64,000 nt of DNA from assembly GCF_003601925.1 (NCBI RefSeq), contig NZ_QZWH01000017.1, positions 1 through 64,000 of the forward strand, given 5' to 3'. Below the pieces are notes generated by a model. That model worked only from the letters and a program-made list of their open reading frames with translations. It was not told the origin of the DNA and searched no databases. Positions 1 through 64,000 of this stretch are shown piece by piece. Positions within the stretch are counted from its first letter, which is position 1. The number at the start of each line of letters is the position of its first letter. The translations under genes were made by a program, and so were the position numbers. This stretch comes from Buttiauxella izardii. GTDB lineage: Bacteria; Pseudomonadota; Gammaproteobacteria; Enterobacterales; Enterobacteriaceae.

Positions 1-285
1 CGGTCATTAAATTGCCGCTGCGCGGTAAACCCCAGCTTATCCCCAACATCAGGGTCGTTCGCGACTCGTTCCCGACGATCGCTCTCTTTCGCTGCTCCCG
101 GCAGCTCAACCCTGACTTATGGGGAACACTGGGGCAATTTATACCGGGAACAAGGTCAAAACCGGCTCGGTGCTGTCTTTTGGTTTTGACGTTGACCTTG
201 GGTTCCGGCTTTAATCGCCTCCATTTTGACTCCTGGTGGCCGGGTGAACGGAAAACCACCGTTCTTGGCTGAAAGGCAACTATCC
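1..285. other. Left-edge stretch with no recognised gene
   Basis: This stretch lies downstream of otsA and ends at the window edge. An 86-codon open frame (12-272, plus) has a composition unlike a real protein and no ribosome-binding site. A short frame running from about 117 to 211 on the plus strand ends in SFGFDVDLGFRL, which looks like the last strand of an outer-membrane beta-barrel, but a stop lies just upstream and it cannot be extended. It may be the eroded end of a neighbouring gene. Confidence 0.3.
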
Positions 286-2509
<2,224 letters not shown>

Positions 2510-2600
2510 TTAAAATCGCCACCGAGACGGTAACGATAAATTATGATTAGCCATGTAAGTATAGACAGGGTGACGGGTGTCGCAATTTTCTAAGATAAAT

Positions 2601-2624
2601 CGCCAGACCGCATGCAGTCTGGCG
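2601..2624. terminator. Hairpin terminator between permease gene and otsBA
   Basis: Eight-base perfect inverted repeat CGCCAGAC/GTCTGGCG with an 8-base loop, just past the stop codon of the permease gene. On the minus strand it is followed by ATTTATCTT, which gives a moderate U-rich tail. Confidence 0.6.
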
Positions 2625-2641
2625 TTTCGGTATTACGCAGA

Positions 2642-3907
2642 TTAGAAGAAGCTGGCGATAAGCCCGGAAATGGCGACCAGACCCATAACCGTGACGAAGA
2701 TATTGCTCGCTTTGCCACGGAATTTTGCCAGCGCCGGAACCTTGTGAATCGCATACATCGGCATGATAAACAGAATCATCGCGATGACCGGGCCACCGAG
2801 GGATTCAATCATGCCAAGAATGCTTGGGTTCAGCGTCGCGACCAGCCACAGGGTCAGCAGGAAGAACAGCGCGATGGCTTTGTTCAGCTTGCGGTCATCA
2901 AAACGCTTGCCGTTATGACGTGCAATTTTCTTCACCAGGCCGTGCAAACCTTCACGCGCACCAAGATAGTGGCCGAAGAAGGAGCTGGAAATCGCCAGAA
3001 CCGCCACCAACGGGCCAAAGATGGAGATTAGCGGGTTATCAAATTTGTTCGCCAGGAAGCTCAACATCGAAATGTTTTGCTGTTTGGCGGCAACCAGGTC
3101 TGCCGGCGTCACGCTCAGCACGCAGCTAAAGACAAACAGCATGACAAACGCCAGCAAAATGGTGGACGTTTTGCGCAGTGTCTCGCTGGATTTTTCATCT
3201 GCACGTTTGCCGTATTCGCGGCGTTGCGACAGCGCAAATGAAGAGATCGCAGGGGAGTGGTTAAAGGCGAAAACCAGCACCGGGATCGTCAGCCACATCG
3301 TCGTGGTGAAGTCCATCGCGCTTGGCACCTGCGAGAGTGCAGCAGTGTTCCAGTGCGGAATCAAATAGACAGAAAGGAACAGCAAGATACCGACTAACGG
3401 ATAAACCATCCACTCGGTGATTATCAGCATCACGCGTTCGCTGGTCAGCATGACCGCCATCAGCGCAACAATCAGCACCACCGACAAAATCACGCGCGGC
3501 GGTGAAGCCATGCCGAGTTGGTTGACCATCAGCGAGTCGATGGTGTTAGTGATGCCGACGCCGTAGATAAGCAAAATCGGGTAGATAGCGCAGAAGTAAA
3601 GCAGTGTAATCAGGATGCCCGCTTTCGCGCCGAAGTGTTCTTCCACCACTTCGGTGATATCGCTGCCGGGGTTACGTGATGATAAAACAAAACGTGCCAG
3701 CCCTCGGTGAGCAAGCCAGGTCATCGGCCCGACAATCACAGCCAACGCCACTAACGGCCAAAAACCTCCCATTCCAGCATTAATCGGCAGAAACAACACC
3801 CCTGCCCCGACCGCCGTTCCAAACAGGCTTAACACCCAGGTGGTATCAAATTTACGATTACCGGGAACGCGCACTTTACTGCTGGTGTAATGTACTTCAC
3901 TGCTCAT
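2642..3907 (-). CDS. SdaC-family serine/threonine-type permease (HAAAP family)
   Basis: Inner-membrane amino-acid/proton symporter of the hydroxy/aromatic amino acid permease family. Residues 27-55 ([20 protein letters not shown] and following) and the segments [29 protein letters not shown] and [20 protein letters not shown] follow E. coli SdaC closely, so serine or threonine is the likely substrate. The 421 residues contain about 11 hydrophobic segments. It stands alone between otsB and the araFGH operon, a position where E. coli has no gene. It could instead be a YhaO or YhjV relative, so I give no symbol. Confidence 0.85.
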
Positions 3908-4046
3908 TGGCTCATCTCCTTGAGGCCTAATTCAACGCCGCCGACTCTACTTTAGTGGAGTGACTATTGCAGTGATTTACATCTTGGTTTGCATTAGTTT
4001 ATGGAGGGAAATACTAATTAATGAAGAGTCGTCACATTTAAATACT

Positions 4047-4110
4047 GCCGGATGACGCTGCGCTTATCCGGCCTACGAATGGCAGGAGATTAACGTAGGC
4101 GTCATCCGGC
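4047..4110. repeat. BIME: two inverted REP sequences
   Basis: Two REP units in opposite orientation, starting GCCGGATGACGCTGCGCTTA and ending GTAGGCGTCATCCGGC, lie between the permease promoter region and the end of araH. This is the classic enterobacterial arrangement and can stabilise the 3' end of the ara mRNA or bind gyrase and IHF. Confidence 0.9.
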
Positions 4111-4118
4111 AATGAGGC

Positions 4119-5138
4119 TTAAACAGTACGCTTAGCTTTCTGTTTGTAACGGTCAAAGATAACCGCTGCCAGCAGAATCAAACCACGCACCACATATTGC
4201 GAGAACGGGGAAATGTTCAGCAGGTTCATGGCGTTCTCCACGGTGCCCAGAATTAAAATCCCTGCAATCACGTAGGAAATTTTACCAATCCCGCCTTTGA
4301 GCGAAACGCCGCCCAATACGCAAGCTGAAATCACAATCAACTCATAACCGATAGAGGTCATCGGCTGGCCGCTGGTCATACGCGAGGCCAGAATAATCCC
4401 CGCCGCCGCCGAGACTAAACCAGAGAGCACAAAGATAATGATTTTGGTGCGCACCACCGGAACACCCGCCAGACGCGCTGCTTCTTCGTTGCCACCAATC
4501 GCCAGCGTGTTACGGCCAAAAGTGGTTTTGTTAAGCAAGAAACCGAAGAGGATCAAACAGCCGACCGTCAACCAGATTGGCGCCGGCAGCCCCAACCAGT
4601 TGGCGTAACCGAGGGTAAAGAAGCGCTCATCTTCAATGCCAACAGCTTTACCATCGGAAATGATATACGCCAGGCCGCGCACGATTTGCATGGTGGCAAG
4701 CGTGGTAATCAGGGCGTTGATTTTGAGCCTGGCGATAACAAAACCGTTCACCAGGCCGCTTAATACGCCGAGCAGCAAACCCGCCGCCACGCCAATCCAC
4801 AGGCTTTCGGTCATGTTGATCACCACCGCCGTGGTCACACCCGCGCAGGCAATCACAGAAGCGACGGACAGGTCAAAATCGCCGGACGCCAGGCAGAACA
4901 ACATGCCGCATGCCACCATGCCCGACATCGAAATCGCCAGCCCCAATCCCTTCATGTTGATAAAGGAAGAGAAATTCGGCACAAAGATCGCGCAGGCGAT
5001 AAACAGCACGGCGAACACCACTAACATGCCGTAGTTGTCCCAGATGCGCCCGAGACTCATCGACGACTTTTTGTTGCTGCCGCCGGATGAAGTATTGGTT
5101 GATGATGCTTTTGTTGATGATGGAGTCAATGCAGACAT
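4119..5138 (-). CDS. araH: L-arabinose ABC transporter permease AraH
   Basis: Membrane subunit of the high-affinity L-arabinose importer AraFGH. From residue 30 onward it is nearly identical in pattern to E. coli AraH (GRIWDNYGMLVVFAVLFIAC, SGDFDLSVASVIACAG, NKTTFGRNTLAIGGNEEAARLAG). I place the start at 5138 rather than at the ATG at 5156 because AAGGAGAG lies between them, at proper distance from 5138, giving 339 aa. The N-terminus is a Ser/Thr-rich stretch slightly longer than in E. coli. It is the last gene of the araFGH operon, with 14 bp separating it from araG. Confidence 0.95.
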   Translation of the reverse strand: MSALTPSSTKASSTNTSSGGSNKKSSMSLGRIWDNYGMLVVFAVLFIACAIFVPNFSSFINMKGLGLAISMSGMVACGMLFCLASGDFDLSVASVIACAGVTTAVVINMTESLWIGVAAGLLLGVLSGLVNGFVIARLKINALITTLATMQIVRGLAYIISDGKAVGIEDERFFTLGYANWLGLPAPIWLTVGCLILFGFLLNKTTFGRNTLAIGGNEEAARLAGVPVVRTKIIIFVLSGLVSAAAGIILASRMTSGQPMTSIGYELIVISACVLGGVSLKGGIGKISYVIAGILILGTVENAMNLLNISPFSQYVVRGLILLAAVIFDRYKQKAKRTV

Positions 5139-5152
5139 TTTTCTCTCCTTAC

Positions 5153-6667
5153 TCATGCGGCTGACGCGCTGGTTTTTGGCATTGCCAGGCTTAATGCCTG
5201 CTGCTCGTTGGTTTCGCCATGCAGCAGTTCGCCGGCAATTTCCCCTTCACGCATCACGATAATTCGGTCGGCAAGACCCAACACTTCGGGTAAATCACTT
5301 GAGGCAAACAACACCGCCACGCCCTGCGCCGCAAGGGCATAAATCACGTTGTAAATTTCGTGTTTTGCGCCGACGTCGATGCCGCGTGTCGGTTCATCCA
5401 GCAGAATCACTTTCATTTCCTCCGACAGCCAGCGCCCGAGAATCGCTTTTTGCTGGTTGCCGCCGGAGAGATTCATAATCAGCTGATCGGCTGACGGGGT
5501 TTTGATATTCAGCGAACGGATATGTGAAGCGGCGTTTTCGGCTTCCCACTGGTTGTCTATCAGGCAACCGGCGCTGATATGCTTGCGCCGGGCGCTGATG
5601 TTGATGTTGTCGCGTACCGAATGCACCGGAATAATCCCATCGGCTTTACGGTCTTCCGGGCAGAGCATCATCCCTGCGCGAATCGCATCGGCGGGCTTGT
5701 TGATATTAATGACGTCGCCATCAATCCACACTTTGCCCTCGGTAATACGCGTGCCGCCAAACATCCCTTTCATGAGTTCGCTGCGCCCGGCACCGACCAG
5801 GCCAAATAGCCCGACGATTTCACCGCTGCGTACCGAAAGTGAAATCGGTGTGCGCACGCCTGGCGCTTTTACGCCATCAAGACGTAAACGTTCCGCGCCG
5901 TGGTCACGCGGTTTCCAGCCGTAAATATCCCCCAGATCGCGCCCGACCATCGCCTGCACCAGCGAGTCGTGATTCACCTGCGCCATATCGTCAAAGGTGC
6001 GCACATAGCGCCCGTCTTTGAATACGGTGATCGCGTCACTTAAGGCGAAAATTTCTTCCATACGGTGCGAGACATAAAGGATGACGCGGCCTTCGGCGCG
6101 CAATTCACGAATCACGCGGAACAGGTTGTCGATTTCACGGCGCGACAACGAACTGGTCGGCTCATCGAAAGCGATCACTTTGGCGTTACGCGCCAGGGCC
6201 TTAGCGATTTCCACCATTTGCCACTGGCCGATGGATAAATACTTGAGCGGCGTACTCGGATCGATATCCAGCCCGAGGTGCTCAAGCTGCAATTTCGCTT
6301 CGTAATTGAGTAACGAGCGGTTCACAAAACCCGCTTTGTGCGGCAGTTGCCCGAGGTAAATATTCTCGGCCACCGACATTTCCGGCACCAGATGCAGCTC
6401 CTGGTAAATAATCGCGACTCCGGCGTTCAGCGCGGCAGGAGTGTCGGCAAAAGTCACTTCTTCGCCACGCAAAACAATGCTGCCCTCGCTCGGCGCATAA
6501 TTGCCGCTCAGGATTTTCAGGAGGGTTGATTTCCCTGCGCCATTCTCCCCCATTAGTGCGTGAACTTGCCCGGCATAACAGTCGAAACTGATGTCCTGTA
6601 AGGCTTTCACGCCGGGGAAAGTTTTGCCTATACCACGAAAAGAGAGATACGGTGTCTCGTGTTGCAT
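5153..6667 (-). CDS. araG: L-arabinose ABC transporter ATP-binding protein AraG
   Basis: Cytoplasmic tandem ATPase powering L-arabinose import. The first ABC domain has Walker [10 protein letters not shown] (near residue 45), signature YLSIGQWQM and Walker [13 protein letters not shown]. The second has a degenerate P-loop region ([10 protein letters not shown]) and signature LSGGNQQKA with [13 protein letters not shown], as in other monosaccharide importers. Starting at the ATG at 6667 gives 504 aa, the E. coli length; the in-frame start at 6715 would run into the araF-araG spacer. The spacer holds a hairpin. Confidence 0.96.
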
Positions 6668-6687
6668 GACAGACCTCAATGTTGAAG

Positions 6688-6713
6688 GGCGGATGGACGC
6701 AAGCCCATCCGCC
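6688..6713 (-). promoter_or_regulatory. Intercistronic hairpin between araF and araG
   Basis: A 9-base perfect inverted repeat (GGCGGATGG/CCATCCGCC, 8-base loop) sits in the 53-bp gap after araF and lacks a following U-run. Such hairpins after binding-protein genes commonly protect the upstream mRNA, giving more binding protein than membrane subunits. The role here is inferred. Confidence 0.6.
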
Positions 6714-6720
6714 AAAGAGA

Positions 6721-7710
6721 TTACTTACCGCCGAGGCCTTTTTTCGCCAGCTCTTCTTTAAAGTTGTCGCGGGTGATCAGCACCACGTCGGTCACTTCGG
6801 TGAATTTCGCAGGCTCTGCACCTTTGGTTACCCAGTTGTAGAGCATTTCGCTGCTCTTATAACCGTGAACGTCCGGGCTTGGCAGCAGGGAACCGTAGAA
6901 ACCGGTGGCTTGTGCTTTCGACAGTTCGCTCACCGCATCCACGCCATTGATGCCCACGCCAATCACATCCGGCGCTTTAAAGCCCTGGCCTTCAGTGGCT
7001 CGCACACCGCCCAGAACCGTGTTGTCGTTCATGCCGACGATCAGCCAGTGTTTCACTTCTGGATGCTGCACCAGCATGGAGTTCGCGGCATCGAATGCCC
7101 CTGGGATATCGTTAGATTTGGTTGGCACTTTGTAGATTTGTTTTTCCGGGAACCCGGCGGCTTTCAGCGCTTCCATGGAACCGGAAGTCCGGCGGCGAGC
7201 GGTATCGAGTTCGTCAGCAGTAATCGCCATCACGGCAGATTCTTTGACATCCCAGCCGCGTTTTTGCATCTCTTTATAAAGCTCTTGCCCCTGGCGCTCA
7301 CCAATTTTGGTCGCCGCCATCATCACCAACGGCACGGTATCCATCGGTTTGCCTTTGGCGGTAACAAACTGGTCATCCACGGCAATCACTTTCATGTCGT
7401 AACTTTTTGCTTTGGCGACAATTGCTGAACCCAGTTTTGGATCGGGGGTGCAAATCACGAAACCTTTCGCACCACTGGCGGCCAGACTGTCGATGGCGTT
7501 CAGGGTTTTTTCACCATCCGGCACGGCGATTTTAATCACTTCAAAACCGAGATCTTTCCCGGCTTTATCGGCAAATTTCCATTCGGTCTGGAACCACGGC
7601 TCTTCTGGTTGCTTGACCAGAAAACCGAGCTTCATCGTTTCTGCGATAGCGGATTGTGACATAACCGCAGCGATACCAATGGCCGCCAGCGCTTTAGTAA
7701 ATTTGTGCAT
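6721..7710 (-). CDS. araF: L-arabinose-binding periplasmic protein AraF
   Basis: Periplasmic substrate-binding protein that delivers L-arabinose to AraHG. The 329 residues match the E. coli length. The signal peptide ([20 protein letters not shown], cleavage likely after AIA at 23) is followed by [20 protein letters not shown], and the hinge and binding region includes [19 protein letters not shown]. It is the first gene of araFGH. An AraC-type half-site lies in the 274-bp upstream region, consistent with arabinose induction. Confidence 0.97.
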
Positions 7711-7934
7711 GGAATACTCCCGCTCGATTTTATTATGTGTAGGGTAAGATTTAGTGAAAACAAGCCATTAGCAGTTTTGGTGTTTAGCTTTACAGGCCTG
7801 GGATAGTTGTAGCGGGAAATTAATAATCCATAGGAGAGCGAAATCACATGGCAGAAATACAGTAAAACCGTGCATGTATTCAGCAATTAAAGACATAAAA
7901 AGAGAGGTATATGTAGGACAAATGATTTGCTGAA

Positions 7935-7951
7935 TAGCTTATTTATCCATA
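7935..7951 (+). promoter_or_regulatory. AraC half-site upstream of araFGH
   Basis: TAGCTTATTTATCCATA matches the araI1 half-site form TAGC-N7-TCCATA exactly in both conserved blocks. It lies about 225 bp upstream of the araF start and next to the cupin gene end. A second TCCATA block lies nearer araF at about 7827. AraC control of araFGH is known in E. coli; occupancy here is inferred. Confidence 0.6.
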
Positions 7952-7984
7952 AGTTCAGCCAACGCATCCCTGCGGCTTACAGCG

Positions 7985-8485
7985 CTACCAAAATTTGCAA
8001 ATTCCCCCCTGCTCGCCCATCACCGGATCCATTTTGGGTTTATCCACTTTGGCAACGTTGCCCTGCACTTTTTCGAGTTGCCCCGGTTTATCAAGAAACT
8101 TGTCCGGCTCGTGGTTTTTCGGGTATGCGCCGACACACATGAAATCCTCCGATGCCGCAATTTGCTTGTGCCCGACTCCCGCAGGAATTAACACCGCATC
8201 GCCGCGAGAGATATCAATAATCGGCCCGTCTTCTCCGCCAAACTGAATTTTGGCATTTCCGGCATATACGCCGAGCACTTCATGGGTATTGGAATGAAAA
8301 TGGGTGTAAGTAAAAACCGGATAACGCCAGCGCGGCGGCCAGTCGTTTTTAGCGAAGAGTTGTTCAAAGAATTCAGCAAGCTGTGGTTCGTGAGAGACAT
8401 GATGGTAAAGCATCAGCGGCAGCGTATTGTTAGGCACACCACCGCTGGGTTGAATTATGTTTAGGGTTTCCAGTTCAATTGCCAT
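7985..8485 (-). CDS. Cupin-domain protein (YjlB-like)
   Basis: A 166-residue single-domain cupin. The first metal-binding motif is visible as FTYTHFHSNTHEVLGVYAGN (residues 59-78) and the second as the region DAVLIPAGVGHKQIAAS near 100-115, with His residues suited to bind a metal. Its substrate is unknown; relatives are annotated as YjlB-family cupins. It starts 3 bp after the stop codon of the membrane-protein gene upstream, and its AAGGAG ribosome-binding site is formed by the last codons of that gene inside a perfect hairpin. Translation is therefore probably coupled to the upstream gene. Confidence 0.75.
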   Translation of the reverse strand: MAIELETLNIIQPSGGVPNNTLPLMLYHHVSHEPQLAEFFEQLFAKNDWPPRWRYPVFTYTHFHSNTHEVLGVYAGNAKIQFGGEDGPIIDISRGDAVLIPAGVGHKQIAASEDFMCVGAYPKNHEPDKFLDKPGQLEKVQGNVAKVDKPKMDPVMGEQGGICKFW

Positions 8486-8486
8486 G

Positions 8487-8513
8487 ACTTACTCCTTGGG
8501 TAAAGGAGTAAGT
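8487..8513 (-). promoter_or_regulatory. Hairpin covering the cupin ribosome-binding site
   Basis: An 11-base perfect inverted repeat (ACTTACTCCTT / AAGGAGTAAGT) with a 5-base loop. In the minus-strand mRNA the 3' arm contains AAGGAG and lies directly before the cupin ATG at 8485; the stop codon of the preceding gene is inside the same arm. The fold would mask the ribosome-binding site unless ribosomes finishing the upstream gene melt it. Confidence 0.7.
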
Positions 8514-8926
8514 ATAGGAAAAAGTTTCAGTGATTTTAGGAAGAAGACAGTAGTGCTGGAAATTAAAGTATCAAGCAAGAAAAAACCAAAAATCAAGATC
8601 AAATCTCGCAACTCTTTCTGCTTTTCAAAGTTCTCGATGGGAGAGTTTGCTGAGAAGTAATCCAATTCATTTAAAAATTGCTCAACAATCTGTTTAGAAA
8701 AAATTATCGCGTCGGATAAAACGAACAAACCGTGTATGAGATAAAACAAAATAAAATACACAACACCATATTTGAAGGTGCTTCTGGCTGATTTAACTAT
8801 ATATTTCACAAACAACCAAAAAATCAATGATAAACAAAAAGTTGAAAACAGCATATCCATGCAACCGCTAAAAATCATATCTGCACTGGGAAACAACTTC
8901 AATAAATTTACATCAGACTCATACAT
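8489..8926 (-). CDS. Small membrane protein, candidate T6SS effector immunity protein
   Basis: I recognise no family. From the ATG at 8926 it has 145 residues; a TTG at 8962 would add 12. Three to four hydrophobic segments are visible: a first around the N-terminal third (MDMLFSTFCLSLIFWLFVKY), a second (GVVYFILFYLIHGLFVLSDA) and a C-terminal one (LILIFGFFLLDTLISSTTVF). Codon use is AT-rich, like the two genes beside it. It begins shortly after the Tlde1-like effector gene, on the same strand, which is the usual place for a cognate immunity gene. Because the presumed target is peptidoglycan, a membrane or periplasmic immunity protein would fit. The function is inferred from position only. Confidence 0.55.
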   Translation of the reverse strand: MYESDVNLLKLFPSADMIFSGCMDMLFSTFCLSLIFWLFVKYIVKSARSTFKYGVVYFILFYLIHGLFVLSDAIIFSKQIVEQFLNELDYFSANSPIENFEKQKELRDLILIFGFFLLDTLISSTTVFFLKSLKLFPILTPLPKE

Positions 8927-8996
8927 TATAAATGTAATTACAATGCCGACTGGTGATAACAAAACTCAAAGAAAGTTATGTATGCAATACGAACGA

Positions 8997-9503
8997 TTAT
9001 GCACGAGGGATTCCTATTACATTAATTTCCCCATAAGCCACTAATCCAGCACTACCAATATTTTTTTGCTGAGTAAGTAATAAGGCTTCCCGGATTGTAT
9101 TGAAATCTGCTTGATTGTAGAACGTGATGCAACCATCAGACACACCGGTGCCATCAGGCCTTAGGGGATGTAATCTAAAATTCCCACGCTGAAAAAGATC
9201 AACAAAAGTATAATCATCCATTACGCTATCTTGTTTAAATAATGCAAACCATTTATCATAGTCATTCCCAGTCCTAATTTCTTTACCAAACTGTTTGAAC
9301 CTTGAATATAAACCACCCTTCGGCCTATCGACTATCCAATATTTCCCTAAAGGTATCGGGCCGTTTTTCCTATCAGAGAATTCAAGGACATCCTTAAAAG
9401 CATCCAGGCCTGAAAAAACATAAAACACTCCAACACCTGAACATTTCAATCTCAATGTCCCGTTTGGGGTTCGGTCATTATAGTTTAACTCACAAAATAT
9501 CAT
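8997..9503 (-). CDS. Tlde1-like type VI effector (DUF2778, L,D-transpeptidase-like)
   Basis: A 168-residue protein with the DUF2778 layout: an N-terminal beta-rich part, GPIPLGKYWIVDRPKGG (49-64), and FRLHPLRPDGTGVSDGCITF (109-128). The His at 112 and the SDGC with Cys at 125 form the HxxxxxxxxxSxGC-type active site of the Tlde1 family, which acts on periplasmic peptidoglycan as carboxypeptidase or exchange enzyme after T6SS delivery. No signal peptide is present, as expected for a T6SS substrate. The start has a strong AAGGAGTG 8 bases upstream. It is divergent from hcp and followed by a small membrane protein. Base composition is clearly AT-richer than the ara genes. Confidence 0.8.
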   Translation of the reverse strand: MIFCELNYNDRTPNGTLRLKCSGVGVFYVFSGLDAFKDVLEFSDRKNGPIPLGKYWIVDRPKGGLYSRFKQFGKEIRTGNDYDKWFALFKQDSVMDDYTFVDLFQRGNFRLHPLRPDGTGVSDGCITFYNQADFNTIREALLLTQQKNIGSAGLVAYGEINVIGIPRA

Positions 9504-9891
9504 TTATAGCTCACTCCTTCCCTGTAAATTACTCAATCAATCCATATACAAATAGCACCTAGTAAATACAGCATAGCTAATCAATCATTTAACACGCACT
9601 ACAAAATCATTAATCAAAACTCTGTTGTCAAATACAGAGCCTGCAAAACAATCTTATATTACGCAAAACCAACAAATTGGAAAGTATGTTATCAGCTTAA
9701 TTTCAAGCAAACAACAATAGACCTTGTGAAAAGGTAGAAGTACTATAAGTGACATAGCAATTGAAAGAACCATAAGTTACACATAATTTAAATTCATCAA
9801 AAACCCTTTGGGGATTTGAATGGCATGTTACTCAAGCAACACTATTTATTAAGCACCATTTAAATTACCAACCTAATTAATGGAGAAAATT
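9504..9891. other. AT-rich divergent control region between effector and hcp
   Basis: A 388-bp noncoding stretch with very low GC. It must hold the promoters of the effector gene (minus) and hcp (plus). Two copies of a 12-base element (ATAAGTGACATA at 9745 and ATAAGTTACACA at 9772) sit 27 bp apart. I see no ORF with a ribosome-binding site. Such AT-rich segments are typical H-NS targets. Confidence 0.5.
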
Positions 9892-10371
9892 ATGGCAAAC
9901 CCGACCTACCTTATTCTTAATGGAAGAAAACAAGGATTAATATCTGCAGGTTGCTGCTCCCTTGATTCCATCGGTAACAAGGCACAAATTGCGCATTTAG
10001 ATCAAATAATGGTTTATGAAATGGAACATAAATTAACACGTATTAATAACGTAAACCATCAAATGCTAACAATTAAGAAGCCCATCGATAAATCCTCGCC
10101 ATTACTGAGCAAAGCTATTACAGACAATGAAATATTAGCATGCGAATTTCCGATATACAGAACTAATCGCTTTGGTATTAATGAGTTGTTTTACATCATA
10201 AAACTCACTGAGGCACGCATTTGTGAAATAAAACTAAGTATTCCCCATGTTATTAATGACAACCAAGGACAAGCCGAAGAAACGGTGTCGTTTGTTTATG
10301 AGGCAATAAGTTGGGAGCATTGTACAGCGGGAACTAGTAGTTATAGCTTATGGATGGACCGCATATTTTAA
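9892..10371 (+). CDS. hcp: Hcp family type VI secretion tube protein
   Basis: Hcp forms stacked hexameric rings of the T6SS inner tube and carries small effectors in its lumen. The 159 residues show family landmarks: YLILNGRKQGLISAGC (6-21), the DKSSPLLSKAITDNEILACEF segment near 65-85, YRTNRFGINELFYIIKLTEA, and a C-terminal ETVSFVYEAISWEHCTAGTS. The ATG at 9892 is preceded by TGGAGAAA; an upstream ATG at 9880 lacks a site. No other T6SS structural genes are in the window, so this is an orphan hcp. With the divergent Tlde1-like effector gene it forms a compact cassette. Confidence 0.88.
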   Translation: MANPTYLILNGRKQGLISAGCCSLDSIGNKAQIAHLDQIMVYEMEHKLTRINNVNHQMLTIKKPIDKSSPLLSKAITDNEILACEFPIYRTNRFGINELFYIIKLTEARICEIKLSIPHVINDNQGQAEETVSFVYEAISWEHCTAGTSSYSLWMDRIF

Positions 10372-10374
10372 GCA

Positions 10375-10407
10375 ATTGAGCATAAGTTAGATCAACTTCT
10401 ACTCAAT
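10375..10407 (+). terminator. Nested hairpin after hcp
   Basis: ATTGAG-CAT-AAGTT-AGATC-AACTT-CTA-CTCAAT: two stacked perfect stems of 6 and 5 bp separated by a symmetric 3x3 internal loop, immediately after the hcp stop codon. No U-run follows, so termination efficiency is uncertain. Confidence 0.4.
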
Positions 10408-10460
10408 ACTTATGACGTCAAAATTGGATTCTGATATTAAATTTACCGATGTATTCACTA

Positions 10461-11018
10461 TCACCACGGATAATAAATATGCTCCGCATGATCTCGTGCG
10501 GCGGCTTCATCACCTTCGAGCCGTGCGGCAACGGTCAGCGCAAAATCAAATACTTTTCCCAGTCCTCTGCCGCTTATCAAATTGCCGTCTTCGACAACAT
10601 CGGCGTCAACATAAACGCCGTCGCCTACTTGCTGCCATAAATCACCGGAGCAAACATAACGACGACCTTTCAGTAAACCGTTGCCACCCAATACGCGCGC
10701 TGCGGCAGAACAAATTGGGCATATAAACTTACCGAGTTCGTCATGACGGCGCACGAAGGCAATCACGCTGGCGCTTTTCGCCAGGAAGACGCTGCCTTCC
10801 GGGCCACCAGGGAGCACAACCGCATCGAATGTGTCGTCGAAACTTTCACTCAGTGTGGCGTCGGCAACCATCGGAATATCGTGATAACTCACGACGGCGC
10901 GCGAGTCGATACAAGACAGTGTGCGCACATTGATTTTAAGGCGGCGCAGAATATCAATGGTAACAATGGCTTCGGCTTCTTCAAAACCTGGTGCCAGTAA
11001 GACTGCAACGGTTTTCAT
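10461..11018 (-). CDS. DJ-1/PfpI family protein
   Basis: A 185-residue DJ-1/PfpI fold protein. MKTVAVLLAPGFEEAEAI carries the conserved acidic residue of the family (the Glu pair near 13-16), DAVVLPGGPEG is the central loop, and FICPICSAAARVLG near 95-108 is the nucleophile elbow with a Cys. Family members include YajL-type chaperone/deglycase and isocyanide hydratase proteins, and it is about the size of YajL. Of three consecutive possible starts (11024 GTG, 11021, 11018) I prefer 11018, seven bases after GGAG. It ends close to hcp on the opposite strand and lies downstream of the GH88 gene's end. Its substrate is unknown. Confidence 0.8.
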   Translation of the reverse strand: MKTVAVLLAPGFEEAEAIVTIDILRRLKINVRTLSCIDSRAVVSYHDIPMVADATLSESFDDTFDAVVLPGGPEGSVFLAKSASVIAFVRRHDELGKFICPICSAAARVLGGNGLLKGRRYVCSGDLWQQVGDGVYVDADVVEDGNLISGRGLGKVFDFALTVAARLEGDEAAARDHAEHIYYPW

Positions 11019-11063
11019 CATCACTCTCCATGTTGCCCCCGCAGCATTACGGGGGCGAGAAAC

Positions 11064-12269
11064 TTACCAGTAAAGACTCCACACCTGGCGCACGCGGGCC
11101 AGCGCTTCCAGGTAGAAATAGTCTCCCCAACTACAGCATTCATCCACGCCTTTGCCGCTCGCCATGTGGTAAACCGAGTGTTTCAGCAACCCTTCGCATG
11201 GCTCATCGTCACGCGCGAGGTAGTTATCGGTCAGCGACTGAATAATACGCAGCGCCATTTCTTCGTAATGGGCGCGATGTTCATCCAGCACCGGCAACAC
11301 TTTCACCAGTTCAAGCAATCCGCAAGCGGTGATCGCCGCGGCTGAACTGTCGCGTACCGCGTCGGTGCCAAGCAGCGCCAGATCCCAATGGCAAACATCA
11401 TCTTCCGGCAGGCGGTTGATAAAGTAATGCGCCAGACTGCGGGTGAGATCCACCATACTTTTGTCGCCGGTATACAGGTACGTGAGCAAGAAACCATAGA
11501 TGCCCCACGCCTGCCCGCGCGACCAGCACGAGCTGTCGCTGAAACCCTGGTGCGTGTTACCAAACCGCGGCTCGCCGGTTTTCACATCCATATAATAGGT
11601 ATGGAATGTCGAAGCATCCGGGCGAACAATGTATTTCGCCGCCTGCTCGGCGTGGGCCGTGGCAGCCTGCGCGTAGCGTTCGTCACCCGTTTGCTGGCTT
11701 GCCCAATAAAGCAGCGGAAGGTTCATATTACAGTCAATAATCATCCTTCCCTGTTGTTCTGGATCATTCAAATCGCCCCACGCCTGAATGATTTTCGCTA
11801 CCGGGTTAAAACGCTCCATCAGAATATCTGCCGCCTGTAATGCGGTCTGGCGAGCGGTTTCATTGCCGGTTAAGCGCCAGGCGTTGACGCAGGACAGCGT
11901 ATACAGGAAGCCCAAATCGTGGGTCGCGGTTTCAATACGCTTGTCTAAACGCTGTTTAAAAGAGGGCAAATAACGCTCTGCCGCCTGGCGATATTTTTGA
12001 TCGCCCGTCATCTCCCACGCCAGCCATAATTGACCGGGCCAGAAGCTGGTTGTCCATTCAACGTTGTCAGTCGGTTTCCACTTGCCGCCTTCGCAGGCTT
12101 CGTTAGGGAATTTGTCCCCAACCGCAACAATCGTCTTATCCAGCCTTTTAGTGACACTTTGCAAAGCCGCATCCAGCTTGCGTTTCAGGGCCAGGCGGTC
12201 TACTTGATGCAATTCAATAGGGCGCAGTGGCTCGGTCACAACTTTTTCAGTGACTACAGAACGGGTCAT
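11064..12269 (-). CDS. GH88 unsaturated glucuronyl hydrolase
   Basis: Cytoplasmic glycosidase of family GH88 that removes delta-4,5-unsaturated uronic acid from the non-reducing end of oligosaccharides made by polysaccharide lyases. In the 401 residues, VEWTTSFWPGQLWLAWEMTG (70-89), ATHDLGFLYTLSC with Asp at 118, and MIIDCNMNLPLLYWA with Asp at 179 correspond to the two conserved Asp of the family; SSCWSRGQAWGIYG follows near 250. No signal peptide. It is the last gene of a three-gene minus-strand operon with a LacY-type transporter (13-bp gap) and a DUF2264 enzyme, so the oligomers it cleaves probably enter through that transporter. Confidence 0.9.
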   Translation of the reverse strand: MTRSVVTEKVVTEPLRPIELHQVDRLALKRKLDAALQSVTKRLDKTIVAVGDKFPNEACEGGKWKPTDNVEWTTSFWPGQLWLAWEMTGDQKYRQAAERYLPSFKQRLDKRIETATHDLGFLYTLSCVNAWRLTGNETARQTALQAADILMERFNPVAKIIQAWGDLNDPEQQGRMIIDCNMNLPLLYWASQQTGDERYAQAATAHAEQAAKYIVRPDASTFHTYYMDVKTGEPRFGNTHQGFSDSSCWSRGQAWGIYGFLLTYLYTGDKSMVDLTRSLAHYFINRLPEDDVCHWDLALLGTDAVRDSSAAAITACGLLELVKVLPVLDEHRAHYEEMALRIIQSLTDNYLARDDEPCEGLLKHSVYHMASGKGVDECCSWGDYFYLEALARVRQVWSLYW

Positions 12270-12282
12270 AACGTCTCCTTAA

Positions 12283-13563
12283 TTAATGTTTTACCGGCTC
12301 GACCGGTGAAGTGTCTAAAGCGGGTGAGAATGTATGAGATTCAACGCGTTTTGACTGGCAGCGCGAGAGTGTGAAAGCGGAAATCAGGGTGAAGACCAGC
12401 GCGCAACAGCCCATCATTAAGTAGGTGTGTGCGAAGCCGATTTTGTCGTACAGGTAGCCTGCTGGCGGTGCGACCACCACCGAACCGACGTAAATCATCG
12501 CCTGATAACCCAGCAAATACATGGTGGCGTTGACCTTCTTGTGGAAATGCTCGGCGATGTATTTGAATACGGAGATCAGCAACAGGGCAATTTCAACGCC
12601 GTAGAACGGTTTGATGATAGAAATCACCAGCGGATCGGTGGTCAGGCCGGAAGCAATCAGGCGTAAACCGACCACGCAACCGCACAGCAATAAGCCTTTC
12701 TTCGCGCCGTAATGGTTTACCAGCACCGGGATGAACATCATCATCACAAATTCCATACCGGACTGGATGGTGCTGAGATAACCATACCAGGCGTTGCCCT
12801 GCTCTTTGGTGTCGAAGAACGAGACGAAGTAGCGCGGGAATTGCTGCTCGGCGACAAACATCATCCATGCCACACCTGCAACATACAGGCTGAACATCCA
12901 GAATTTACGGTTTTTCAGCAGCATCAAAACATCGGCAAAGACGATTTTGTTCGCTGAAATCACGTTGTTATTGCGTAGTTGTTCATCGCCAATTTTCAGG
13001 CTGATGAGCACCAGAAGCATTAATAGGGAAGTCGTGCTGCTGACGAGGAAGTTTGCCAGCGGCGTGTAGTTAAACAGCAAACCGGAAACCGATGCCGCCA
13101 TCGCCCAACCGAGCGAACCCCACATGCGGATACGGCCAAATTCCAGGCCATATAAACGGCTGAATCTGTCGGCATAAGATTCTGACGCTGCAACGCCTGC
13201 GTACCAGCCGAGGCTCAGATAAAACGCGCCAATCACAATGCCAATAGTGGTATGCGAGAGCAGCAGCGGTTGATAAACCGTGACGAAAAACGGGGCCATT
13301 AATGCCGAGATGGCGCAGACAAAATAGAGCAGCCATTTGCTCATGCCGATTTTGTCCATGATGTAGCCGTAGACAGGTTTCATCACCACGGCAAAGACGC
13401 CGTTAATCGCAAAAACGCTGCCGATGGTAATGCTGTCTAATCCCACTTTTTGGCTCAACCACAGGGCATACAGCCCGAAGCTTGAAGACCAGGTGAAAAA
13501 GTATAGGAAGATAAAGGTGCTCATTTTTATTTGAGCGGTACGCGTTGGTGTTGAACTATTCAT
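12283..13563 (-). CDS. LacY-type oligosaccharide:H+ symporter (MFS)
   Basis: A 426-residue twelve-segment MFS carrier of the oligosaccharide:H+ symporter group. The segment GLEFGRIRMWGSLGWAMAAS near 145-165 matches the conserved EFGRxRMxGxxGWA region of LacY, and KPVYGYIMDKIGMSKWLL near 60-78 matches the cytoplasmic loop signature after helix 2. It probably imports unsaturated uronic-acid disaccharides for the GH88 enzyme encoded next. Its start overlaps the DUF2264 stop by 4 bp, so the genes are translationally coupled. Confidence 0.85.
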   Translation of the reverse strand: MNSSTPTRTAQIKMSTFIFLYFFTWSSSFGLYALWLSQKVGLDSITIGSVFAINGVFAVVMKPVYGYIMDKIGMSKWLLYFVCAISALMAPFFVTVYQPLLLSHTTIGIVIGAFYLSLGWYAGVAASESYADRFSRLYGLEFGRIRMWGSLGWAMAASVSGLLFNYTPLANFLVSSTTSLLMLLVLISLKIGDEQLRNNNVISANKIVFADVLMLLKNRKFWMFSLYVAGVAWMMFVAEQQFPRYFVSFFDTKEQGNAWYGYLSTIQSGMEFVMMMFIPVLVNHYGAKKGLLLCGCVVGLRLIASGLTTDPLVISIIKPFYGVEIALLLISVFKYIAEHFHKKVNATMYLLGYQAMIYVGSVVVAPPAGYLYDKIGFAHTYLMMGCCALVFTLISAFTLSRCQSKRVESHTFSPALDTSPVEPVKH

Positions 13564-15443
13564 TCATGGTTCTCCAGAAACAATACATGCTTTTGGTGGT
13601 GGCCCATCACCAGGCGTACTGCGCCCTCGCTGATAATGGCTTGCGGACAAGCGTGTTCATCAAAGCCGTCAGAATCCCCTGCCCAAACGGCGCTGATTAA
13701 GAGATGCGTTCCCACGTTTAATTCACCGCGCAGTAGCGGAACGGCTGCACGTTCGGCAAACAATAAGTTGCTGTTTGGCGGAGTTAACACCTGCTCGCCG
13801 GTACGCGGTTGCGGGCTTAAACAAGTGATGGCGCTGGTATCGGTAGCCGTTTTGAGAACGCTGTTTGCCAGCGTCAGATCGGCGTGTGGCAGCGGGCGAT
13901 TAGGCAGGCTAAAGCCGCCTTCGGCGCAATCGAGTTCACGTGCGGTGTTGATGCGATGCACACGCACTTGCCAGTCGCCAAGCGGCACCAGCCAGGTGTC
14001 GATAGTCACGTCGTTCCAAGGCTGCCAGCGGCTATAGATCATGCCGTCGGCGGTGGTGACTTGCTGGCAAGCGCGACGCCCACGCCAATAATCGTCTTTC
14101 TCCGAGAGCAATAACATGGAATCAGGTGCGGCATGGTTTAAGCCGTAGCGCCCACGTTCAATAGTGAAACCGTAGCGTGTGGAATAGGCGAATTTGCAGT
14201 ATTTGGCTTCAGTGTTGACGAAGTTATTCAGCTCGAGTTGCCCGGATGTCACCATCCACAAATGGTTATCCTGGTGAACCACAATTTGCGCAGCGTGAGG
14301 AATGCTGTGTTCCGCTTCACGGGCCGGTAACGGTAATTCTTGTGCCTGCCAGAACGCATAGTTTTCGCCTAACGCCAGCACCAGCATGGTTTTCAGCCCC
14401 CAGTATGGCGAGCCAGGCGCGTTGTAATCTTCCGCCATAATCAGGTTCGGATAGCTGTAACCCACGCTCAATACGCCATCGCGGTCAAACAGCGGTTGTT
14501 GCAACCACCAGCGCAAATGGCGCAGCACAATGCCTTTCACCACTCCAGGTTCGTAGACTTCGAGGCCCGCGAAGGCGGCGGCACTCCAGAAGGCGGCCTG
14601 GGCAAAGCGATAAGTCAGGCTGCGTCCGAACGGAATCGCGGCACCGTCATCCGCGAAGAAATGAATAAAATCACCGGCAAATTCTGTGGCACGCTGGCGC
14701 AATATTTTGCAGCGCTGCGGGTCAACATCGGCCATTAATTTGGCGTAGATCAGCCCGTAAAAATGGAAGCCCATCGAAATGTAGTAATCACGCGGTCGGC
14801 CTGGCCCGTCGGAATACCAGCCATCGCCGAGGTAATAATGCTCCATGGCGGCGAAATGCTTTTCCAGCGCATCGGCATTGTTTGGCATACCGCAATGATG
14901 GAAGCCGACCTGCACCAGAATCGGGAAGAAATGCCAGTTGTTATCCGGGATATCGTGGTTTTCGCTCTGCTTTAACCATTGCCAGAGATTATGTTTCTCC
15001 TGCTCGTTAAAGTGCGCCAGCAGCGGTTTATGCGCCACCGCCAGCATCAATCCGTAGGCTGCCATTTCCACAATACGTTGATCGTAAGGCGCTACTTCAC
15101 CCCAATATTCTGCGTGGTCAGGATTGGTGCCATTTTTTATGGCCTGGATATAAAAAGAGAGTTGCTCTGGTTCATACCCTCCCGCCAGCAGGGGCGTCAC
15201 ACCCCACAATAAACGCGAGAAGGTTTCCATATTGGCAATTTGTTGCCCGTAATGAGCGGTGAAATTTGCCAGGTCGACACCACTGGCCTCTTTTTTAAAG
15301 AATGGCGAAACGGCATTCAATAATTCATTCACCAGTTTATGCAGATCATCCCTGCATTTTAGAGGGTTGTTCAGGGTAATATGTTCAGGTTGCACAATGT
15401 CCTCCCGCCAGACACGAGAATAATCTAAGTTATTGTTATTCAT
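13560..15443 (-). CDS. DUF2264 family protein, probable uronide-active glycosidase
   Basis: A 627-residue protein of the DUF2264 (PF10022) family, predicted alpha/alpha-barrel N-terminal part followed by a beta-rich C-terminal part. Visible family stretches include HNLWQWLKQSENHDIPDNNW, DGWYSDGPGRPRDYYISMGF and EDYNAPGSPYWGLKTMLVLA. I recall members being linked to beta-glucuronidase activity (CAZy GH154), but this assignment should be checked. No signal peptide, so cytoplasmic. First gene of the operon with the LacY-type carrier and GH88; the divergent AraC-type gene starts 180 bp away. Fits a role in stripping uronic acid from imported oligomers. Confidence 0.75.
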   Translation of the reverse strand: MNNNNLDYSRVWREDIVQPEHITLNNPLKCRDDLHKLVNELLNAVSPFFKKEASGVDLANFTAHYGQQIANMETFSRLLWGVTPLLAGGYEPEQLSFYIQAIKNGTNPDHAEYWGEVAPYDQRIVEMAAYGLMLAVAHKPLLAHFNEQEKHNLWQWLKQSENHDIPDNNWHFFPILVQVGFHHCGMPNNADALEKHFAAMEHYYLGDGWYSDGPGRPRDYYISMGFHFYGLIYAKLMADVDPQRCKILRQRATEFAGDFIHFFADDGAAIPFGRSLTYRFAQAAFWSAAAFAGLEVYEPGVVKGIVLRHLRWWLQQPLFDRDGVLSVGYSYPNLIMAEDYNAPGSPYWGLKTMLVLALGENYAFWQAQELPLPAREAEHSIPHAAQIVVHQDNHLWMVTSGQLELNNFVNTEAKYCKFAYSTRYGFTIERGRYGLNHAAPDSMLLLSEKDDYWRGRRACQQVTTADGMIYSRWQPWNDVTIDTWLVPLGDWQVRVHRINTARELDCAEGGFSLPNRPLPHADLTLANSVLKTATDTSAITCLSPQPRTGEQVLTPPNSNLLFAERAAVPLLRGELNVGTHLLISAVWAGDSDGFDEHACPQAIISEGAVRLVMGHHQKHVLFLENHE

Positions 15444-15505
15444 AATTTGTGCACGCTAGTTCAGCGCGTTGATGCAAAGAGTAGTCGCTTTTATTCCTGG
15501 CTCAG

Positions 15506-15521
15506 AGTGAGCCGCATCACA
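15506..15521. promoter_or_regulatory. CRP-like site between the GH88 operon and its regulator
   Basis: AGTGAGCCGCATCACA matches TGTGA-N6-TCACA at 9 of 10 consensus positions. It sits in the 180-bp divergent region, 63 bp from the DUF2264 start, and could serve both promoters. Suggests catabolite control of the cluster. Confidence 0.55.
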
Positions 15522-15623
15522 AAACTAAACCGTTATTTCAATTTCACTGGATTTTTCTATTGGCGGGGGCAATAAATTACAAATCATGGCGTAAAAACTT
15601 AAAATTATTGTCCTGGAGGGGAA

Positions 15624-16493
15624 ATGAGCGAACAGCAATTTATGGAGCGGATTACGCTTGATAGCCAGGTTATCTCATTTCATCGTCTGCGAGCCTCCAG
15701 CGCGCAATATTATCACTGGCATCAGTGCGTTGAGTTTTTATATATTTCAAAAGGATATGGCATTGTGGTGGTCGATAATCAGCATTACACCGCACGGCCT
15801 GGGCGCTTATTTATCTTCCCGCCCTTCCGTTTGCATAAGGTTCATGTGGAAGCCAGCGATAAGAACCAGTATCACCGCACAACGATGCATATCGAGCATA
15901 CGTCGGTGATCGGCACCTTGAATGGTTTCCCACGCCAGCTGGCGCAGTTTTCTGCCCTGGCCGCCAGCAATGCGCCCGCGCAGGTTTACGATTTGAGCGA
16001 ACAAGCTGAATTTATGGATGCCATTCTGGAGCAGTTCGACAAACTGGAGCTTGATGGGCTTTCGACCGCCAGCGATGTGGCGTTTATGGTGATGCAAATT
16101 CTGGCGTTTCTTCCCGCGCAACCGCAAAGATTTATTCAACCACAACAAACGGTTGCATCACAAATCATGCAATGGGTGGAAACTCATTACAGCGAGAAGT
16201 TTTCGCTAGATGAACTGGCACAATCGATTGGTTTATCACGCAGTTATACCTCGCGTATTTTTCGCCAACAGACCGGAGGCAGTATCCACGAATACCTGCT
16301 GACGCGGCGCATCAAGAAAAGTTGTGATTTATTGCGCACCTCGCCGTTGAGCATTGACGCCATCGCCCAGGAAGTCGGTTTTATCGAAGTGACCTACTTT
16401 ATTACCTGTTTTAAAAAAATGATGAGCCAGACCCCGTTGCAATACCGCAAGCAATCGAGAGCGAAATTAGCCGCTGAACAAAATATGATCTAA
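15624..16493 (+). CDS. AraC-family transcriptional regulator
   Basis: A 289-residue regulator with an N-terminal cupin sensing domain (HWHQCVEFLYISKGYGIVVV near 30-50; FIFPPFRLHKVHVEA near 72-86) and two C-terminal helix-turn-helix motifs (FSLDELAQSIGLSRSYTSRI near 195-214; LSIDAIAQEVGFIEVTYFI near 245-263). A good GGAGGGGAA site precedes ATG 15624. It is divergent from the DUF2264-carrier-GH88 operon and probably activates it in response to a uronide; it may also act on the polyuronide locus beyond ftnB. The ligand is unknown. Confidence 0.88.
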   Translation: MSEQQFMERITLDSQVISFHRLRASSAQYYHWHQCVEFLYISKGYGIVVVDNQHYTARPGRLFIFPPFRLHKVHVEASDKNQYHRTTMHIEHTSVIGTLNGFPRQLAQFSALAASNAPAQVYDLSEQAEFMDAILEQFDKLELDGLSTASDVAFMVMQILAFLPAQPQRFIQPQQTVASQIMQWVETHYSEKFSLDELAQSIGLSRSYTSRIFRQQTGGSIHEYLLTRRIKKSCDLLRTSPLSIDAIAQEVGFIEVTYFITCFKKMMSQTPLQYRKQSRAKLAAEQNMI

Positions 16494-16750
16494 AACAATA
16501 AATCAAGGATTAAGAAATTCATTATCTGACGGTGAATCACAATATTGATCATTACATTCCAAATATCCGGGATAATTCTCAAGCGTCATAATTATTTCAT
16601 ATTTTGTTTTTAATGTTTCCCCGCAAGTCAGGTTGTAAATATAGATTAAACGACATAATTAATAGTTCTCCAGATACCTCAAACGGGGTATTATTTTTTG
16701 CGCAACTCCCCAACCTTTACCTGTTGTTCCGCTTCAATAAGGAAATGATT

Positions 16751-17254
16751 ATGGCAACTTCCGGCATGGTTCAAAGACTCAACTTGCAGATTAATCAGGA
16801 TTTTTACTCTTCTAATCTCTACTTAAGATTAAGTCACTGGTGTTCTGAAAAAAGCTTAACTGGCACAGCGACTTTTTTGAGAAATCAGGCGCAGTGCAAT
16901 GTCACGCAGATGATGCGTATATTTAATTTTATGAAGCAGGCGGGCGGCAATCCCATTGTGGGGGCGATTGAATCACCACAAAGTGAATGCGACTCTCTGG
17001 AAATGCTGTTTGAGAAAACCGTCGAAGATTACCAGCAGCGTTGTGCAACTTTAAATAAATTGACCGCAGAGGCGACGGAATTAAAGGATTATCCGACGCT
17101 CAATTTCCTGAAAACAATGGATCGCGAACAGGCAGACGAAGGCGTGTTGCTCAATACGATTCTTGACGAGGTGCGCAGTGCTCGCAAAGCCGGGCTGTGC
17201 ATGAGCCAGACCGACGTGCATCTGACTAATTTAGTGAACCATCAGCAGCATTGA
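16751..17254 (+). CDS. ftnB: Ferritin-like protein FtnB
   Basis: A 167-residue ferritin-fold protein matching E. coli FtnB in length and in the segments [22 protein letters not shown]-type (here [13 protein letters not shown]) and [18 protein letters not shown]. Compared with FtnA, ferroxidase ligands are altered: position 17 is Asp, 50 is Asn and 53 is Gln, while Tyr24 is kept. FtnB also lacks these residues in E. coli and Salmonella, where it is linked to repair of iron-sulfur clusters rather than bulk iron storage. The ATG at 16751 follows AAGGAAATGATT; a longer upstream frame from 16604 is not supported. A backbone gene that now separates two uronide clusters. Confidence 0.92.
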
Positions 17255-17297
17255 TTATATGCACATGGTGGATGACGCTTGCTGTACGACCCGCCAC

Positions 17298-17328
17298 GTA
17301 GGTCGGATAAGCGGCAGCGTCATCCGAC
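17298..17328. repeat. REP element after ftnB
   Basis: Single REP unit beginning GTAGGTCGGATAAGCGGCAG and ending GTCATCCGAC, between the convergent ends of ftnB and the cytoplasmic alginate-lyase-family gene. Confidence 0.85.
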
Positions 17329-17341
17329 AAAAACCATTTTC

Positions 17342-18478
17342 TCAGGCGCACCACATCAATTGTTCGCGCAAACTCAACGCATCTTCCGGGAAACTCGCCA
17401 GCACGGTTTTATATCGCGCCGCCTCTTTCGGATACCCACGCATAGATTGCAGCAATAGGCGCAATGCGCTATCCCAGACGATGCCGTCTAAATCGCGGTA
17501 CGGCCATAAATCCGGATCGGCAATAAACGGCATGAGATAATCAATGCCAAGTTTCACGCTGCGCCCGTCCTGCACCGCATTCCAGCGGTCAAACTCAACA
17601 TGTTCGGCATAGCGATTCAGTAATAAATGAGCTTCGAGGTTAAACAATGAATAATGGAACGGCACCGGGCGCTCCAGTTCCATGGTTTGCTTTCCTTCCT
17701 GGTCGATTTGCGCCGCCATGCGTTGGGTTATCCCCTGCTGAATAATGCGCGCCACCAGCCCTTTGTCTCCGTAGAAAAGCGCATTCACCGCGCGCTGGGC
17801 GTCATACCAGGTGCCGTGGTTGTTATGCCAGACGTATTCCGAATGACCGACGTCGCTGAAGAACATCCAGTGGTTGAAATCCCGGAACCACTGATGCAAA
17901 CCAATAATATCGTCGGTGTCGAGGACGCTGGCATCGCTGATAAGCCCGATAGTGTCGATCACCATCCATAACAGGCGTGTATCGATTAGCCCGGTGCCGC
18001 GCCCGGAGACAATCCCCGGAATCGCCTGGCCGTAATTCAGATGCGGGTTCATGCGCGTGGCTTCATCAAGGAACCAGCACTTGATTTGCTCCGCCGCTGC
18101 CAGGGCGTATTTGCGTTGACCGGTGAAATACCACGCCAGCCCGAGCGTCAGGCTGCGTTCACACATGCGAATAATGCGTGTGGTGTCGGTGTCATTGTTC
18201 TGGCATTGCGGGTTGGTATGCCCGTCGCGGCGGATATACGGCAGGCCATTTGGCCTGCGCGGATTAGGCCACCAGTAGGTTCCCAGGCTGTAATAGTCGT
18301 GCGGGTCACCACTCACCGGGCGGAGCTTTTTATGCACCACGCTTTCGGGTGGCTGTCCACGGAGTTTATCCGCCTCGCTCACCAGCCGCCCCAGCGCCAG
18401 TTGCAGCGGGGAAAAAGGTTGCTGCAAACCACGGCGGGCGCTCTCCAGGCACGTGACATCCAGGGTGTATAACTTCAT
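17342..18478 (-). CDS. Alginate-lyase-family protein, cytoplasmic (PL38/PF05426-like)
   Basis: A 378-residue alpha/alpha-toroid polysaccharide lyase of the Alginate_lyase family (PF05426). Conserved stretches are DYYSLGTYWWPNPRRPNGLP (about 60-80), RMNPHLNYGQAIPGIVSGRG (about 140-160), VWHNNHGTWYDAQ (about 222-234) and RPVPFHYSLFNLEAHLLLNR (about 275-295), the latter two holding the His/Asn/Tyr that act in beta-elimination in this fold. No signal peptide, so it should act on imported oligomers. ATG 18478 lies 6 bases after AAGGAG. Last gene of the ABC-transporter operon. The exported gene at 23205 is a paralogue. Substrate may be alginate or glucuronan. Confidence 0.8.
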   Translation of the reverse strand: MKLYTLDVTCLESARRGLQQPFSPLQLALGRLVSEADKLRGQPPESVVHKKLRPVSGDPHDYYSLGTYWWPNPRRPNGLPYIRRDGHTNPQCQNNDTDTTRIIRMCERSLTLGLAWYFTGQRKYALAAAEQIKCWFLDEATRMNPHLNYGQAIPGIVSGRGTGLIDTRLLWMVIDTIGLISDASVLDTDDIIGLHQWFRDFNHWMFFSDVGHSEYVWHNNHGTWYDAQRAVNALFYGDKGLVARIIQQGITQRMAAQIDQEGKQTMELERPVPFHYSLFNLEAHLLLNRYAEHVEFDRWNAVQDGRSVKLGIDYLMPFIADPDLWPYRDLDGIVWDSALRLLLQSMRGYPKEAARYKTVLASFPEDALSLREQLMWCA

Positions 18479-18491
18479 CAATCACTCCTTC

Positions 18492-19580
18492 TTAATGACA
18501 CGCTACACGCTGCCCGCTGGCGGCATCAAAAATGTGAATACCGGCCACTCTGGGTTGCAGCCATACCGTTTCACCTTCCTGTACATTTAAGCGCTGCTTA
18601 AACACAGAGGTAAACGAGCCCCCTCCGGTGTTACAGAACAACTGCATATCAGAACCGGTATTTTCGATGGCGGTGATGGTCGCCTTCAGCGCCCCGCTTT
18701 GCTCGCTTTCACTCACCACATTCACCTGTTCCGGGCGTATCGCATACACCACTTTTTGTTGCGGCTGCACTTGAACGCCCGGCGGCAAGCTTAACAAAGA
18801 GCCATCGCCCAGGCGTAACATCATCTCGCCGTTTTGTAGCGTCACTTCACCTTTTAACTGATTGATTTCAGGCGAGCCGATGAAACCGGCCACAAAAAGA
18901 TTCGCCGGGCGGTCATACAATTCCAGCGGACTACCGACCTGTTCAATGCGTCCTTCGCGCAGCACCACAATCATCTGCCCCATGGTCATCGCTTCAATCT
19001 GGTCGTGCGTGACGTACACCGAGGTGGTTTTCAGGCGGCGATGCAGTTCGCGGATTTCACCACGCACTTGAGTACGCAATTTGGCATCAAGGTTTGAGAG
19101 CGGCTCATCGAACAAAAACACCTGCGGGTTACGCACGATAGCGCGCCCCATCGCCACACGCTGACGCTGGCCGCCGGAGAGATCTTTTGGCAGACGGTCG
19201 AGCAGCACGCCCAAACCGAGAAGATCGGCTGCTGCTTCCACTTTCTGGCTGATTTCTGCTTTCGGCAGTTTTGCCATTTTGAGCGCAAAGCCCATATTTT
19301 CGCGCACCGTCATTTGCGGATATAACGCGTAACTCTGGAACACCATGGCAATATCGCGCAGCTTCGGCTCAACGTCGGTCACGTCTTTTTCGTTGATGGC
19401 CACTTCGCCGCCGGTAATCTCTTCCAGCCCGGCAATCATGCGTAATAGCGTTGATTTACCGCAGCCGCTCGGGCCAACCAACACACAGAACTCACCGTCT
19501 GGAATGGTCAACGAAACATCTTTAATAACGTGCGCGTCGCCATATGATTTACAGACATTTTTCAGTACCACGGAACCCAT
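18492..19580 (-). CDS. Carbohydrate ABC transporter ATPase (MalK/UgpC type)
   Basis: Energy-coupling ATPase of a CUT1-type sugar importer. Walker A is [11 protein letters not shown] (near residues 37-47), Q-loop MVFQSYALYP, signature LSGGQRQRVAMGRAI, Walker B VFLFDEPLSNLDA; the C-terminal regulatory domain (TOBE-like) follows from about 235. Starting at ATG 19580, which is preceded by AAGGAGCG, gives 362 aa, the MalK size; the longer upstream frame would overlap the permease gene and lacks a site. Encoded between the inner permease gene and the lyase gene. Confidence 0.92.
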   Translation of the reverse strand: MGSVVLKNVCKSYGDAHVIKDVSLTIPDGEFCVLVGPSGCGKSTLLRMIAGLEEITGGEVAINEKDVTDVEPKLRDIAMVFQSYALYPQMTVRENMGFALKMAKLPKAEISQKVEAAADLLGLGVLLDRLPKDLSGGQRQRVAMGRAIVRNPQVFLFDEPLSNLDAKLRTQVRGEIRELHRRLKTTSVYVTHDQIEAMTMGQMIVVLREGRIEQVGSPLELYDRPANLFVAGFIGSPEINQLKGEVTLQNGEMMLRLGDGSLLSLPPGVQVQPQQKVVYAIRPEQVNVVSESEQSGALKATITAIENTGSDMQLFCNTGGGSFTSVFKQRLNVQEGETVWLQPRVAGIHIFDAASGQRVACH

Positions 19581-19590
19581 GTGTCGCTCC

Positions 19591-20430
19591 TTATCCTTTG
19601 ACCGCGCCGGACATAATCCCGCGATTGAAATGTTTTTGCAGACCGAGATACACGATGATGCTCGGCAACATCGCCAGTAAAGTGATGGCAATAAAGATGT
19701 TTGGTGTGATGCTTTCATCGGTGCGCAAGCGGCCGAGGATCACCGGAATGGTGTTCAGGCTGTCGCTGTTCACCACAATCAGCGGCAGCAGATATTGGTC
19801 CCAAATCATGATGAAGCCGAACGTCACCACGGTGCCGAGCGCCGGTTTCACCAGCGGCAAAATGACATGGAAGAAAATCTGCCATTCATTCGCGCCGTCA
19901 ATACGCGCGGCTTCTTCCAACTCTTTGGGTATCGCTGCCATAAATTCGCTAAGCACGAAGATAGAAAATGCCCAGCCCACTACTGGCATAATCATGCCCA
20001 GATAGGTGTTGTAGAGTGACGAGTCAATCAGCGGCAGTTGCCAGTTGATGATCATGTACAGCGGAATGGCGATGACTTCTTCCGGCAGCATCATGGTGGA
20101 AAGAATGATTAAGCTGACCAACGAGACGCCGATGAATTTTTTGCGGGCCAGCGCGTAGGCCGCCAGCGCACTCACCGAAACCTGCAAAATGGTGCCGAAG
20201 AACACCACCACCATCGAGTTGAGCAGATATTGCCAGACGCCAATGTCCTGCCAGGCGAAGATAAAGTTCTCCATGGAAAACTCATTCGGCCACGCCAGCA
20301 GTTCGCCCGGTTTGACCGGTGCGCCGCTAAATGCGGTGGCGACAATGCCCCAAAACGGCCCGACGAACACAATTAATAACAGGCCATAAATCATCCAGCG
20401 GCCAATGGTATCCCAACGTTTACCTGACAT
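19591..20430 (-). CDS. Carbohydrate ABC transporter permease (MalG type)
   Basis: Inner-membrane permease of the same importer, 279 residues from the ATG at 20430 (AAGGAG lies 6 bases upstream; a start at 20454 would overlap the preceding gene). Six hydrophobic segments, and the EAA loop is EEAARIDGANEWQIFFHVIL near 185-205, which docks to the ATPase. C-terminal FNRGIMSGAVKG is typical of MalG-like subunits. Confidence 0.9.
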   Translation of the reverse strand: MSGKRWDTIGRWMIYGLLLIVFVGPFWGIVATAFSGAPVKPGELLAWPNEFSMENFIFAWQDIGVWQYLLNSMVVVFFGTILQVSVSALAAYALARKKFIGVSLVSLIILSTMMLPEEVIAIPLYMIINWQLPLIDSSLYNTYLGMIMPVVGWAFSIFVLSEFMAAIPKELEEAARIDGANEWQIFFHVILPLVKPALGTVVTFGFIMIWDQYLLPLIVVNSDSLNTIPVILGRLRTDESITPNIFIAITLLAMLPSIIVYLGLQKHFNRGIMSGAVKG

Positions 20431-20440
20431 GGGCAGCTCC

Positions 20441-21325
20441 TTAATAGCGGGCAATGCGCTTTTTCAGCGTGAGGTGACAAATCGTCAGCACCACGGTGAA
20501 GGCGAATAACAGGAACGACACCGCCGAAGCATAGCCGTAGTCAAATTGCTCAAAACCGAGTTTGTAGATGTGCGTCATGATCATCTCCGTTGCACCCGAA
20601 GGCCCGCCGCCGGTGGTGGCATACACCTCCGCAAACACGCGGAAACCACGGATAAACGACAGCATCAGCACCACAGAAATCGCCGGAATCATGCCGGGCA
20701 AGGTGACGTAGCGCAGGCGATTCCACCAGTTCGCACCGTCAACGTTTGAGGCGTCGTACAAATCACGGCTGATACCCGCCAGCCCGGCGATAAATATCAC
20801 CATGTTGTACGGCACCGCTTTCCAGATATGCAGCAACATAATCACCCACAGCGCCTGGTCCGAACTGGCGAGGAAGCCCTGGTCGGCAACACCGAACCAA
20901 CTCAGAATATGGTTCACGACCCCGTTTGGCGTGGGGTTAAACAGGATGCGCCACATTTCCGCGACAATCGCCGCACTGGTGACTGCAGGCAGGAAGATCG
21001 CGGTGCGGATAAAACGCAGATGGCGAGCCGGGCCTTCGAGCAACATCGCCAGAAAGAACGCCAGCACCGCGCCAACCACCATCGTCACGACGACATATAG
21101 GAAGGTATTGAAAACTGCCGAATGCAGTTCGATATCGGCAAACGCGCGGGCAAAGTTAGCAAACCCAACCCATTCATCTGGCTGATTGAAATTCACTTTG
21201 TAAAAACTCATCACCAGCCCTTGCAGCATCGGGATGAATTTAAACCAGGTGAAAATGACCAGTGCCGGAGCCAGGAAGATCCACGGCACCAGATTTCGTT
21301 TCTGGCGAGAAGTTAACATCGTCAT
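20441..21325 (-). CDS. Carbohydrate ABC transporter permease (MalF/UgpA type)
   Basis: First permease of the CUT1 importer, 294 residues with six membrane segments starting at WIFLAPALVIFTWFKF. The EAA loop is DLYDASNVDGANWWNRLRYV near 205-225. It lies 88 bp downstream of the binding-protein gene, a gap that holds a palindromic repeat, and 10 bp before the second permease gene. Confidence 0.9.
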   Translation of the reverse strand: MTMLTSRQKRNLVPWIFLAPALVIFTWFKFIPMLQGLVMSFYKVNFNQPDEWVGFANFARAFADIELHSAVFNTFLYVVVTMVVGAVLAFFLAMLLEGPARHLRFIRTAIFLPAVTSAAIVAEMWRILFNPTPNGVVNHILSWFGVADQGFLASSDQALWVIMLLHIWKAVPYNMVIFIAGLAGISRDLYDASNVDGANWWNRLRYVTLPGMIPAISVVLMLSFIRGFRVFAEVYATTGGGPSGATEMIMTHIYKLGFEQFDYGYASAVSFLLFAFTVVLTICHLTLKKRIARY

Positions 21326-21358
21326 TTTTGCCCGTTTTTAAACGTTATCGTCAGTCCC

Positions 21359-21400
21359 CCTCACCCAGGCCCTCTCACTGAGGGATAGGTCTGGGTGAGG
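21359..21400. repeat. Palindromic intergenic element between binding-protein and permease genes
   Basis: CCTCACCCAG and CTGGGTGAGG form a perfect 10-bp inverted repeat, with an inner CCCTC/GAGGG pair. This C-rich hairpin type recurs in enterobacterial intergenic spaces. It may raise the ratio of binding protein to permease by stabilising the upstream message. Confidence 0.6.
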
Positions 21401-21413
21401 GCGAGGAGAAAAC

Positions 21414-22709
21414 TTACTTCGCCAACACCTGCTGTTTGGCAAGTTCAGCGTTGACCTTCTCGTTGGTGGCTTTCAGCTCGGCGGAAATATCGCTGCCACA
21501 GTCCGCGAGAATACGGTTGAAACCATCCGCGGTGACCTGGCGGATTGGCGTCCAATTCGGTACTTGTGGCACATAACGGCCTTCGTTGGCGTAGAGGCTG
21601 GCGAACGTCGCCCAGCGTTCGTCGTTATAGACCGCCTGCGTATCCACATTTTTATTCACCGGCAAACGCACCACCGGCATATGCTTGCTGCCTTTGCCCA
21701 TGCCGATTTCCTGCCCTTCCTGGGAAATCATAAATTCGATGAACTTACGCGCAGCCTCTTTGTTCTTGCTGCTTTTCATCATGAATACCGTGGTGCCTTC
21801 GGCTAACGTGGCGCTGTTTTTCGGGCCTTCCAGCGTCACGACTTCAAACTTGTCTTTGCCGGGATCTTTATCGAATAGCGCGATGTGATACGGCCCGGTA
21901 AAGAACATGCCGGTTTGGCCGGAACGGAATGAAGGAATAATGTCGGCAGTGGTGGCGTTAATCGCGCCTGGCTGAACCACTTTTTCGCACAACATGCCGC
22001 GCATAAACTGCAGAGTTTCGGTGGCTGCTGGCTCGTCGAGTGAGGCCTTGAACGTGCCTTTGGTCGCCCCTTCACGGATAAAATCACCCCCGGCTTGCCA
22101 CAGGAATGCACTCATAAACCAGCTGGCATACCCGCGCGTGGTGGAACCTGGCAATAAGAAGCCGTAGGTGTCGTTTTTGCCATTGCCGTCAGGGTCTTGC
22201 GTGGTGAAGGCTTTTGCCAGTTTCTCGACATCGCTCCAGGTTTTTGGCGCAGGCATTCCGAGCTTTTCACGCCAGTCTTTGCGCACAAACAGCGCAAAGG
22301 TTTGAGCGGATGTGGGCACGCCATAGTATTTACCGTCGGTATAACGGGTACTTTCCCAGGCTGTGGGATAGAGGTTATCGCCACCGGCTATGGTTTTAGG
22401 GTCGATTTCTTCGGCGATGCCAAGCTGGATAAATTGCCCCATCGCGACGGCGTCATTAAAGATAAGATCGGGCAACGCATTCCCGGCTGCCGCGCGGGCG
22501 AGTCGCTGCTCGAAGTCGGTAGTCGCATTAAAATATTCAATTTTAATGCCGGTCTTTTTCTCAAAGGTTTCCGCTTCTTGCTTGTAGATATTTTTTGAAT
22601 CATTGCTAGCACGAATCCACACATTCAGTGTTTCTGCTGCAAAGGTTTGTGAGGCACTAAACCCCAGTGCGGATATCAGTAATACGGATTTTAATTTTGT
22701 AGGGAACAT
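21414..22709 (-). CDS. Extracellular sugar-binding protein of ABC importer
   Basis: A 431-residue family 1 solute-binding protein with a Sec signal peptide (MFPTKLKSVLLISALGFSAS, cleavage about after TFA at 24). The mature part begins ETLNVWIRASNDSKNIYKQE and has the typical two-lobe pattern with DPDGNGKNDTYGFLLPGSTT, which resembles a calcium-binding loop, near 150-170, and GQTGMFFTGPYHIALFDKDP near 265-285. It is the first gene of the operon and would capture uronic-acid oligosaccharides in the periplasm. Family resemblance is to UgpB/TogB-like proteins; the ligand is inferred from the lyase genes around it. Confidence 0.88.
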   Translation of the reverse strand: MFPTKLKSVLLISALGFSASQTFAAETLNVWIRASNDSKNIYKQEAETFEKKTGIKIEYFNATTDFEQRLARAAAGNALPDLIFNDAVAMGQFIQLGIAEEIDPKTIAGGDNLYPTAWESTRYTDGKYYGVPTSAQTFALFVRKDWREKLGMPAPKTWSDVEKLAKAFTTQDPDGNGKNDTYGFLLPGSTTRGYASWFMSAFLWQAGGDFIREGATKGTFKASLDEPAATETLQFMRGMLCEKVVQPGAINATTADIIPSFRSGQTGMFFTGPYHIALFDKDPGKDKFEVVTLEGPKNSATLAEGTTVFMMKSSKNKEAARKFIEFMISQEGQEIGMGKGSKHMPVVRLPVNKNVDTQAVYNDERWATFASLYANEGRYVPQVPNWTPIRQVTADGFNRILADCGSDISAELKATNEKVNAELAKQQVLAK

Positions 22710-23204
22710 TTATTTTCACGTCCTTATTTTAAGTAATTTGAATATTGAATAAATGGAGTGAAGCAGATTATTTTCGGTAAAGGAAAAGCTGCCCGATAAT
22801 TAAATAGAATGCAGGTTTTAAACACAACCGCCTAAAACAGAAATACCGTTTCACAATGCAAAAATGTGTCGAAAGTCACATGAAAATACAGAACCAAAAA
22901 CACATAAAAAATAAAAACCCACAAATACAGCAAGTTACCAAATTTAACGAAATTAACATTTTTTAAAATTATGTTTAAAACCATTGATTTTCGTGATGTG
23001 AAACCCATTTTTTGCGGTCATTTAGCATCCCGAACTGTAATTTGAACTCCGTCACACAAAAATTTATTCCGCCTCTTACACTGCGCAGGAAACATCAATG
23101 ATATTATTTCCAATCTGATCGTTGATGATTATTAATAACCCCTAAAGTTAATCAGGTGATATTTCTGTCGCCTGCAATTTATTCTACCGATGGACGGAGA
23201 AAAT
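22710..23204. other. Divergent control region of the polyuronide locus
   Basis: A 495-bp noncoding region between the ABC operon (minus) and the exported lyase gene (plus). It is strongly AT-rich and has a CRP-like site at 22865-22880. I see no ORF with a ribosome-binding site apart from the two flanking starts. A regulator of this half of the system is not encoded next to it. Confidence 0.6.
22865..22880. promoter_or_regulatory. CRP-like site in the lyase/ABC divergent region
   Basis: TGTGTCGAAAGTCACA matches TGTGA-N6-TCACA at 9 of 10 positions. It is 155 bp upstream of the binding-protein ATG and 325 bp from the exported lyase gene. Confidence 0.5.
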
Positions 23205-24443
23205 ATGTGCCCGACAAAACCCACTTTATTGTCCTGCCTGTCATTAATTTCCCTGGCTGTTGCAGGTGTATTAACTGCCTCGCCGTTGTATGCCGCCGAT
23301 GCACATCCGCTGCAAATAAAACTCGATGATTTACGCTACAGCAAGGAACAGGTTAAAGCACAAAATCCGCAGTTTATCGGTGCGTACCAAAAACTGATTT
23401 CCGGGGCGGATAAAGCGCTGACTAAACCGCTGTATTCGGTGATGGATAAAACCCTGGTCGCCGCCAGCGGCGATAAGCACGACTACTACAGTTTCCCACC
23501 GTACTGGTGGCCGGATCCAAACAAAAAAGATGGCCTGCCCTATATCCGCAAAGACGGTCAGACCAATCCCGATGCCAACAGCGACGCCACGGACAAAAAA
23601 CGCCTGGTCAACATGAGCAATGACGTGTGGACGCTGGCGCTGGCGTGGCAATTCACACAAAACCCAGCGTACGCCGAAAAGGCCCGCGATCAGCTGCTGA
23701 ACTGGTTCGTGAAGCCAGAAACGCGCATGAACCCAAATCTACAACACGCCCAGGCCATTCCGGGCGTTAATGACGGGCGTGGAATCGGGCTGATTGATAG
23801 CCGTGCATTAGTTGAAGTGATTGATGCCGTAGAACTATTACGCCCGGCGAATATGATCAGCGATGAAGATTATCAGAAGATAAAACAGTGGTATGGCGAT
23901 TTTTATCAGTGGATGACCACCAGCCAGAACGGTTTTGAAGAAGATAACTGGCATAACAATCACGGCACTTATTTTGATTTGCAGGCTGCGTCATTTGCCT
24001 TGTTTAGCGGTGATACTGCTGCTGCCAAAAAGCGTCTGCAAATTACGCAGCTACGCCGGATCCCTTCCCATTTTGACAAAGAAGGCCGTCAGATGGCTGA
24101 AATTGAGCGCACACGCCCGTGGCATTACAGCAATTTCCACCTGGAGGCTTACAACAAACTCGGGCGCTTAGGGGAAGTTGCCGGTGAGGATGTGTGGAAC
24201 GTCAACGTTGACGGCCGTAGCTTGCGTAAGGGCTACACCTATGTCGCTAATTTCGTGAATAGCAACGAAACCTGGCCATGGAAAGATATTGATAAAATGG
24301 ATGATAAAAAAGCATTGGTGAATATGGTGAGCGCCGCACGGGCGTGGCCTGACGACAAGTTATTTGCCGAGAAAGCGCAGTGGCTTATGGCGAAATATCC
24401 GGACGATATTTCTCATCTTATTACCCCATTAAAACCACACTGA
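23205..24443 (+). CDS. Exported alginate-lyase-family protein (PL38/PF05426-like)
   Basis: A 412-residue paralogue of the lyase-family protein encoded at 17342. A Sec signal peptide (LSLISLAVAGVLTASPLYAA, ending near residue 31) sends it to the periplasm or beyond. Shared motifs are DYYSFPPYWWPDPNKKDGLP, RMNPNLQHAQAIPGVNDGRG, NWHNNHGTYFDLQ and RTRPWHYSNFHLEAYNKLGR, in the same order. ATG 23205 follows GGAG by 5 bases and is preferred over the ATG at 23190. Likely makes the first cuts in a uronic-acid polysaccharide. The heparinase-family gene starts 20 bp after its stop, so they share a transcript. Confidence 0.8.
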   Translation: MCPTKPTLLSCLSLISLAVAGVLTASPLYAADAHPLQIKLDDLRYSKEQVKAQNPQFIGAYQKLISGADKALTKPLYSVMDKTLVAASGDKHDYYSFPPYWWPDPNKKDGLPYIRKDGQTNPDANSDATDKKRLVNMSNDVWTLALAWQFTQNPAYAEKARDQLLNWFVKPETRMNPNLQHAQAIPGVNDGRGIGLIDSRALVEVIDAVELLRPANMISDEDYQKIKQWYGDFYQWMTTSQNGFEEDNWHNNHGTYFDLQAASFALFSGDTAAAKKRLQITQLRRIPSHFDKEGRQMAEIERTRPWHYSNFHLEAYNKLGRLGEVAGEDVWNVNVDGRSLRKGYTYVANFVNSNETWPWKDIDKMDDKKALVNMVSAARAWPDDKLFAEKAQWLMAKYPDDISHLITPLKPH

Positions 24444-24463
24444 TTGAGAATAAGGATCGAGCG

Positions 24464-26482
24464 ATGAAGCAGTTCACCACGCAACAACTTATTCTTCTTC
24501 GGCAACGTGTTAACCAACAGCCAGCATTCATTGAGCAACTGATTACCGATAATTCAGTGGTGCTGGGCAACCCGGTGCAAGTACCCGAAACGGCAGTAGC
24601 CACCTGGAACCTTTATTATTACTGCCCTGACCACGGCGTCAGGCTGGTCTGGGACAAAAATGCCCCGACTTCTCATTGCTGCCCAATTGACGGGCAGCGG
24701 TTTAGCGGCGAGCCATACGACGGAGCCTGGTGGCGCGAACTCAACGGGCTGAATGCCAAAGCCTGTCATCAGCTCGGCATTTTATGGCGGTTAACCGGGG
24801 AGCAAATTTACCTCGATAAAGTCCGTGATTTACTGCTGCGCTACGCCGAGTTTTACCCAGGCTACGCCATCCACGGCGGTATTCCTTATAACGGGCCGGG
24901 CAAAATGAACGCCCAGACGCTGTGCGAAGCCAATTGCCTGCTGGATTTCACCCTCGGATTTGATTGCATCAATGAAGCACTGACAAACGAGCAACGCGAA
25001 TACATCACCACTCGCCTGTTGCGAGAAGGTGCGCAATTTCTGATGGCCCACCGCACCGCACAACTCCATAACCATGAAGTCAAGATTGGCTGCACCGTCG
25101 GGGTTTTGGGGCTGGTGCTGGAAGAGGATGAACTGCTGGAGTTTGCCGTTAACCAGCCTTACGGGTTGCGTTATCAACTTGAACATGGGCTGTTCGATGA
25201 AGGGTTATGGTTCGAGGGGTCGGTTCATTATCATTTCTACGCTCTGCAAGGGTTCCTGGCGTTTGAAAAGCTGGCGATGGGCACACGCTGGAGCCTGCTC
25301 GATGAACCGTACTATAAAAAAATGCTCAGTTTCCCGCTGACGTTGCTGATGCCCGATGGCACTTTCCCGCGCATCAATGATTGTATTTACGGCCAGGAAA
25401 AACTCGATCACAGCCATCTTTATGAATTTGCCTGGTTCTACTACCAGGAACCGCAGTACGCCGCCGCACTAAAGGTGATTAATCAGCAACATCCGCACCC
25501 GAATCTGGATGCGCTTATCTATACCCGACCGCTGCCAGAACAGGTTCCCGAACTGATTCCCGGTGGGCATTTGCACGCCCCGGACTGCGGCCTGACTATC
25601 TGGCGCAACCCGCAAAAGAGACGTGCACTGTTGGTAAAACACACGCCTTACGGTGGCGAGCATGACCACTACGATCGCCTGAATCTTGTGCTGTTTAATG
25701 GCGCAGAAGAAATATTGCCCGACCTTGGAACCACGGGTTACGGCGCGCCGATGCATTATGCATATTACAAAAATAGCGCCACGCACAATACGGTTACGGT
25801 TAACCAGACGAATCAACCGCCTGCCATTCCTGTAGTGCGCCAATACTATGAAAGCGAAGCATTTTGCTGGCTCGATAGCGAAGTGGACTGGCGACAAACC
25901 CCGCCGGAGCTGGACAGCCACACCCGCGTGCAATGGGATGTTGAGGCCTGGCGCGATGTGCGTTTCCGCCGCCGTTTACTGTGGCTGGACAACGCCTTAA
26001 TTGACATCAGCAACGTGCAAAACCCGCATCGCCAGCAGCTCGACTGGACACTGCATCTCAAGGGAAAAGCGCTTGATGTTGAAGGCGAACGGGTGACATT
26101 CTGCCCCAACGGCCCGCTCGCGATTATGCAGGATGCACATTGCGTTCAGTTGAAGAATAGCCAGCCACGAAATTTTGGCAGCGCACACAATGGGCAGGCT
26201 TTGTGGCTACACGGGCAGGCCGAGCTCTGGCAAGGCAAAGCACCGGATAATCCGGCGGTGAAAGACCTGAGTTATGTTGTGTTACGCAGCCATGAACCCA
26301 GCCCCGAGTTTGTCTGCGTGTGGGATTTCGACAACTCACAACCGATAACAGATATGCAGGTCACGCCGGATAATAGCGGTATGCGTATTGCGCTAAAACG
26401 CGGTGAGAACGTGTTACTGATTGATATTGCCAGCGACGAAACAAAGCTTCCTCGCCTTCAGCATTCGCACATTCCTCTCTAA
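24464..26482 (+). CDS. Heparinase II/III-family lyase (PL15-like oligouronide lyase)
   Basis: A 672-residue protein with an alpha/alpha-toroid N-terminal part and a heparinase II/III C-terminal beta-sheet part. A CPDH...SHCCP segment (residues 50-75) looks like a small zinc-binding knuckle. HNHEVKIGCTVGVLGLVLEE (near 200) and YGGEHDHYDRLNLVLFNGAE (near 400-420) contain the His/Tyr expected in the active site, followed by KNSATHNTVTVNQTNQ near 450. The layout resembles exo-type oligoalginate lyases (PL15/PL17). No signal peptide, so it should degrade imported oligomers to unsaturated monomers. Start ATG 24464 is chosen because the upstream frame overlaps the previous gene. Confidence 0.8.
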   Translation: MKQFTTQQLILLRQRVNQQPAFIEQLITDNSVVLGNPVQVPETAVATWNLYYYCPDHGVRLVWDKNAPTSHCCPIDGQRFSGEPYDGAWWRELNGLNAKACHQLGILWRLTGEQIYLDKVRDLLLRYAEFYPGYAIHGGIPYNGPGKMNAQTLCEANCLLDFTLGFDCINEALTNEQREYITTRLLREGAQFLMAHRTAQLHNHEVKIGCTVGVLGLVLEEDELLEFAVNQPYGLRYQLEHGLFDEGLWFEGSVHYHFYALQGFLAFEKLAMGTRWSLLDEPYYKKMLSFPLTLLMPDGTFPRINDCIYGQEKLDHSHLYEFAWFYYQEPQYAAALKVINQQHPHPNLDALIYTRPLPEQVPELIPGGHLHAPDCGLTIWRNPQKRRALLVKHTPYGGEHDHYDRLNLVLFNGAEEILPDLGTTGYGAPMHYAYYKNSATHNTVTVNQTNQPPAIPVVRQYYESEAFCWLDSEVDWRQTPPELDSHTRVQWDVEAWRDVRFRRRLLWLDNALIDISNVQNPHRQQLDWTLHLKGKALDVEGERVTFCPNGPLAIMQDAHCVQLKNSQPRNFGSAHNGQALWLHGQAELWQGKAPDNPAVKDLSYVVLRSHEPSPEFVCVWDFDNSQPITDMQVTPDNSGMRIALKRGENVLLIDIASDETKLPRLQHSHIPL

Positions 26483-26486
26483 GTCG

Positions 26487-26510
26487 ACACTCCGCCACCA
26501 GGCGGAGTGT
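26487..26510 (+). terminator. Hairpin after the heparinase-family gene
   Basis: ACACTCCGCC/GGCGGAGTGT is a perfect 10-bp inverted repeat with loop ACCA, 4 bp after the stop codon. No strong U-run follows. Confidence 0.55.
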
Positions 26511-26627
26511 TAACAAAATGTTATTAACCATCTGTTTTCATTGAATTTTAACATTTAAGATCTGTGTCTCATTGGTAATCCTTACATTCTGTAATGCTAA
26601 AGCAATACCTAACGTTAAGGGATTACC

Positions 26628-27971
26628 ATGATAACCATTGAATTTATTGTCATTATTTTATGTCTTCTGGTTGGAACGCGTTTTGGCGGGATGGGGCTGG
26701 GCCTGATCAGTGGGATTGGGCTGTTTATCCTGACCTTTATTTTTGGCCTGGAGCCAGGCAAACCGCCGGTTGACGTGATGCTCACCATTCTGGCGGTGAT
26801 TGGCTGCGCGGCTACATTGCAGACGGCAGGCGGCCTGAATGTGATGATGCAGTTCGCGGAACGGCTCCTGCGCAAACATCCTCAACACATTACGCTACTT
26901 GCCCCTTTCACCACCTGGATGCTGACGTTCCTGTGCGGCACCGGCCATGTTGTTTACACCATGTTCCCGATCATTGCCGATATCGCGCTTAAAAAAGGCA
27001 TTCGCCCGGAACGCCCAATGGCGGTGGCGTCGATTGCCTCGCAAATGGCGATTACGGCCTCTCCGGTTTCGGTGGCGGTGGTTTCGCTGATTTCGATTCT
27101 GGCGGCGAATCATGGTATCGGCCACGCGTGGGGCATCCTCGATATTCTTTGCGTTTCCGTCCCCGCGTCGTTATTTGGCGTGCTAATTGCTGCGCTGTGG
27201 AGTTTACGCCGCGGTAAGGATTTGGAAGATGACGAGGAATTTCAGGAGAAGTTGAAAGACCCGAAACAGCGTGAGTTTATCTACGGCAGCAGCGAAACGC
27301 TGATGAACCAGGTGTTCCCAAAACAAGCCTACTGGTCGACGTGGATTTTCTTCGCCGGGATTTTAGTGGTGGTGTTATTGGGGGCGATTCCCGCATTGCG
27401 CCCGGCCTTTGAAATTAAAGGCTCGCTCAAGCCGCTGTCGATGAATCTGGTGATTCAGATGATGATGTTGATTGCCGGTGCGGTGATGCTGATGGTGTGC
27501 AAAGTGAATGCTTCCGCCATCTCCAACGGTGCGGTATTTAAAGCCGGGATGGTGGCGATTTTCTCGGTGTTTGGCGTGGCATGGATGAGCGACACGTTTT
27601 TCCAGGCGCATCTGGAAGAGCTGAAAATGGCACTGGAAGGCGTGGTGAAAAGCCATCCGTGGACGTATGCCATCGTGCTATTTTTAGTATCAAAACTGGT
27701 GAATAGCCAGGCCGCCGCGTTAACCGCCGTGGCTCCGATGGGGTTGATGTTAGGCGTTGAGCCGAAAATGCTGATTGCCTTCTTCCCGGCATCCTACGGT
27801 TACTTTGTACTGCCGACTTATCCAAGCGATTTAGCGTGTATCGGCTTCGACCGTTCCGGCACCACCAGGATTGGCAAGTTCATCATTAACCACAGTTTCA
27901 TTTTGCCAGGATTGATCGGTGTGAGTTGTGCGTGTGCGGCGAGTTATTTGTTGGTGATGACGTTCTTCTAA
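26628..27971 (+). CDS. Dcu-family C4-dicarboxylate carrier (DcuA/DcuB type)
   Basis: A 447-residue inner-membrane carrier of the Dcu family, which exchanges fumarate, malate, aspartate and succinate during anaerobic growth. The family signatures EPGKPPVDVMLTILAVIGC (about 43-61), LTFLCGTGHVVYTMFPIIAD (about 100-120), RPERPMAVASIASQMAITAS (about 126-146) and FVLPTYPSDLACIGFDRSGT (about 390-410) are all clear. The length equals DcuB. It is downstream of the lyases but separated by 145 bp and a hairpin, so it may be independently transcribed. It may export or exchange a C4 acid end product; whether it carries a uronate-derived acid instead cannot be told. Confidence 0.88.
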   Translation: MITIEFIVIILCLLVGTRFGGMGLGLISGIGLFILTFIFGLEPGKPPVDVMLTILAVIGCAATLQTAGGLNVMMQFAERLLRKHPQHITLLAPFTTWMLTFLCGTGHVVYTMFPIIADIALKKGIRPERPMAVASIASQMAITASPVSVAVVSLISILAANHGIGHAWGILDILCVSVPASLFGVLIAALWSLRRGKDLEDDEEFQEKLKDPKQREFIYGSSETLMNQVFPKQAYWSTWIFFAGILVVVLLGAIPALRPAFEIKGSLKPLSMNLVIQMMMLIAGAVMLMVCKVNASAISNGAVFKAGMVAIFSVFGVAWMSDTFFQAHLEELKMALEGVVKSHPWTYAIVLFLVSKLVNSQAAALTAVAPMGLMLGVEPKMLIAFFPASYGYFVLPTYPSDLACIGFDRSGTTRIGKFIINHSFILPGLIGVSCACAASYLLVMTFF

Positions 27972-28038
27972 GCGTGAATCAGACGGGTTTTGTAAGGTGG
28001 ATGAGCGGCATTCGTCATCCACCATTTTTGCCTGTTAT

Positions 28039-28069
28039 GTCGGATGACGCTGCCGCTTATCCGACCTAC
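28039..28069. repeat. REP element
   Basis: A REP unit beginning GTCGGATGACGCTGCCGCTT and ending CCGACCTAC lies between the convergent ends of the Dcu-family gene and yecJ. Confidence 0.85.
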
Positions 28070-28092
28070 AAAAAGGCGATATACGGATGGAA

Positions 28093-28344
28093 TTAATGCG
28101 CTTCGTTTTGCGGCGTAAATTTCAGCTCAATCAGGCTAATCGCTTTTTGAATCGCGCGGCGGGTCACGGGATCTGCCGCTGCCGGATGGGTGGTGAAATC
28201 AATGGTCTTTAATTGATTCGCCATTTTTTCGCGCACTTCTACCGGCGCAATCACATCAATCACATCCAGAATTTGCTTAATCACTAACTGACATGCCACG
28301 ACGTCGGAAACCAGTTCCTGGTCAGCAGATAATTGTTCAGACAT
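28093..28344 (-). CDS. yecJ: YecJ family protein (DUF2766)
   Basis: An 83-residue protein recognised as YecJ, a conserved enterobacterial protein of unknown function normally found next to ftnB. Its core includes [20 protein letters not shown] and ends [17 protein letters not shown] 28344 follows CAGGAGAAATAACA, so I reject the longer frame starting at 28443. No signal or membrane segment; mostly helical. It marks the backbone position where ftnB and yecJ, adjacent in E. coli, were separated by the polyuronide locus. Confidence 0.85.
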
Positions 28345-28553
28345 TGTTATTTCTCCTGTTTCAAGATGGGCGACATAGTACTCGTGGCAATGTGCGCGAG
28401 GCAATGATCCATTCTGGAAGCAGCCTCGAAAATCACGTAACAACTTTGCGAATTCACTTAGCCTTCCCCATTCTGCATGCTATTTAAGTACGCCATTGAC
28501 TTACTCATTATTTCTGATAACTTAATCTTGGCTATAAGCCAATGGCGGATACT

Positions 28554-28865
28554 ATGCATTTTATCGAAACGCCCATTTTTACAGAGGATGTTGGCGCATT
28601 ACTTACGGATGAGGAATACAGGCTGTTTCAGGTATTTCTCACATTATCACCGGATAGTGGCGATGTGATCCCTCATACCGGAGGCTTGCGTAAAGTACGT
28701 TGGCTGGCGAAAAACAAAGGGAAACGAGGTGGCGTCAGAGTCATTTATTTCCATAAAAACGTCGAGAGCATCATCAGGTTGTTACTAATTTACCCGAAAG
28801 GAATGAAAGACGATCTCAGTGAAACCGAAAAACGCTTTTTGCGGCAAATGAACGAGAGGTGGTAA
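28554..28865 (+). CDS. RelE/HigB-type toxin
   Basis: A 103-residue type II toxin candidate of the RelE/HigB superfamily. Characteristic features are TGGLRKVRWLAKNKGKRGGV (about 44-63), VRVIYFHKNVESIIRLLLIY (about 63-82) and a C-terminal KRFLRQMNERW. The basic, Arg/Lys-rich central strands are those used for mRNA cleavage at the ribosome in the family. ATG 28554 follows GGCGGA; an ATG at 28542 is the alternative. The antitoxin gene starts one base after its stop codon. Confidence 0.82.
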   Translation: MHFIETPIFTEDVGALLTDEEYRLFQVFLTLSPDSGDVIPHTGGLRKVRWLAKNKGKRGGVRVIYFHKNVESIIRLLLIYPKGMKDDLSETEKRFLRQMNERW

Positions 28866-29159
28866 ATGGATAAGAAATTGTTCGCACGTCTGTCCGAAAG
28901 TATGGCGCAGATGAATGAGATTGTTGAAGGCAAACGCGAACCATCTCGTGCAATAGAAGTGACCGCTACCCAGGTCAAAGCCATTCGTCAGGCGACCGGG
29001 TTATCACAGGCGGGTTTTGCTCGTTTAATCTCCGTAAGTGTTGATACGCTGAAAAACTGGGAACAGGGCCGCCGCGAACCGACTGGCCCTGCCAAAGCCT
29101 TGCTGCGTGCGATTGAGAATGACCCCGAGCATGTCATTCTCGCTCTTGCACCTCGCTAA
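28866..29159 (+). CDS. NadS/HigA-type antitoxin with helix-turn-helix
   Basis: A 97-residue XRE-type antitoxin. The helix-turn-helix lies in KAIRQATGLSQAGFARLISV (about 38-57) followed by SVDTLKNWEQGRREPTGPAK, the usual DNA-recognition part of HigA/NadS proteins; the N-terminal 30 residues likely bind the toxin. It should autorepress the operon. Its stop codon overlaps, tail to tail, the stop of the peptide ABC ATPase gene on the other strand, leaving no intergenic space. Confidence 0.85.
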   Translation: MDKKLFARLSESMAQMNEIVEGKREPSRAIEVTATQVKAIRQATGLSQAGFARLISVSVDTLKNWEQGRREPTGPAKALLRAIENDPEHVILALAPR

Positions 29160-30142
29160 AGGCTCTTATTGTCTTCAAACAACCAGCAAGCCACGCGGTG
29201 ACCGGGTGAAATCTCCTGTATAACCGGGGCTTCACGTTGGCATTTATCCATCGCTCGCGGGCAACGGTTGCAGAATTTACAGCCCGGCCAGTCGCTCATT
29301 GCACCGGGCAACTCACCTTTGATGCCGCCCTGATCCAGCATTTGGACATGTGGGTCGGCAACTGGAATTGAGGCCAGCAGCGCACGGGTGTACGGATGCG
29401 CCGGTTCGGTATAAAGCGTTTCGGCGGGGGCTTCTTCCACCAGCGAGCCGAGATACATCACGCCGATGCGGTCGGAAATATGGCGCACCATCGATAAATC
29501 GTGCGCAATAAACAGATACGTCAGCCCGAATGCCTGCTGCAAATCCTGCAAAATATTCACCACCTGCGCCTGCACCGAAACATCCAGCGCCGACAGCGGC
29601 TCATCGCACAACACAAATTCCGGGTTTACCGAAAGCGCACGCGCAATGCTGATACGCTGGCGCTGGCCGCCGCTGAACTCATGTGGGAAACGGTTTAAAT
29701 GCTCCGCTTTTAGCCCGACTTTTTCGAGCAACTCAAGCGTGCGGGCTGTGCGTTGTTCTTTGTCGTAACCGTGGATTTTCATCGGTTCGGCAATTAACTG
29801 CGCAACGGTCATCCCCGGATTGAGCGAAGAATACGGGTCCTGGAAAATAGCCTGCATACGGCGGCGCAATGGTTTGAGTTGCTTGTCGCTCATATGAGCG
29901 ATGTCCTGGCCGGCAAATTCAATTTCGCCGTCGGTGATATCAAACAGACGTAAAACGCTGCGCCCGAGCGTCGATTTCCCGCAGCCCGATTCGCCCACCA
30001 GGCCGTAAGTTTCACCGGGATAGATATCGAAACTCACGCCGTCCACCGCTTTCACCGGCGGCGTTTTGTTAAACCATCCTTGTTGGCTATGGAAATATTT
30101 GCGCAGCCCTTTCACGCGCACCAGCGGCTTAACGTCCTGCAT
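29156..30142 (-). CDS. Peptide ABC transporter ATPase (DppF/OppF type)
   Basis: A 328-residue ATPase of a dipeptide/oligopeptide-type importer. Walker [14 protein letters not shown] (near 53-65), Q-loop [15 protein letters not shown], signature [15 protein letters not shown], Walker [15 protein letters not shown]. The C-terminal oligopeptide domain carries the Cys cluster [15 protein letters not shown] (near 288-302) that binds an iron-sulfur cluster in DppD/DppF relatives. Last gene of the five-gene operon; overlaps the DppD-like gene by 14 bp. Confidence 0.92.
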
Positions 30143-31112
30143 GATTCACCTCCGTATCCCATAACCAGCACTTGGCCTGATGATCTTCTGCAATTTGATA
30201 CATTGGCGGCAGGCTGCTGCAACGCTCCATGCGCTGGGGGCAACGCTCGGCAAACGGGCAGCCGGGTGGCGGATTCAGCAATCCAGGCGGTGAGCCTTCG
30301 ATTGGCGACAAACGTTCACTCACTTCCCCCGGACGGGGTAATGAAGCCAGCAATCCACGGGTGTACGGATGCGCCGGGCGATAGAAAATGTCGTCCACGC
30401 TCCCCTGCTCCATCACTAACCCGCCGTACATCACCACTACGCGGGAACACACCTGCGCGACCACGCCGAGATCGTGGGTGATCAGCATAATAGCGGTGTC
30501 TGTTTGCTGCTGAAGCTGTTTTAGCAAACGCAAAATCTGCGCCTGAATGGTCACATCCAGCGCGGTGGTCGGTTCATCGGCAATCAGTAATTTCGGGTGG
30601 CAAGACAGCGCAATGGCAATCATCACGCGCTGGCGCATGCCGCCGCTGAACTCGTGCGGATACTGGTTATAACGCTGTTCCGCGTTGCCAATCCCCACCT
30701 GTTGCAGCATGGCGATGGATTTCTCTTTGGCTGCCTTTTTGCTGAGATTCTGATTCCGAATCAGAATCTCGCTCATCTGTTTGCCAATCGTCAGCACCGG
30801 GTTAAGCGCGGTCATCGGATCCTGGAAGATCATCGCAATATCATTGCCGCGAATATGGCGCATCTGCTCCGGCGTTTTACGGGCCAAATCTTCGCCCATA
30901 AAATGAACGTGCCCGCCGACCACTTTGCCGTTGCTGCCCAAAAGCTTCAGCACCGACTTACAGGTGACGCTTTTGCCGCAGCCTGATTCGCCGACGATGC
31001 CCACCACTTCGCCGCGTTTCACCGCAAAACTGACGCCGCGCACCGCTTTCACTTCCCCTTCGCGGGTGAAGAACGAAGTTTGCAGGTTTTCGAGTTCGAG
31101 TAAGTTATTCAT
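30129..31112 (-). CDS. Peptide ABC transporter ATPase (DppD/OppD type)
   Basis: A 327-residue partner ATPase of the same importer. Walker [14 protein letters not shown] (near 40-52), Q-loop [15 protein letters not shown], signature [15 protein letters not shown], Walker [15 protein letters not shown]. The Cys cluster near 290-305 is [15 protein letters not shown]. Overlaps the upstream permease gene by 8 bp and the downstream ATPase gene by 14 bp, indicating tight coupling. Confidence 0.92.
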
Positions 31113-31950
31113 CGCGGTTCGCTCCAGGCTCGAAAGCAGTACGTAATACGTCGCCCAGCACGTTAAAACTCAGCACCGTCAGCAAGATCAGGACGCCAGG
31201 GAACATCGCCAGCCACGTCGCTTCGCCAATAAAGGATTGCGCGTTGTTGAGCATACTGCCCCACGACGCATTCGGCTGCTGCACGCCAAGGCCGAGGAAG
31301 CTGAGTGTCGATTCCATGAGGATTGCCGAGGCGATATTCAGCGTCGCCGCCACCATAATGGTCGGCAAAATGTTCGGGATAATGTGGCGCGCAATAATAA
31401 TCAGCGGGTGTTCGCCACAGGCGCGGGCATACACCACGTATTCACGCTCTTTCACCGATAAGGTTTCTGCGCGTACCAGGCGGGACATACTCATCCACGT
31501 CAATGCACTGATAATCATAATGATATTGGCGATGCCGGGTTTCAGATACGCATTCAACACCAGCAGTAAAAAGAACGCCGGAATCGACATTAAGATATCG
31601 ACCACGCGCATCATAATGTTGTCTATTCGACCACCAAAATAGCCGCTCACGGTGCCGACCAGCGTACCAATCAACGTCGAGAACACCATCGACAGGAAGC
31701 CCACCATCAGGGAAATCTGGCCGCCGTACAGCGCACGAGTAAAGTAGTCGCGCCCGTAATCATCGGTGCCGAACCAGTGCGCGGCGTCCGGCGGCAGCAG
31801 CCTTGCGGTGAGCGACATCTGATTTGGATCAAAAGGACTGAGTGCGGCCAGTAACGCCGCAATGCTGAAAACAATCAGAACCAGGAGCGAGAATTGAGCT
31901 GGACGATTACGTTTCAGGCCGTGTTTAACTTGTTGCCAACGTCTACTCAT
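31105..31950 (-). CDS. Peptide ABC transporter permease (DppC type)
   Basis: A 281-residue permease with N-terminal membrane anchor (FSLLVLIVFSIAALLAALSP) and five further segments. It has the DppC landmark HWFGTDDYGRDYFTRALYGG near 58-77 and the EAA-like loop EREYVVYARACGEHPLIIIA near 165-185. Four bases separate it from the DppB-like gene. Confidence 0.92.
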   Translation of the reverse strand: MSRRWQQVKHGLKRNRPAQFSLLVLIVFSIAALLAALSPFDPNQMSLTARLLPPDAAHWFGTDDYGRDYFTRALYGGQISLMVGFLSMVFSTLIGTLVGTVSGYFGGRIDNIMMRVVDILMSIPAFFLLLVLNAYLKPGIANIIMIISALTWMSMSRLVRAETLSVKEREYVVYARACGEHPLIIIARHIIPNILPTIMVAATLNIASAILMESTLSFLGLGVQQPNASWGSMLNNAQSFIGEATWLAMFPGVLILLTVLSFNVLGDVLRTAFEPGANRDE

Positions 31951-31954
31951 CGTC

Positions 31955-32908
31955 TTACCTCAATGCCTTAATGCGCGGGTCCGCCACGCGATATAACAAA
32001 TCTGCCACCAGGTTGCCGACGATAATCATCGTCGAAGAAAGCATGATCATCGCCATGATCAGCGGGTAATCCAGCGAGGTGATCGACTGAATTCCTAACA
32101 GGCCCATTCCCGGCCAGGAGAACACACTTTCCGTCACGTATGCGCCAACCACCAGCTCGCCGAACGAAATACCAAACAGGGTAATCACCGGCAGCAGCAC
32201 GTTTTTCAGCACATGGCGGAACAAGATTGAGCGGCGCGTGGCACCGTATGCCAGTTGGGTTTGCACATAATCGGCGGAAAGCTGAGTGATGGTGTTGGAA
32301 CGGATGTAACGGACATAAGTTGAGAGGTTATAAAAGCTCAGGGCGATACACGGCAAAATGCCATGGCGCACCACATCCAGCCAGGAATCTTCCACGCCGA
32401 TGGTGCGCATTCCCATGCTCGGCAGCCAGTTGAGCTGCACTGAAAATACGGTAATCAACAAGATACCGAACCAGAAAATCGGCACGGAAATGCCAATATA
32501 GGCGAACATATTCAGGAAGTGATCAAGCCAGCGATGTTTATAGGCACCAGCCAGTAATCCCAACGGAATCGCCAGTAGCATAGCCATAATCAGGGATGCG
32601 CCCATTAAGCCGAGAGTTGCCGGAATGCGCTCGGCAATCATGGTTAACACCGGGCGATGGTAAATCAGCGAGTAGCCCAAATCCCCTTGCAGCACATTTT
32701 TGAGCCACAATAGGTATTGCATAAATATCGGCTTATCAAGCCCAAGACTTTGGCGGATACGCTCAATATCTTCCGGGTTCATACGCGGCGTGATATAGGC
32801 CTGAATCGGGTCGCCAGGAGCCAGTTTGACCAACAAAAACGACACCAGCGAAATGAAGAACAACATCGGCACTAACTGCGCCAGGCGTCGGACTAAAACA
32901 TTATTCAT
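31955..32908 (-). CDS. Peptide ABC transporter permease (DppB type)
   Basis: A 317-residue permease of the DppB group with the N-terminal family start RLAQLVPMLFFISLVSFLLV, GDPIQAYITPRMNPEDIERI near 32-51, loop SADYVQTQLAYGATRRSILF near 205-224, and the C-terminal ESVFSWPGMGLLGIQSITSL. The gap of 136 bp upstream, to the binding-protein gene, holds a REP element. Confidence 0.92.
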   Translation of the reverse strand: MNNVLVRRLAQLVPMLFFISLVSFLLVKLAPGDPIQAYITPRMNPEDIERIRQSLGLDKPIFMQYLLWLKNVLQGDLGYSLIYHRPVLTMIAERIPATLGLMGASLIMAMLLAIPLGLLAGAYKHRWLDHFLNMFAYIGISVPIFWFGILLITVFSVQLNWLPSMGMRTIGVEDSWLDVVRHGILPCIALSFYNLSTYVRYIRSNTITQLSADYVQTQLAYGATRRSILFRHVLKNVLLPVITLFGISFGELVVGAYVTESVFSWPGMGLLGIQSITSLDYPLIMAMIMLSSTMIIVGNLVADLLYRVADPRIKALR

Positions 32909-32935
32909 ACTGCCTCAAAAATTGACTCAAGCAAT

Positions 32936-32964
32936 GTCGGATGACGCACGCTTATCCGGCCGAC
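32936..32964. repeat. REP element between binding-protein and permease genes
   Basis: A REP unit beginning GTCGGATGACGCACGCTTAT and ending CCGGCCGAC lies inside the peptide transporter operon, followed by a partial inverted copy (GCGTCATCCACC near 32978). It may raise the amount of binding protein relative to permeases. Confidence 0.8.
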
Positions 32965-33044
32965 AAACCCGGTATTAGCGTCATCCACCATTATGCCGTC
33001 ATAAATAAGGGCCCCTTAAATGAGACCCTTAAAGTTGGCGTTAA

Positions 33045-34637
33045 TTATTGTTGATAGATTTTCGACAAATCCTGGAACATATAAACAGGCTTAGGTTCAG
33101 CCTCTTTGGTGCCGCCAAAACGCTTATCGACCGCCACAACCGCGTTGGTGTAAGCAATCGGATACCACGCCATGTCGTTGGCAACCGTCTGTTGGATTTG
33201 CTTATAAATCTCAGCGCGTTTCGATTTGTCGGTTTCCGTTGCGCCCTGCTCCCACAATGCATCGAACGCCGGGTTCTTATAATGCGCGTAGTTATAAGCT
33301 TCGTTGCTCATATACAGCGACTTATAACCGTCCGGTTCCATGCCCATGATGTAGCCGCCGAGGCTCAACTCATATGAAGTGTTTTTCATATCCAGGCTGC
33401 GTTGCGACATCGCGTTCGCATCCAGAGGCATCAGCTCAACCGCAATACCGACGTTTTTCAGCTGCTGCTGAATATACAGCCCCATGCTTTCCTGGGTTTT
33501 ATTGCTGTTGATATACGCCAGACGCAATTTCAGATTGGCAGGCGCACCCGCTTCTTTCAGTAACGCTTTGGCTTTTTCAACGTCGAACTTGTAGGGTTCC
33601 ACATCGCTGGTCTGATACAGCGTGTCTGGCGTCAGAATTGATGCGGCAGGTTGCGCGTAATCGAGCGAAGAAAATGCCGCCTGAACCAGTTCGTCTTTAT
33701 TGATGGCATAAGCGATGGCCTGGCGCAGCGCCTTGTTCTTCATGCTGTCGATATTCTGGTTAAACGTCATGTACGCCAGACGGCCTTCAGGATAAATCAC
33801 GAAGTCGAATTTGCCGCTGGATTTCAGACGCGTCACGTCCTGCGGGTCAATCATCTTCATGTTGATTTCACCGTTTTGCAGCGCAAGATTGGCGGAGTTG
33901 CTGTCTTTCGCGAAACGATAAGTCACCGCTTCAAGTTTCGGCTTGCCGTTCCAGTAATCATCAAAACGCGTTAATGCGTAGTACTGACCGGCGCGATATT
34001 CTTTGAATTTGAACGGGCCAGAACCGACTGGTGTGTCGTTTTTGGTGCTCTTTTCCATGTCGCCATTTTCGCTGGCGAATACATGCTGCGGAATTGGGTA
34101 AATCTGCACCAGCGTGCCGACAAACGCGGCACTGACTTGCGGCAACGTGAATTTCACCGTCAGGTCATCAACTTTCGTGACCTGAATCGGTTTGCCGCCA
34201 TAGACAAACATGCTGCGGAAGAAGCTGTGCTGCTTCTCATCGAGCAATTTGTTGAAGGTAAACACCACGTCGTCAGCGGTGATAGCCTGGCCATCCTGCC
34301 ATTTTAGATTCGGTTTGAGTTTTAGAACGTATGAGAGGTTGTCGTCCGAAGGCGTCAGGCTTTCTGCCAGGCCCCATTCAATCTTGTCGCCGTTGAAGCT
34401 ATAAAGCGGTGCGTACAACGCCTGCATAATGGTCAGCGTCGTGCGGTCGCTGGCATATAACGGGTTCATCGCTAACGGATCACCGGTAGTCACACCAACG
34501 ATTAAATTGCCGCCATCCTGGGCTGCTTGTTTTGCTGGGGCAGGACTTGCCGCAGTGTCGGTTTTTGCATCATCACAGCCAGAAAGGGCCAGGGCCAAAG
34601 AAGCAAACAGCGCAGATAACAACAGGGGTTTACGCAT
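33045..34637 (-). CDS. Peptide ABC transporter binding protein, predicted lipoprotein (DppA type)
   Basis: A 530-residue family 5 solute-binding protein. Unlike E. coli DppA it starts with a lipoprotein signal: LFASLALALSGC places the acylated Cys at residue 21, followed by a Ser/Ala/Thr-rich linker. The mature part has the family features TVGDPLAMNPLYAS-like start (TTGDPLAMNPLYASDRTTL), WQDGQAITADDVVFTFNKLL (about 113-132) and SGPFKFKEYRAGQYYALTRF (about 208-227). Ligand is likely a peptide, though heme, nickel or other ligands occur in the family. It heads the operon; the promoter must lie in the 34638-34796 gap before azuC. Confidence 0.88.
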   Translation of the reverse strand: MRKPLLLSALFASLALALSGCDDAKTDTAASPAPAKQAAQDGGNLIVGVTTGDPLAMNPLYASDRTTLTIMQALYAPLYSFNGDKIEWGLAESLTPSDDNLSYVLKLKPNLKWQDGQAITADDVVFTFNKLLDEKQHSFFRSMFVYGGKPIQVTKVDDLTVKFTLPQVSAAFVGTLVQIYPIPQHVFASENGDMEKSTKNDTPVGSGPFKFKEYRAGQYYALTRFDDYWNGKPKLEAVTYRFAKDSNSANLALQNGEINMKMIDPQDVTRLKSSGKFDFVIYPEGRLAYMTFNQNIDSMKNKALRQAIAYAINKDELVQAAFSSLDYAQPAASILTPDTLYQTSDVEPYKFDVEKAKALLKEAGAPANLKLRLAYINSNKTQESMGLYIQQQLKNVGIAVELMPLDANAMSQRSLDMKNTSYELSLGGYIMGMEPDGYKSLYMSNEAYNYAHYKNPAFDALWEQGATETDKSKRAEIYKQIQQTVANDMAWYPIAYTNAVVAVDKRFGGTKEAEPKPVYMFQDLSKIYQQ

Positions 34638-34799
34638 TTATTCACAGACTCCGTCTCAAATAGAGCCTGCATACTGCACCAGCCATACCCACATTGTAAA
34701 TGCGTGTAAAACGCATAACGTTATACGAAAAAGTGCTAAAGCAAAAATTGTGGATATATAACGTGCTATCGAAAAGTTTGTGCCAAATTTCAGGCATAA

Positions 34800-34823
34800 A
34801 AAAACCTGCCGTAGCAGGTTTTT
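34800..34823 (-). terminator. Rho-independent terminator of azuC
   Basis: AAAAACCTGC/GCAGGTTTTT is a 10-bp stem with a 4-base loop, 16 bp past the azuC stop. On the minus strand it ends in an unbroken T-run before ATG, typical of strong terminators and of Hfq-bound small RNAs. Confidence 0.85.
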
Positions 34824-34838
34824 CTTCAGGCTGACAAC

Positions 34839-34922
34839 TCAGAACATGCCAGCTGGCGGTACATCTTTGAAGGTCTTGCAGTATTGTTCGAACATGCTTT
34901 TCAGGATTTTGCGCATTTTCAT
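34839..34922 (-). CDS. azuC: Small membrane-associated protein AzuC (dual-function AzuCR RNA)
   Basis: A 27-residue protein reading MKMRKILKSM, then FEQYCKTFKDVPPAGMF, the close counterpart of E. coli AzuC (28 residues). It is an amphipathic basic peptide. In E. coli the transcript also acts as a base-pairing small RNA (AzuR), and the peptide has been reported to bind glycerol-3-phosphate dehydrogenase GlpD. Too short for routine gene callers. It has a GGAG-like element (CTGGAGCACACA on the minus strand) before the ATG, a consensus CRP site upstream and a strong terminator downstream, so it is a stand-alone transcript of about 150-200 nt. Confidence 0.88.
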   Translation of the reverse strand: MKMRKILKSMFEQYCKTFKDVPPAGMF

Positions 34923-35005
34923 TGTGTGCTCCAGTTTTTTTGTTTTGCAGATGTTGCTCGTTATGCGGCTAATAATATGACATCCGTCACACAAATCAAT
35001 AGTTT

Positions 35006-35021
35006 TGTGATGCACATCACA
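35006..35021. promoter_or_regulatory. Perfect CRP site upstream of azuC
   Basis: TGTGATGCACATCACA is a perfect TGTGA-N6-TCACA palindrome, 84 bp upstream of the azuC ATG and 118 bp from the MFS gene start on the other strand. A candidate -10 region (CATATTATT on the minus strand near 34970-34980) lies between it and azuC. Predicts repression by glucose. Confidence 0.8.
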
Positions 35022-35138
35022 CATTTTTCTTGTGGATTTTACAACTCCGTCACATGAAATGGCTTGCATATCCGGGACTTAACTGGTTAATTGGCTCAAT
35101 AAATTTTTAAAACATTATTTTAATTTTGAGTTCCACTC

Positions 35139-36557
35139 ATGACTAACTCCCCTTCTCCGGCAGCAAAACGTGGCATTTCAGGTATGGCACTGTTGGTTGC
35201 TGGCGCATTTTTCATGGAATTTCTCGACGGAACCGTTATCGCCACCGCGCTGCCAGAAATGGCAAAAACGTTTGGCGTCGATGCGGTTGATCTGAACATC
35301 GGTATGAGCGCCTATTTGCTGACGCTGGCGGTGCTGATTCCCGCCAGCGGCTGGATTGCCGACCGCTTTGGTGCTCGTAAAGTTTTCACTCTCGCGCTGG
35401 CCATTTTCACGTTTTCATCGGTGTTATGCGGTATCGCCAATACGCTCGAGCAGTTTGTTGCGATGCGTATTTTACAGGGCGTTGGCGGCGCGTTGATGGT
35501 GCCTGTCGGGCGACTGGCCGTTTTGCGCACCACACCCAAACATTTGCTGATCACCGCCATCGCCACGCTGACGTGGCCTGCGTTAGTGGCGCCAATCATT
35601 GGCCCGCCGCTGGGAGGATTTATCACCAGTTATGCATCGTGGCGCTGGATTTTTTATATCAACCTGCCGCTGGGGCTAATTGCGATGGCGCTGGCGTGGC
35701 GGTTAATTCCCGATATTCATGATGACGATCGTCGCCCGTTTGACGGCATCGGTTTTGCCAGCACCGCCATCGCCATGATTTGCCTGGTTTACGGTCTGGA
35801 AATGCTCGGGCAATCACACATTAATGTGCTGCCAACGGTGAGTATTCTGGTTCTGGGCGCGGCGGCGCTGTGGTTTTCGCTGCGGCATTTTAAACGCGCA
35901 GAACACCCGATGATTCGCCTTGAAGCCTTAAAGGTGCAAACTTTCGGCGTGACGATGTACGGCGGTTCGCTGTTCCGCACCTCGATCAGTGCCGTACCAT
36001 TTTTGCTGCCGTTGCTGTTCCAGGTCGGTTTCGGGATGGATGCCTTCCATTCGGGTTTACTGGTTCTGGCCGTTTTTGCCGGGAACCTGGCAATGAAACC
36101 AGCCACCACCCCGCTGATACGCGCGTTGGGCTTTAAAAAGCTGCTGATCATTAACGGGCTGTTGAACGTGGCTTCTTTACTGGCCTGCGCGTTTCTCACG
36201 CCAAACACGGCGGCCTGGCTGACGATGGCAATTCTGTTTTTTGGCGGGATGTTCCGCTCAATGCAGTTTACCGGCATCAGCACGCTGGCCTTTTCTGACG
36301 TTCCGTCCACACAAATGAGCTACGCCAATACGCTGTTTAGTACCGCAACGCAGCTTTCTGTGGGATTGGGGATTACGCTTGGCGCGATTGGGATTCGTCT
36401 GGGGGAGAAAGCCGGTCAATGGCTGGATATCACCACCATTCCTGGGTTTTCCATCAAGATTTCATTTGTGATGATTACGTTGATTTGCCTGCTTGGGCTG
36501 GTGGATTTGCTGCGTTTACCGCGCGACGCGGGCAGCAGCGTGTCGAAAAAGCAGTAG
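35139..36557 (+). CDS. DHA2-family MFS efflux transporter (MdtD/EmrB type)
   Basis: A 472-residue carrier with about 14 membrane segments. Motif C/A regions of the DHA2 group are visible: FFMEFLDGTVIATALPEMAK (about 24-43), GWIADRFGARKVFTLALAIF (about 68-87) and RILQGVGGALMVPVGRLAVL (about 108-127). The overall pattern is that of MdtD (YegB), a drug or iron-citrate exporter, but this is a separate gene located next to azuC. Substrate unknown. Single gene, ended by the hairpin at 36575. Confidence 0.85.
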   Translation: MTNSPSPAAKRGISGMALLVAGAFFMEFLDGTVIATALPEMAKTFGVDAVDLNIGMSAYLLTLAVLIPASGWIADRFGARKVFTLALAIFTFSSVLCGIANTLEQFVAMRILQGVGGALMVPVGRLAVLRTTPKHLLITAIATLTWPALVAPIIGPPLGGFITSYASWRWIFYINLPLGLIAMALAWRLIPDIHDDDRRPFDGIGFASTAIAMICLVYGLEMLGQSHINVLPTVSILVLGAAALWFSLRHFKRAEHPMIRLEALKVQTFGVTMYGGSLFRTSISAVPFLLPLLFQVGFGMDAFHSGLLVLAVFAGNLAMKPATTPLIRALGFKKLLIINGLLNVASLLACAFLTPNTAAWLTMAILFFGGMFRSMQFTGISTLAFSDVPSTQMSYANTLFSTATQLSVGLGITLGAIGIRLGEKAGQWLDITTIPGFSIKISFVMITLICLLGLVDLLRLPRDAGSSVSKKQ

Positions 36558-36574
36558 CGGAAGTCCAAAAAAAT

Positions 36575-36596
36575 AAGGCCAGCAAAAGCTGGCCTT
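36575..36596. terminator. Bidirectional terminator between MFS and RpiB-like genes
   Basis: AAGGCCAGC/GCTGGCCTT stem with a 4-base loop. On the minus strand it is followed by ATTTTTTTGG, a strong U-run terminating the RpiB-like gene; it also ends the MFS gene. Confidence 0.85.
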
Positions 36597-36614
36597 ACGT
36601 CATGTCAGAAATAA

Positions 36615-37253
36615 TTAAGCAAGAATTTCGCGAACAAATGCTTCAATTTCTTTGTTCTGGCAGTTTTCGAAGAAACACTGCTGGAAACGTTCACCCGATA
36701 CTGCGGTTTTCACCAGCTCAGGGTCGATAGCGCGCAACGTATCCAGATAATTTTCTTTCACAACAGCGGCTTTCACCTGGTTCAGAATACCTGCGTTGCG
36801 AACCTGTGGCTCTTTACGCTCGATTGGGTAGCCTTCGCCTTTACGGCCAGTGAACGCTTTTTCGAACATGTAGCGCACGTTCAGTTCTGCACCCCAGCCG
36901 AAGCCTTTTGCGAATGCCAGAGACAGCGCGTTACCGTTGTTGATTTGCGAGAACAGGAACGCATCGGCTGGATCCAGGCAGTAGCCACAAACCACACCTG
37001 GGTGGATGTTCAGAGACATCATTGCGCCCTGACCTGTGCCACAACCGGTGACCACGAAATCAACCGCTTTAGAGTTCAACAGAATGCTGGCCATAATACC
37101 GAGGTGGATGTAAGTCAGGTGATGATCCTGCTCATCGCTCATGCCTACGTTGTAAACCGGGTACTCTTTTTCACCAGCAACCGCTTTCAACTCATTAAGA
37201 ATGATGGCGTTTTTTCCAGCCTGACTGTTTTCCATCATCAGTGCTATTTTCAT
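36615..37253 (-). CDS. RpiB/LacAB-family isomerase, DhuI-like (unsaturated uronate)
   Basis: A 212-residue RpiB-fold sugar isomerase. The phosphate/substrate loop VDFVVTGCGTGQGAMMSLNI (about 64-83), PGVVCGYCLDPADAFLFSQI and NGNALSLAFAKGFGWGAELN (about 106-125) are present, and the C-terminus is rich in acidic residues (FFENCQNKEIEAFVREIL). From memory it resembles the streptococcal enzyme DhuI, which isomerises 4-deoxy-L-threo-5-hexosulose uronate from unsaturated glucuronate, more than ribose-5-phosphate isomerase B, which is about 150 aa. That fits the polyuronide genes elsewhere in the window. ATG 37253 follows AGGAG. It is a single gene with its own terminator. Confidence 0.78.
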   Translation of the reverse strand: MKIALMMENSQAGKNAIILNELKAVAGEKEYPVYNVGMSDEQDHHLTYIHLGIMASILLNSKAVDFVVTGCGTGQGAMMSLNIHPGVVCGYCLDPADAFLFSQINNGNALSLAFAKGFGWGAELNVRYMFEKAFTGRKGEGYPIERKEPQVRNAGILNQVKAAVVKENYLDTLRAIDPELVKTAVSGERFQQCFFENCQNKEIEAFVREILA

Positions 37254-37415
37254 TTCCGTCTCCTGATTGGGTCACGGGATTTCCCGCGGTGAATAGCTTT
37301 GGTATGCAGTAACGATACTATCTAGCAAACATACTTTCAAATTTAATGAAATTTAGTTTCAAAAAATAAAGGTACGCTCACACTTCTGCATTTTGATGAT
37401 AGCTCAGTCACAAGA

Positions 37416-38570
37416 TCAGGCCGATTTGGCGATACGGAACATCGCCACGATGTCGTTAAGTTGGTGTGCTTGCTTTTCAAGATCAACCGATGACAGCGCC
37501 GATTGATGCACCAGACTGACGTTTTGCTGCGTGACCGCGTCCATCTGCCGGACGGCAATCCCCACCTGCCCTATTCCTTTGCTCTGTTCGCCAGAGGCAT
37601 TCGCGATATCGCCCATAATGTTATTCACCTGCATCACAGCATCGAGAATTTCGCCCATTGCTTCACCTGCCTTCTTCACCTGCTCCGAGCCGGTGTGAAT
37701 GTTATCTACCGACTCTTTGAGCAAGGTTTCAATCTCTTTTGCCGCCAGTGCGCTGCGCTGAGCAAGGTTACGCACTTCGCTTGCCACAACGGCAAATCCG
37801 CGCCCTTGTTCACCTGCGCGGGCGGCTTCCACCGCGGCATTCAATGCAAGGATATTGGTCTGGAAGGAAATGCTATTAATCACGGTGGTGATGTCGACAA
37901 TTTTGTGCGAACTGCTGGTGATGGTTTCCATGGTCGTCATGACTTTTTTGACCGACTCGCCGCCGTTGCGTGCGGTTTGTGTGGCATTTTTTGCGAGCTG
38001 ACTCGCATGGCTGGCGTTTTCCGCATTCAACGTAACGGTGCTGCTTAATTGTTCCATGCTGGCTGTCGTTTCTTCGAGGGCCGCGGCAAGCTGTTCCGAA
38101 CGGCTCGATAGTTCGCCATTGACGCCAGCAACCTCGGTGGCATTTCCACGAATAGTGGTCGCACTGGTGCGAATATTGGAAACGGCTTTTTTCCAGTTCG
38201 ATTGCATTTTTTGAATGGGCGACACCATCAGGCCAATGCAATTACTGCCTAAATCTGGTAATTCGGTTTCTAATTCCCCGCGCGCCAGAATATGCATATG
38301 CTCGCGAATGTTCTCGACCGGTTTTACCAGGCAGTGATAGAGATAGCGCTCCGTGATCAGGGTTATCGCAATACTTGCCACAACAGACGAACCGAGCAAG
38401 AACTGAATAATGTCTATCCATCTTTTTTGCTCGGCATTCAGGGCCAGGTTTTGTTCAAGATCATTTAAAAACCATAATGCCAGACCGGAAATAGCCAGCC
38501 AGGCCACCGTCGAAAAGACCAGTATCAGTACCACCATAACGCGGATTTTGATATTGCGAATAAACTTCAT
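37416..38570 (-). CDS. Methyl-accepting chemotaxis protein with minimal periplasmic domain
   Basis: A 384-residue chemoreceptor. Two membrane segments (about 11-33 and 56-77) enclose only some 20-25 periplasmic residues ([18 protein letters not shown]), so the usual 4-helix ligand-binding domain is missing. A HAMP domain ([20 protein letters not shown]) and a complete signalling hairpin follow, with the tip motif [20 protein letters not shown] and [16 protein letters not shown]. It has Glu/Gln-rich methylation helices ([20 protein letters not shown]) and ends in FRIAKSA without the NWETF tether. ATG 38570 is chosen over 38621. A sigma-28-type promoter lies upstream, so it should be made with the flagellar regulon. 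Confidence 0.88.
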
Positions 38571-38910
38571 GTGTTGTGATTCCCCGGTGAAAAACAAAAA
38601 AAGCATCCTGCACAGCCGCAATAACCTCAGCGCCGATTCTTCGGTTTTTGTATGCCCATACTGCAGGTAGACCGTGCATTATCTGTATTGTCGGCACGAT
38701 TCAGCCAAACTTGATGTCTTTCATGATCATTTTTTAATCAAAACTTCAGTATTGCTGTTGATTCTAATCAGACTGATAAACCCCTTAAATTTGCGTTAGG
38801 TCTTATTTAAAAGCTCACTCTAAATAAAATTAAACAGCTTTATACTGTTACTCATTTTCTATTTTTCAGCATGCTAAAATAATAGAAAATATCATTTGAG
38901 TTCCCACAAA
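38571..38910. other. Divergent region between chemoreceptor and yecR
   Basis: A 340-bp noncoding stretch holding the sigma-28-like promoter of the chemoreceptor gene (38688-38714). The half nearer yecR is AT-rich; a TATACT element near 38840 could be a yecR promoter. No further ORF or RNA gene is seen. Confidence 0.5.
38688..38714 (-). promoter_or_regulatory. Sigma-28 (FliA)-type promoter for the chemoreceptor gene
   Basis: Read on the minus strand: TCAAGTTT, 11 bases, GCCGACAA. The flagellar sigma-28 consensus is TAAAGTTT-N11-GCCGATAA; the match is 13 of 16 with the exact spacing. It lies about 118 bp upstream of the chemoreceptor ATG. Confidence 0.75.
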
Positions 38911-39255
38911 ATGAAAACGGTTTATTTAGTTTTAGCCGCAGGGTTATTAACCAGTTGCACTATCAATAAAACCCCACAGCCGGTCAAAAGCAGTGAAGTC
39001 GCAGGCGTGGTTCGGCTGGGTTTTGATCTCGCACCGCTACAAAACGCAAAAGTGGATACTTATGTCGCGCAATCCGCTGCCAGCCATCAATGCCAACAGT
39101 GGGGTTATGTGGCAGCATTTCCCTATGGCGAACCCATCAAAACCTGTAGCGTGCGCAGCGGTGCTTTGTGTCTGAACCAGACGGTGACGCTTGAATATCA
39201 GTGTCGTGGCGTGGGAATGGAAAAATATCTGCGTGATGAAGTGTCCGTACAATAA
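38911..39255 (+). CDS. yecR: YecR-like lipoprotein
   Basis: A 114-residue predicted outer-membrane or periplasmic lipoprotein: the signal peptide ends LAAGLLTSC with the acylated Cys at about 17. The mature part contains SHQCQQWGYVAAFPYGEPIK and four further Cys-bearing positions ending VTLEYQCRG, as in E. coli YecR, a protein of unknown function that belongs to the FlhDC flagellar regulon. Located between the chemoreceptor gene and ftnA, the E. coli position relative to ftnA. ATG 38911 is preferred to an upstream TTG; the ribosome-binding site is weak. Confidence 0.75.
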   Translation: MKTVYLVLAAGLLTSCTINKTPQPVKSSEVAGVVRLGFDLAPLQNAKVDTYVAQSAASHQCQQWGYVAAFPYGEPIKTCSVRSGALCLNQTVTLEYQCRGVGMEKYLRDEVSVQ

Positions 39256-39264
39256 TGACATTGG

Positions 39265-39286
39265 AGGGTGATATATCAATCACCCT
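39265..39286 (+). terminator. Hairpin after yecR
   Basis: AGGGTGAT/ATCACCCT stem with a 6-base loop just after the yecR stop codon; the following U content is low. Confidence 0.5.
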
Positions 39287-39346
39287 TAAAGATAAATACT
39301 AATCGTTCTTATTCACGGCGTGGAATTAATTTTAAAAAGAAATAAT

Positions 39347-39365
39347 ATTAGCAACCATTCTCATT
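39347..39365. promoter_or_regulatory. Fur-box-like sequence upstream of ftnA
   Basis: Read on the minus strand AATGAGAATGGTTGCTAAT, which resembles the Fur-box form AATGATAATGATTATCATT. It lies about 92 bp upstream of the ftnA ATG in AT-rich DNA. In E. coli Fur activates ftnA by displacing H-NS; the same layout is possible here. Confidence 0.45.
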
Positions 39366-39456
39366 ACAATAATTTTATTAACATTCTCTTTGCATTATTG
39401 AAATAATAAAATTAAAGTAGCGCTATTATTGAAAATCGAATGACACGGAGCGCACC

Positions 39457-39957
39457 ATGCTAAAAGCTGAAATGATCGAAAAACTTAACGAACAAATGAA
39501 TCTTGAGCTTTATTCTTCCCTGCTTTATCAACAAATGAGTGCCTGGTGCAGTTATCACAGCTTTGAAGGCGCAGCAGCTTTCTTACGTCGCCATGCTCAG
39601 GAAGAAATGGAGCATATGCAGCGTTTGTTCGCATATTTAACCGATACCGGGAGTCTGCCGCGTATTAATGCAATTCCAGCGCCGGATCATGACTACTCTT
39701 CTCTGGATAATCTGTTTAACGCCACCTACGAACACGAGCAATTAATCACCCGTAAGATTAATGAACTGGCTCACGCGGCGATGACTTCCCAGGATTATCC
39801 AACCTTCAACTTCCTGCAATGGTATGTTGCCGAGCAGCATGAAGAAGAAAAACTGTTTAAATCTGTACTGGATAAATTAAGTCTGGTGGGTAAAAGCGGC
39901 GAAGGTCTTTATTTCGTCGATAAAGAACTTTCAACACTCGACGCTCAAGCACAGTAA
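39457..39957 (+). CDS. ftnA: Bacterial non-heme ferritin FtnA
   Basis: The main iron-storage ferritin; 24 subunits form a shell that oxidises ferrous iron and stores ferric mineral. The 166 residues keep all ferroxidase ligands: Glu17, Tyr24, Glu50, His53 (in AQEEMEHMQ), Glu94 (YEHEQL) and Glu127/Glu130 in the [11 protein letters not shown] segment. Preceded by CACGGAGCGCACC and followed by a strong terminator. Upstream DNA is AT-rich with a Fur-box-like element. FtnB in the same window has lost these ligands. Confidence 0.96.
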
Positions 39958-39964
39958 AATTTCA

Positions 39965-39988
39965 CCGGCAGGCCGCCTGGCCTGCCGG
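39965..39988 (+). terminator. Rho-independent terminator of ftnA
   Basis: CCGGCAGGCC/GGCCTGCCGG, a perfect 10-bp stem with a 4-base loop, followed by ATTTTCC, 8 bp after the ftnA stop codon. Confidence 0.85.
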
Positions 39989-40202
39989 ATTTTCCGCATT
40001 CCCCACTTCATACATCTATTCCGCAACATTTCAACTACGACTTTTGGTTTATGGCATATGCCGTATCTCTGACTATACTGCTAGAGCAAAGTGGCTATTA
40101 CGCCCCTCCGCCTTCATACAAGTCTTTGTTTCTTATTATTATAATTAATAACCATCATGCTTTTCTTGACTGTAACTTTAACTTACACGGATAAGATGAT
40201 AA

Positions 40203-41126
40203 ATGTTAAACACATACAGCAGGCTCATTAAAAAGTTATTTTTCCATGACTCGTGGGACATCATGATCATCAAAAATAACGCACATTTGTTCCCCGAAAA
40301 TACTCTGGATATTTTAAATAATTCAAAAGCACAGCTTTTAAGGAAGAAGTACACCTTTCAGGCTGATCCTTTTATCATTGAGAAAGAAGATAAACTGTAT
40401 GTGTTTTATGAAGCATTCAGCTTTCTTAACTCCAAAGGCATCCTGAAATGCCGCGTTCTCAACAGCAACCTGGATGAAATTGAGGATATTAAATTAACCG
40501 GTTTTGATGATTTAAAATGCCATCTCTCTTTCCCGTTTTTGTTTTATCACGAAGGTGAGTTGTTTATGATCCCTGAGTCGGCAGAACGAAAAGAGGTAGT
40601 GCTCTTTCGGTCAATTGAATTTCCGGCACGCTGGGAAAAAGTAAAAGTTTTAATCTCTGACGCTGAATTTACCGATAATATCTACTTTAGATCGGAAGAT
40701 AAGAGTTATCTCATTTCTACGACAATGAAAAATGAGATGGTCATTCATTCTGCAAATACCCTTTTTGATGACTGGAATAAAATATCCCCCTCGCTAAAAT
40801 TAAGCAATTATCATCATCGTGGTGCCGGAAAACCTTATTTCGCCAATAATAAAAACTATATCCTGACGCAAGAATGCAGTCCTGGCTGTTATGGAAAATC
40901 AGTTTATATCAAAGAGTTAGTCAACATCACCTCTTTGAGCTTTGAAGAAAAACTCATCGCAAACATCTCGCCTTTGATTAACCAGAGCGCGGGTATTCAT
41001 ACGTTAAACTTCACTGACAGTTATATTGTCTATGACACCAAGAATCTGTCATTCAGCTTATTTTCTCCGCTTAAAAAGATTTCCTATAAATTTCTGGTGC
41101 GGTACAGGAAGCAGTTTTTTGCCTGA
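40203..41126 (+). CDS. Predicted beta-propeller protein (GINT1 N-terminal domain-like)
   Basis: A 307-residue protein of unknown function. Repeated blade-like units, such as FQADPFIIEKEDKLYVFYEA, HLSFPFLFYHEGELFMIPES and NIYFRSEDKSYLISTTMKNE, fit the five-bladed propeller domain named after plant glucosamine inositolphosphorylceramide transferase (PF24793-like). No signal peptide or membrane segment. Bacterial members often lie in surface-polysaccharide clusters; here it is upstream of galE and next to the exopolysaccharide operon. It is AT-rich and has a weak ribosome-binding site (AAGATGATAA region). It could be an unusual glycosyltransferase or glycan-binding protein. Confidence 0.6.
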   Translation: MLNTYSRLIKKLFFHDSWDIMIIKNNAHLFPENTLDILNNSKAQLLRKKYTFQADPFIIEKEDKLYVFYEAFSFLNSKGILKCRVLNSNLDEIEDIKLTGFDDLKCHLSFPFLFYHEGELFMIPESAERKEVVLFRSIEFPARWEKVKVLISDAEFTDNIYFRSEDKSYLISTTMKNEMVIHSANTLFDDWNKISPSLKLSNYHHRGAGKPYFANNKNYILTQECSPGCYGKSVYIKELVNITSLSFEEKLIANISPLINQSAGIHTLNFTDSYIVYDTKNLSFSLFSPLKKISYKFLVRYRKQFFA

Positions 41127-41213
41127 AACTGCTGATGAACCCCTTGCAAGTTGCTGTTACACTGACTCAAATCGAGTGAATGTCACATCAATAAAATTTT
41201 AGTTGGAGAGACT

Positions 41214-42230
41214 ATGGCAATTCTTGTAACAGGTGGCGCGGGTTATATCGGCTCACACACTGTTCTGGCATTACTGGAGCGAGGAGATGATGTCATTGTC
41301 ATCGATAATCTCTCGAACTCCTCAAAAGAGTCATTAGAGCGTGTTGCAGAACTCGCCGGTAAAAAACCGACGTTGTACGTTGCTGATATTTTAGACAAGA
41401 AGGTTCTGAAAGAGATTTTCTCAAACCATTCCATCACCGATGTTATTCACTTCGCGGGTCTGAAATCTGTAGGCGAATCGGTTCAAAAACCGCTGGAATA
41501 TTATGAGAATAATGTCGTTGGCTCGATGGTATTACTCAATGAGATGTTACTTGCAGGTGTGAATAGCCTTATCTTCAGTTCATCTGCCACCGTGTATGGT
41601 AATCCTGAAAAAGTCCCATTGAGTGAAGAATGCCAGACTGGTGGAACCACTAACCCGTACGGCACGTCTAAATTAATGGTTGAGCAGATTTTACGCGATT
41701 TCTCCCACGCGAATCCGGATTTCCAAATTACCTGCTTGCGTTATTTCAACCCGGTCGGCGCGCATCCATCAGGGCGAATTGGCGAAGATCCAAACGGGAT
41801 CCCTAATAACCTGGTGCCTTATATTTCCCAGGTGGCTATCGGGAAACTTAATTGCCTGTCTGTGTTTGGTGACGACTACCCGACACCGGATGGCACCGGC
41901 GTTCGTGATTACATTCACGTACAGGATCTGGCTAGCGGGCATCTCGCAGCATTGGATAACAAAGCTAAAGGGTCAGCTTTCAAAGCGATTAATCTGGGAA
42001 CCGGCGTGGGTTATTCCGTTCTCGACCTGATTAAAGCCTTTGAAAAAGCAGCTGAAACTAAGATTAACTATCAAATCGTTGAACGTAGACCGGGTGATGT
42101 TGCGGAGTGCTGGTCAGATTCATCGTTAGCGAAGAAAGAACTGGGATGGCAAGCGACCCATTCTCTTGATGAAATGATGCGCGATACCTGGAACTGGCAG
42201 AAGAATAACCCTAACGGTTTCGGTGCTTAA
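41214..42230 (+). CDS. galE: UDP-glucose 4-epimerase GalE
   Basis: NAD-dependent epimerase that interconverts UDP-glucose and UDP-galactose. The 338 residues match E. coli GalE length. The N-terminal dinucleotide motif [12 protein letters not shown] (5-16), [20 protein letters not shown] (about 120-140) with the catalytic Ser, and [15 protein letters not shown] with the YxxxK Tyr/Lys (about 149-163) are intact. It is not in a gal operon; its position beside the exopolysaccharide genes suggests it supplies UDP-galactose for that polymer. Start has TTGGAGAGA 5 bases upstream. Confidence 0.93.
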
Positions 42231-42243
42231 TTTAATCGACGTT

Positions 42244-42265
42244 ATGAGCCAGAACACTGGCTCAT
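42244..42265. terminator. Bidirectional terminator between galE and exopolysaccharide operon
   Basis: ATGAGCCAG/CTGGCTCAT stem with a 4-base loop between the convergent ends of galE and the DUF4832 gene. Confidence 0.65.
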
Positions 42266-42275
42266 GACGAATTGA

Positions 42276-43670
42276 TTATTCAATGTTTATCTTCGATACA
42301 CGATACCAACCGCTACTTTGCTGCCCTTCATTAGCCAGATTAATTCTCGGTTTACCCTCTCCATCTAACATCGCCACTTCAATATAGTATTCACCGCTGG
42401 CCGTTTTGGCTGGAATTGCCAGTTGCGAACCGCTTGAATATTCCCCTGGCATCCAGCTGCGAATATCATCGGCGGTTGTACCCTGAGCAATAACCTTATT
42501 CGACGCATCGACAACACGATATGTGACGGCATATTTTAGGTAAATGGGCGCAACACCTTCATTAATCCATTGGCTGGTAAGCATCAGGCTTTTGCCACTC
42601 GCCATTTGCGATTCATGGCTTAATGAGGCTAAACGAAAACGATAACCCAACTTCATGAGCGCGTTATCGACAATATCCCGATAATCAGCAGGCACCGCGC
42701 GCGATTTTAAATTAATGGTGCTGGCATGATTTTCCAGCGCCCAGTCAAACGTGCGTTTAACTTCATCCCGCGAATAATGCTGTTCGGTTTTCCATTCAGG
42801 CATATAGCCACAGATTTCCAGGCTGACCGGCGCTCGTTTCCAGGCATCGTTAAATTCGGAATATTTTTCCTGCGCGGCTTCTAAACGCTGCGGATAATCA
42901 TCAGCCATATGGTTCCAGGTGGTAGAGAAATTCCGCCAGTCTCCCCAACAATCTGCACGCCAGCCTGCGCCCTGCTTCACCGCACTGGCGAGAGTGTCAC
43001 CGCCGCTAATTAACATAATTTTGGGAGTTTTTGGGAATGCCGCAAAATGCATTTTGACGTATTTATCGAGCTGAGCTGGCGTGTAACGCTTTAATAACGG
43101 AGTCATCGAGGGGAAATTGCTGTTGTGCCATTCGCCCCACGAACCCACCATGCCGATATCTACAAACGCCAGGTTTTGATTGCCGTCATAACGCTGACCG
43201 AGGGCATTGAGTAATTTCTGGCTATAGGCCAGAAATAGCGGGTCGTCTAAATCCGGAGCGAAGGTTTTCTTATCGGAAGTCCAGACCCCTTTAATCCCTT
43301 TTTTGATCAGCCAGTCGGGGATTTTAGTGCCGCTTTCAGGCCCATCCTGGGCCATAAAACGCAGACCGACGTTCATGGCTGGCTGGTGCGCGGCTGCAAA
43401 GCGAAAGGCTTCATCTATCAGAGCGTAATTATACTGCCCTTCTACCGGCTCCAGATCGCGCCAGTAAAAGCGTTCATATTCAATACCTGTATTGGGATAC
43501 TGAGCCAGGCTGAGTTGTTCGCCATAACCCTCATGAAAACTGGCAACGCCGATTCCAGGATTGGTTAGCGGAACGTTGAGCGGTTTTGGATTAACGACCG
43601 TCATCGACGCTGCCAGGGCGAGGCCGGGAAATACCATGCACATCAATACTGCAAGAGTTTTAATATTCAT
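42276..43670 (-). CDS. Exported DUF4832 glycoside-hydrolase-like protein
   Basis: A 464-residue exported protein (signal peptide MNIKTLAVLMCMVFPGLALA, cleavage near 20-21). NPGIGVASFHEGYGEQ (37-52), ERFYWRDLEPVEGQYNY and FVDIGMVGSWGEWHNSNFPS (about 168-187) are typical of DUF4832/DUF4874 TIM-barrel proteins; the Glu in WGEWH is a likely catalytic acid. A C-terminal beta-sandwich starts near 340. As the last gene of the exopolysaccharide operon it probably trims or degrades the polymer in the periplasm, the role that hydrolases or lyases play in many such operons. The activity is inferred. Confidence 0.72.
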   Translation of the reverse strand: MNIKTLAVLMCMVFPGLALAASMTVVNPKPLNVPLTNPGIGVASFHEGYGEQLSLAQYPNTGIEYERFYWRDLEPVEGQYNYALIDEAFRFAAAHQPAMNVGLRFMAQDGPESGTKIPDWLIKKGIKGVWTSDKKTFAPDLDDPLFLAYSQKLLNALGQRYDGNQNLAFVDIGMVGSWGEWHNSNFPSMTPLLKRYTPAQLDKYVKMHFAAFPKTPKIMLISGGDTLASAVKQGAGWRADCWGDWRNFSTTWNHMADDYPQRLEAAQEKYSEFNDAWKRAPVSLEICGYMPEWKTEQHYSRDEVKRTFDWALENHASTINLKSRAVPADYRDIVDNALMKLGYRFRLASLSHESQMASGKSLMLTSQWINEGVAPIYLKYAVTYRVVDASNKVIAQGTTADDIRSWMPGEYSSGSQLAIPAKTASGEYYIEVAMLDGEGKPRINLANEGQQSSGWYRVSKINIE

Positions 43671-43701
43671 CGGGGCCTCGCATTGTGCTGCGTCTTAAAT
43701 T

Positions 43702-44109
43702 CTAGTGATTTTTCAGACTGAGCCACCAGTCCCAAATACCAACGTGGAAATTACGAATAAGATCGATACCCGCCGCAGATTTGAGCATATACAGCGTTAA
43801 TAACACACACAAAGTCGCGAACATCACGCCAAAAAGAATCAGAAGGGTCACGATAATACGCACCAGTGTTGATTCTTTACGTGGCCGTTTGCGCAAATCT
43901 CTACCCAGTAAAAAGACCAGGTAATAACGCGCCCCAAAAAAGGGGAAGCTTTTACGAACATCAATACGATGCCGGGACGCCAGAGTGATTGAAACGATAG
44001 CGTCTTCAATCTCTTGCTTTTGCTCTGGGGTCAGCTGCGCTTGAGTCTGCTCATCAAGCACATCATAAAACCGGTCAATTACGAGTGGGCGTCGGGTTGT
44101 GTTAGTCAA
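43702..44109 (-). CDS. Small membrane protein of the exopolysaccharide operon
   Basis: A 135-residue protein I cannot assign to a function. A cytosolic N-terminal half (RPLVIDRFYDVLDEQTQAQL) contains basic residues before HRIDVRKSFPFFGARYYLVF and an RDLRKRPRKEST patch; a single strong membrane segment follows (VRIIVTLLILFGVMFATLCV, about 83-110), then a short tail. It lies 2 bp after the glycosyltransferase gene, inside the operon, so a role in assembly or export of the polymer is likely. Similar small proteins occur in other exopolysaccharide clusters. Confidence 0.6.
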   Translation of the reverse strand: MTNTTRRPLVIDRFYDVLDEQTQAQLTPEQKQEIEDAIVSITLASRHRIDVRKSFPFFGARYYLVFLLGRDLRKRPRKESTLVRIIVTLLILFGVMFATLCVLLTLYMLKSAAGIDLIRNFHVGIWDWWLSLKNH

Positions 44110-44111
44110 GT

Positions 44112-45224
44112 TTAACCTATTGATTTATCTATTATATGGTAGACGCTGGCGGTTTTTCTGGCGATGACATTCCAGTCATACGTTTTTAGAAACTCGCTAT
44201 AATCAGCCGTATCCAGATCTGCTCTTATCTTAATTTTCTCTGCTAAATCAGCAACATTACCGACTTTGAAATACGCATCAGCGGCCAGGCCAACTTCCAG
44301 ATTAGCAGGAATATCGCTTACTATGGCTGGCAGCGAATATGACATGGCTTCCAGCAGCGCTATCGGCAATCCTTCATGATAAGAAGGCATAATAAACACT
44401 CTGGCCTGGGAAAATACCGCTGCTAGTGCATCACCTTTTAAGAAGCCGGTCAAAATAACGTTCGGTGTTTTGAGCGCTAATTGCTTCAGGCGCAAGCTGT
44501 AATCAGAAGGATGATCGGCATCTCCGACTAAAACCAACGGGATTGAAACACCCGATTGTTGATAAGCGGTAATTAAATCATGCAGCCCTTTTTCTTCAAC
44601 AAAACGCCCGACTGCAACGAGATAGTTCTTAGGCTGAAGATTATAACGCCCTAGCGTTTTGGTTATTATTTCATCTGATAAGGGCTGTGGAATATTCACA
44701 CCGTTGTAGATCAAATGTGCATCCATGCGCCCATGTTTTTTCTGAATCAGCTGGTTAATCACCTCAGAAATAACGATGACTTCGTTGGCATATTTAACCG
44801 CAAACTTTTCGCCCAACAGCAAAGCCTGTTTTGCAATTCCGCCCCATTTCTGGCGTTCATAGTCCGGGCCATGATGGGTAAAGACCACTTTTTTACCGAG
44901 TAAACGTAATAAAGGTACGACCAGGCCAGGGCCGATAGCATGAACATGGACAATATCAGACTGATCAAAACAGGTCTTAAACGCCGCTAAAAGGGAATGG
45001 ACTATCGCTTCAAGTGAGCGTTTTTTCGGTGCCCATAGCGCGACAGTTTCAATATTCTTGTAGCTTGAGCGGGTATAACCGACATACGGAGAACGGGCGA
45101 AAACACAGATATCGACATCGAACTGTTGCTTGATGGCGGGATATAAATTTTGGCAGTGTGTTTCTACTCCACCCAATACATCGGGAATGCCGCGCGTGCC
45201 TAAAACGGTTATTTTCTCAGTCAT
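44112..45224 (-). CDS. Glycosyltransferase family 4 (retaining)
   Basis: A 370-residue GT-B glycosyltransferase. The N-terminal acceptor domain has GTRGIPDVLGGVETHCQNL (about 9-27); the donor domain has LVAVGRFVEEKGLHDLITAY (about 205-224) and the E-x7-E nucleotide-sugar motif in MPSYHEGLPIALLEAMSYS (about 285-303). Cytoplasmic; adds a sugar to the undecaprenyl-linked repeat unit. 1 bp separates it from the preceding GT4 gene. Donor sugar unknown. Confidence 0.88.
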   Translation of the reverse strand: MTEKITVLGTRGIPDVLGGVETHCQNLYPAIKQQFDVDICVFARSPYVGYTRSSYKNIETVALWAPKKRSLEAIVHSLLAAFKTCFDQSDIVHVHAIGPGLVVPLLRLLGKKVVFTHHGPDYERQKWGGIAKQALLLGEKFAVKYANEVIVISEVINQLIQKKHGRMDAHLIYNGVNIPQPLSDEIITKTLGRYNLQPKNYLVAVGRFVEEKGLHDLITAYQQSGVSIPLVLVGDADHPSDYSLRLKQLALKTPNVILTGFLKGDALAAVFSQARVFIMPSYHEGLPIALLEAMSYSLPAIVSDIPANLEVGLAADAYFKVGNVADLAEKIKIRADLDTADYSEFLKTYDWNVIARKTASVYHIIDKSIG

Positions 45225-45225
45225 A

Positions 45226-46437
45226 TTATGGCTTGCTTAATAGTTCTTGATACAAATTGAGCAACGTATCCATGTGTTTACGCAGCGAATATTTATCACA
45301 CAACCGCTGACGTGCATTTAATCCCATCTGTTGAGCCTTTTCCGGGCTTTTCGCAAAGCCATCGAGTACGTTCGCCAGCTCCTGAACATTTCCAGGTTCA
45401 AATAATACGCCATCCACGCCATCACGTAATTGCTCTGGAATGCCGCCAATACGTGAACCAATAACCGGGCGGGCAAATGACATCGCCTCAAGTACCGACA
45501 TGGAGCAATTCTCATAACACTCTGAAGGCACAATTACCGCGCGCGCATGCTTAATCAGTTCATCGAGTTCCGCGCCCTGTTGCACGTAACCGAGGAATTC
45601 CGCATTGGGATATTGCTGAATCAGGTCATTATATAAAGGGCCATGGCCGACAATTTTCAGTGGAATTTTACTGCTCATCAGTTGATGCGCACGTGCTAAA
45701 GAGGCGACCCCTTTCTCACGACTTAAACGCCCGACAAACAGTAAATAGCCTTTATCTTCGGCGTTATTTAAAGGCAGGCTGTCGTCGATACCATTCACAA
45801 TCACGTCGATGCGCGAATCCGGTAGCGTTCTTTTAATCACCCCGCGTAAAAACTCACTGGGCGAAACAATCACGTCCAGAGCTTGATAATTTTTGGCAAT
45901 GTATTGCCATGTCGCCTCTAATGAAAGCAACAGACTCTTTGACGCAGAACCTTCCTGGCAACGATATCTGAAGGCATTAAATACCGTGCCGGTAATACAG
46001 GAATCGCACACTTTTCCATCACGGAGCATCGAGTAAGATGGGCAGACAATTTTATAATCGTGAGCTGTTAATACCGTCTTACAGCCAAAATCTCGTGCAA
46101 CTTTTATGATAGCTGGTGTTAACTGATGGTAAATGTTGTGGAAGTGAACAATATCCGGGCGCTCTTTCTCGAGTAGCGCCTGCATTTTTTTACAGGCTTC
46201 CGCGTTATGTATAAAGTTTCCTGCGGTTTTAATTCCTCCCAGTAAATTATTACCTTTGTGATAATCCACATTGCTAACAAAATAGTCAGCATAATCTGAC
46301 GGGAAGTTATTCTCGTGCTGCATTGAAAAATCAATGACCTCAACACCCGCCTGCTTCAGCATATTACGTTCTTGAAAATAAACTGTTTCTGCACCGCCCT
46401 TGATGTAGAAAAATTTATTCACCAGTAGAATTTTCAT
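45226..46437 (-). CDS. Glycosyltransferase family 4 (retaining)
   Basis: A 403-residue GT-B enzyme. MKILLVNKFFYIKGGAETVY is the N-terminal signature of the WcaC/WbaZ-like group; FHNIYHQLTPAIIKVARDFG and HDYKIVCPSYSMLRDGKVCD (with a small Cys cluster near 135-150) follow; the donor domain has LLFVGRLSREKGVASLARAH and the E-x7-E motif in ECYENCSMSVLEAMSFARPV. Builds the repeat unit in the cytoplasm. Sugar unknown. Confidence 0.88.
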   Translation of the reverse strand: MKILLVNKFFYIKGGAETVYFQERNMLKQAGVEVIDFSMQHENNFPSDYADYFVSNVDYHKGNNLLGGIKTAGNFIHNAEACKKMQALLEKERPDIVHFHNIYHQLTPAIIKVARDFGCKTVLTAHDYKIVCPSYSMLRDGKVCDSCITGTVFNAFRYRCQEGSASKSLLLSLEATWQYIAKNYQALDVIVSPSEFLRGVIKRTLPDSRIDVIVNGIDDSLPLNNAEDKGYLLFVGRLSREKGVASLARAHQLMSSKIPLKIVGHGPLYNDLIQQYPNAEFLGYVQQGAELDELIKHARAVIVPSECYENCSMSVLEAMSFARPVIGSRIGGIPEQLRDGVDGVLFEPGNVQELANVLDGFAKSPEKAQQMGLNARQRLCDKYSLRKHMDTLLNLYQELLSKP

Positions 46438-46446
46438 TATGCCTGC

Positions 46447-47451
46447 CTATTCATGGACAACTTTGCTGTCCGGCGGATTCATGGGATCGCGTACGGGATG
46501 AGTCAGCCCTTTTAATAATCCAACGGATAAAACCGATAAATTAATCACACTTTGAATACCGTTCTTTAATGAACGGTTCTTGATGGTTTTCAATGCAGTA
46601 AAGGCAATTAGTGGCAGAAGCGCCAGGCCGATAACGTCCGGATCAAATGTCAAAATAGCGATAATCAAAACCAAAAGATAAAGCAAGAATATCACTTCAT
46701 TCTTAACCATTTTGAGCGCATTGCTTAACCATGGCTTTCCCCATGCGTTACGCAACAGTTCGCCTGGTGCCTGATGATAACCACTGCGCCAACGGTATTT
46801 GAGCATTTTAAAAGTCGGCATGGAGTGCGAAGTATGGCTGAAATAAGGGATATCCAGGCGATGCAGTTTATAACCCGCATTCAGCAAACGCATACCGAGT
46901 TCTGCTTCTTCATAGGCATGAAGATTGCGATTGGTCAGATAACCAATTTGTTCAATGGCGGAGCGACGATATAAGCCGCCGCCGCCTAAATGGTCACTAT
47001 CCCCTACGGGATAAATCTTATGCAGCCGCTGCTTACGAGATTTAAATTCATAATTGGCCGCATCATCCATTTCCACCGTACCGGCGACACCCGCATATTC
47101 TGGATGCGCTGTGAGGAAGGCGACGGCGGAATCAATAAATCCTTTTTCCAGCTCCATATCGCCGTCCATCAGCAGAATGAATTCGCCTTCGCTATACAGA
47201 TAACCAAGCTGATGGCCCACGCCACAACAGCGATCGGCTGGCTGAGTCAGCGAAACTACCGTCACGCCTTTGTCACTCGCGAGTTGTTGGGTGTTATCCG
47301 TCGACAGGCTATCAGCAACAATGATTTTGTGCGGATAATCAGTCAGTTGCTGACGAATACTGTCGATGGTTTTTTCGATACACTCGGCTTCGTTGAGCGT
47401 TTTGATGCTAACTGAGATAAAAGGCTTATTAATCATACTATTGCTCTGCAT
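46447..47451 (-). CDS. Glycosyltransferase family 2 with membrane anchor
   Basis: A 334-residue GT-A enzyme. SVSIKTLNEAECIEKTIDSI (13-32) is the nucleotide-binding start, LLMDGDMELEKGF (near 92-104) gives the DxD metal site and HAYEEAELGMRLLNAGYKLH (near 178-197) the catalytic base region. Two membrane segments lie at the C-terminus (VIFLLYLLVLIIAILTF and a following one). Its start overlaps the polymerase gene by 14 bp. Adds a beta-linked sugar in the repeat unit. Confidence 0.87.
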   Translation of the reverse strand: MQSNSMINKPFISVSIKTLNEAECIEKTIDSIRQQLTDYPHKIIVADSLSTDNTQQLASDKGVTVVSLTQPADRCCGVGHQLGYLYSEGEFILLMDGDMELEKGFIDSAVAFLTAHPEYAGVAGTVEMDDAANYEFKSRKQRLHKIYPVGDSDHLGGGGLYRRSAIEQIGYLTNRNLHAYEEAELGMRLLNAGYKLHRLDIPYFSHTSHSMPTFKMLKYRWRSGYHQAPGELLRNAWGKPWLSNALKMVKNEVIFLLYLLVLIIAILTFDPDVIGLALLPLIAFTALKTIKNRSLKNGIQSVINLSVLSVGLLKGLTHPVRDPMNPPDSKVVHE

Positions 47452-48811
47452 AACGATGAACGGACCGACGGATAACTAAACTTGAGCCCAGTGATAAATA
47501 GAACAGGAATTGTAACATCGGAATAATCATCAGTATCTGGCTATAAGGCAGACTCAGTAAGCAACTGATTGCAAATGCATTAAAGGCAGGAGCAAAGCTT
47601 AACAACTGGAGATCTTGTGGATCTAATTGTTCCCGTGCCAAAAGTGGCTGAGGCCGGGCAATTTTCAGAATGTAAATAATTAAACCGATAAACAGCAATG
47701 TGCCGACAACGCCCACTTCCCAGAGCAACATGCTTAGTGAGGTTGAGTCGAGAATCAAATTATAGGTCAGGTTCAAAAAGCCCGGTGATACCGCACTACC
47801 GCTGTTTGTCGCATTCAGACCATAGCCGAATAACGTCCCGGAAAGTCCCCAAAGGTCGTTATTTTTCAGCCAGAAAATCAGCGTGGTAAAACGCCCGACT
47901 TCACCGTTAGGCATGATGTAGTTAGGGTCAAAAATATAGCTCAGGGAATCTAAGAAGATACTCAATGAGCTTTGTGAAGGGTCGTTACCAAAAGCGGTGG
48001 AATAACCCGATGCCAGGATAACGATAGCCAGTGCAATTAACAGCGCCATACCGGCAAATATCAGCAACAGCGCTTTGATATTCACTTTGTTCACGCCTTT
48101 TACGTAGCTGGGCATTATCCACACCCACGCCAACAAAATCGGTGACAGCAAAATGACAAACTTCACTTCGCCGACAATACACAGCGCGAAACCAAGAATG
48201 ACATGCAGCGCCATGGATTTAAACGTGGATAAACCATGCTTAAATTCGGAGACTTTTAGCAGCATGATCAATAAGCAAAACAGCCCCATGGCTGCGGTGT
48301 TGCCGCCGCCCATCGGATCGCCACCAAATGTGCCGACGACTGAGTCCCACTTTTCATCTTCACCACGCATCGCTACGCGTTGAGGCACGACAAATAACAG
48401 CTGGTAAATGACTATCGGAAACTGTGCGTAAAACACCCAGTACAGTGTTTTGGTCACGCGATATATTTGTGACTCGCGGCAGAAGCCGAGTAATAAACAC
48501 AACATGACCAGGGAGATGGCAATTTCATTTTTGAAACCGACGATGGCAACCGTTAATCCGCCCTGCAATAGCGTCGACACTCCCGCCATCGCAAGGAAGA
48601 TGAAATACAGTGCCAGCACGATAATTTCCTGCTTATCGAGCTGCAACGCTTCGTAGCGGGTTTGCATCACCAGCAAGCCGAGCATGAGCAACGTCAGGAA
48701 GAACGGCAGCCACAACACCGCCAACACACCGGTGAAATATTGCACCAGCCCGCAAAACACCAGCGCGACAAACATGTAAGTCTGTAAATAGTGCCCAGTA
48801 TTGAGATTCAT
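47438..48811 (-). CDS. Wzy-type polysaccharide polymerase
   Basis: A 457-residue membrane protein with about 11-12 segments and a large periplasmic loop (about 255-340, containing FDPNYIMPNGEVGRFTTLIF), the layout of O-antigen/exopolysaccharide polymerases. Sequence similarity between Wzy proteins is low, so the call rests on topology and on its place next to Wzx and the co-polymerase. It would join undecaprenyl-linked repeat units on the periplasmic face. Overlaps the flippase gene by 4 bp. Confidence 0.75.
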   Translation of the reverse strand: MNLNTGHYLQTYMFVALVFCGLVQYFTGVLAVLWLPFFLTLLMLGLLVMQTRYEALQLDKQEIIVLALYFIFLAMAGVSTLLQGGLTVAIVGFKNEIAISLVMLCLLLGFCRESQIYRVTKTLYWVFYAQFPIVIYQLLFVVPQRVAMRGEDEKWDSVVGTFGGDPMGGGNTAAMGLFCLLIMLLKVSEFKHGLSTFKSMALHVILGFALCIVGEVKFVILLSPILLAWVWIMPSYVKGVNKVNIKALLLIFAGMALLIALAIVILASGYSTAFGNDPSQSSLSIFLDSLSYIFDPNYIMPNGEVGRFTTLIFWLKNNDLWGLSGTLFGYGLNATNSGSAVSPGFLNLTYNLILDSTSLSMLLWEVGVVGTLLFIGLIIYILKIARPQPLLAREQLDPQDLQLLSFAPAFNAFAISCLLSLPYSQILMIIPMLQFLFYLSLGSSLVIRRSVHRYAEQ

Positions 48812-50019
48812 AATACAGCCGGCCTGTCTTTCAACAAATTAGCACGCTTATTGACCTTCAGGTAAATAAACGCATAGCGCACGAAGGTTAAAATAGAGAA
48901 CAAGATAATGGATATTGCATAGTCATTATAAAAGTAAGGGACAACAATAAAGGAGATCAACACGATAGCCAGTTGTTCGAACTGAATACGTAAGAAGTAG
49001 CGATGGGAGCCAAAAATCAATTCGATAACCGTCAGCGGGCAAACCGCCAGCGCCGGGAATAAGTAAGGCAACATGTAACGTGAGGTTGGAATAGAGTTTA
49101 TCCAGTCTTCGCTAAAGCCAAGATGCATCACTATCGGGTAGAAAATAAACACACCGAGAGTACAGATGATGCCTAACACCAATAACAGCAGACGGACTTT
49201 CCGGTACTCTTGATAGTTAAAGACGTTATGCCGGAAATCAATCGACCATTTCGAGAAAATTGCATTACGCACCGCATTCCCCACGATCACCACCGGTGCC
49301 AGGCAGAAGCGGCTGACAATAGAAAAATAGCCTGCCGTCAACGCTGAGAACCAGAAGTTAATCAGCATAATGGGCAGGTTGCTGTTTGCCATCGCCAGCA
49401 CTTCAGCACTTCCGACTTTCGTGATGTGATGAACGTGCTTATTAAAAAATGCCAGGTTACTTTTTGGACTCAAATGCTGCAATGTCACACTGCGAATATC
49501 AAAGGCACAGAGGATGCAGCCTATCGTGAGGAGCATCATCGAACCCGCCCACGCCCAGTAAAATGCCTGGATGCTTGAAGTCAGTAATACCGAAAGCACT
49601 ACGACAACCGAAACCGATATTCGCTGGAAGACCAGAAAACTGAAATTAGCCGTACGCAGGGATAAGTTTTCCGATATCAAAACCCACGTATTTGACAGCG
49701 TAAGCAGATAAAGGAAAAGGATATTCTGGTCGAATAACCACGCGGTAAATACTGCGTAAGGCACTGCAATAATCAGGCTTTGTAATAAGCAAAACACCAC
49801 GTTTTGCGTTAAACCGTCATCATGCTGTTTCGGGATTAATAATTGCGAGGCGAAAGTACAAACCTGCGCCCCAATCAACGCGATACTGTAATTGAGCGCG
49901 TACAGCCCCACTTCCGCCAAATGGTATTTGTGCGAAATTAACCAAATCGACAGCGCACCAATCAACTGAGAAATGACTGATGAGCCAGCGATTGTCGATG
50001 CGCTCTTAAGTAAACTCAT
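48808..50019 (-). CDS. Wzx-type flippase
   Basis: A 403-residue MATE/MOP-fold membrane protein with 12 predicted segments (first: STIAGSSVISQLIGALSIWL). Regularly spaced polar residues and the absence of nucleotide-binding motifs fit lipid-linked oligosaccharide flippases. It moves the repeat unit to the periplasmic leaflet for the polymerase encoded next. Overlaps both neighbours by 4 bp, so translation is coupled with the co-polymerase and polymerase genes. Confidence 0.78.
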   Translation of the reverse strand: MSLLKSASTIAGSSVISQLIGALSIWLISHKYHLAEVGLYALNYSIALIGAQVCTFASQLLIPKQHDDGLTQNVVFCLLQSLIIAVPYAVFTAWLFDQNILFLYLLTLSNTWVLISENLSLRTANFSFLVFQRISVSVVVVLSVLLTSSIQAFYWAWAGSMMLLTIGCILCAFDIRSVTLQHLSPKSNLAFFNKHVHHITKVGSAEVLAMANSNLPIMLINFWFSALTAGYFSIVSRFCLAPVVIVGNAVRNAIFSKWSIDFRHNVFNYQEYRKVRLLLLVLGIICTLGVFIFYPIVMHLGFSEDWINSIPTSRYMLPYLFPALAVCPLTVIELIFGSHRYFLRIQFEQLAIVLISFIVVPYFYNDYAISIILFSILTFVRYAFIYLKVNKRANLLKDRPAVL

Positions 50020-52154
50020 AAGTGACTTGTGCCGTTCATCAGTTCGCTGGTCTGGAGATTAAGCGAGCGTAATCCCTCTTTGGTTTCCAGATTCTTATCA
50101 ACGACCTGATTAATGACCGCACCGATAATAACCGACTGGTTGGACTCAATTTTATCCAGCATTTGAGTCAAATTATCAGCAGGCGATGCCCCCGCTTTGA
50201 GCACCAAAATAAGGCCATCGGTCACGCGGCCAATCAGTTGGCTATCCTGGCTCTGATTCAGCGCGGCGACATCAATGATAATGCGCTGATAGCGGCTTCT
50301 GAGTTCACGCATCAGGTGTTCAAGATTCTCTGAAGACAGCATCAACAATGAAGACACTTTTGCGTTGCCGCGTGCCAGGAAATCGAGATTCTCATTCACT
50401 TTTACGCTCAGATTTTCAAGCGTCGCTTCACCGCGAAGGATCTCGGCAACGCCCGCCGCCCCCGGTTTAGCCAACTCGCTCGATAACCCATCATTGTTGA
50501 AAAAGTCTAAATCCAGCAGCAGCGTTTTTTGATCAAAACTAAATGAGTTCGCCAGCAAATTCGCCAGCAGCGTGCGCCCTTCACCATGTTCTGCGGAGGT
50601 GATGGCAATCGTTTGAAGCTGACGATTGTCCAGCATAATTCGCGTGCGAATGCTGTGAATGATGTCCGCGTTTAGCGGGTTATTTGCAATGACATCACTG
50701 ATTTGCGCCCGATTCGCAACCCCAGGATAGCGACGAATTTCCCCTAAAGGCTCAAGTTTCAGGCGCTTTTTCACCTGGCTGAGGTTGTTGATGGTGCTGT
50801 CCATCGCGGTTTTCACGATGATGTACATGACAAAAAATGCCAGCGCCAGCATCACGACCATGATCAATAACAGCGACTTATTCGGTTTAGCGGGACGGTC
50901 AGCGGGCACCGCCGGGTCATACAAAACGGCGTCTGCATCAGCGTAGCTACCCGACAAAGATTGTTCCTGGGTACGCTGATAAAGCGCCTTGTACATGTCT
51001 TCCGTTTTATCGAGCGCCAGTTTTAAACCGTTATAACCATCGCGCTTGGAGGCAATTTTCTGGAAGATTTCTTTTTGCTGATCCAATTGTTGCTGATAGC
51101 TGTTTTCATCGGTCAGTGCAGCCTGATATTGCTGACGCAGGCCCGATTCCAGCTCGCCAAGAACGAGGTAAGTTTGATCCTGAATCGCCTGAACCTGTGC
51201 CTGCGCTTCCTGAATTTTGGCGTGTTTCGGGCCATACGATTTTCGTAATTCGTATAACGTGCGTTTGGCCTGAATGAGCGCAATGCGCAAGTCCTGAATC
51301 TGGGCATGGCTGGAAATGGCAGGCAGCGAAATCACATTTTCCAGTGATTTTCCGGCATTTTGGCGCACCTCGTTATACAGCGACGCCGCCGCGATGCGGC
51401 GCTGAGTCGCATCCGCCAGACGGTTTGTGACAATGCCCAATTGCTCAGTTTCAAAACCGTCAACGCCACGGAATGTCAGAAGCCCTTCTTTTTTCAGATA
51501 GGCATCAATAGCCAGCTTTTGCTCGGTGATTTGCTTTTGCAGTTCATCCATTTTCTGCTGGTTGCTCTCACGGGCTTTCAGCGTGTTCTGGCGCTTTTGT
51601 TCAACGGTGTAGTTAATAAATGCCTGGGCCACGCCGTTGGCGATTTCTGCCGCAAGTTGCGGGGAAGCCGACTCGTAGGAAATCGAGGCCAGATGCGTGG
51701 TACGGACGGGATTGAACGTCAGATTTTTGAGCATCGTCTTTAAGGCACGATCGACACGTTGCTGCTGATTTTCCGGCGTATTAGCCTGGTTACTGCCGGG
51801 TTTGACGCCGTTGAAATCCGGATTCTCGTCCAGTTTCAAGTTGCGAACCGCCTGCGCCAGAACAATTCGCGACTGCATTAATGCGTATTGTGTTTCGTAA
51901 TAGCCGTTACGCGTTGAGTCATAACCTTCGACCTGCGGGAACGGTGAAATATTATCCGGCTGTGCTTTGACCAACACCGTTGCCGTTGAGACATATTTCG
52001 ATGTCATCATGCTAATGAGTGGATAAGCAATCGCCCCGGCAATCACGCCCGCGAGCAGGATTTTCCAACTGTTCTTTTTCAGCTCTTTGGCAAAGCGGGA
52101 GAAATCGATAGAACTTTCTCGGTTCTTGCCATTTTCCACTATTGATAATTTCAT
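50016..52154 (-). CDS. Polysaccharide co-polymerase of Wzc/GumC type with degenerate kinase domain
   Basis: A 712-residue inner-membrane protein: Wzz domain with first membrane segment (about 33-53), long coiled-coil periplasmic region (about 190-400, GNVR-like), second segment (LLLIMVVMLALAFFVMYIIV, about 428-447) and a C-terminal BY-kinase-like domain from about 500. In that domain the P-loop reads TSAEHGEGRTLL, where the usual GK[ST] Lys is Arg (codon CGC), Walker B reads IIIDVAALN instead of the common DTPP/DSPP form, and the C-terminal tail (LQTSELMNGTSHL) lacks the tyrosine cluster. It likely sets chain length and links to the OPX exporter without tyrosine phosphorylation. Confidence 0.82.
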   Translation of the reverse strand: MKLSIVENGKNRESSIDFSRFAKELKKNSWKILLAGVIAGAIAYPLISMMTSKYVSTATVLVKAQPDNISPFPQVEGYDSTRNGYYETQYALMQSRIVLAQAVRNLKLDENPDFNGVKPGSNQANTPENQQQRVDRALKTMLKNLTFNPVRTTHLASISYESASPQLAAEIANGVAQAFINYTVEQKRQNTLKARESNQQKMDELQKQITEQKLAIDAYLKKEGLLTFRGVDGFETEQLGIVTNRLADATQRRIAAASLYNEVRQNAGKSLENVISLPAISSHAQIQDLRIALIQAKRTLYELRKSYGPKHAKIQEAQAQVQAIQDQTYLVLGELESGLRQQYQAALTDENSYQQQLDQQKEIFQKIASKRDGYNGLKLALDKTEDMYKALYQRTQEQSLSGSYADADAVLYDPAVPADRPAKPNKSLLLIMVVMLALAFFVMYIIVKTAMDSTINNLSQVKKRLKLEPLGEIRRYPGVANRAQISDVIANNPLNADIIHSIRTRIMLDNRQLQTIAITSAEHGEGRTLLANLLANSFSFDQKTLLLDLDFFNNDGLSSELAKPGAAGVAEILRGEATLENLSVKVNENLDFLARGNAKVSSLLMLSSENLEHLMRELRSRYQRIIIDVAALNQSQDSQLIGRVTDGLILVLKAGASPADNLTQMLDKIESNQSVIIGAVINQVVDKNLETKEGLRSLNLQTSELMNGTSHL

Positions 52155-52156
52155 AG

Positions 52157-52714
52157 TCAGAAGAACCCCATGCCAATGATCACGACGTCGCCCGGGTGAA
52201 CAGAATGCCGCACGTCCACATTTTCAAGTAATTGGTTGGTGCCGGATAAGCGAATATTAATGTCTTTGCGATCCGCACGGTCAGTGAAACCACCCGCCAG
52301 GGCGATAGTTTTCTCGACGGTTAAGCCCGGTTCATAGGCATAGCCGTTAGGGTTTGCCACTTCGCCAGAGATATAAAATTTACGAAATTCAGAGATGCTG
52401 ACCGATACCATGGGGTTTTGCAGATAATCACCGCGCAGACGGTTCGTAAGCTCTTCACTCACCTGTTCCGGGGTTTTGCCTTTCAATACCAGTTCACCAA
52501 TATAAGGGAATGTTATCGTTCCACTTTTGTCGATGAGAAATTTCATTGTCATGTCGGGCTCGCCGTACACGCTGATATTAACGGCATCACCGGCATCGAG
52601 TTGGTAGCCTTTAGATTCCGTATCCGGTTTATCCATTAACGGTGGTGTCGAGGAACTGCATCCGACGAACAGTGTGCTAAGTAATAAAAATGCCCACAGT
52701 TTAATTATTTTCAT
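52157..52714 (-). CDS. Short OPX polysaccharide export lipoprotein (GumB/Wza-like)
   Basis: A 185-residue outer-membrane lipoprotein: the lipobox LLSTLFVGC puts the acylated Cys at residue 19. It has a Poly_export domain (GYQLDAGDAVNISVYGEPDM, about 37-56; TFPYIGELVLKGKTPEQVSE) and one SLBB-like domain (FYISGEVANPNGYAYEPGLT, about 111-130), ending DVVIIGMGFF. Wza is about 380 aa with two SLBB domains and a membrane-spanning helix; this protein is half as long and lacks that helix. It therefore needs an outer-membrane partner, probably the beta-barrel protein encoded just upstream. Confidence 0.88.
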   Translation of the reverse strand: MKIIKLWAFLLLSTLFVGCSSSTPPLMDKPDTESKGYQLDAGDAVNISVYGEPDMTMKFLIDKSGTITFPYIGELVLKGKTPEQVSEELTNRLRGDYLQNPMVSVSISEFRKFYISGEVANPNGYAYEPGLTVEKTIALAGGFTDRADRKDINIRLSGTNQLLENVDVRHSVHPGDVVIIGMGFF

Positions 52715-52715
52715 T

Positions 52716-54002
52716 TTATATCTGCACCTTAGCTGTAAACATAATCAGCGAATTGTCGTAACCCAATGTTCTCAGGACTTCCCGGTTGTCATCGGGACCG
52801 ATGTAAAACGAATCGGTATCTTTATTTGAGCGCAACGTATCTATTTGATATTTGAGTTCAAAATTCACAGATGGCCTGAAGTCATAACTCATCGTGACGG
52901 TAAAGATTCCATCTTTATCGTTCCTGTCTTTTTCTTGTTTTTTATAGTCTTCCGTGGTGTACGAGTAATCTAACAAAGTAGAAAAACGATCATCTAACCA
53001 ATAATGCTGATAAGAAATACCATACTGGGAAACCAGAATATATCCCCCAACTTCTGAGGGGTCTTTTATTCGTTGAGAAGTGTGTGCAGTGAAAATAGAC
53101 TGTTTGAGTGGTTTCCACTCAGCCTGAATATCCCAGTTTAGTCCATTAAAATCCTGCGAGTTGGGATTGTTTTCAAAGGTTTTATACAACCACGCAAGGT
53201 TCATATCGATGTTAGTTTTACCCGTCAGTTGAGACTTCAGTCCATAACGCAAATAATATTCGTTACTGTCTTTTTCTGACGCATTATCATAATGACGCTG
53301 GTTAGTAATAAAGCTATAGCGGAATCGCGTTTTCGATGTGTATTGATCGAAAATTTCCGCGATCAGGCTATTTTCATGCCACTCCTGCTCGCGGATATAA
53401 TTGTAAAAATCATCGTCAGTATTCTGCGCATCCTGAGTATTCCCAAAGCGCAATTTCTTATATAACAGCGCCACTTCCGCTTTTCCACGCCCTTCTGGCG
53501 CTCCATAGCTGTAACGCAACTCGCTATTAATCAAGTTAGTCGTCAGTGGCGAATTAATACCAAACTGCTGAAATTGCTCAGGTATAAAACCCTCGGTTAC
53601 GCCACGCCCGCGTTCTTCATGGCCTAAAGAGTCCTCAATGTTGAACATCAGGCCATGCATTTGCCCATATCGCCATGCACCATTAAAACGGAAGAAATGG
53701 TCATTGTAATTATCAGCAGAGTCACTGTTATAACTGCGATAATCACCTGAGTACATTAATAGATATTTGTCCTGATACCGTTCACCCGTCATGCTCAATA
53801 GCGGTGTAACACTGACAAAACCAGAGCTAATCGCGTCGCTATCATAGGGTTGATAAGTCACATTATCTTCATGGCCATAATTCACGCCAACATTGCTTTG
53901 AAAATCAATACCTGCAATACCGATATGAGACTTCGGTGTTAAGTCCGCCATGGCCGGTTGTGATAAAACGATTCCGGCAGCAACAATATATTTAATATGC
54001 AT
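52716..54002 (-). CDS. Outer-membrane beta-barrel of the exopolysaccharide exporter
   Basis: A 428-residue protein from ATG 54002 (an ATG at 54014 is possible). Signal peptide HIKYIVAAGIVLSQPAMA, cleavage near residue 20. The rest alternates aromatic and polar residues in strands of 8-12 (for example DKYLLMYSGDYRSYN, RFRYSFITNQRHYD, VNFELKYQIDTLR), consistent with a 16-18-stranded barrel of the putative beta-barrel porin 2 type. The last residue is Ile rather than Phe. It lies 1 bp before the OPX gene and overlaps the initiating transferase gene, suggesting it forms the outer-membrane pore for the polymer. Confidence 0.75.
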   Translation of the reverse strand: MHIKYIVAAGIVLSQPAMADLTPKSHIGIAGIDFQSNVGVNYGHEDNVTYQPYDSDAISSGFVSVTPLLSMTGERYQDKYLLMYSGDYRSYNSDSADNYNDHFFRFNGAWRYGQMHGLMFNIEDSLGHEERGRGVTEGFIPEQFQQFGINSPLTTNLINSELRYSYGAPEGRGKAEVALLYKKLRFGNTQDAQNTDDDFYNYIREQEWHENSLIAEIFDQYTSKTRFRYSFITNQRHYDNASEKDSNEYYLRYGLKSQLTGKTNIDMNLAWLYKTFENNPNSQDFNGLNWDIQAEWKPLKQSIFTAHTSQRIKDPSEVGGYILVSQYGISYQHYWLDDRFSTLLDYSYTTEDYKKQEKDRNDKDGIFTVTMSYDFRPSVNFELKYQIDTLRSNKDTDSFYIGPDDNREVLRTLGYDNSLIMFTAKVQI

Positions 54003-55419
54003 TTTTGCCGACAAATCCTTTAAAAATAGTTTTAATTATGATTTTTATATCTAACCATAACGACCAGTTTTGAATATATTCAATATCATATTCGACACGT
54101 TTTTCCATTTTATATAGTGCGTCGATTTCGCCTCTGTAACCATTAATCTGGGCTAAACCCGTGATCCCTGGCTTCACTTTATGGCGAATCATGTAGTTTT
54201 CGACTTGTTTACGATATTGTTCATTATGCGTAACGGCGTGTGGACGAGGCCCCACAATTGACATACTGCCTTGTATTACATTGAAAAACTGCGGTAATTC
54301 ATCCAGAGAAGTTCTACGTAAGAATGCGCCAAACGGAGTCACACGTGGGTCATCTTTGGTTGCCTGAATGACCATATCCGAATTTTCCATGACGCGCATG
54401 GTGCGAAACTTCCAGACTTTAATTTTTTGCCCGCTGAGGCCGTACCGGTCTTGTTTGAAAAATACCGGGCCACGTGATGTTAGCTTTATGCCGATTCCAA
54501 TCACCAGCAACAACGAAGAAATCAGTACCAGAATAATACTGCCAAGAATTAAATCTTCAGCACGTTTAACAAAGGAGCCCACACCTTCAAATGGCGAGCT
54601 GAAAATGCTGATGGTTTGTAAATTATCAATCGAACGCAACTGTGACATATGGGTGCTGTAGGAGTTGAAGTCCGGAACAATATAGGTATCCACCGTGGTG
54701 TCTGACATCAAAGCCAGAAAATGGCGTATACGCTCCAGCGCGACCATCGGTAAGGCGATGTAGATTTCATCCACCCTTCCCACTTGAGCGTCTTCAACCA
54801 GGCCACTAACCGAGCCTTTGAATGGGCTTTTTATTTGGTCAAACAGCTCGCTGAACCGTGATGCATCACGCTCATCATAAAACGCCAAATCCAAATGCAT
54901 GTTGGAATATTCTTTTAGCAAAGCAGTTTCCGCAGCCAGACCATTCGCGGTGACCCCGACGATGGCGACGCGAATGTTTTTCCGAATCGAAAACTTAAAA
55001 ACAAAAAATCTAATGAAATAAAGCGGAATCAACGTGGTGAGATACCAGAGCAACACAACGGGAATGACAGGATTTTCAAGTGCGCTCAAATATCCCAGAG
55101 ATTGCAGTCCATCGGTTGAAATACGGATTATTTCTACAAAGGCGATGGACAAAAAGGTGCATAAAATCAAACGAAGCTGTTTGCGCAGCTTCATCGTTTT
55201 AGGTTTACGAATGTAAAGCTCAGTGTACTCCCCGAATAGTAAAAAAGAGGTCGCAAAGAGTAAGCTGTAGATAATAACAAGTCGCATCGGCGCGATGGCA
55301 AAAAGCCATGCGCTCAAAATTAAAACCAAGCTAATAGCGATAAAGTCCGCCAGCTTGATAAATACCGGATACCCTCCATGGGTAATTTTCAGTGAATTAT
55401 TCAGCATTATTAGACTCAT
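53992..55419 (-). CDS. Undecaprenyl-phosphate glycosyl-1-phosphate transferase (WcaJ/GumD type)
   Basis: A 475-residue initiating enzyme that transfers a sugar-1-phosphate, probably glucose or galactose, to undecaprenyl phosphate. Four N-terminal membrane segments, a CoA-binding-like domain (VAIVGVTANGLAAETALL, about 150-168), a re-entrant membrane helix (about 285-310) and the catalytic core FFKQDRYGLSGQKIKVWKFR, RRTSLDELPQFFNVIQGSMS and IVGPRPHAV are present. First gene of the operon, behind an extended -10 promoter. Its end overlaps the barrel gene. The alternative start 55407 has no better ribosome-binding site. Confidence 0.9.
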   Translation of the reverse strand: MSLIMLNNSLKITHGGYPVFIKLADFIAISLVLILSAWLFAIAPMRLVIIYSLLFATSFLLFGEYTELYIRKPKTMKLRKQLRLILCTFLSIAFVEIIRISTDGLQSLGYLSALENPVIPVVLLWYLTTLIPLYFIRFFVFKFSIRKNIRVAIVGVTANGLAAETALLKEYSNMHLDLAFYDERDASRFSELFDQIKSPFKGSVSGLVEDAQVGRVDEIYIALPMVALERIRHFLALMSDTTVDTYIVPDFNSYSTHMSQLRSIDNLQTISIFSSPFEGVGSFVKRAEDLILGSIILVLISSLLLVIGIGIKLTSRGPVFFKQDRYGLSGQKIKVWKFRTMRVMENSDMVIQATKDDPRVTPFGAFLRRTSLDELPQFFNVIQGSMSIVGPRPHAVTHNEQYRKQVENYMIRHKVKPGITGLAQINGYRGEIDALYKMEKRVEYDIEYIQNWSLWLDIKIIIKTIFKGFVGKNAY

Positions 55420-55727
55420 TATTCATTGAATTATCGTTATTGATACATTCCTTTCCCTGTGATTATACCATATTTGTAAAACCTCATAGGTGGCATTGTT
55501 AAGATTTGTAAATGTTACTGTTGCTAACCATTCGGTGACTGGTCATTTGGGTGATTTAGATTTGATGTGTTTCAGGTGTTTGTTTTGCGGGGGAAAGTCA
55601 CAGCAGAGTTTACGCCTGCTTTTTTAGCTTAAGGGACATCGGGGAGAATACGCAACGGCTAAAATGGCAGACCGGGCAGCAGTCGAATGGCCGCCCGGTG
55701 GTATAAAACAAATATGTGCAGTTGTGA
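55420..55727. other. Promoter region of the exopolysaccharide operon
   Basis: A 308-bp noncoding region between the exopolysaccharide operon and the end of yecA. It holds the extended -10 promoter at 55462-55470 and a GC-rich 9-bp inverted repeat (CCGGGCAGC/GCCGCCCGG with one G-T pair, 55676-55699) that may end yecA transcription. No ops element was found. Confidence 0.5.
55462..55470 (-). promoter_or_regulatory. Extended -10 promoter of exopolysaccharide operon
   Basis: TGGTATAAT on the minus strand is a perfect extended -10 (TGnTATAAT), about 45 bp upstream of the first gene. No good -35 element lies 17 bp further upstream, which fits an extended -10 promoter. Confidence 0.6.
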
Positions 55728-56312
55728 TTAATGTACCGTTTTGGACTCAGCATCACGCTGTTCTTGCCAGTAAAGATAAAGCTGTAATGCCGCAGGGCCA
55801 ATTTCGGCCTGACTCGCGTCATATTCTTCTTCGGTCATTTTTTCCAAAATTGTGATGCTTTCCTCATTGCCGTGCAGAGCAATGGCGTCGAACAATTTTT
55901 GCTGCGCTGCTGGCAACGGCGCACGCTCCACCAAAGCCACTCCACGCATATAACCAAAGCACCATTCTTCTACGATGGTGTAATCTTTACCGTCCATTTC
56001 ACGGTAGCCAAAAAGTGGCTCGAACTGGTCCGGTGCATCGCGTAAACGCTCGGCGATGTCGTTCAGATGTTGCAGCGCAAGCGAGTTAAAACGATTCTTT
56101 TCTTCCTCAGACTCCCAGTTTGGCAGCCCTTCTTCCCCACCCCACAACGCCACTTGCCACTGCGCTGCCGGGAGTACGGTCGGTGCAGAAAGTATCGCGG
56201 TGAACATGCCGTCCAGTTCGGAAACATCCAGCACGGAATCATCATTACCGTACTGAGTCAGCGTGTCATCCAGCCATTCCAGTTCTTCTTCGTTTAGCGG
56301 CCCGTGATTCAT
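55728..56312 (-). CDS. yecA: YecA/UPF0149 family protein lacking the SEC-C tail
   Basis: A 194-residue UPF0149 protein. The domain core PLNEEELEWLDDTLTQYGND (4-23), DVSELDGMFTAILSAPTVLP, WQVALWGGEEGLPNW and IVEEWCFGYMRGVALVE (about 115-131) follows E. coli YecA. E. coli YecA continues to about 221 residues with a zinc-binding SEC-C motif (CPCGSGKKFKQCC); here the protein ends in QRDAESKTVH with a normal stop, so that motif is absent. YecA-type SEC-C proteins have been linked to SecA and ribosomes. Gene placement next to the tRNA cluster side of the backbone is conserved, apart from the murQP insertion. Confidence 0.85.
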   Translation of the reverse strand: MNHGPLNEEELEWLDDTLTQYGNDDSVLDVSELDGMFTAILSAPTVLPAAQWQVALWGGEEGLPNWESEEEKNRFNSLALQHLNDIAERLRDAPDQFEPLFGYREMDGKDYTIVEEWCFGYMRGVALVERAPLPAAQQKLFDAIALHGNEESITILEKMTEEEYDASQAEIGPAALQLYLYWQEQRDAESKTVH

Positions 56313-56475
56313 AACATTTACTCCTGAGATTGTTCGATTTTCTGTCCGGGTTAGCGGAATGGGTGAATGATGTCAGGAAAGGTGATTTTCAGGCAATACA
56401 AATACGGTGAAGGTCGATAATAAAAGGGGGCAAACGGCAATTTGAGGTAAAGGGGGAAGCCGTTTGCCCATGATC

Positions 56476-57924
56476 TTAAGTTAGATCAACGTTTTTATGC
56501 CCAAAGAACCATGTCAGAACAAAACCACAAGCGTATGAGATAAGCATCCCAACCGCATAAACTCCCATACCGGCATAAATACCCTCATGCGATGTCATCA
56601 ACGGCAATGCTACCAGCCCTGAAGGGCCAAACACGGTATTTAACCCGACCGGTAAACCTAGCCATGCGACCAGGCCAATGAAGAAGCCACCACATGCGCC
56701 GCCGATACAGGCGGTGACAAAAGGCTTCACTCGAGGCAATGTGACGGCATAAATCAACGGTTCCCCGACGCCCAACAGGCCCGGAATAATTGCACCTTTG
56801 ACCTGGTTACGCGTGGCAGAATGCTTCGCCGAACGGTAATAAAGCGCCAGCGCTGCCCCGACTTGCCCGCCGCCCGCCATAGAGAGAATCGGGAACAATG
56901 AGTTGAAACCCTGAACATCCATTAAGGCAAAGTAGACCGGAATAAAGCCCTGATGAACCCCGAATACAACGGAGATCAGGAACAGCCCCGCCAGAATCGC
57001 ACAGCCAAACGGGTTACCGTTCAGGTGCAAAAACAGCCATGACATCCCTTTAAATAGCTCACCACCAAAAGGCATGATGACGGTAAATGTCAGCGCGCCA
57101 GTGATAATCAGCGTCAGCAGTGAAGTCAGGATCATATCCAGATTATCAGGAATGACTTTACGCACCTGACGTTCAATCCATGCGCCCAAAATTGCGGCAA
57201 TCAGCACGCCGATAATATTCCCGCGCGGGTCGATGCCCATGCCAAAGAAATTATCAATGCCGGAGAAATAGCCGACCGTCGCATCCGGGGAATATCCCAG
57301 GACGAATAACGAAGCAATGATCGCCCCGTTGACACCGGTGCCGCCAAATGCTTTCTGCGCGTTGTAACCAATCAGGATTGGCAAGAAGGTGAATAGCCCT
57401 TTGCCGAATATTTTCATGTAACCGACGATATGAACGATGGTCGCATTCTTTTCGGCTGCACCTACTAACATGCTCTGTTCAATTAATGTGGCAAAGCCCA
57501 GCAACATACCGGCGGCGATAAAACCCGGGATCAGCGGTGTGAAGATGGTGGCGAACTTTGCGAGGAATTGGTGCACCACGCTGGTTTGTTTCGCCTTCAT
57601 CTTTTGTTTGTTACTGGTGGTCACCGAACTCAGATTGTTTTGTTCAGGTGTGTCAGAACCTTCTGCCTGCGAATTTAGCATCTGGTTCATCATTTCTGCG
57701 GCAGTTTGTGCTTTCCCTGGGCCAAGAATAATTTGCAGCTGATCGTCGCTATTAATCACGCCTAACACACCAGGGAGCTCTTTTAATTTGTCGTGCTGAA
57801 CGACGCTATTATCGTTAAGAGTCAGGCGCAGGCGCGTCATACAGTTGCCACACGTCTGGATATTATTTTTATTGCCGACCAGTTGCAGAATCGATGCAAT
57901 CATCTGTTCCGTGATTTTCGCCAT
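56476..57924 (-). CDS. murP: PTS N-acetylmuramic acid transporter EIIBC, MurP
   Basis: A 482-residue PTS enzyme II that imports and phosphorylates N-acetylmuramic acid to MurNAc-6-phosphate. The IIB domain has the phosphocysteine at 28 in [11 protein letters not shown] (24-34); a linker at about 85-115 precedes the ten-segment IIC domain, with IIC landmarks [20 protein letters not shown] and [17 protein letters not shown]. No IIA domain is present, so it depends on EIIA-Glc, as in E. coli. Start overlaps the murQ stop (TAATG). Confidence 0.92.
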
Positions 57925-58835
57925 TATTGACTCGTCCTGTTTGCTAAAGCCTTGCGAATGAATCCGTTATTGTCATTCAGAAGCTGTTTCGCTTCCATCG
58001 CACTAAGATTCCCCAGCACCATAACAATCGCCGTTTTGCAATGACCCTCGCAGCTCTGTAACGCAGTAGAGGCGGTTTGATGGTCGCAATCCGTCGCCTG
58101 CATCACGATATTAATCTGGCGTTGAACGAGCTTCTGGTTGGTTGCTTCAACATCCACCATCAGGTTGCCGTAAACTTTACCGCTGCGAATCATTGCCCCG
58201 GTCGTCAGCATATTCAGCACTAGTTTTTGCGCTGTCCCCGCTTTCATACGTGAAGAACCCGTCACCACTTCTGCTCCGACAACTGGCGCGATAGCGATGT
58301 CAGCAATTTGAGCGATTTCACTGCCTGCGTTACAGGTTAAGGCAACCGTGGTTGCGCCAAGGCTTTTGGCATAATTCAGAGCGGCAATAACGTATGGAGT
58401 GCGGCCACTTGCAGCAATACCCACCAGTACGTCAGATGCATTGAACTGAATGTTCTTCAGGTCTTCAACGCCCATCGTCAGGCTGTCTTCAGCATTTTCA
58501 ACCGCCTGCAAAATGGCCTGATGCCCGCCAGCAATCAGTGCGACAACTTGCTCGCGCGGTGTGCCGTAAGTCGGAGGACATTCGCTGGCATCCAGAATCC
58601 CCAGGCGGCCCGACGTACCCGCGCCACTGTAGATTAAGCGCCCGCCCTTCTGGAAAGCATCAACAATGGCATCAACAGCCTGAGTGATGGCCGGTATGAC
58701 TTTTTCCACTGCCAGCGCAACTTTTTGATCTTCATTATTGATGACTCTCAACATCTCCTCGGTCGAAAGCATGTCGATATTTTCGCTAAGAGTGTTGCGG
58801 CCTTCGGTGGTCAAAGCAGATAAATCAATTTTCAT
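57924..58835 (-). CDS. murQ: N-acetylmuramic acid 6-phosphate etherase MurQ
   Basis: Cleaves the lactyl ether of MurNAc-6-phosphate to give GlcNAc-6-phosphate and D-lactate, allowing recycling of cell-wall sugar. The 303 residues contain the SIS sugar-phosphate fold; conserved parts are [20 protein letters not shown] (about 66-85) with Glu85 region, [16 protein letters not shown] and [20 protein letters not shown] (about 212-231). Forms an operon with murP. In E. coli the divergent murR regulator is next to murQ; here the tRNA cluster follows instead. Confidence 0.94.
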
Positions 58836-58881
58836 CGGTGTCTCGCATTTACGGGTTAGATGAGGATGCCCCTCAACAATG

Positions 58882-58924
58882 AAGGAATAATTAATTATTA
58901 CAAAAGATTTTAAAAGGAATAATT
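58882..58924. promoter_or_regulatory. Direct repeats in the murQP control region
   Basis: AAGGAATAATT occurs twice, at 58882 and 58914, 32 bp (about three helical turns) apart, 47 and 79 bp upstream of murQ. The spacing suits a multimeric regulator such as MurR, but this is inference. Confidence 0.4.
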
Positions 58925-58942
58925 TATTCTTTGATGATGGAA

Positions 58943-58958
58943 TGTGATGGCAGTCATA
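58943..58958. promoter_or_regulatory. CRP-like site upstream of murQP
   Basis: TGTGATGGCAGTCATA matches TGTGA-N6-TCACA at 9 of 10 positions. It lies upstream of the direct repeats and 108 bp from the murQ start. E. coli murQP needs CRP. Confidence 0.55.
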
Positions 58959-59049
58959 TTGTTGGATATGAATGGGTTGGGTTGAGGTAAAGAGGAATCA
59001 GGAAGCGATTGGCTGATTTGATGCCAGGAGGGTGAATTTCAGGCAATAA

Positions 59050-59071
59050 AAAACCACCCGAAGGTGGTTTT
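59050..59071 (-). terminator. Terminator of the tRNA transcript
   Basis: AAAACCACC/GGTGGTTTT stem. On the minus strand the loop is TTCG and a T-rich tail follows, a strong terminator just past tRNA-Leu. Confidence 0.85.
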
Positions 59072-59113
59072 CACGACACTGCTTTATCATTGATTTTATA
59101 GCTTTTATTCCCA

Positions 59114-59200
59114 TGGTGCCCGGGGCGGGACTTGAACCCGCACAGCGCGAACGCCGAGGGATTTTAAATCCCTTGTGTCTACCGATTTCACCACCCGGGC
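59114..59200 (-). tRNA. leuZ: tRNA-Leu (anticodon UAA)
   Basis: An 87-nt class II tRNA with encoded CCA. The 5' end is GCCCGG, the anticodon stem-loop reads AGGGATTTAAAATCCCT with anticodon TAA, a variable arm follows, and the T arm contains GGTTCAAGTC. Corresponds to E. coli leuZ in the glyW-cysT-leuZ transcript. Confidence 0.95.
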
Positions 59201-59212
59201 TCGGGAAGAAAG

Positions 59213-59286
59213 TGGAGGCGCGTTCCGGAGTCGAACCGGACTAGACGGATTTGCAATCCGCTACATAACCGCTTTGCTAACGCGCC
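59213..59286 (-). tRNA. cysT: tRNA-Cys (anticodon GCA)
   Basis: A 74-nt tRNA with encoded CCA. Acceptor stem GGCGCGT, anticodon stem-loop CGGATTGCAAATCCG with anticodon GCA, T arm GGTTCGACTC. Corresponds to cysT; 12 nt separate it from tRNA-Leu. Confidence 0.95.
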
Positions 59287-59335
59287 AAAACTTTTTACCT
59301 TTGCAGGCTGCAACAGAACTTCTGCTACATAAATT

Positions 59336-59411
<76 letters not shown>

Positions 59412-59569
59412 AAAATCTTTTAATGAAGCTTTACGCTAATCATTTGATTTTACTATCTTCTGGCAAGCTGTGCTGCCGTTCGATGCGTTGCATTCTACTT
59501 AGATGACGCGGTGAGTCAATGAAATTTTCCACCACCGCGTTCCGTTTGCTGAAATTTGCACCTAACCGA

Positions 59570-60118
59570 TCACGGTTCGAGCAAATCACCCCTCGCCGCG
59601 GCCAAATATTGGAACATTGACCAGAAAGTTAATACCGCCGCGATGAAGAACAAACCGATACCCGTGTACTCGATCCACATATTTGGACGCCAGAGCATCC
59701 CGATAAGGGCCAGCATTTGTGCCATGGTTTTGGCCTTGCCAATCCATGAAACGGCAACACTGCTGCGCTTGCCGATTTCAGCCATCCATTCACGCAAGGC
59801 TGAAATAATAATTTCACGAGCAATCATGGTCGCCGCAGGCAGTGTCACCCACCATTCGTGATAGTGCTGAACCACCAGCACCAGCGCGACGACGACCATC
59901 ACTTTATCCGCTACCGGATCAAGGAAGGCCCCGAAACGAGTGCTTTGATTCCAGCGACGCGCCAGAAAACCATCGAACCAATCAGTGATAGCGGCAAACC
60001 AGAAGATAAACGCGCATAGGAATGGCGCCCAACTAAACGGCAGATAAAAAGCCAGCACAAAGAATGGGATAAGGACGATACGAAACAGAGTAAGCAATGT
60101 TGGGATATTAAATTGCAT
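59570..60118 (-). CDS. pgsA: CDP-diacylglycerol-glycerol-3-phosphate 3-phosphatidyltransferase PgsA
   Basis: Inner-membrane enzyme that makes phosphatidylglycerol phosphate, the committed step to phosphatidylglycerol and cardiolipin. 182 residues. The CDP-alcohol phosphotransferase motif D-x2-DG-x2-AR-x8-G-x3-D-x3-D is complete in [20 protein letters not shown] plus LDPVADKV (about 46-73). Membrane segments flank the motif. It lies 57 bp after uvrC on the same strand, in the conserved uvrY-uvrC-pgsA-tRNA order. Confidence 0.96.
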
Positions 60119-60175
60119 AGTGCTGGTTAACTGTCTGTCGTAAGTGGAAATTGTCTCTATGTTGCTACAGAGGCC

Positions 60176-62008
60176 TTAATGTTTCAACGAGTAGAAGATC
60201 TTTTCTGCCAACGCTTGCGAGATACCTGGCACTTTTGCAATTTCTTCTACGGATGCATTCTTTAATGGTTGCAATCCCCCCATATATTTCAACAACATCT
60301 GGCGACGTTTTGGGCCAACCCCTTCGATAGTCTCCAGCGCACTGGTATTTTTTACTTTTGCACGTTTTTTACGATGCCCGGAAATCGCGTGGTCGTGCGA
60401 TTCATCGCGGATATGTTGGATGACGTGCAGTGCCGGAGAATCAGGTGGCAGCGAGAAGCCTTCACCTTCTGGTTCAAAGAACAAAGTCTCAAGCCCGGCT
60501 TTACGGTCAGCGCCTTTTGCCACGCCCAGTAGCAGTGGATGATGTTTATCCCAAGGCACATCAAGTTCAGCAAAGACCGCTTTCGCCTGTCCCAACTGCC
60601 CTTTCCCGCCGTCGATAAGAATCACATCCGGGACTTTGCTCTCTTCAATGGCCTTGCCATAGCGACGGCTCAATACCTGATTCATCGCCGCATAGTCATC
60701 GCCTGGCGTAATACCATCAATGTTGTAGCGTCGATATTCCGCACGGACTGGCCCGTTGGCATCAAAAACCACGCAGGAAGCAATGGTCTGCTCGCCCATC
60801 GTGTGGCTAATATCAAAGCATTCCATTCTTTTGATAGCCGGAATTTCCAGTACGTTGGCTAATGCTGCCAGACGTTGGTGAATCGTAGATTGCTGCGACA
60901 GTCGCGTGACCAGCGCCGTCGCCGCGTTAGTTCGGGCGAGTTTCAGATAACGCGCCCTGTCGCCGCGTGGCTTGGTTTGCACGTTGATTCGCCGCCCCGC
61001 CAATTCTGTCAGCGAGTCGGAGAGCAGCGTTTTATCCGGCAAATCAAAATCGAGCAAGATTTCAGAAGGCAATGTGCGCATCGCGCTGCCTTGCAAATAG
61101 AACTGGCCGACAAAGGTTTCCACCACTTCCGCAAGCTCGGTGCCGTTTGGCACTTTCGGGAAATAACTACGACTGCCCAAAACTTTACCCTGACGGATAA
61201 ACAGAACGTGCACACATGCCATGCCCGAATCGAAGGACACGCCAATCACATCCAGGTCATCGCCCGAATTGGAAACAAACTGTTTTTCAGTGACGCGGCG
61301 CACCGCCTGAATCTGGTCACGAATTCTCGCAGCCTCTTCGAATGCCAGGTTTTTACTCGCCGCTTCCATTCGGGCAATCAGCTGATTCAGAACCTGATCG
61401 TCTTTGCCAGAAAGGAACAAGCGCACATATTCCACCTGCTGTGCGTAATCTTCTTCGCTGACTAAACCGGCAACGCACGGCCCGAGGCAGCGCCCAATCT
61501 GATATTGCAGACAGGGACGCGAACGATTGCGATAGACATTGTTTTCGCACTGGCGAATCGGGAAGATTTTTTGCAGTAATGCCAGCGTTTCACGTACGGC
61601 ATAGCCATTCGGGAAAGGCCCGAAATATTCGCCTTTTACGTGTTTTGCCCCACGGTGCATGGCAAGCCGGGGATGAGTATCGCCGCTAAGGAAAATAAAG
61701 GGATAGGATTTGTCATCACGCAGCAGCACGTTATAGCGCGGCTGGTAAAGCTTGATGTAGTTGTGTTCCAGCAGCAGCGCTTCTGTTTCGGTATGGGTTA
61801 CCGTCACGTCTATATGCTGGATTAATGCCACCAGAGCTTCGGTTTTACGGCTGGCAAGATTGCTCCTGAAGTAGCTCGACAGGCGCTTTTTTAGATCTTT
61901 GGCTTTACCAACGTAAATGACCGTTTCGCTGGCGTCATACATGCGATAGACGCCAGGCTGGCTGGTGACAGTTTTGAGGAAAGCGCGTGGGTCAAAGATT
62001 TCACTCAC
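60176..62008 (-). CDS. uvrC: Excinuclease ABC subunit UvrC
   Basis: Nuclease that makes both incisions around DNA lesions in nucleotide excision repair with UvrA and UvrB. 610 residues, the E. coli length. The GIY-YIG domain ([20 protein letters not shown], about 19-38) makes the 3' cut; a Cys cluster ([21 protein letters not shown] region, about 152-175), the UVR motif ([20 protein letters not shown], about 208-228), the RNase H-like 5' nuclease (ECFDISH near 398 and [14 protein letters not shown] near 465) and C-terminal helix-hairpin-helix motifs ([20 protein letters not shown]) are all present. Overlaps uvrY by 8 bp. Confidence 0.97.
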
Positions 62009-62660
62009 TGCTGATTAACGTCTCCGCACTAAATAAACCATGACGAATGGCCAGGTGTGTCAGCTCAACATCGCCACTAATATTCAGTTTACTAAACATG
62101 CGGTAACGGTAACTGTTCACCGTTTTCGGGCTGAGATTAAGCTGCTCTGAGATCTCATTGACCTTCTGGCCTTTGGTGATCATCAGCATAATCTGTAATT
62201 CGCGCTCAGACAAACTGGCAAACGGGGTGTCCGTTTTCTCCGGTTCAATCTGGCTTAATGCCATCTGCTGAGCAATGTCAGAGGCGATGTAACGCTGGCC
62301 GGCATTCACTGCACGAATCGCGTTCACAACATCCTGCGGAGCAGCGCCTTTGCTTAAATAACCTGCCGCACCGGCTTGCATGACTTTAGCTGGCAGCGGG
62401 TTTTCGGTGTGTATTGTCAACATAATCACTTTGATATCGTTTGAATATCGCGCAATTTTACGTGTTGCTTCAAGACCACCGATTCCCGGCATGTTCATGT
62501 CCATCAGGACAACATCAACCGGATGGCTACGGCACCACTTTACGGCATCCTCACCGCAATTTGCTTCACCTGATATCTTAATCCCTTTGATATCTTCAAG
62601 AATGCGTCGTATCCCTGCGCGCACCAGTTCGTGGTCATCAACAAGAAGTACGTTGATCAA
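62001..62660 (-). CDS. uvrY: Response regulator UvrY (SirA/GacA family)
   Basis: BarA partner of the two-component system that activates CsrB/CsrC small RNAs and so counters CsrA. 219 residues: receiver domain with phospho-Asp 54 in [13 protein letters not shown], acidic pair VDDHE at 8-12, Lys in LSKGAA near 104; LuxR-type helix-turn-helix at the C-terminus ([20 protein letters not shown], about 149-168, and [17 protein letters not shown]). Translation begins at a TTG at 62660, six bases after GGAGAG. Upstream of and overlapping uvrC. Confidence 0.96.
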
Positions 62661-63084
62661 AGGGGAACTCTCCAGAATAGGGATTACGCTGCTAAAAATT
62701 ACTGGGACATATTAACGGGTTTTCCGGCAACTTTAAAATCTAAAAGCGGATTTTAAGAATTCGAACGTCTTTTGGAAATGTAATTGTACAGTGGAAACAA
62801 TACTTACCTGCTGATTAATTCATTCAACAAATTACCAAAAATGCTTTTCATATTATGAAAAACGATAATCCATTAATAATTTAACGCCATTTTGAGGGTG
62901 ACAAATGCACTTTCAGTTAACTATAAATAAACATAATTAAAACAATTCGAGCAGTTCGTACCGATAGCCCTCAGGGCGTTACGCGTAACCACTAATAAAA
63001 TGGTTTCTGAGTGTGCTATACTCCGCCGCCTTAAGAAGCCGTTACACTAAATGACGGTGTACCAACCAAGACCGAGGAACATAA
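62661..63084. other. Divergent region between uvrY and yecF
   Basis: A 424-bp AT-rich noncoding region. An extended -10 promoter for yecF lies at 63014-63022. The uvrY promoter must lie in the left part. No ORF with a ribosome-binding site and no clear RNA gene are seen. Confidence 0.5.
63014..63022 (+). promoter_or_regulatory. Extended -10 promoter of yecF
   Basis: TGCTATACT fits the extended -10 form TGnTATAAT at all but one position, about 62 bp upstream of yecF. No TTGACA-like -35 lies at 17 bp, again consistent with an extended -10 promoter. Confidence 0.55.
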
Positions 63085-63309
63085 ATGAGCACTCCTGATT
63101 TTTCCACCGCAGACAACAGTAGTGAACTGGCTATTGAAGTCACCTGCCTGAAAGCCATGCTGACTCAGATGCTGAAAGCCATGGGCCAAGCCGATGCAGG
63201 CAAGGTTATCATCAAAATGGAAAAGCAAATTGCTCAAATGGAAGACTCGGCGCACGCAGAGGTATTCGGTAATACTGTTAAGCAAATTAAACAAGCTTAC
63301 CGTCAGTAA
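63085..63309 (+). CDS. yecF: YecF family protein (DUF2594)
   Basis: A 74-residue conserved enterobacterial protein of unknown function, recognised by position between uvrY and sdiA and by its helical pattern ([20 protein letters not shown], about 13-32; [20 protein letters not shown], about 41-60). Acidic N-terminus, no signal or membrane segment; heptad-like spacing suggests a helical oligomer. ATG 63085 follows CCGAGGAACATAA. A 9-bp-stem terminator lies 10 bp after the stop. Confidence 0.88.
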
Positions 63310-63319
63310 CCTGCGCACG

Positions 63320-63354
63320 ACGGCTGGATGAGTTCTCTATACTCCAGCCGTTTT
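63320..63354 (+). terminator. Terminator of yecF
   Basis: ACGGCTGGA/TCCAGCCGT stem with a 14-base loop, followed by TTTTG. Confidence 0.75.
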
Positions 63355-63383
63355 GTTCGTACCACCCGCTCCATTCCTTCGCT

Positions 63384-64000
63384 TCAAATTATCCCAATCG
63401 CGGCGGCATAACAGGCAATTTGCGTTTTATTAGGCGCATTAAACTTCTTCTGCATATTTTTCTGGTGAAAATTCACTGTATTTTCTGATATCGACAAAAT
63501 AATGGCGATCTCAGCTGAAGTCTTACCTTCTCCTGTCCACTGCAATATTTCCCGCTCACGCTTACTGAGTTTCAATGTTATCGCATCCATTGAAGCATCA
63601 TTAAGACGCGTTAATGTCATCAGGCTTAATTCGCCCAAATATTGCAGACGCAGTTCCAGCTCATCATCAGGTAATATTTTGCCTTTATTTGCGGTGCGTG
63701 AAACCGATAAAAAGCCCAGCGCGCGATTCGGAGAGATCACACACTGACTGATGCCACGCCGTAGCCCATGATCCCGCGCCGCATCCCAGAACTCCTGCGT
63801 ATCGCCAAAAAGCGCATCATTCCACGGCAAGTTACCGCGCATGAAATTTTCAGGGCGCAATACAGGATCAATCGCAAAATAATTAGCCGCATGATAGTGA
63901 TCAAGCCAGCTTTGTGGATACGACGATCTGAGTGACGTTTTAGGGCGAGTAAAAGGCACCGGATGGCGAATACACAGAGAGAAATAATCAAATTCCAGCT
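63384..64000 (-). CDS. sdiA: LuxR-family quorum-sensing regulator SdiA (5' end beyond window)
   Basis: SdiA senses N-acyl-homoserine lactones made by other bacteria. The gene is cut at the right edge: about 205 of some 240 codons are present. The visible N-terminal ligand domain includes LCIRHPVPFTRPKTSL, FAIDPVLRPENF, LPWNDALF and HGLRRGISQCVISPNRALGF; the C-terminal helix-turn-helix is LSKREREILQWTGEGKTSAE followed by IAIILSISENTVNFHQKNMQ. The apparent start at 63959 is an internal Met; the frame continues to the edge. Confidence 0.93.
   Translation of the reverse strand, partial: LEFDYFSLCIRHPVPFTRPKTSLRSSYPQSWLDHYHAANYFAIDPVLRPENFMRGNLPWNDALFGDTQEFWDAARDHGLRRGISQCVISPNRALGFLSVSRTANKGKILPDDELELRLQYLGELSLMTLTRLNDASMDAITLKLSKREREILQWTGEGKTSAEIAIILSISENTVNFHQKNMQKKFNAPNKTQIACYAAAIGII

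Follow-up and report, generated by a model that had tools for sequence, protein, structure and literature searches.

The locus lies in a 64,000-nucleotide stretch of Buttiauxella izardii DNA (the window), in which every gene named by the first-pass annotation is present in its place as an intact open reading frame with an agreeing Pfam match (Table 1). Two gene sets flank the ferritin-like gene ftnB, whose product shares 61% identity with E. coli FtnB. Cassette 1 (module 1) consists of the AraC, DUF2264, LacY and GH88 genes; cassette 2 (module 2) consists of the genes for a PL38, an ABC importer, an apparently exported second PL38 and a heparinase-fold lyase. The description of two divergent modules around ftnB holds for gene content, but each module is itself internally divergent. 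Likely start codons, judged by alignment and by eye, make ftnB (16751), the ATPase (19580) and the lyase (24464) shorter than their longest open reading frames.

Table 1. Genes of the Buttiauxella izardii locus, with positions in the window
Feature	Position	Strand	Match or evidence
DJ-1/PfpI-family gene, adjoins GH88	10461..11024	-	DJ-1_PfpI 110 bits (Pfam)
GH88 unsaturated glucuronyl hydrolase (UGL)	11064..12269	-	PF07470 60.8 bits
LacY-family carrier	12283..13563	-	PF01306 LacY_symp 349 bits
DUF2264 + DUF2264_C protein, predicted beta-D-glucuronate dehydratase ('GH154')	13560..15443	-	Pfam 402.5 + 144.8 bits
AraC-family regulator, divergent from module 1	15624..16493	+	HTH_AraC 74 bits
ftnB, ferritin-like, between modules	16751..17254	+	Ferritin 82 bits (Pfam)
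PL38-type lyase, no signal sequence seen by eye	17342..18481	-	PF05426 'Alginate_lyase' 246 bits
ABC importer ATPase, UgpC/MalK type	18492..19580	-	Pfam 122 bits; NCBIfam NF008653 480 bits (cut-off 432)
ABC permease	19591..20454	-	PF00528 BPD_transp_1 74 bits; gene order conserved
ABC permease	20441..21325	-	PF00528 BPD_transp_1 46 bits; gene order conserved
Solute-binding protein of importer, signal sequence by eye	21414..22709	-	PF01547 138 bits
PL38-type lyase, signal sequence by eye (exported)	23190..24443	+	PF05426 'Alginate_lyase' 266 bits
Heparinase-fold lyase, PL17-like, no signal sequence by eye	24464..26482	+	Hepar_II_III_C 64 bits
DcuA/DcuB-type C4-dicarboxylate carrier	26628..27971	+	PF03605 DcuA_DcuB 499 bits

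In module 1, the DUF2264 protein is predicted to be a beta-D-glucuronate dehydratase, a family formerly named GH154. All ten active-site residues of the Bacteroides caccae dehydratase BcGDH are identical in an alignment-based pairing (E74, R78, N176, N177, W178, F181, Y229, R285, Y289 and Y354), and nine are invariant across 15 sequences, with N176 replaced by Ser in three. The structural model matches 8oi4 (Z 28.6; rmsd 3.7; 347 residues aligned), 9o4u (Z 27.1) and 9nwf (Z 26.6), with the next family at 18.2. The GH88 protein scores 358 bits by phmmer to the UGL 1vd5 and has Asp at both positions aligned with D88 and D149, which we take to be catalytic; its nearest relatives are UGLs of Bacillus and Streptococcus, among them one titled an unsaturated chondroitin disaccharide hydrolase. 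The carrier is 33% identical to E. coli LacY, whose functional residues we take to be E126, R144, E269, R302, H322 and E325. It retains E126, R144, R302, K319 and E325 and has the changes E269S, N272E and H322Y; E269S and H322Y led us to reject a lactose permease despite the LacY_symp match, and the protein probably imports an oligosaccharide. The first-pass annotation had set GH88 and the lyases in one line, but across 26 module-1 loci the steady partners of GH88 are the DUF2264 protein, the probable dehydratase, and the LacY-type carrier. The likely job of module 1, judged from these families and residues, would be to bring in a GlcA-tipped oligosaccharide, dehydrate its terminal GlcA and release it by GH88. 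Dehydrate-first removal of glucuronate is a route already shown in gut Bacteroides: in the available text of PMC12269599, BcGDH processes chondroitin together with GH88 and PL35, and BT_3677 is reported to act on beta-1,6-GlcA and to dehydrate 1-O-methyl-beta-D-glucuronate.

In module 2, the lyases were assigned from solved relatives and folds rather than CAZy models. Both PF05426 proteins qualify as PL38, in that their closest solved relatives include a PL38 and the counterparts of BoPL38 His243 and Tyr298 are kept (H222 and Y277 in the protein lacking a visible signal sequence, H258 and Y313 in the other). They score 246 and 250 bits, respectively, to their closest solved relative, BACOVA_01668 (3nfv/3nnb), for which we found no activity report, and 197 and 168 bits to BoPL38 (8bdq). 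Within the accessible parts of the literature, CUL-I and TpPL38A are active on glucuronan, BoPL38 and Aly38A on alginate, and RiPL38 on hyaluronan and weakly on chondroitin sulfate (PMC13027841, PMC9029943, PMC13169297); a figure legend gives Amuc_0771 as active on hyaluronan/chondroitin. The first five share their Pfam family and catalytic His/Tyr with the window pair, which differs from characterised PL38s in consisting of paralogues, only one of them carrying a visible signal sequence.

The heparinase-fold lyase scores 86.6 bits by phmmer to Alg17c, and its model superposes on that enzyme with Z 30.4 (rmsd 2.9; 592 residues aligned), with the PL40 ulvan lyase 9vtk close (Z 29.1). The counterparts of Alg17c N201, H202, Y258, H413 and H415 are invariant in 17 sequences. 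Assignment as an oligoalginate lyase (NCBIfam NF042990) was rejected at 93.5 bits against a curated cut-off of 1400; another protein of the same genome, encoded next to SDR, SSS and ManD genes, is nearer that model at 421 bits, also below the cut-off. Exactly one relative, 60-62% identical, occurs in 19 of 25 Yersinia genomes and none in the other six, a comparison made between genomes rather than with the Ypes3069 and Yent36911 sequences themselves. We consider the lyase very probably a member of PL17 subfamily 1 (PL17_1) and very probably orthologous to these two Yersinia proteins. Since the three lyases resemble PL38 (twice) and PL17 with catalytic residues kept, none appears to fall outside the polysaccharide lyases, the family outcome that would have refuted the first-pass annotation, and from families and residues the proposed uronic-acid catabolism looks right for both halves of the locus.

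What the accessible sections of PMC5966431 say of PL17 bears on substrate. Subfamily 2 comprises exo-mannuronate lyases, whereas all five tested members of subfamily 1 were inactive on alginates; OPIT5_27565 is a glucuronan lyase, Acid4041 is a hyaluronan lyase, and Ypes3069 and Yent36911 degraded none of the tested substrates. These included hyaluronan, chondroitin, heparosan, xanthan, gellan, ulvan and citrus pectins; polyglucuronate is absent from the substrate section, although it is reported for other enzymes in the same paper. Because the screen measured reducing ends released from polymers, an enzyme confined to short oligomers could be missed. Gene order connects the window lyase with PL38 and an ABC importer, and in vibrios the lyase with UxaC. 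These links, a difference from the screened members of this very probably shared family, suggest a substrate that the screen did not reveal.

The first-pass annotation treated the two modules as one split locus, but the conservation of the genes does not bear this out. Cassette 1 stands on its own in 24 of 26 other Enterobacteriaceae loci, and among the loci examined the cassettes are adjacent only in Buttiauxella. The "split locus" is two separate uronate cassettes side by side, found apart in the other enteric genomes examined; as each gene set recurs as a unit across many genera, neither is a chance assembly. The AraC gene lies divergently beside DUF2264 in 23 of the 26 loci and is co-oriented in one more, and the DJ-1/PfpI gene, possibly an extra module-1 member in the closest relatives, adjoins GH88 in nine and in one K. 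aerogenes record. All seven module-2 genes occur together in 36 of 80 lyase loci (Buttiauxella, Serratia, Yersinia, Klebsiella, Raoultella, Kluyvera and others). The exported PL38 had no match in 22 of the 80 and occurs without ABC genes in 22; in 20 of the latter the neighbourhood includes a KdgM porin, a KdgF-like cupin or a carrier of the MFS or SSS type, and the other two are truncated. A KdgM gene is absent from all 36 ABC-type loci, yet it lies beside the cytoplasmic PL38 in two of 13 loci of that family. ftnB belongs to neither module and was not beside module 2 in 11 loci of other genera holding the block. Nor does the Dcu-family carrier keep its proposed membership: found at module 2 in six of 80 lyase loci, all Buttiauxella, and near module 1 in two of 26, it is probably a bystander.

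Elsewhere in the Buttiauxella genome we found the four genes for which the first-pass annotation had proposed a search (kduI, kduD, kdgK and eda), as well as KdgF-like and KdgM genes, but not UxaC; the window holds no convincing KdgR site. Of the 80 lyase loci, 21 encode UxaC (glucuronate isomerase) near the lyase, none of them in enterics, and in 18 of these it lies at most 100 bp upstream on the same strand; one such neighbour was confirmed by Pfam (584 bits). A V. cyclitrophicus plasmid carries kduD, kdgR, KdgM, PL38, two SSS genes, uxaC and the lyase together. To our knowledge, UxaC does not act on mannuronate or guluronate, and its position makes glucuronate (or galacturonate) a better candidate than alginate. 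However, a PL38 is present in only five of the 21 loci and the ABC cassette was scored in none, which makes this a clue to the lyase, not to the Buttiauxella cassette. Among the 25 genomes that have a full-length lyase, 21 also carry DUF2264, compared with 48 of the remaining 221 (Fisher p 1e-9), or 15/16 against 32/138 by genus (p 4e-8), statistics that treat relatives as independent and make no correction for genome size in a sample including genomes of 0.5-2 Mb; the 25 exclude one genome with a lyase fragment and no DUF2264.

The gene content, family matches, catalytic residues, predicted folds, conservation as units and downstream genes observed here allow us to propose reactions, transport steps, protein locations, a substrate and a way for the modules to cooperate. 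Our leading, though still tentative, explanation is that two uronate cassettes meet at this locus, a glucuronan-type lyase and import path in module 2 and a dehydratase-GH88 path in module 1, both feeding the Kdu path. The exported PL38 would cut a polymer rich in beta-1,4-glucuronate, the Ugp/Mal-type importer would take up the unsaturated oligomers, and the cytoplasmic PL38 and PL17-like lyase would finish them to 4-deoxy-5-ketouronate, which KdgF, KduI, KduD, KdgK and Eda could convert to pyruvate and glyceraldehyde-3-phosphate. In module 1, the LacY-type symporter would import a GlcA-tipped oligosaccharide, DUF2264 would remove water from its saturated terminal beta-GlcA to give a delta-4,5 residue, and GH88 would hydrolyse this residue; as the product would join the same path, neither beta-glucuronidase nor UxaC would be needed. 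A glucuronan-like polymer is our tentative best guess for module 2, and the Yersinia negatives count against it. The substrate had been left open among glucuronan, alginate and a plant or algal glucuronate polymer; a glucuronate polymer has become more likely and alginate less so.

A quite possible competing account is that module 1 is unconnected with polymers and handles small beta-glucuronides, such as GlcA-beta-1,6-Gal of arabinogalactan proteins, which would enter through its carrier. The occurrence of module 1 alone, the retained LacY E126 and R144 and the reported substrates of BT_3677 fit this account, whereas the co-occurrence of lyase and DUF2264 and the alteration of other LacY sugar-site residues do not. 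At the other end of the range, the least probable reading is that module 2 takes part, as an accessory system, in the use of oligogalacturonate (pectin). Galacturonate catabolism also employs UxaC and KdgM, and in one locus the lyase has an oligogalacturonate lyase gene in its neighbourhood, but KduD, KdgM, ABC importer and Ogl-like genes form a region of their own in the Buttiauxella genome (Ogl and importer assigned by eye), the accessible literature on PL38 and PL17 yielded no galacturonan-active enzyme, and the negative Yersinia screen listed citrus pectins (PMC5966431).

Breakdown of a GAG-like or other GlcA heteropolymer (hyaluronan, chondroitin, heparosan, a capsule, or a glycan of fungi or plants), with PL38 making the cuts and DUF2264 and GH88 completing the breakdown, is unlikely, although RiPL38 activity, the BcGDH chondroitin route and the nearest GH88 relatives all speak for it. 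Neither a hexosaminidase nor a sulfatase gene is present in the two cassettes, the cassettes are separate in other genomes, and the Yersinia proteins were inactive in a screen that listed several such polymers. A single alginate locus, with PL38 and PL17 cutting the polymer and the ABC system importing oligoalginate, seems to us more doubtful still. The name of PF05426, the activities of BoPL38, Aly38A and PL17 subfamily 2, and Alg17c as the best fold match would favor it, but against it stand the very probable orthology with PL17_1 proteins, the UxaC neighbours and the better NF042990 score of another protein of the genome.

The proposed two-cassette arrangement offers a testable substrate idea for enteric PL17 subfamily 1 enzymes that the published screen, as far as its accessible text goes, left without one (PMC5966431). 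It also adds Enterobacteriaceae to the probable hosts of the recently described glucuronate-dehydratase route; 70 of 246 sampled genomes have a DUF2264 match. If that route operates in these bacteria, models of uronate catabolism and beta-glucuronidase-centred views of glucuronide cleavage would need an extra branch. A bolder and rather improbable extension is that many Enterobacteriaceae have a second route for opening beta-D-glucuronides, perhaps including small host- or plant-derived ones, fed by the LacY-type carrier and proceeding by DUF2264 dehydration and GH88 hydrolysis without beta-glucuronidase or UxaC. If so, this route would escape assays and inhibitors that target beta-glucuronidase.

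Several known systems resemble parts of this locus. The TogMNAB/Ogl/KdgM oligogalacturonide system of enterobacteria combines an exported lyase, ABC import, a cytoplasmic lyase and the Kdu path, the same logic as module 2 with other lyase families, and a region of that appearance exists separately in the Buttiauxella genome. Plasmid loci of Rhizobium phaseoli and R. binae bring together DUF2264, GH88, a sugar ABC importer and heparinase II/III, a similar functional mix, but their heparinase is only 24% identical to the window lyase over 164 residues, and neither PL38 nor LacY is annotated there. The BcPL35-BcGDH-BcGH88 chondroitin pathway of B. caccae PUL25, as described in the available text of PMC12269599, has in common with cassette 1 a DUF2264-type dehydratase with the same ten active-site residues and a GH88. 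Unlike PUL25, the Buttiauxella cassette lacks PL35 and GH109 and combines a two-domain, apparently cytoplasmic DUF2264 protein with a LacY-type carrier and an AraC regulator.

The region consists of two cassettes rather than one split locus. Every gene named in the first-pass annotation is present as an intact ORF at the position given there, and its family names were upheld by profile searches and comparison, but its proposal of a single split locus is not supported, as in the loci examined from other genera each cassette recurs without the other. The window belongs to contig 17 of a 4.77 Mb genome, and among the best 80 of 199 loci its lyase locus is nearest to six named Buttiauxella records (79–88% identical). 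Among 25 loci with a relative of the heparinase-like gene fetched from other genomes (L034–L058, one a fragment), the module 2 block was found by tblastn in 13, two from the same genus and 11 from other genera, and only in the two same-genus loci do GH88, LacY, DUF2264 and AraC stand beside it. Of the 80 named lyase loci (the best 80 of 199, in part from shared genomes), 36 have the full set of ABC genes plus the two PL38s, and 58 have the exported PL38. Conversely, AraC, LacY and GH88 accompany DUF2264 in 24 of 26 DUF2264 loci drawn from 25 other genomes (70 genomes matched in all), the exceptions being L117, with GH88 and DUF2264 only, and L118, with DUF2264 and a distant AraC match farther off; the PL38 and lyase queries had no match in any of these 26 loci (16 kb each).

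Positions of the features discussed, in the window and elsewhere in the genome
Feature	Record	Position	Content
Module 1	window	11064–16493	GH88, LacY-type carrier, DUF2264, divergent AraC
Module 2	window	17342–26482	PL38 without signal sequence by eye (PL38c), ATPase, two permeases, SBP, divergent from exported PL38 (PL38s), PL17-like lyase
Dcu carrier	window	26628–27971	DcuA/DcuB-type carrier
Dipeptide-type ABC transporter	window	29156–31950	named by eye
Heparinase-fold/ManD cluster	contig C4	about 11900–18700 (L059 8424–15191)	second heparinase-fold protein, GntR, SDR, SSS, ManD
Oligogalacturonide region	contig C4	127500–147000 (L134)	KdgF-like cupin, sugar ABC importer (by eye), KduD, KdgM, two oligogalacturonate-lyase-like genes (by eye)

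A Dcu carrier 94–95% identical to that of the window adjoins module 1 in two other genomes (L094 and L097), so that Dcu and module 1 may long have been neighbours. The transporter genes that follow the region are ordinary. Base composition gave no strong signal of recent transfer, which was set aside (51–53% GC in the modules and Dcu against 49% in the window). Near matches to the region occur in 22 of 5,426 E. coli genomes, the 20 listed spanning only part of the ATPase gene, and E. coli has no distant match to 11064–14800.

The enzymes of module 2 resemble polysaccharide lyases. Solved PL38 structures are among the matches of the two PF05426 proteins, which in alignment both keep the His and Tyr given for BoPL38 in PMC13169297. 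The lyase model (mean pLDDT 86) matches PL17 enzymes with Z 28.9–30.4 over 592–598 residues and a PL40 ulvan lyase with Z 29.1, and 17 relatives show no variation at the counterparts of Alg17c N201, H202, Y258, H413 and H415. A second gene like PL38s, 60% identical, directly follows the lyase in loci of Cedecea sp. (L156) and Klebsiella sp. (L167). Plasmid records from Vibrio, Enterobacter and Klebsiella variicola (H37–H44; L218, L219) also hold relatives of the lyase, and the V. cyclitrophicus plasmid with such a relative also carries kduD, kdgR, KdgM, PL38, SSS and uxaC.

All catalytic and transport steps, protein location and the substrate are what we infer here. UxaC, whose substrates are glucuronate and galacturonate, is encoded in 21 of the best 80 of 199 lyase loci, directly upstream of the lyase in 18; the other neighbours in these 80 include KdgM (16), SSS carriers (21), a KdgF-like cupin (15) and a KduD-like gene more than 60% identical (14). 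Alginate monomers are not known to be UxaC substrates, so a pure alginate substrate is unlikely for the lyase. We regard an alginate-utilisation locus as improbable; that module 2 is a pectin (oligogalacturonate) system, despite the galacturonate accepted by UxaC, seems slightly more improbable.

A glucuronan-like polymer is our favoured but tentative suggestion for module 2, one we think somewhat likelier to be wrong than right. Glucuronan-active members exist in PL38 and in PL17_1, and PMC5966431 describes cleavage of polyglucuronate by OPIT5_27565 and of hyaluronan by Acid4041. The main evidence against this substrate is a negative screen in the same paper, in which the PL17 subfamily 1 proteins Ypes3069 and Yent36911 of Yersinia had no substrate found. 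These proteins are very probably orthologues of the window lyase, since 19 of 25 Yersinia genomes hold one relative and six hold none, an assignment made from these genome counts. The 21 UxaC loci (among the best 80 of 199) are all outside the enterics and none has the ABC cassette; just five hold PL38, which weakens both the glucuronan suggestion and our overall reading of two uronate cassettes meeting, with a glucuronan-like substrate for module 2, a reading we hold at slightly below an even chance.

In module 1, DUF2264 is the family formerly called GH154. The model of the window protein (AlphaFold2, mean pLDDT 81) matches three solved family members with Z 26.6–28.6 over its first domain, the next family reaching Z 18.2, and its two-domain chain also aligns with a GAG lyase (486 residues, Z 15.8). 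In PMC12269599, BcGDH is a beta-D-glucuronate dehydratase producing GH88 substrates and BT_3677 dehydrates 1-O-methyl-beta-D-glucuronate; the window protein is identical at all ten BcGDH residues mutated there. GH88 matches the unsaturated glucuronyl hydrolase 1vd5 with 358 bits and keeps both Asp residues. Neither GH88 nor DUF2264 has a signal sequence by eye, and their chemistry is therefore probably cytoplasmic. In the LacY-type carrier, N272 and H322 are changed alike in all 12 sequences compared and E269 is S, N or A; the carrier keeps residues that serve in proton coupling. E269S, N272E and H322Y rule out a true galactoside permease.

A downstream path is encoded elsewhere in the genome, where the search proposed earlier for kduI, kduD, kdgK and eda found all four (KduI 87%, KduD 89% and 81%, KdgK 83% and Eda 95% identical to E. 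coli), together with a KdgF-like cupin (75% to a relative's) and one KdgM porin. In the fetched family loci, a KdgF-like cupin lies near the lyase in three and a KdgM porin in nine, two of which (L040, L041) also hold the ABC cassette. E. coli UxaC had no match in this genome in one search without a positive control; the four other E. coli queries gave 83–95% matches. Judging from that single uncontrolled search, DUF2264 and GH88 could feed terminal GlcA to the Kdu path in place of UxaC. On contig C4, the second heparinase-fold protein scores 421 bits against the oligoalginate lyase model, below its cut-off, and the neighbouring ManD mannonate dehydratase 677 bits, above cut-off; this cluster may serve the genome as its alginate/mannuronate route, in which the SDR would produce mannonate.

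Cooperation of the two modules is plausible. Of the 25 genomes that encode a full-length lyase, 21 have DUF2264, compared with 48 of the other 221, and by genus the figures are 15 of 16 and 32 of 138; this co-occurrence is inflated by relatedness and by small genomes in the sample. Plasmids of Rhizobium phaseoli and R. binae (L222, L223) bring DUF2264, GH88, YesL, a sugar ABC importer, a heparinase and a carbohydrate-binding protein together in one locus, which was ruled out as a module 2 homologue because the heparinase is just distantly related; in the S. meliloti stretch, the queries used matched DUF2264 alone. A search with a KdgR consensus covered the whole window together with 37 SBP–PL38 intergenic regions, its own plus those of 36 further loci; in the window's SBP–PL38 region it gave nothing better than six mismatches, and several relatives (for example, some Serratia and Yersinia) had KdgR-like sites with 3–4. 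Candidate CRP-like sites with one mismatch are present.

Among the papers listed in searches of the open-licence PMC literature, we found no description of the PL38-ABC-PL17 cassette of enterics, of a self-standing DUF2264-LacY-GH88 operon in Enterobacteriaceae or of the UxaC-lyase link of vibrios; every enzyme family here is already known.
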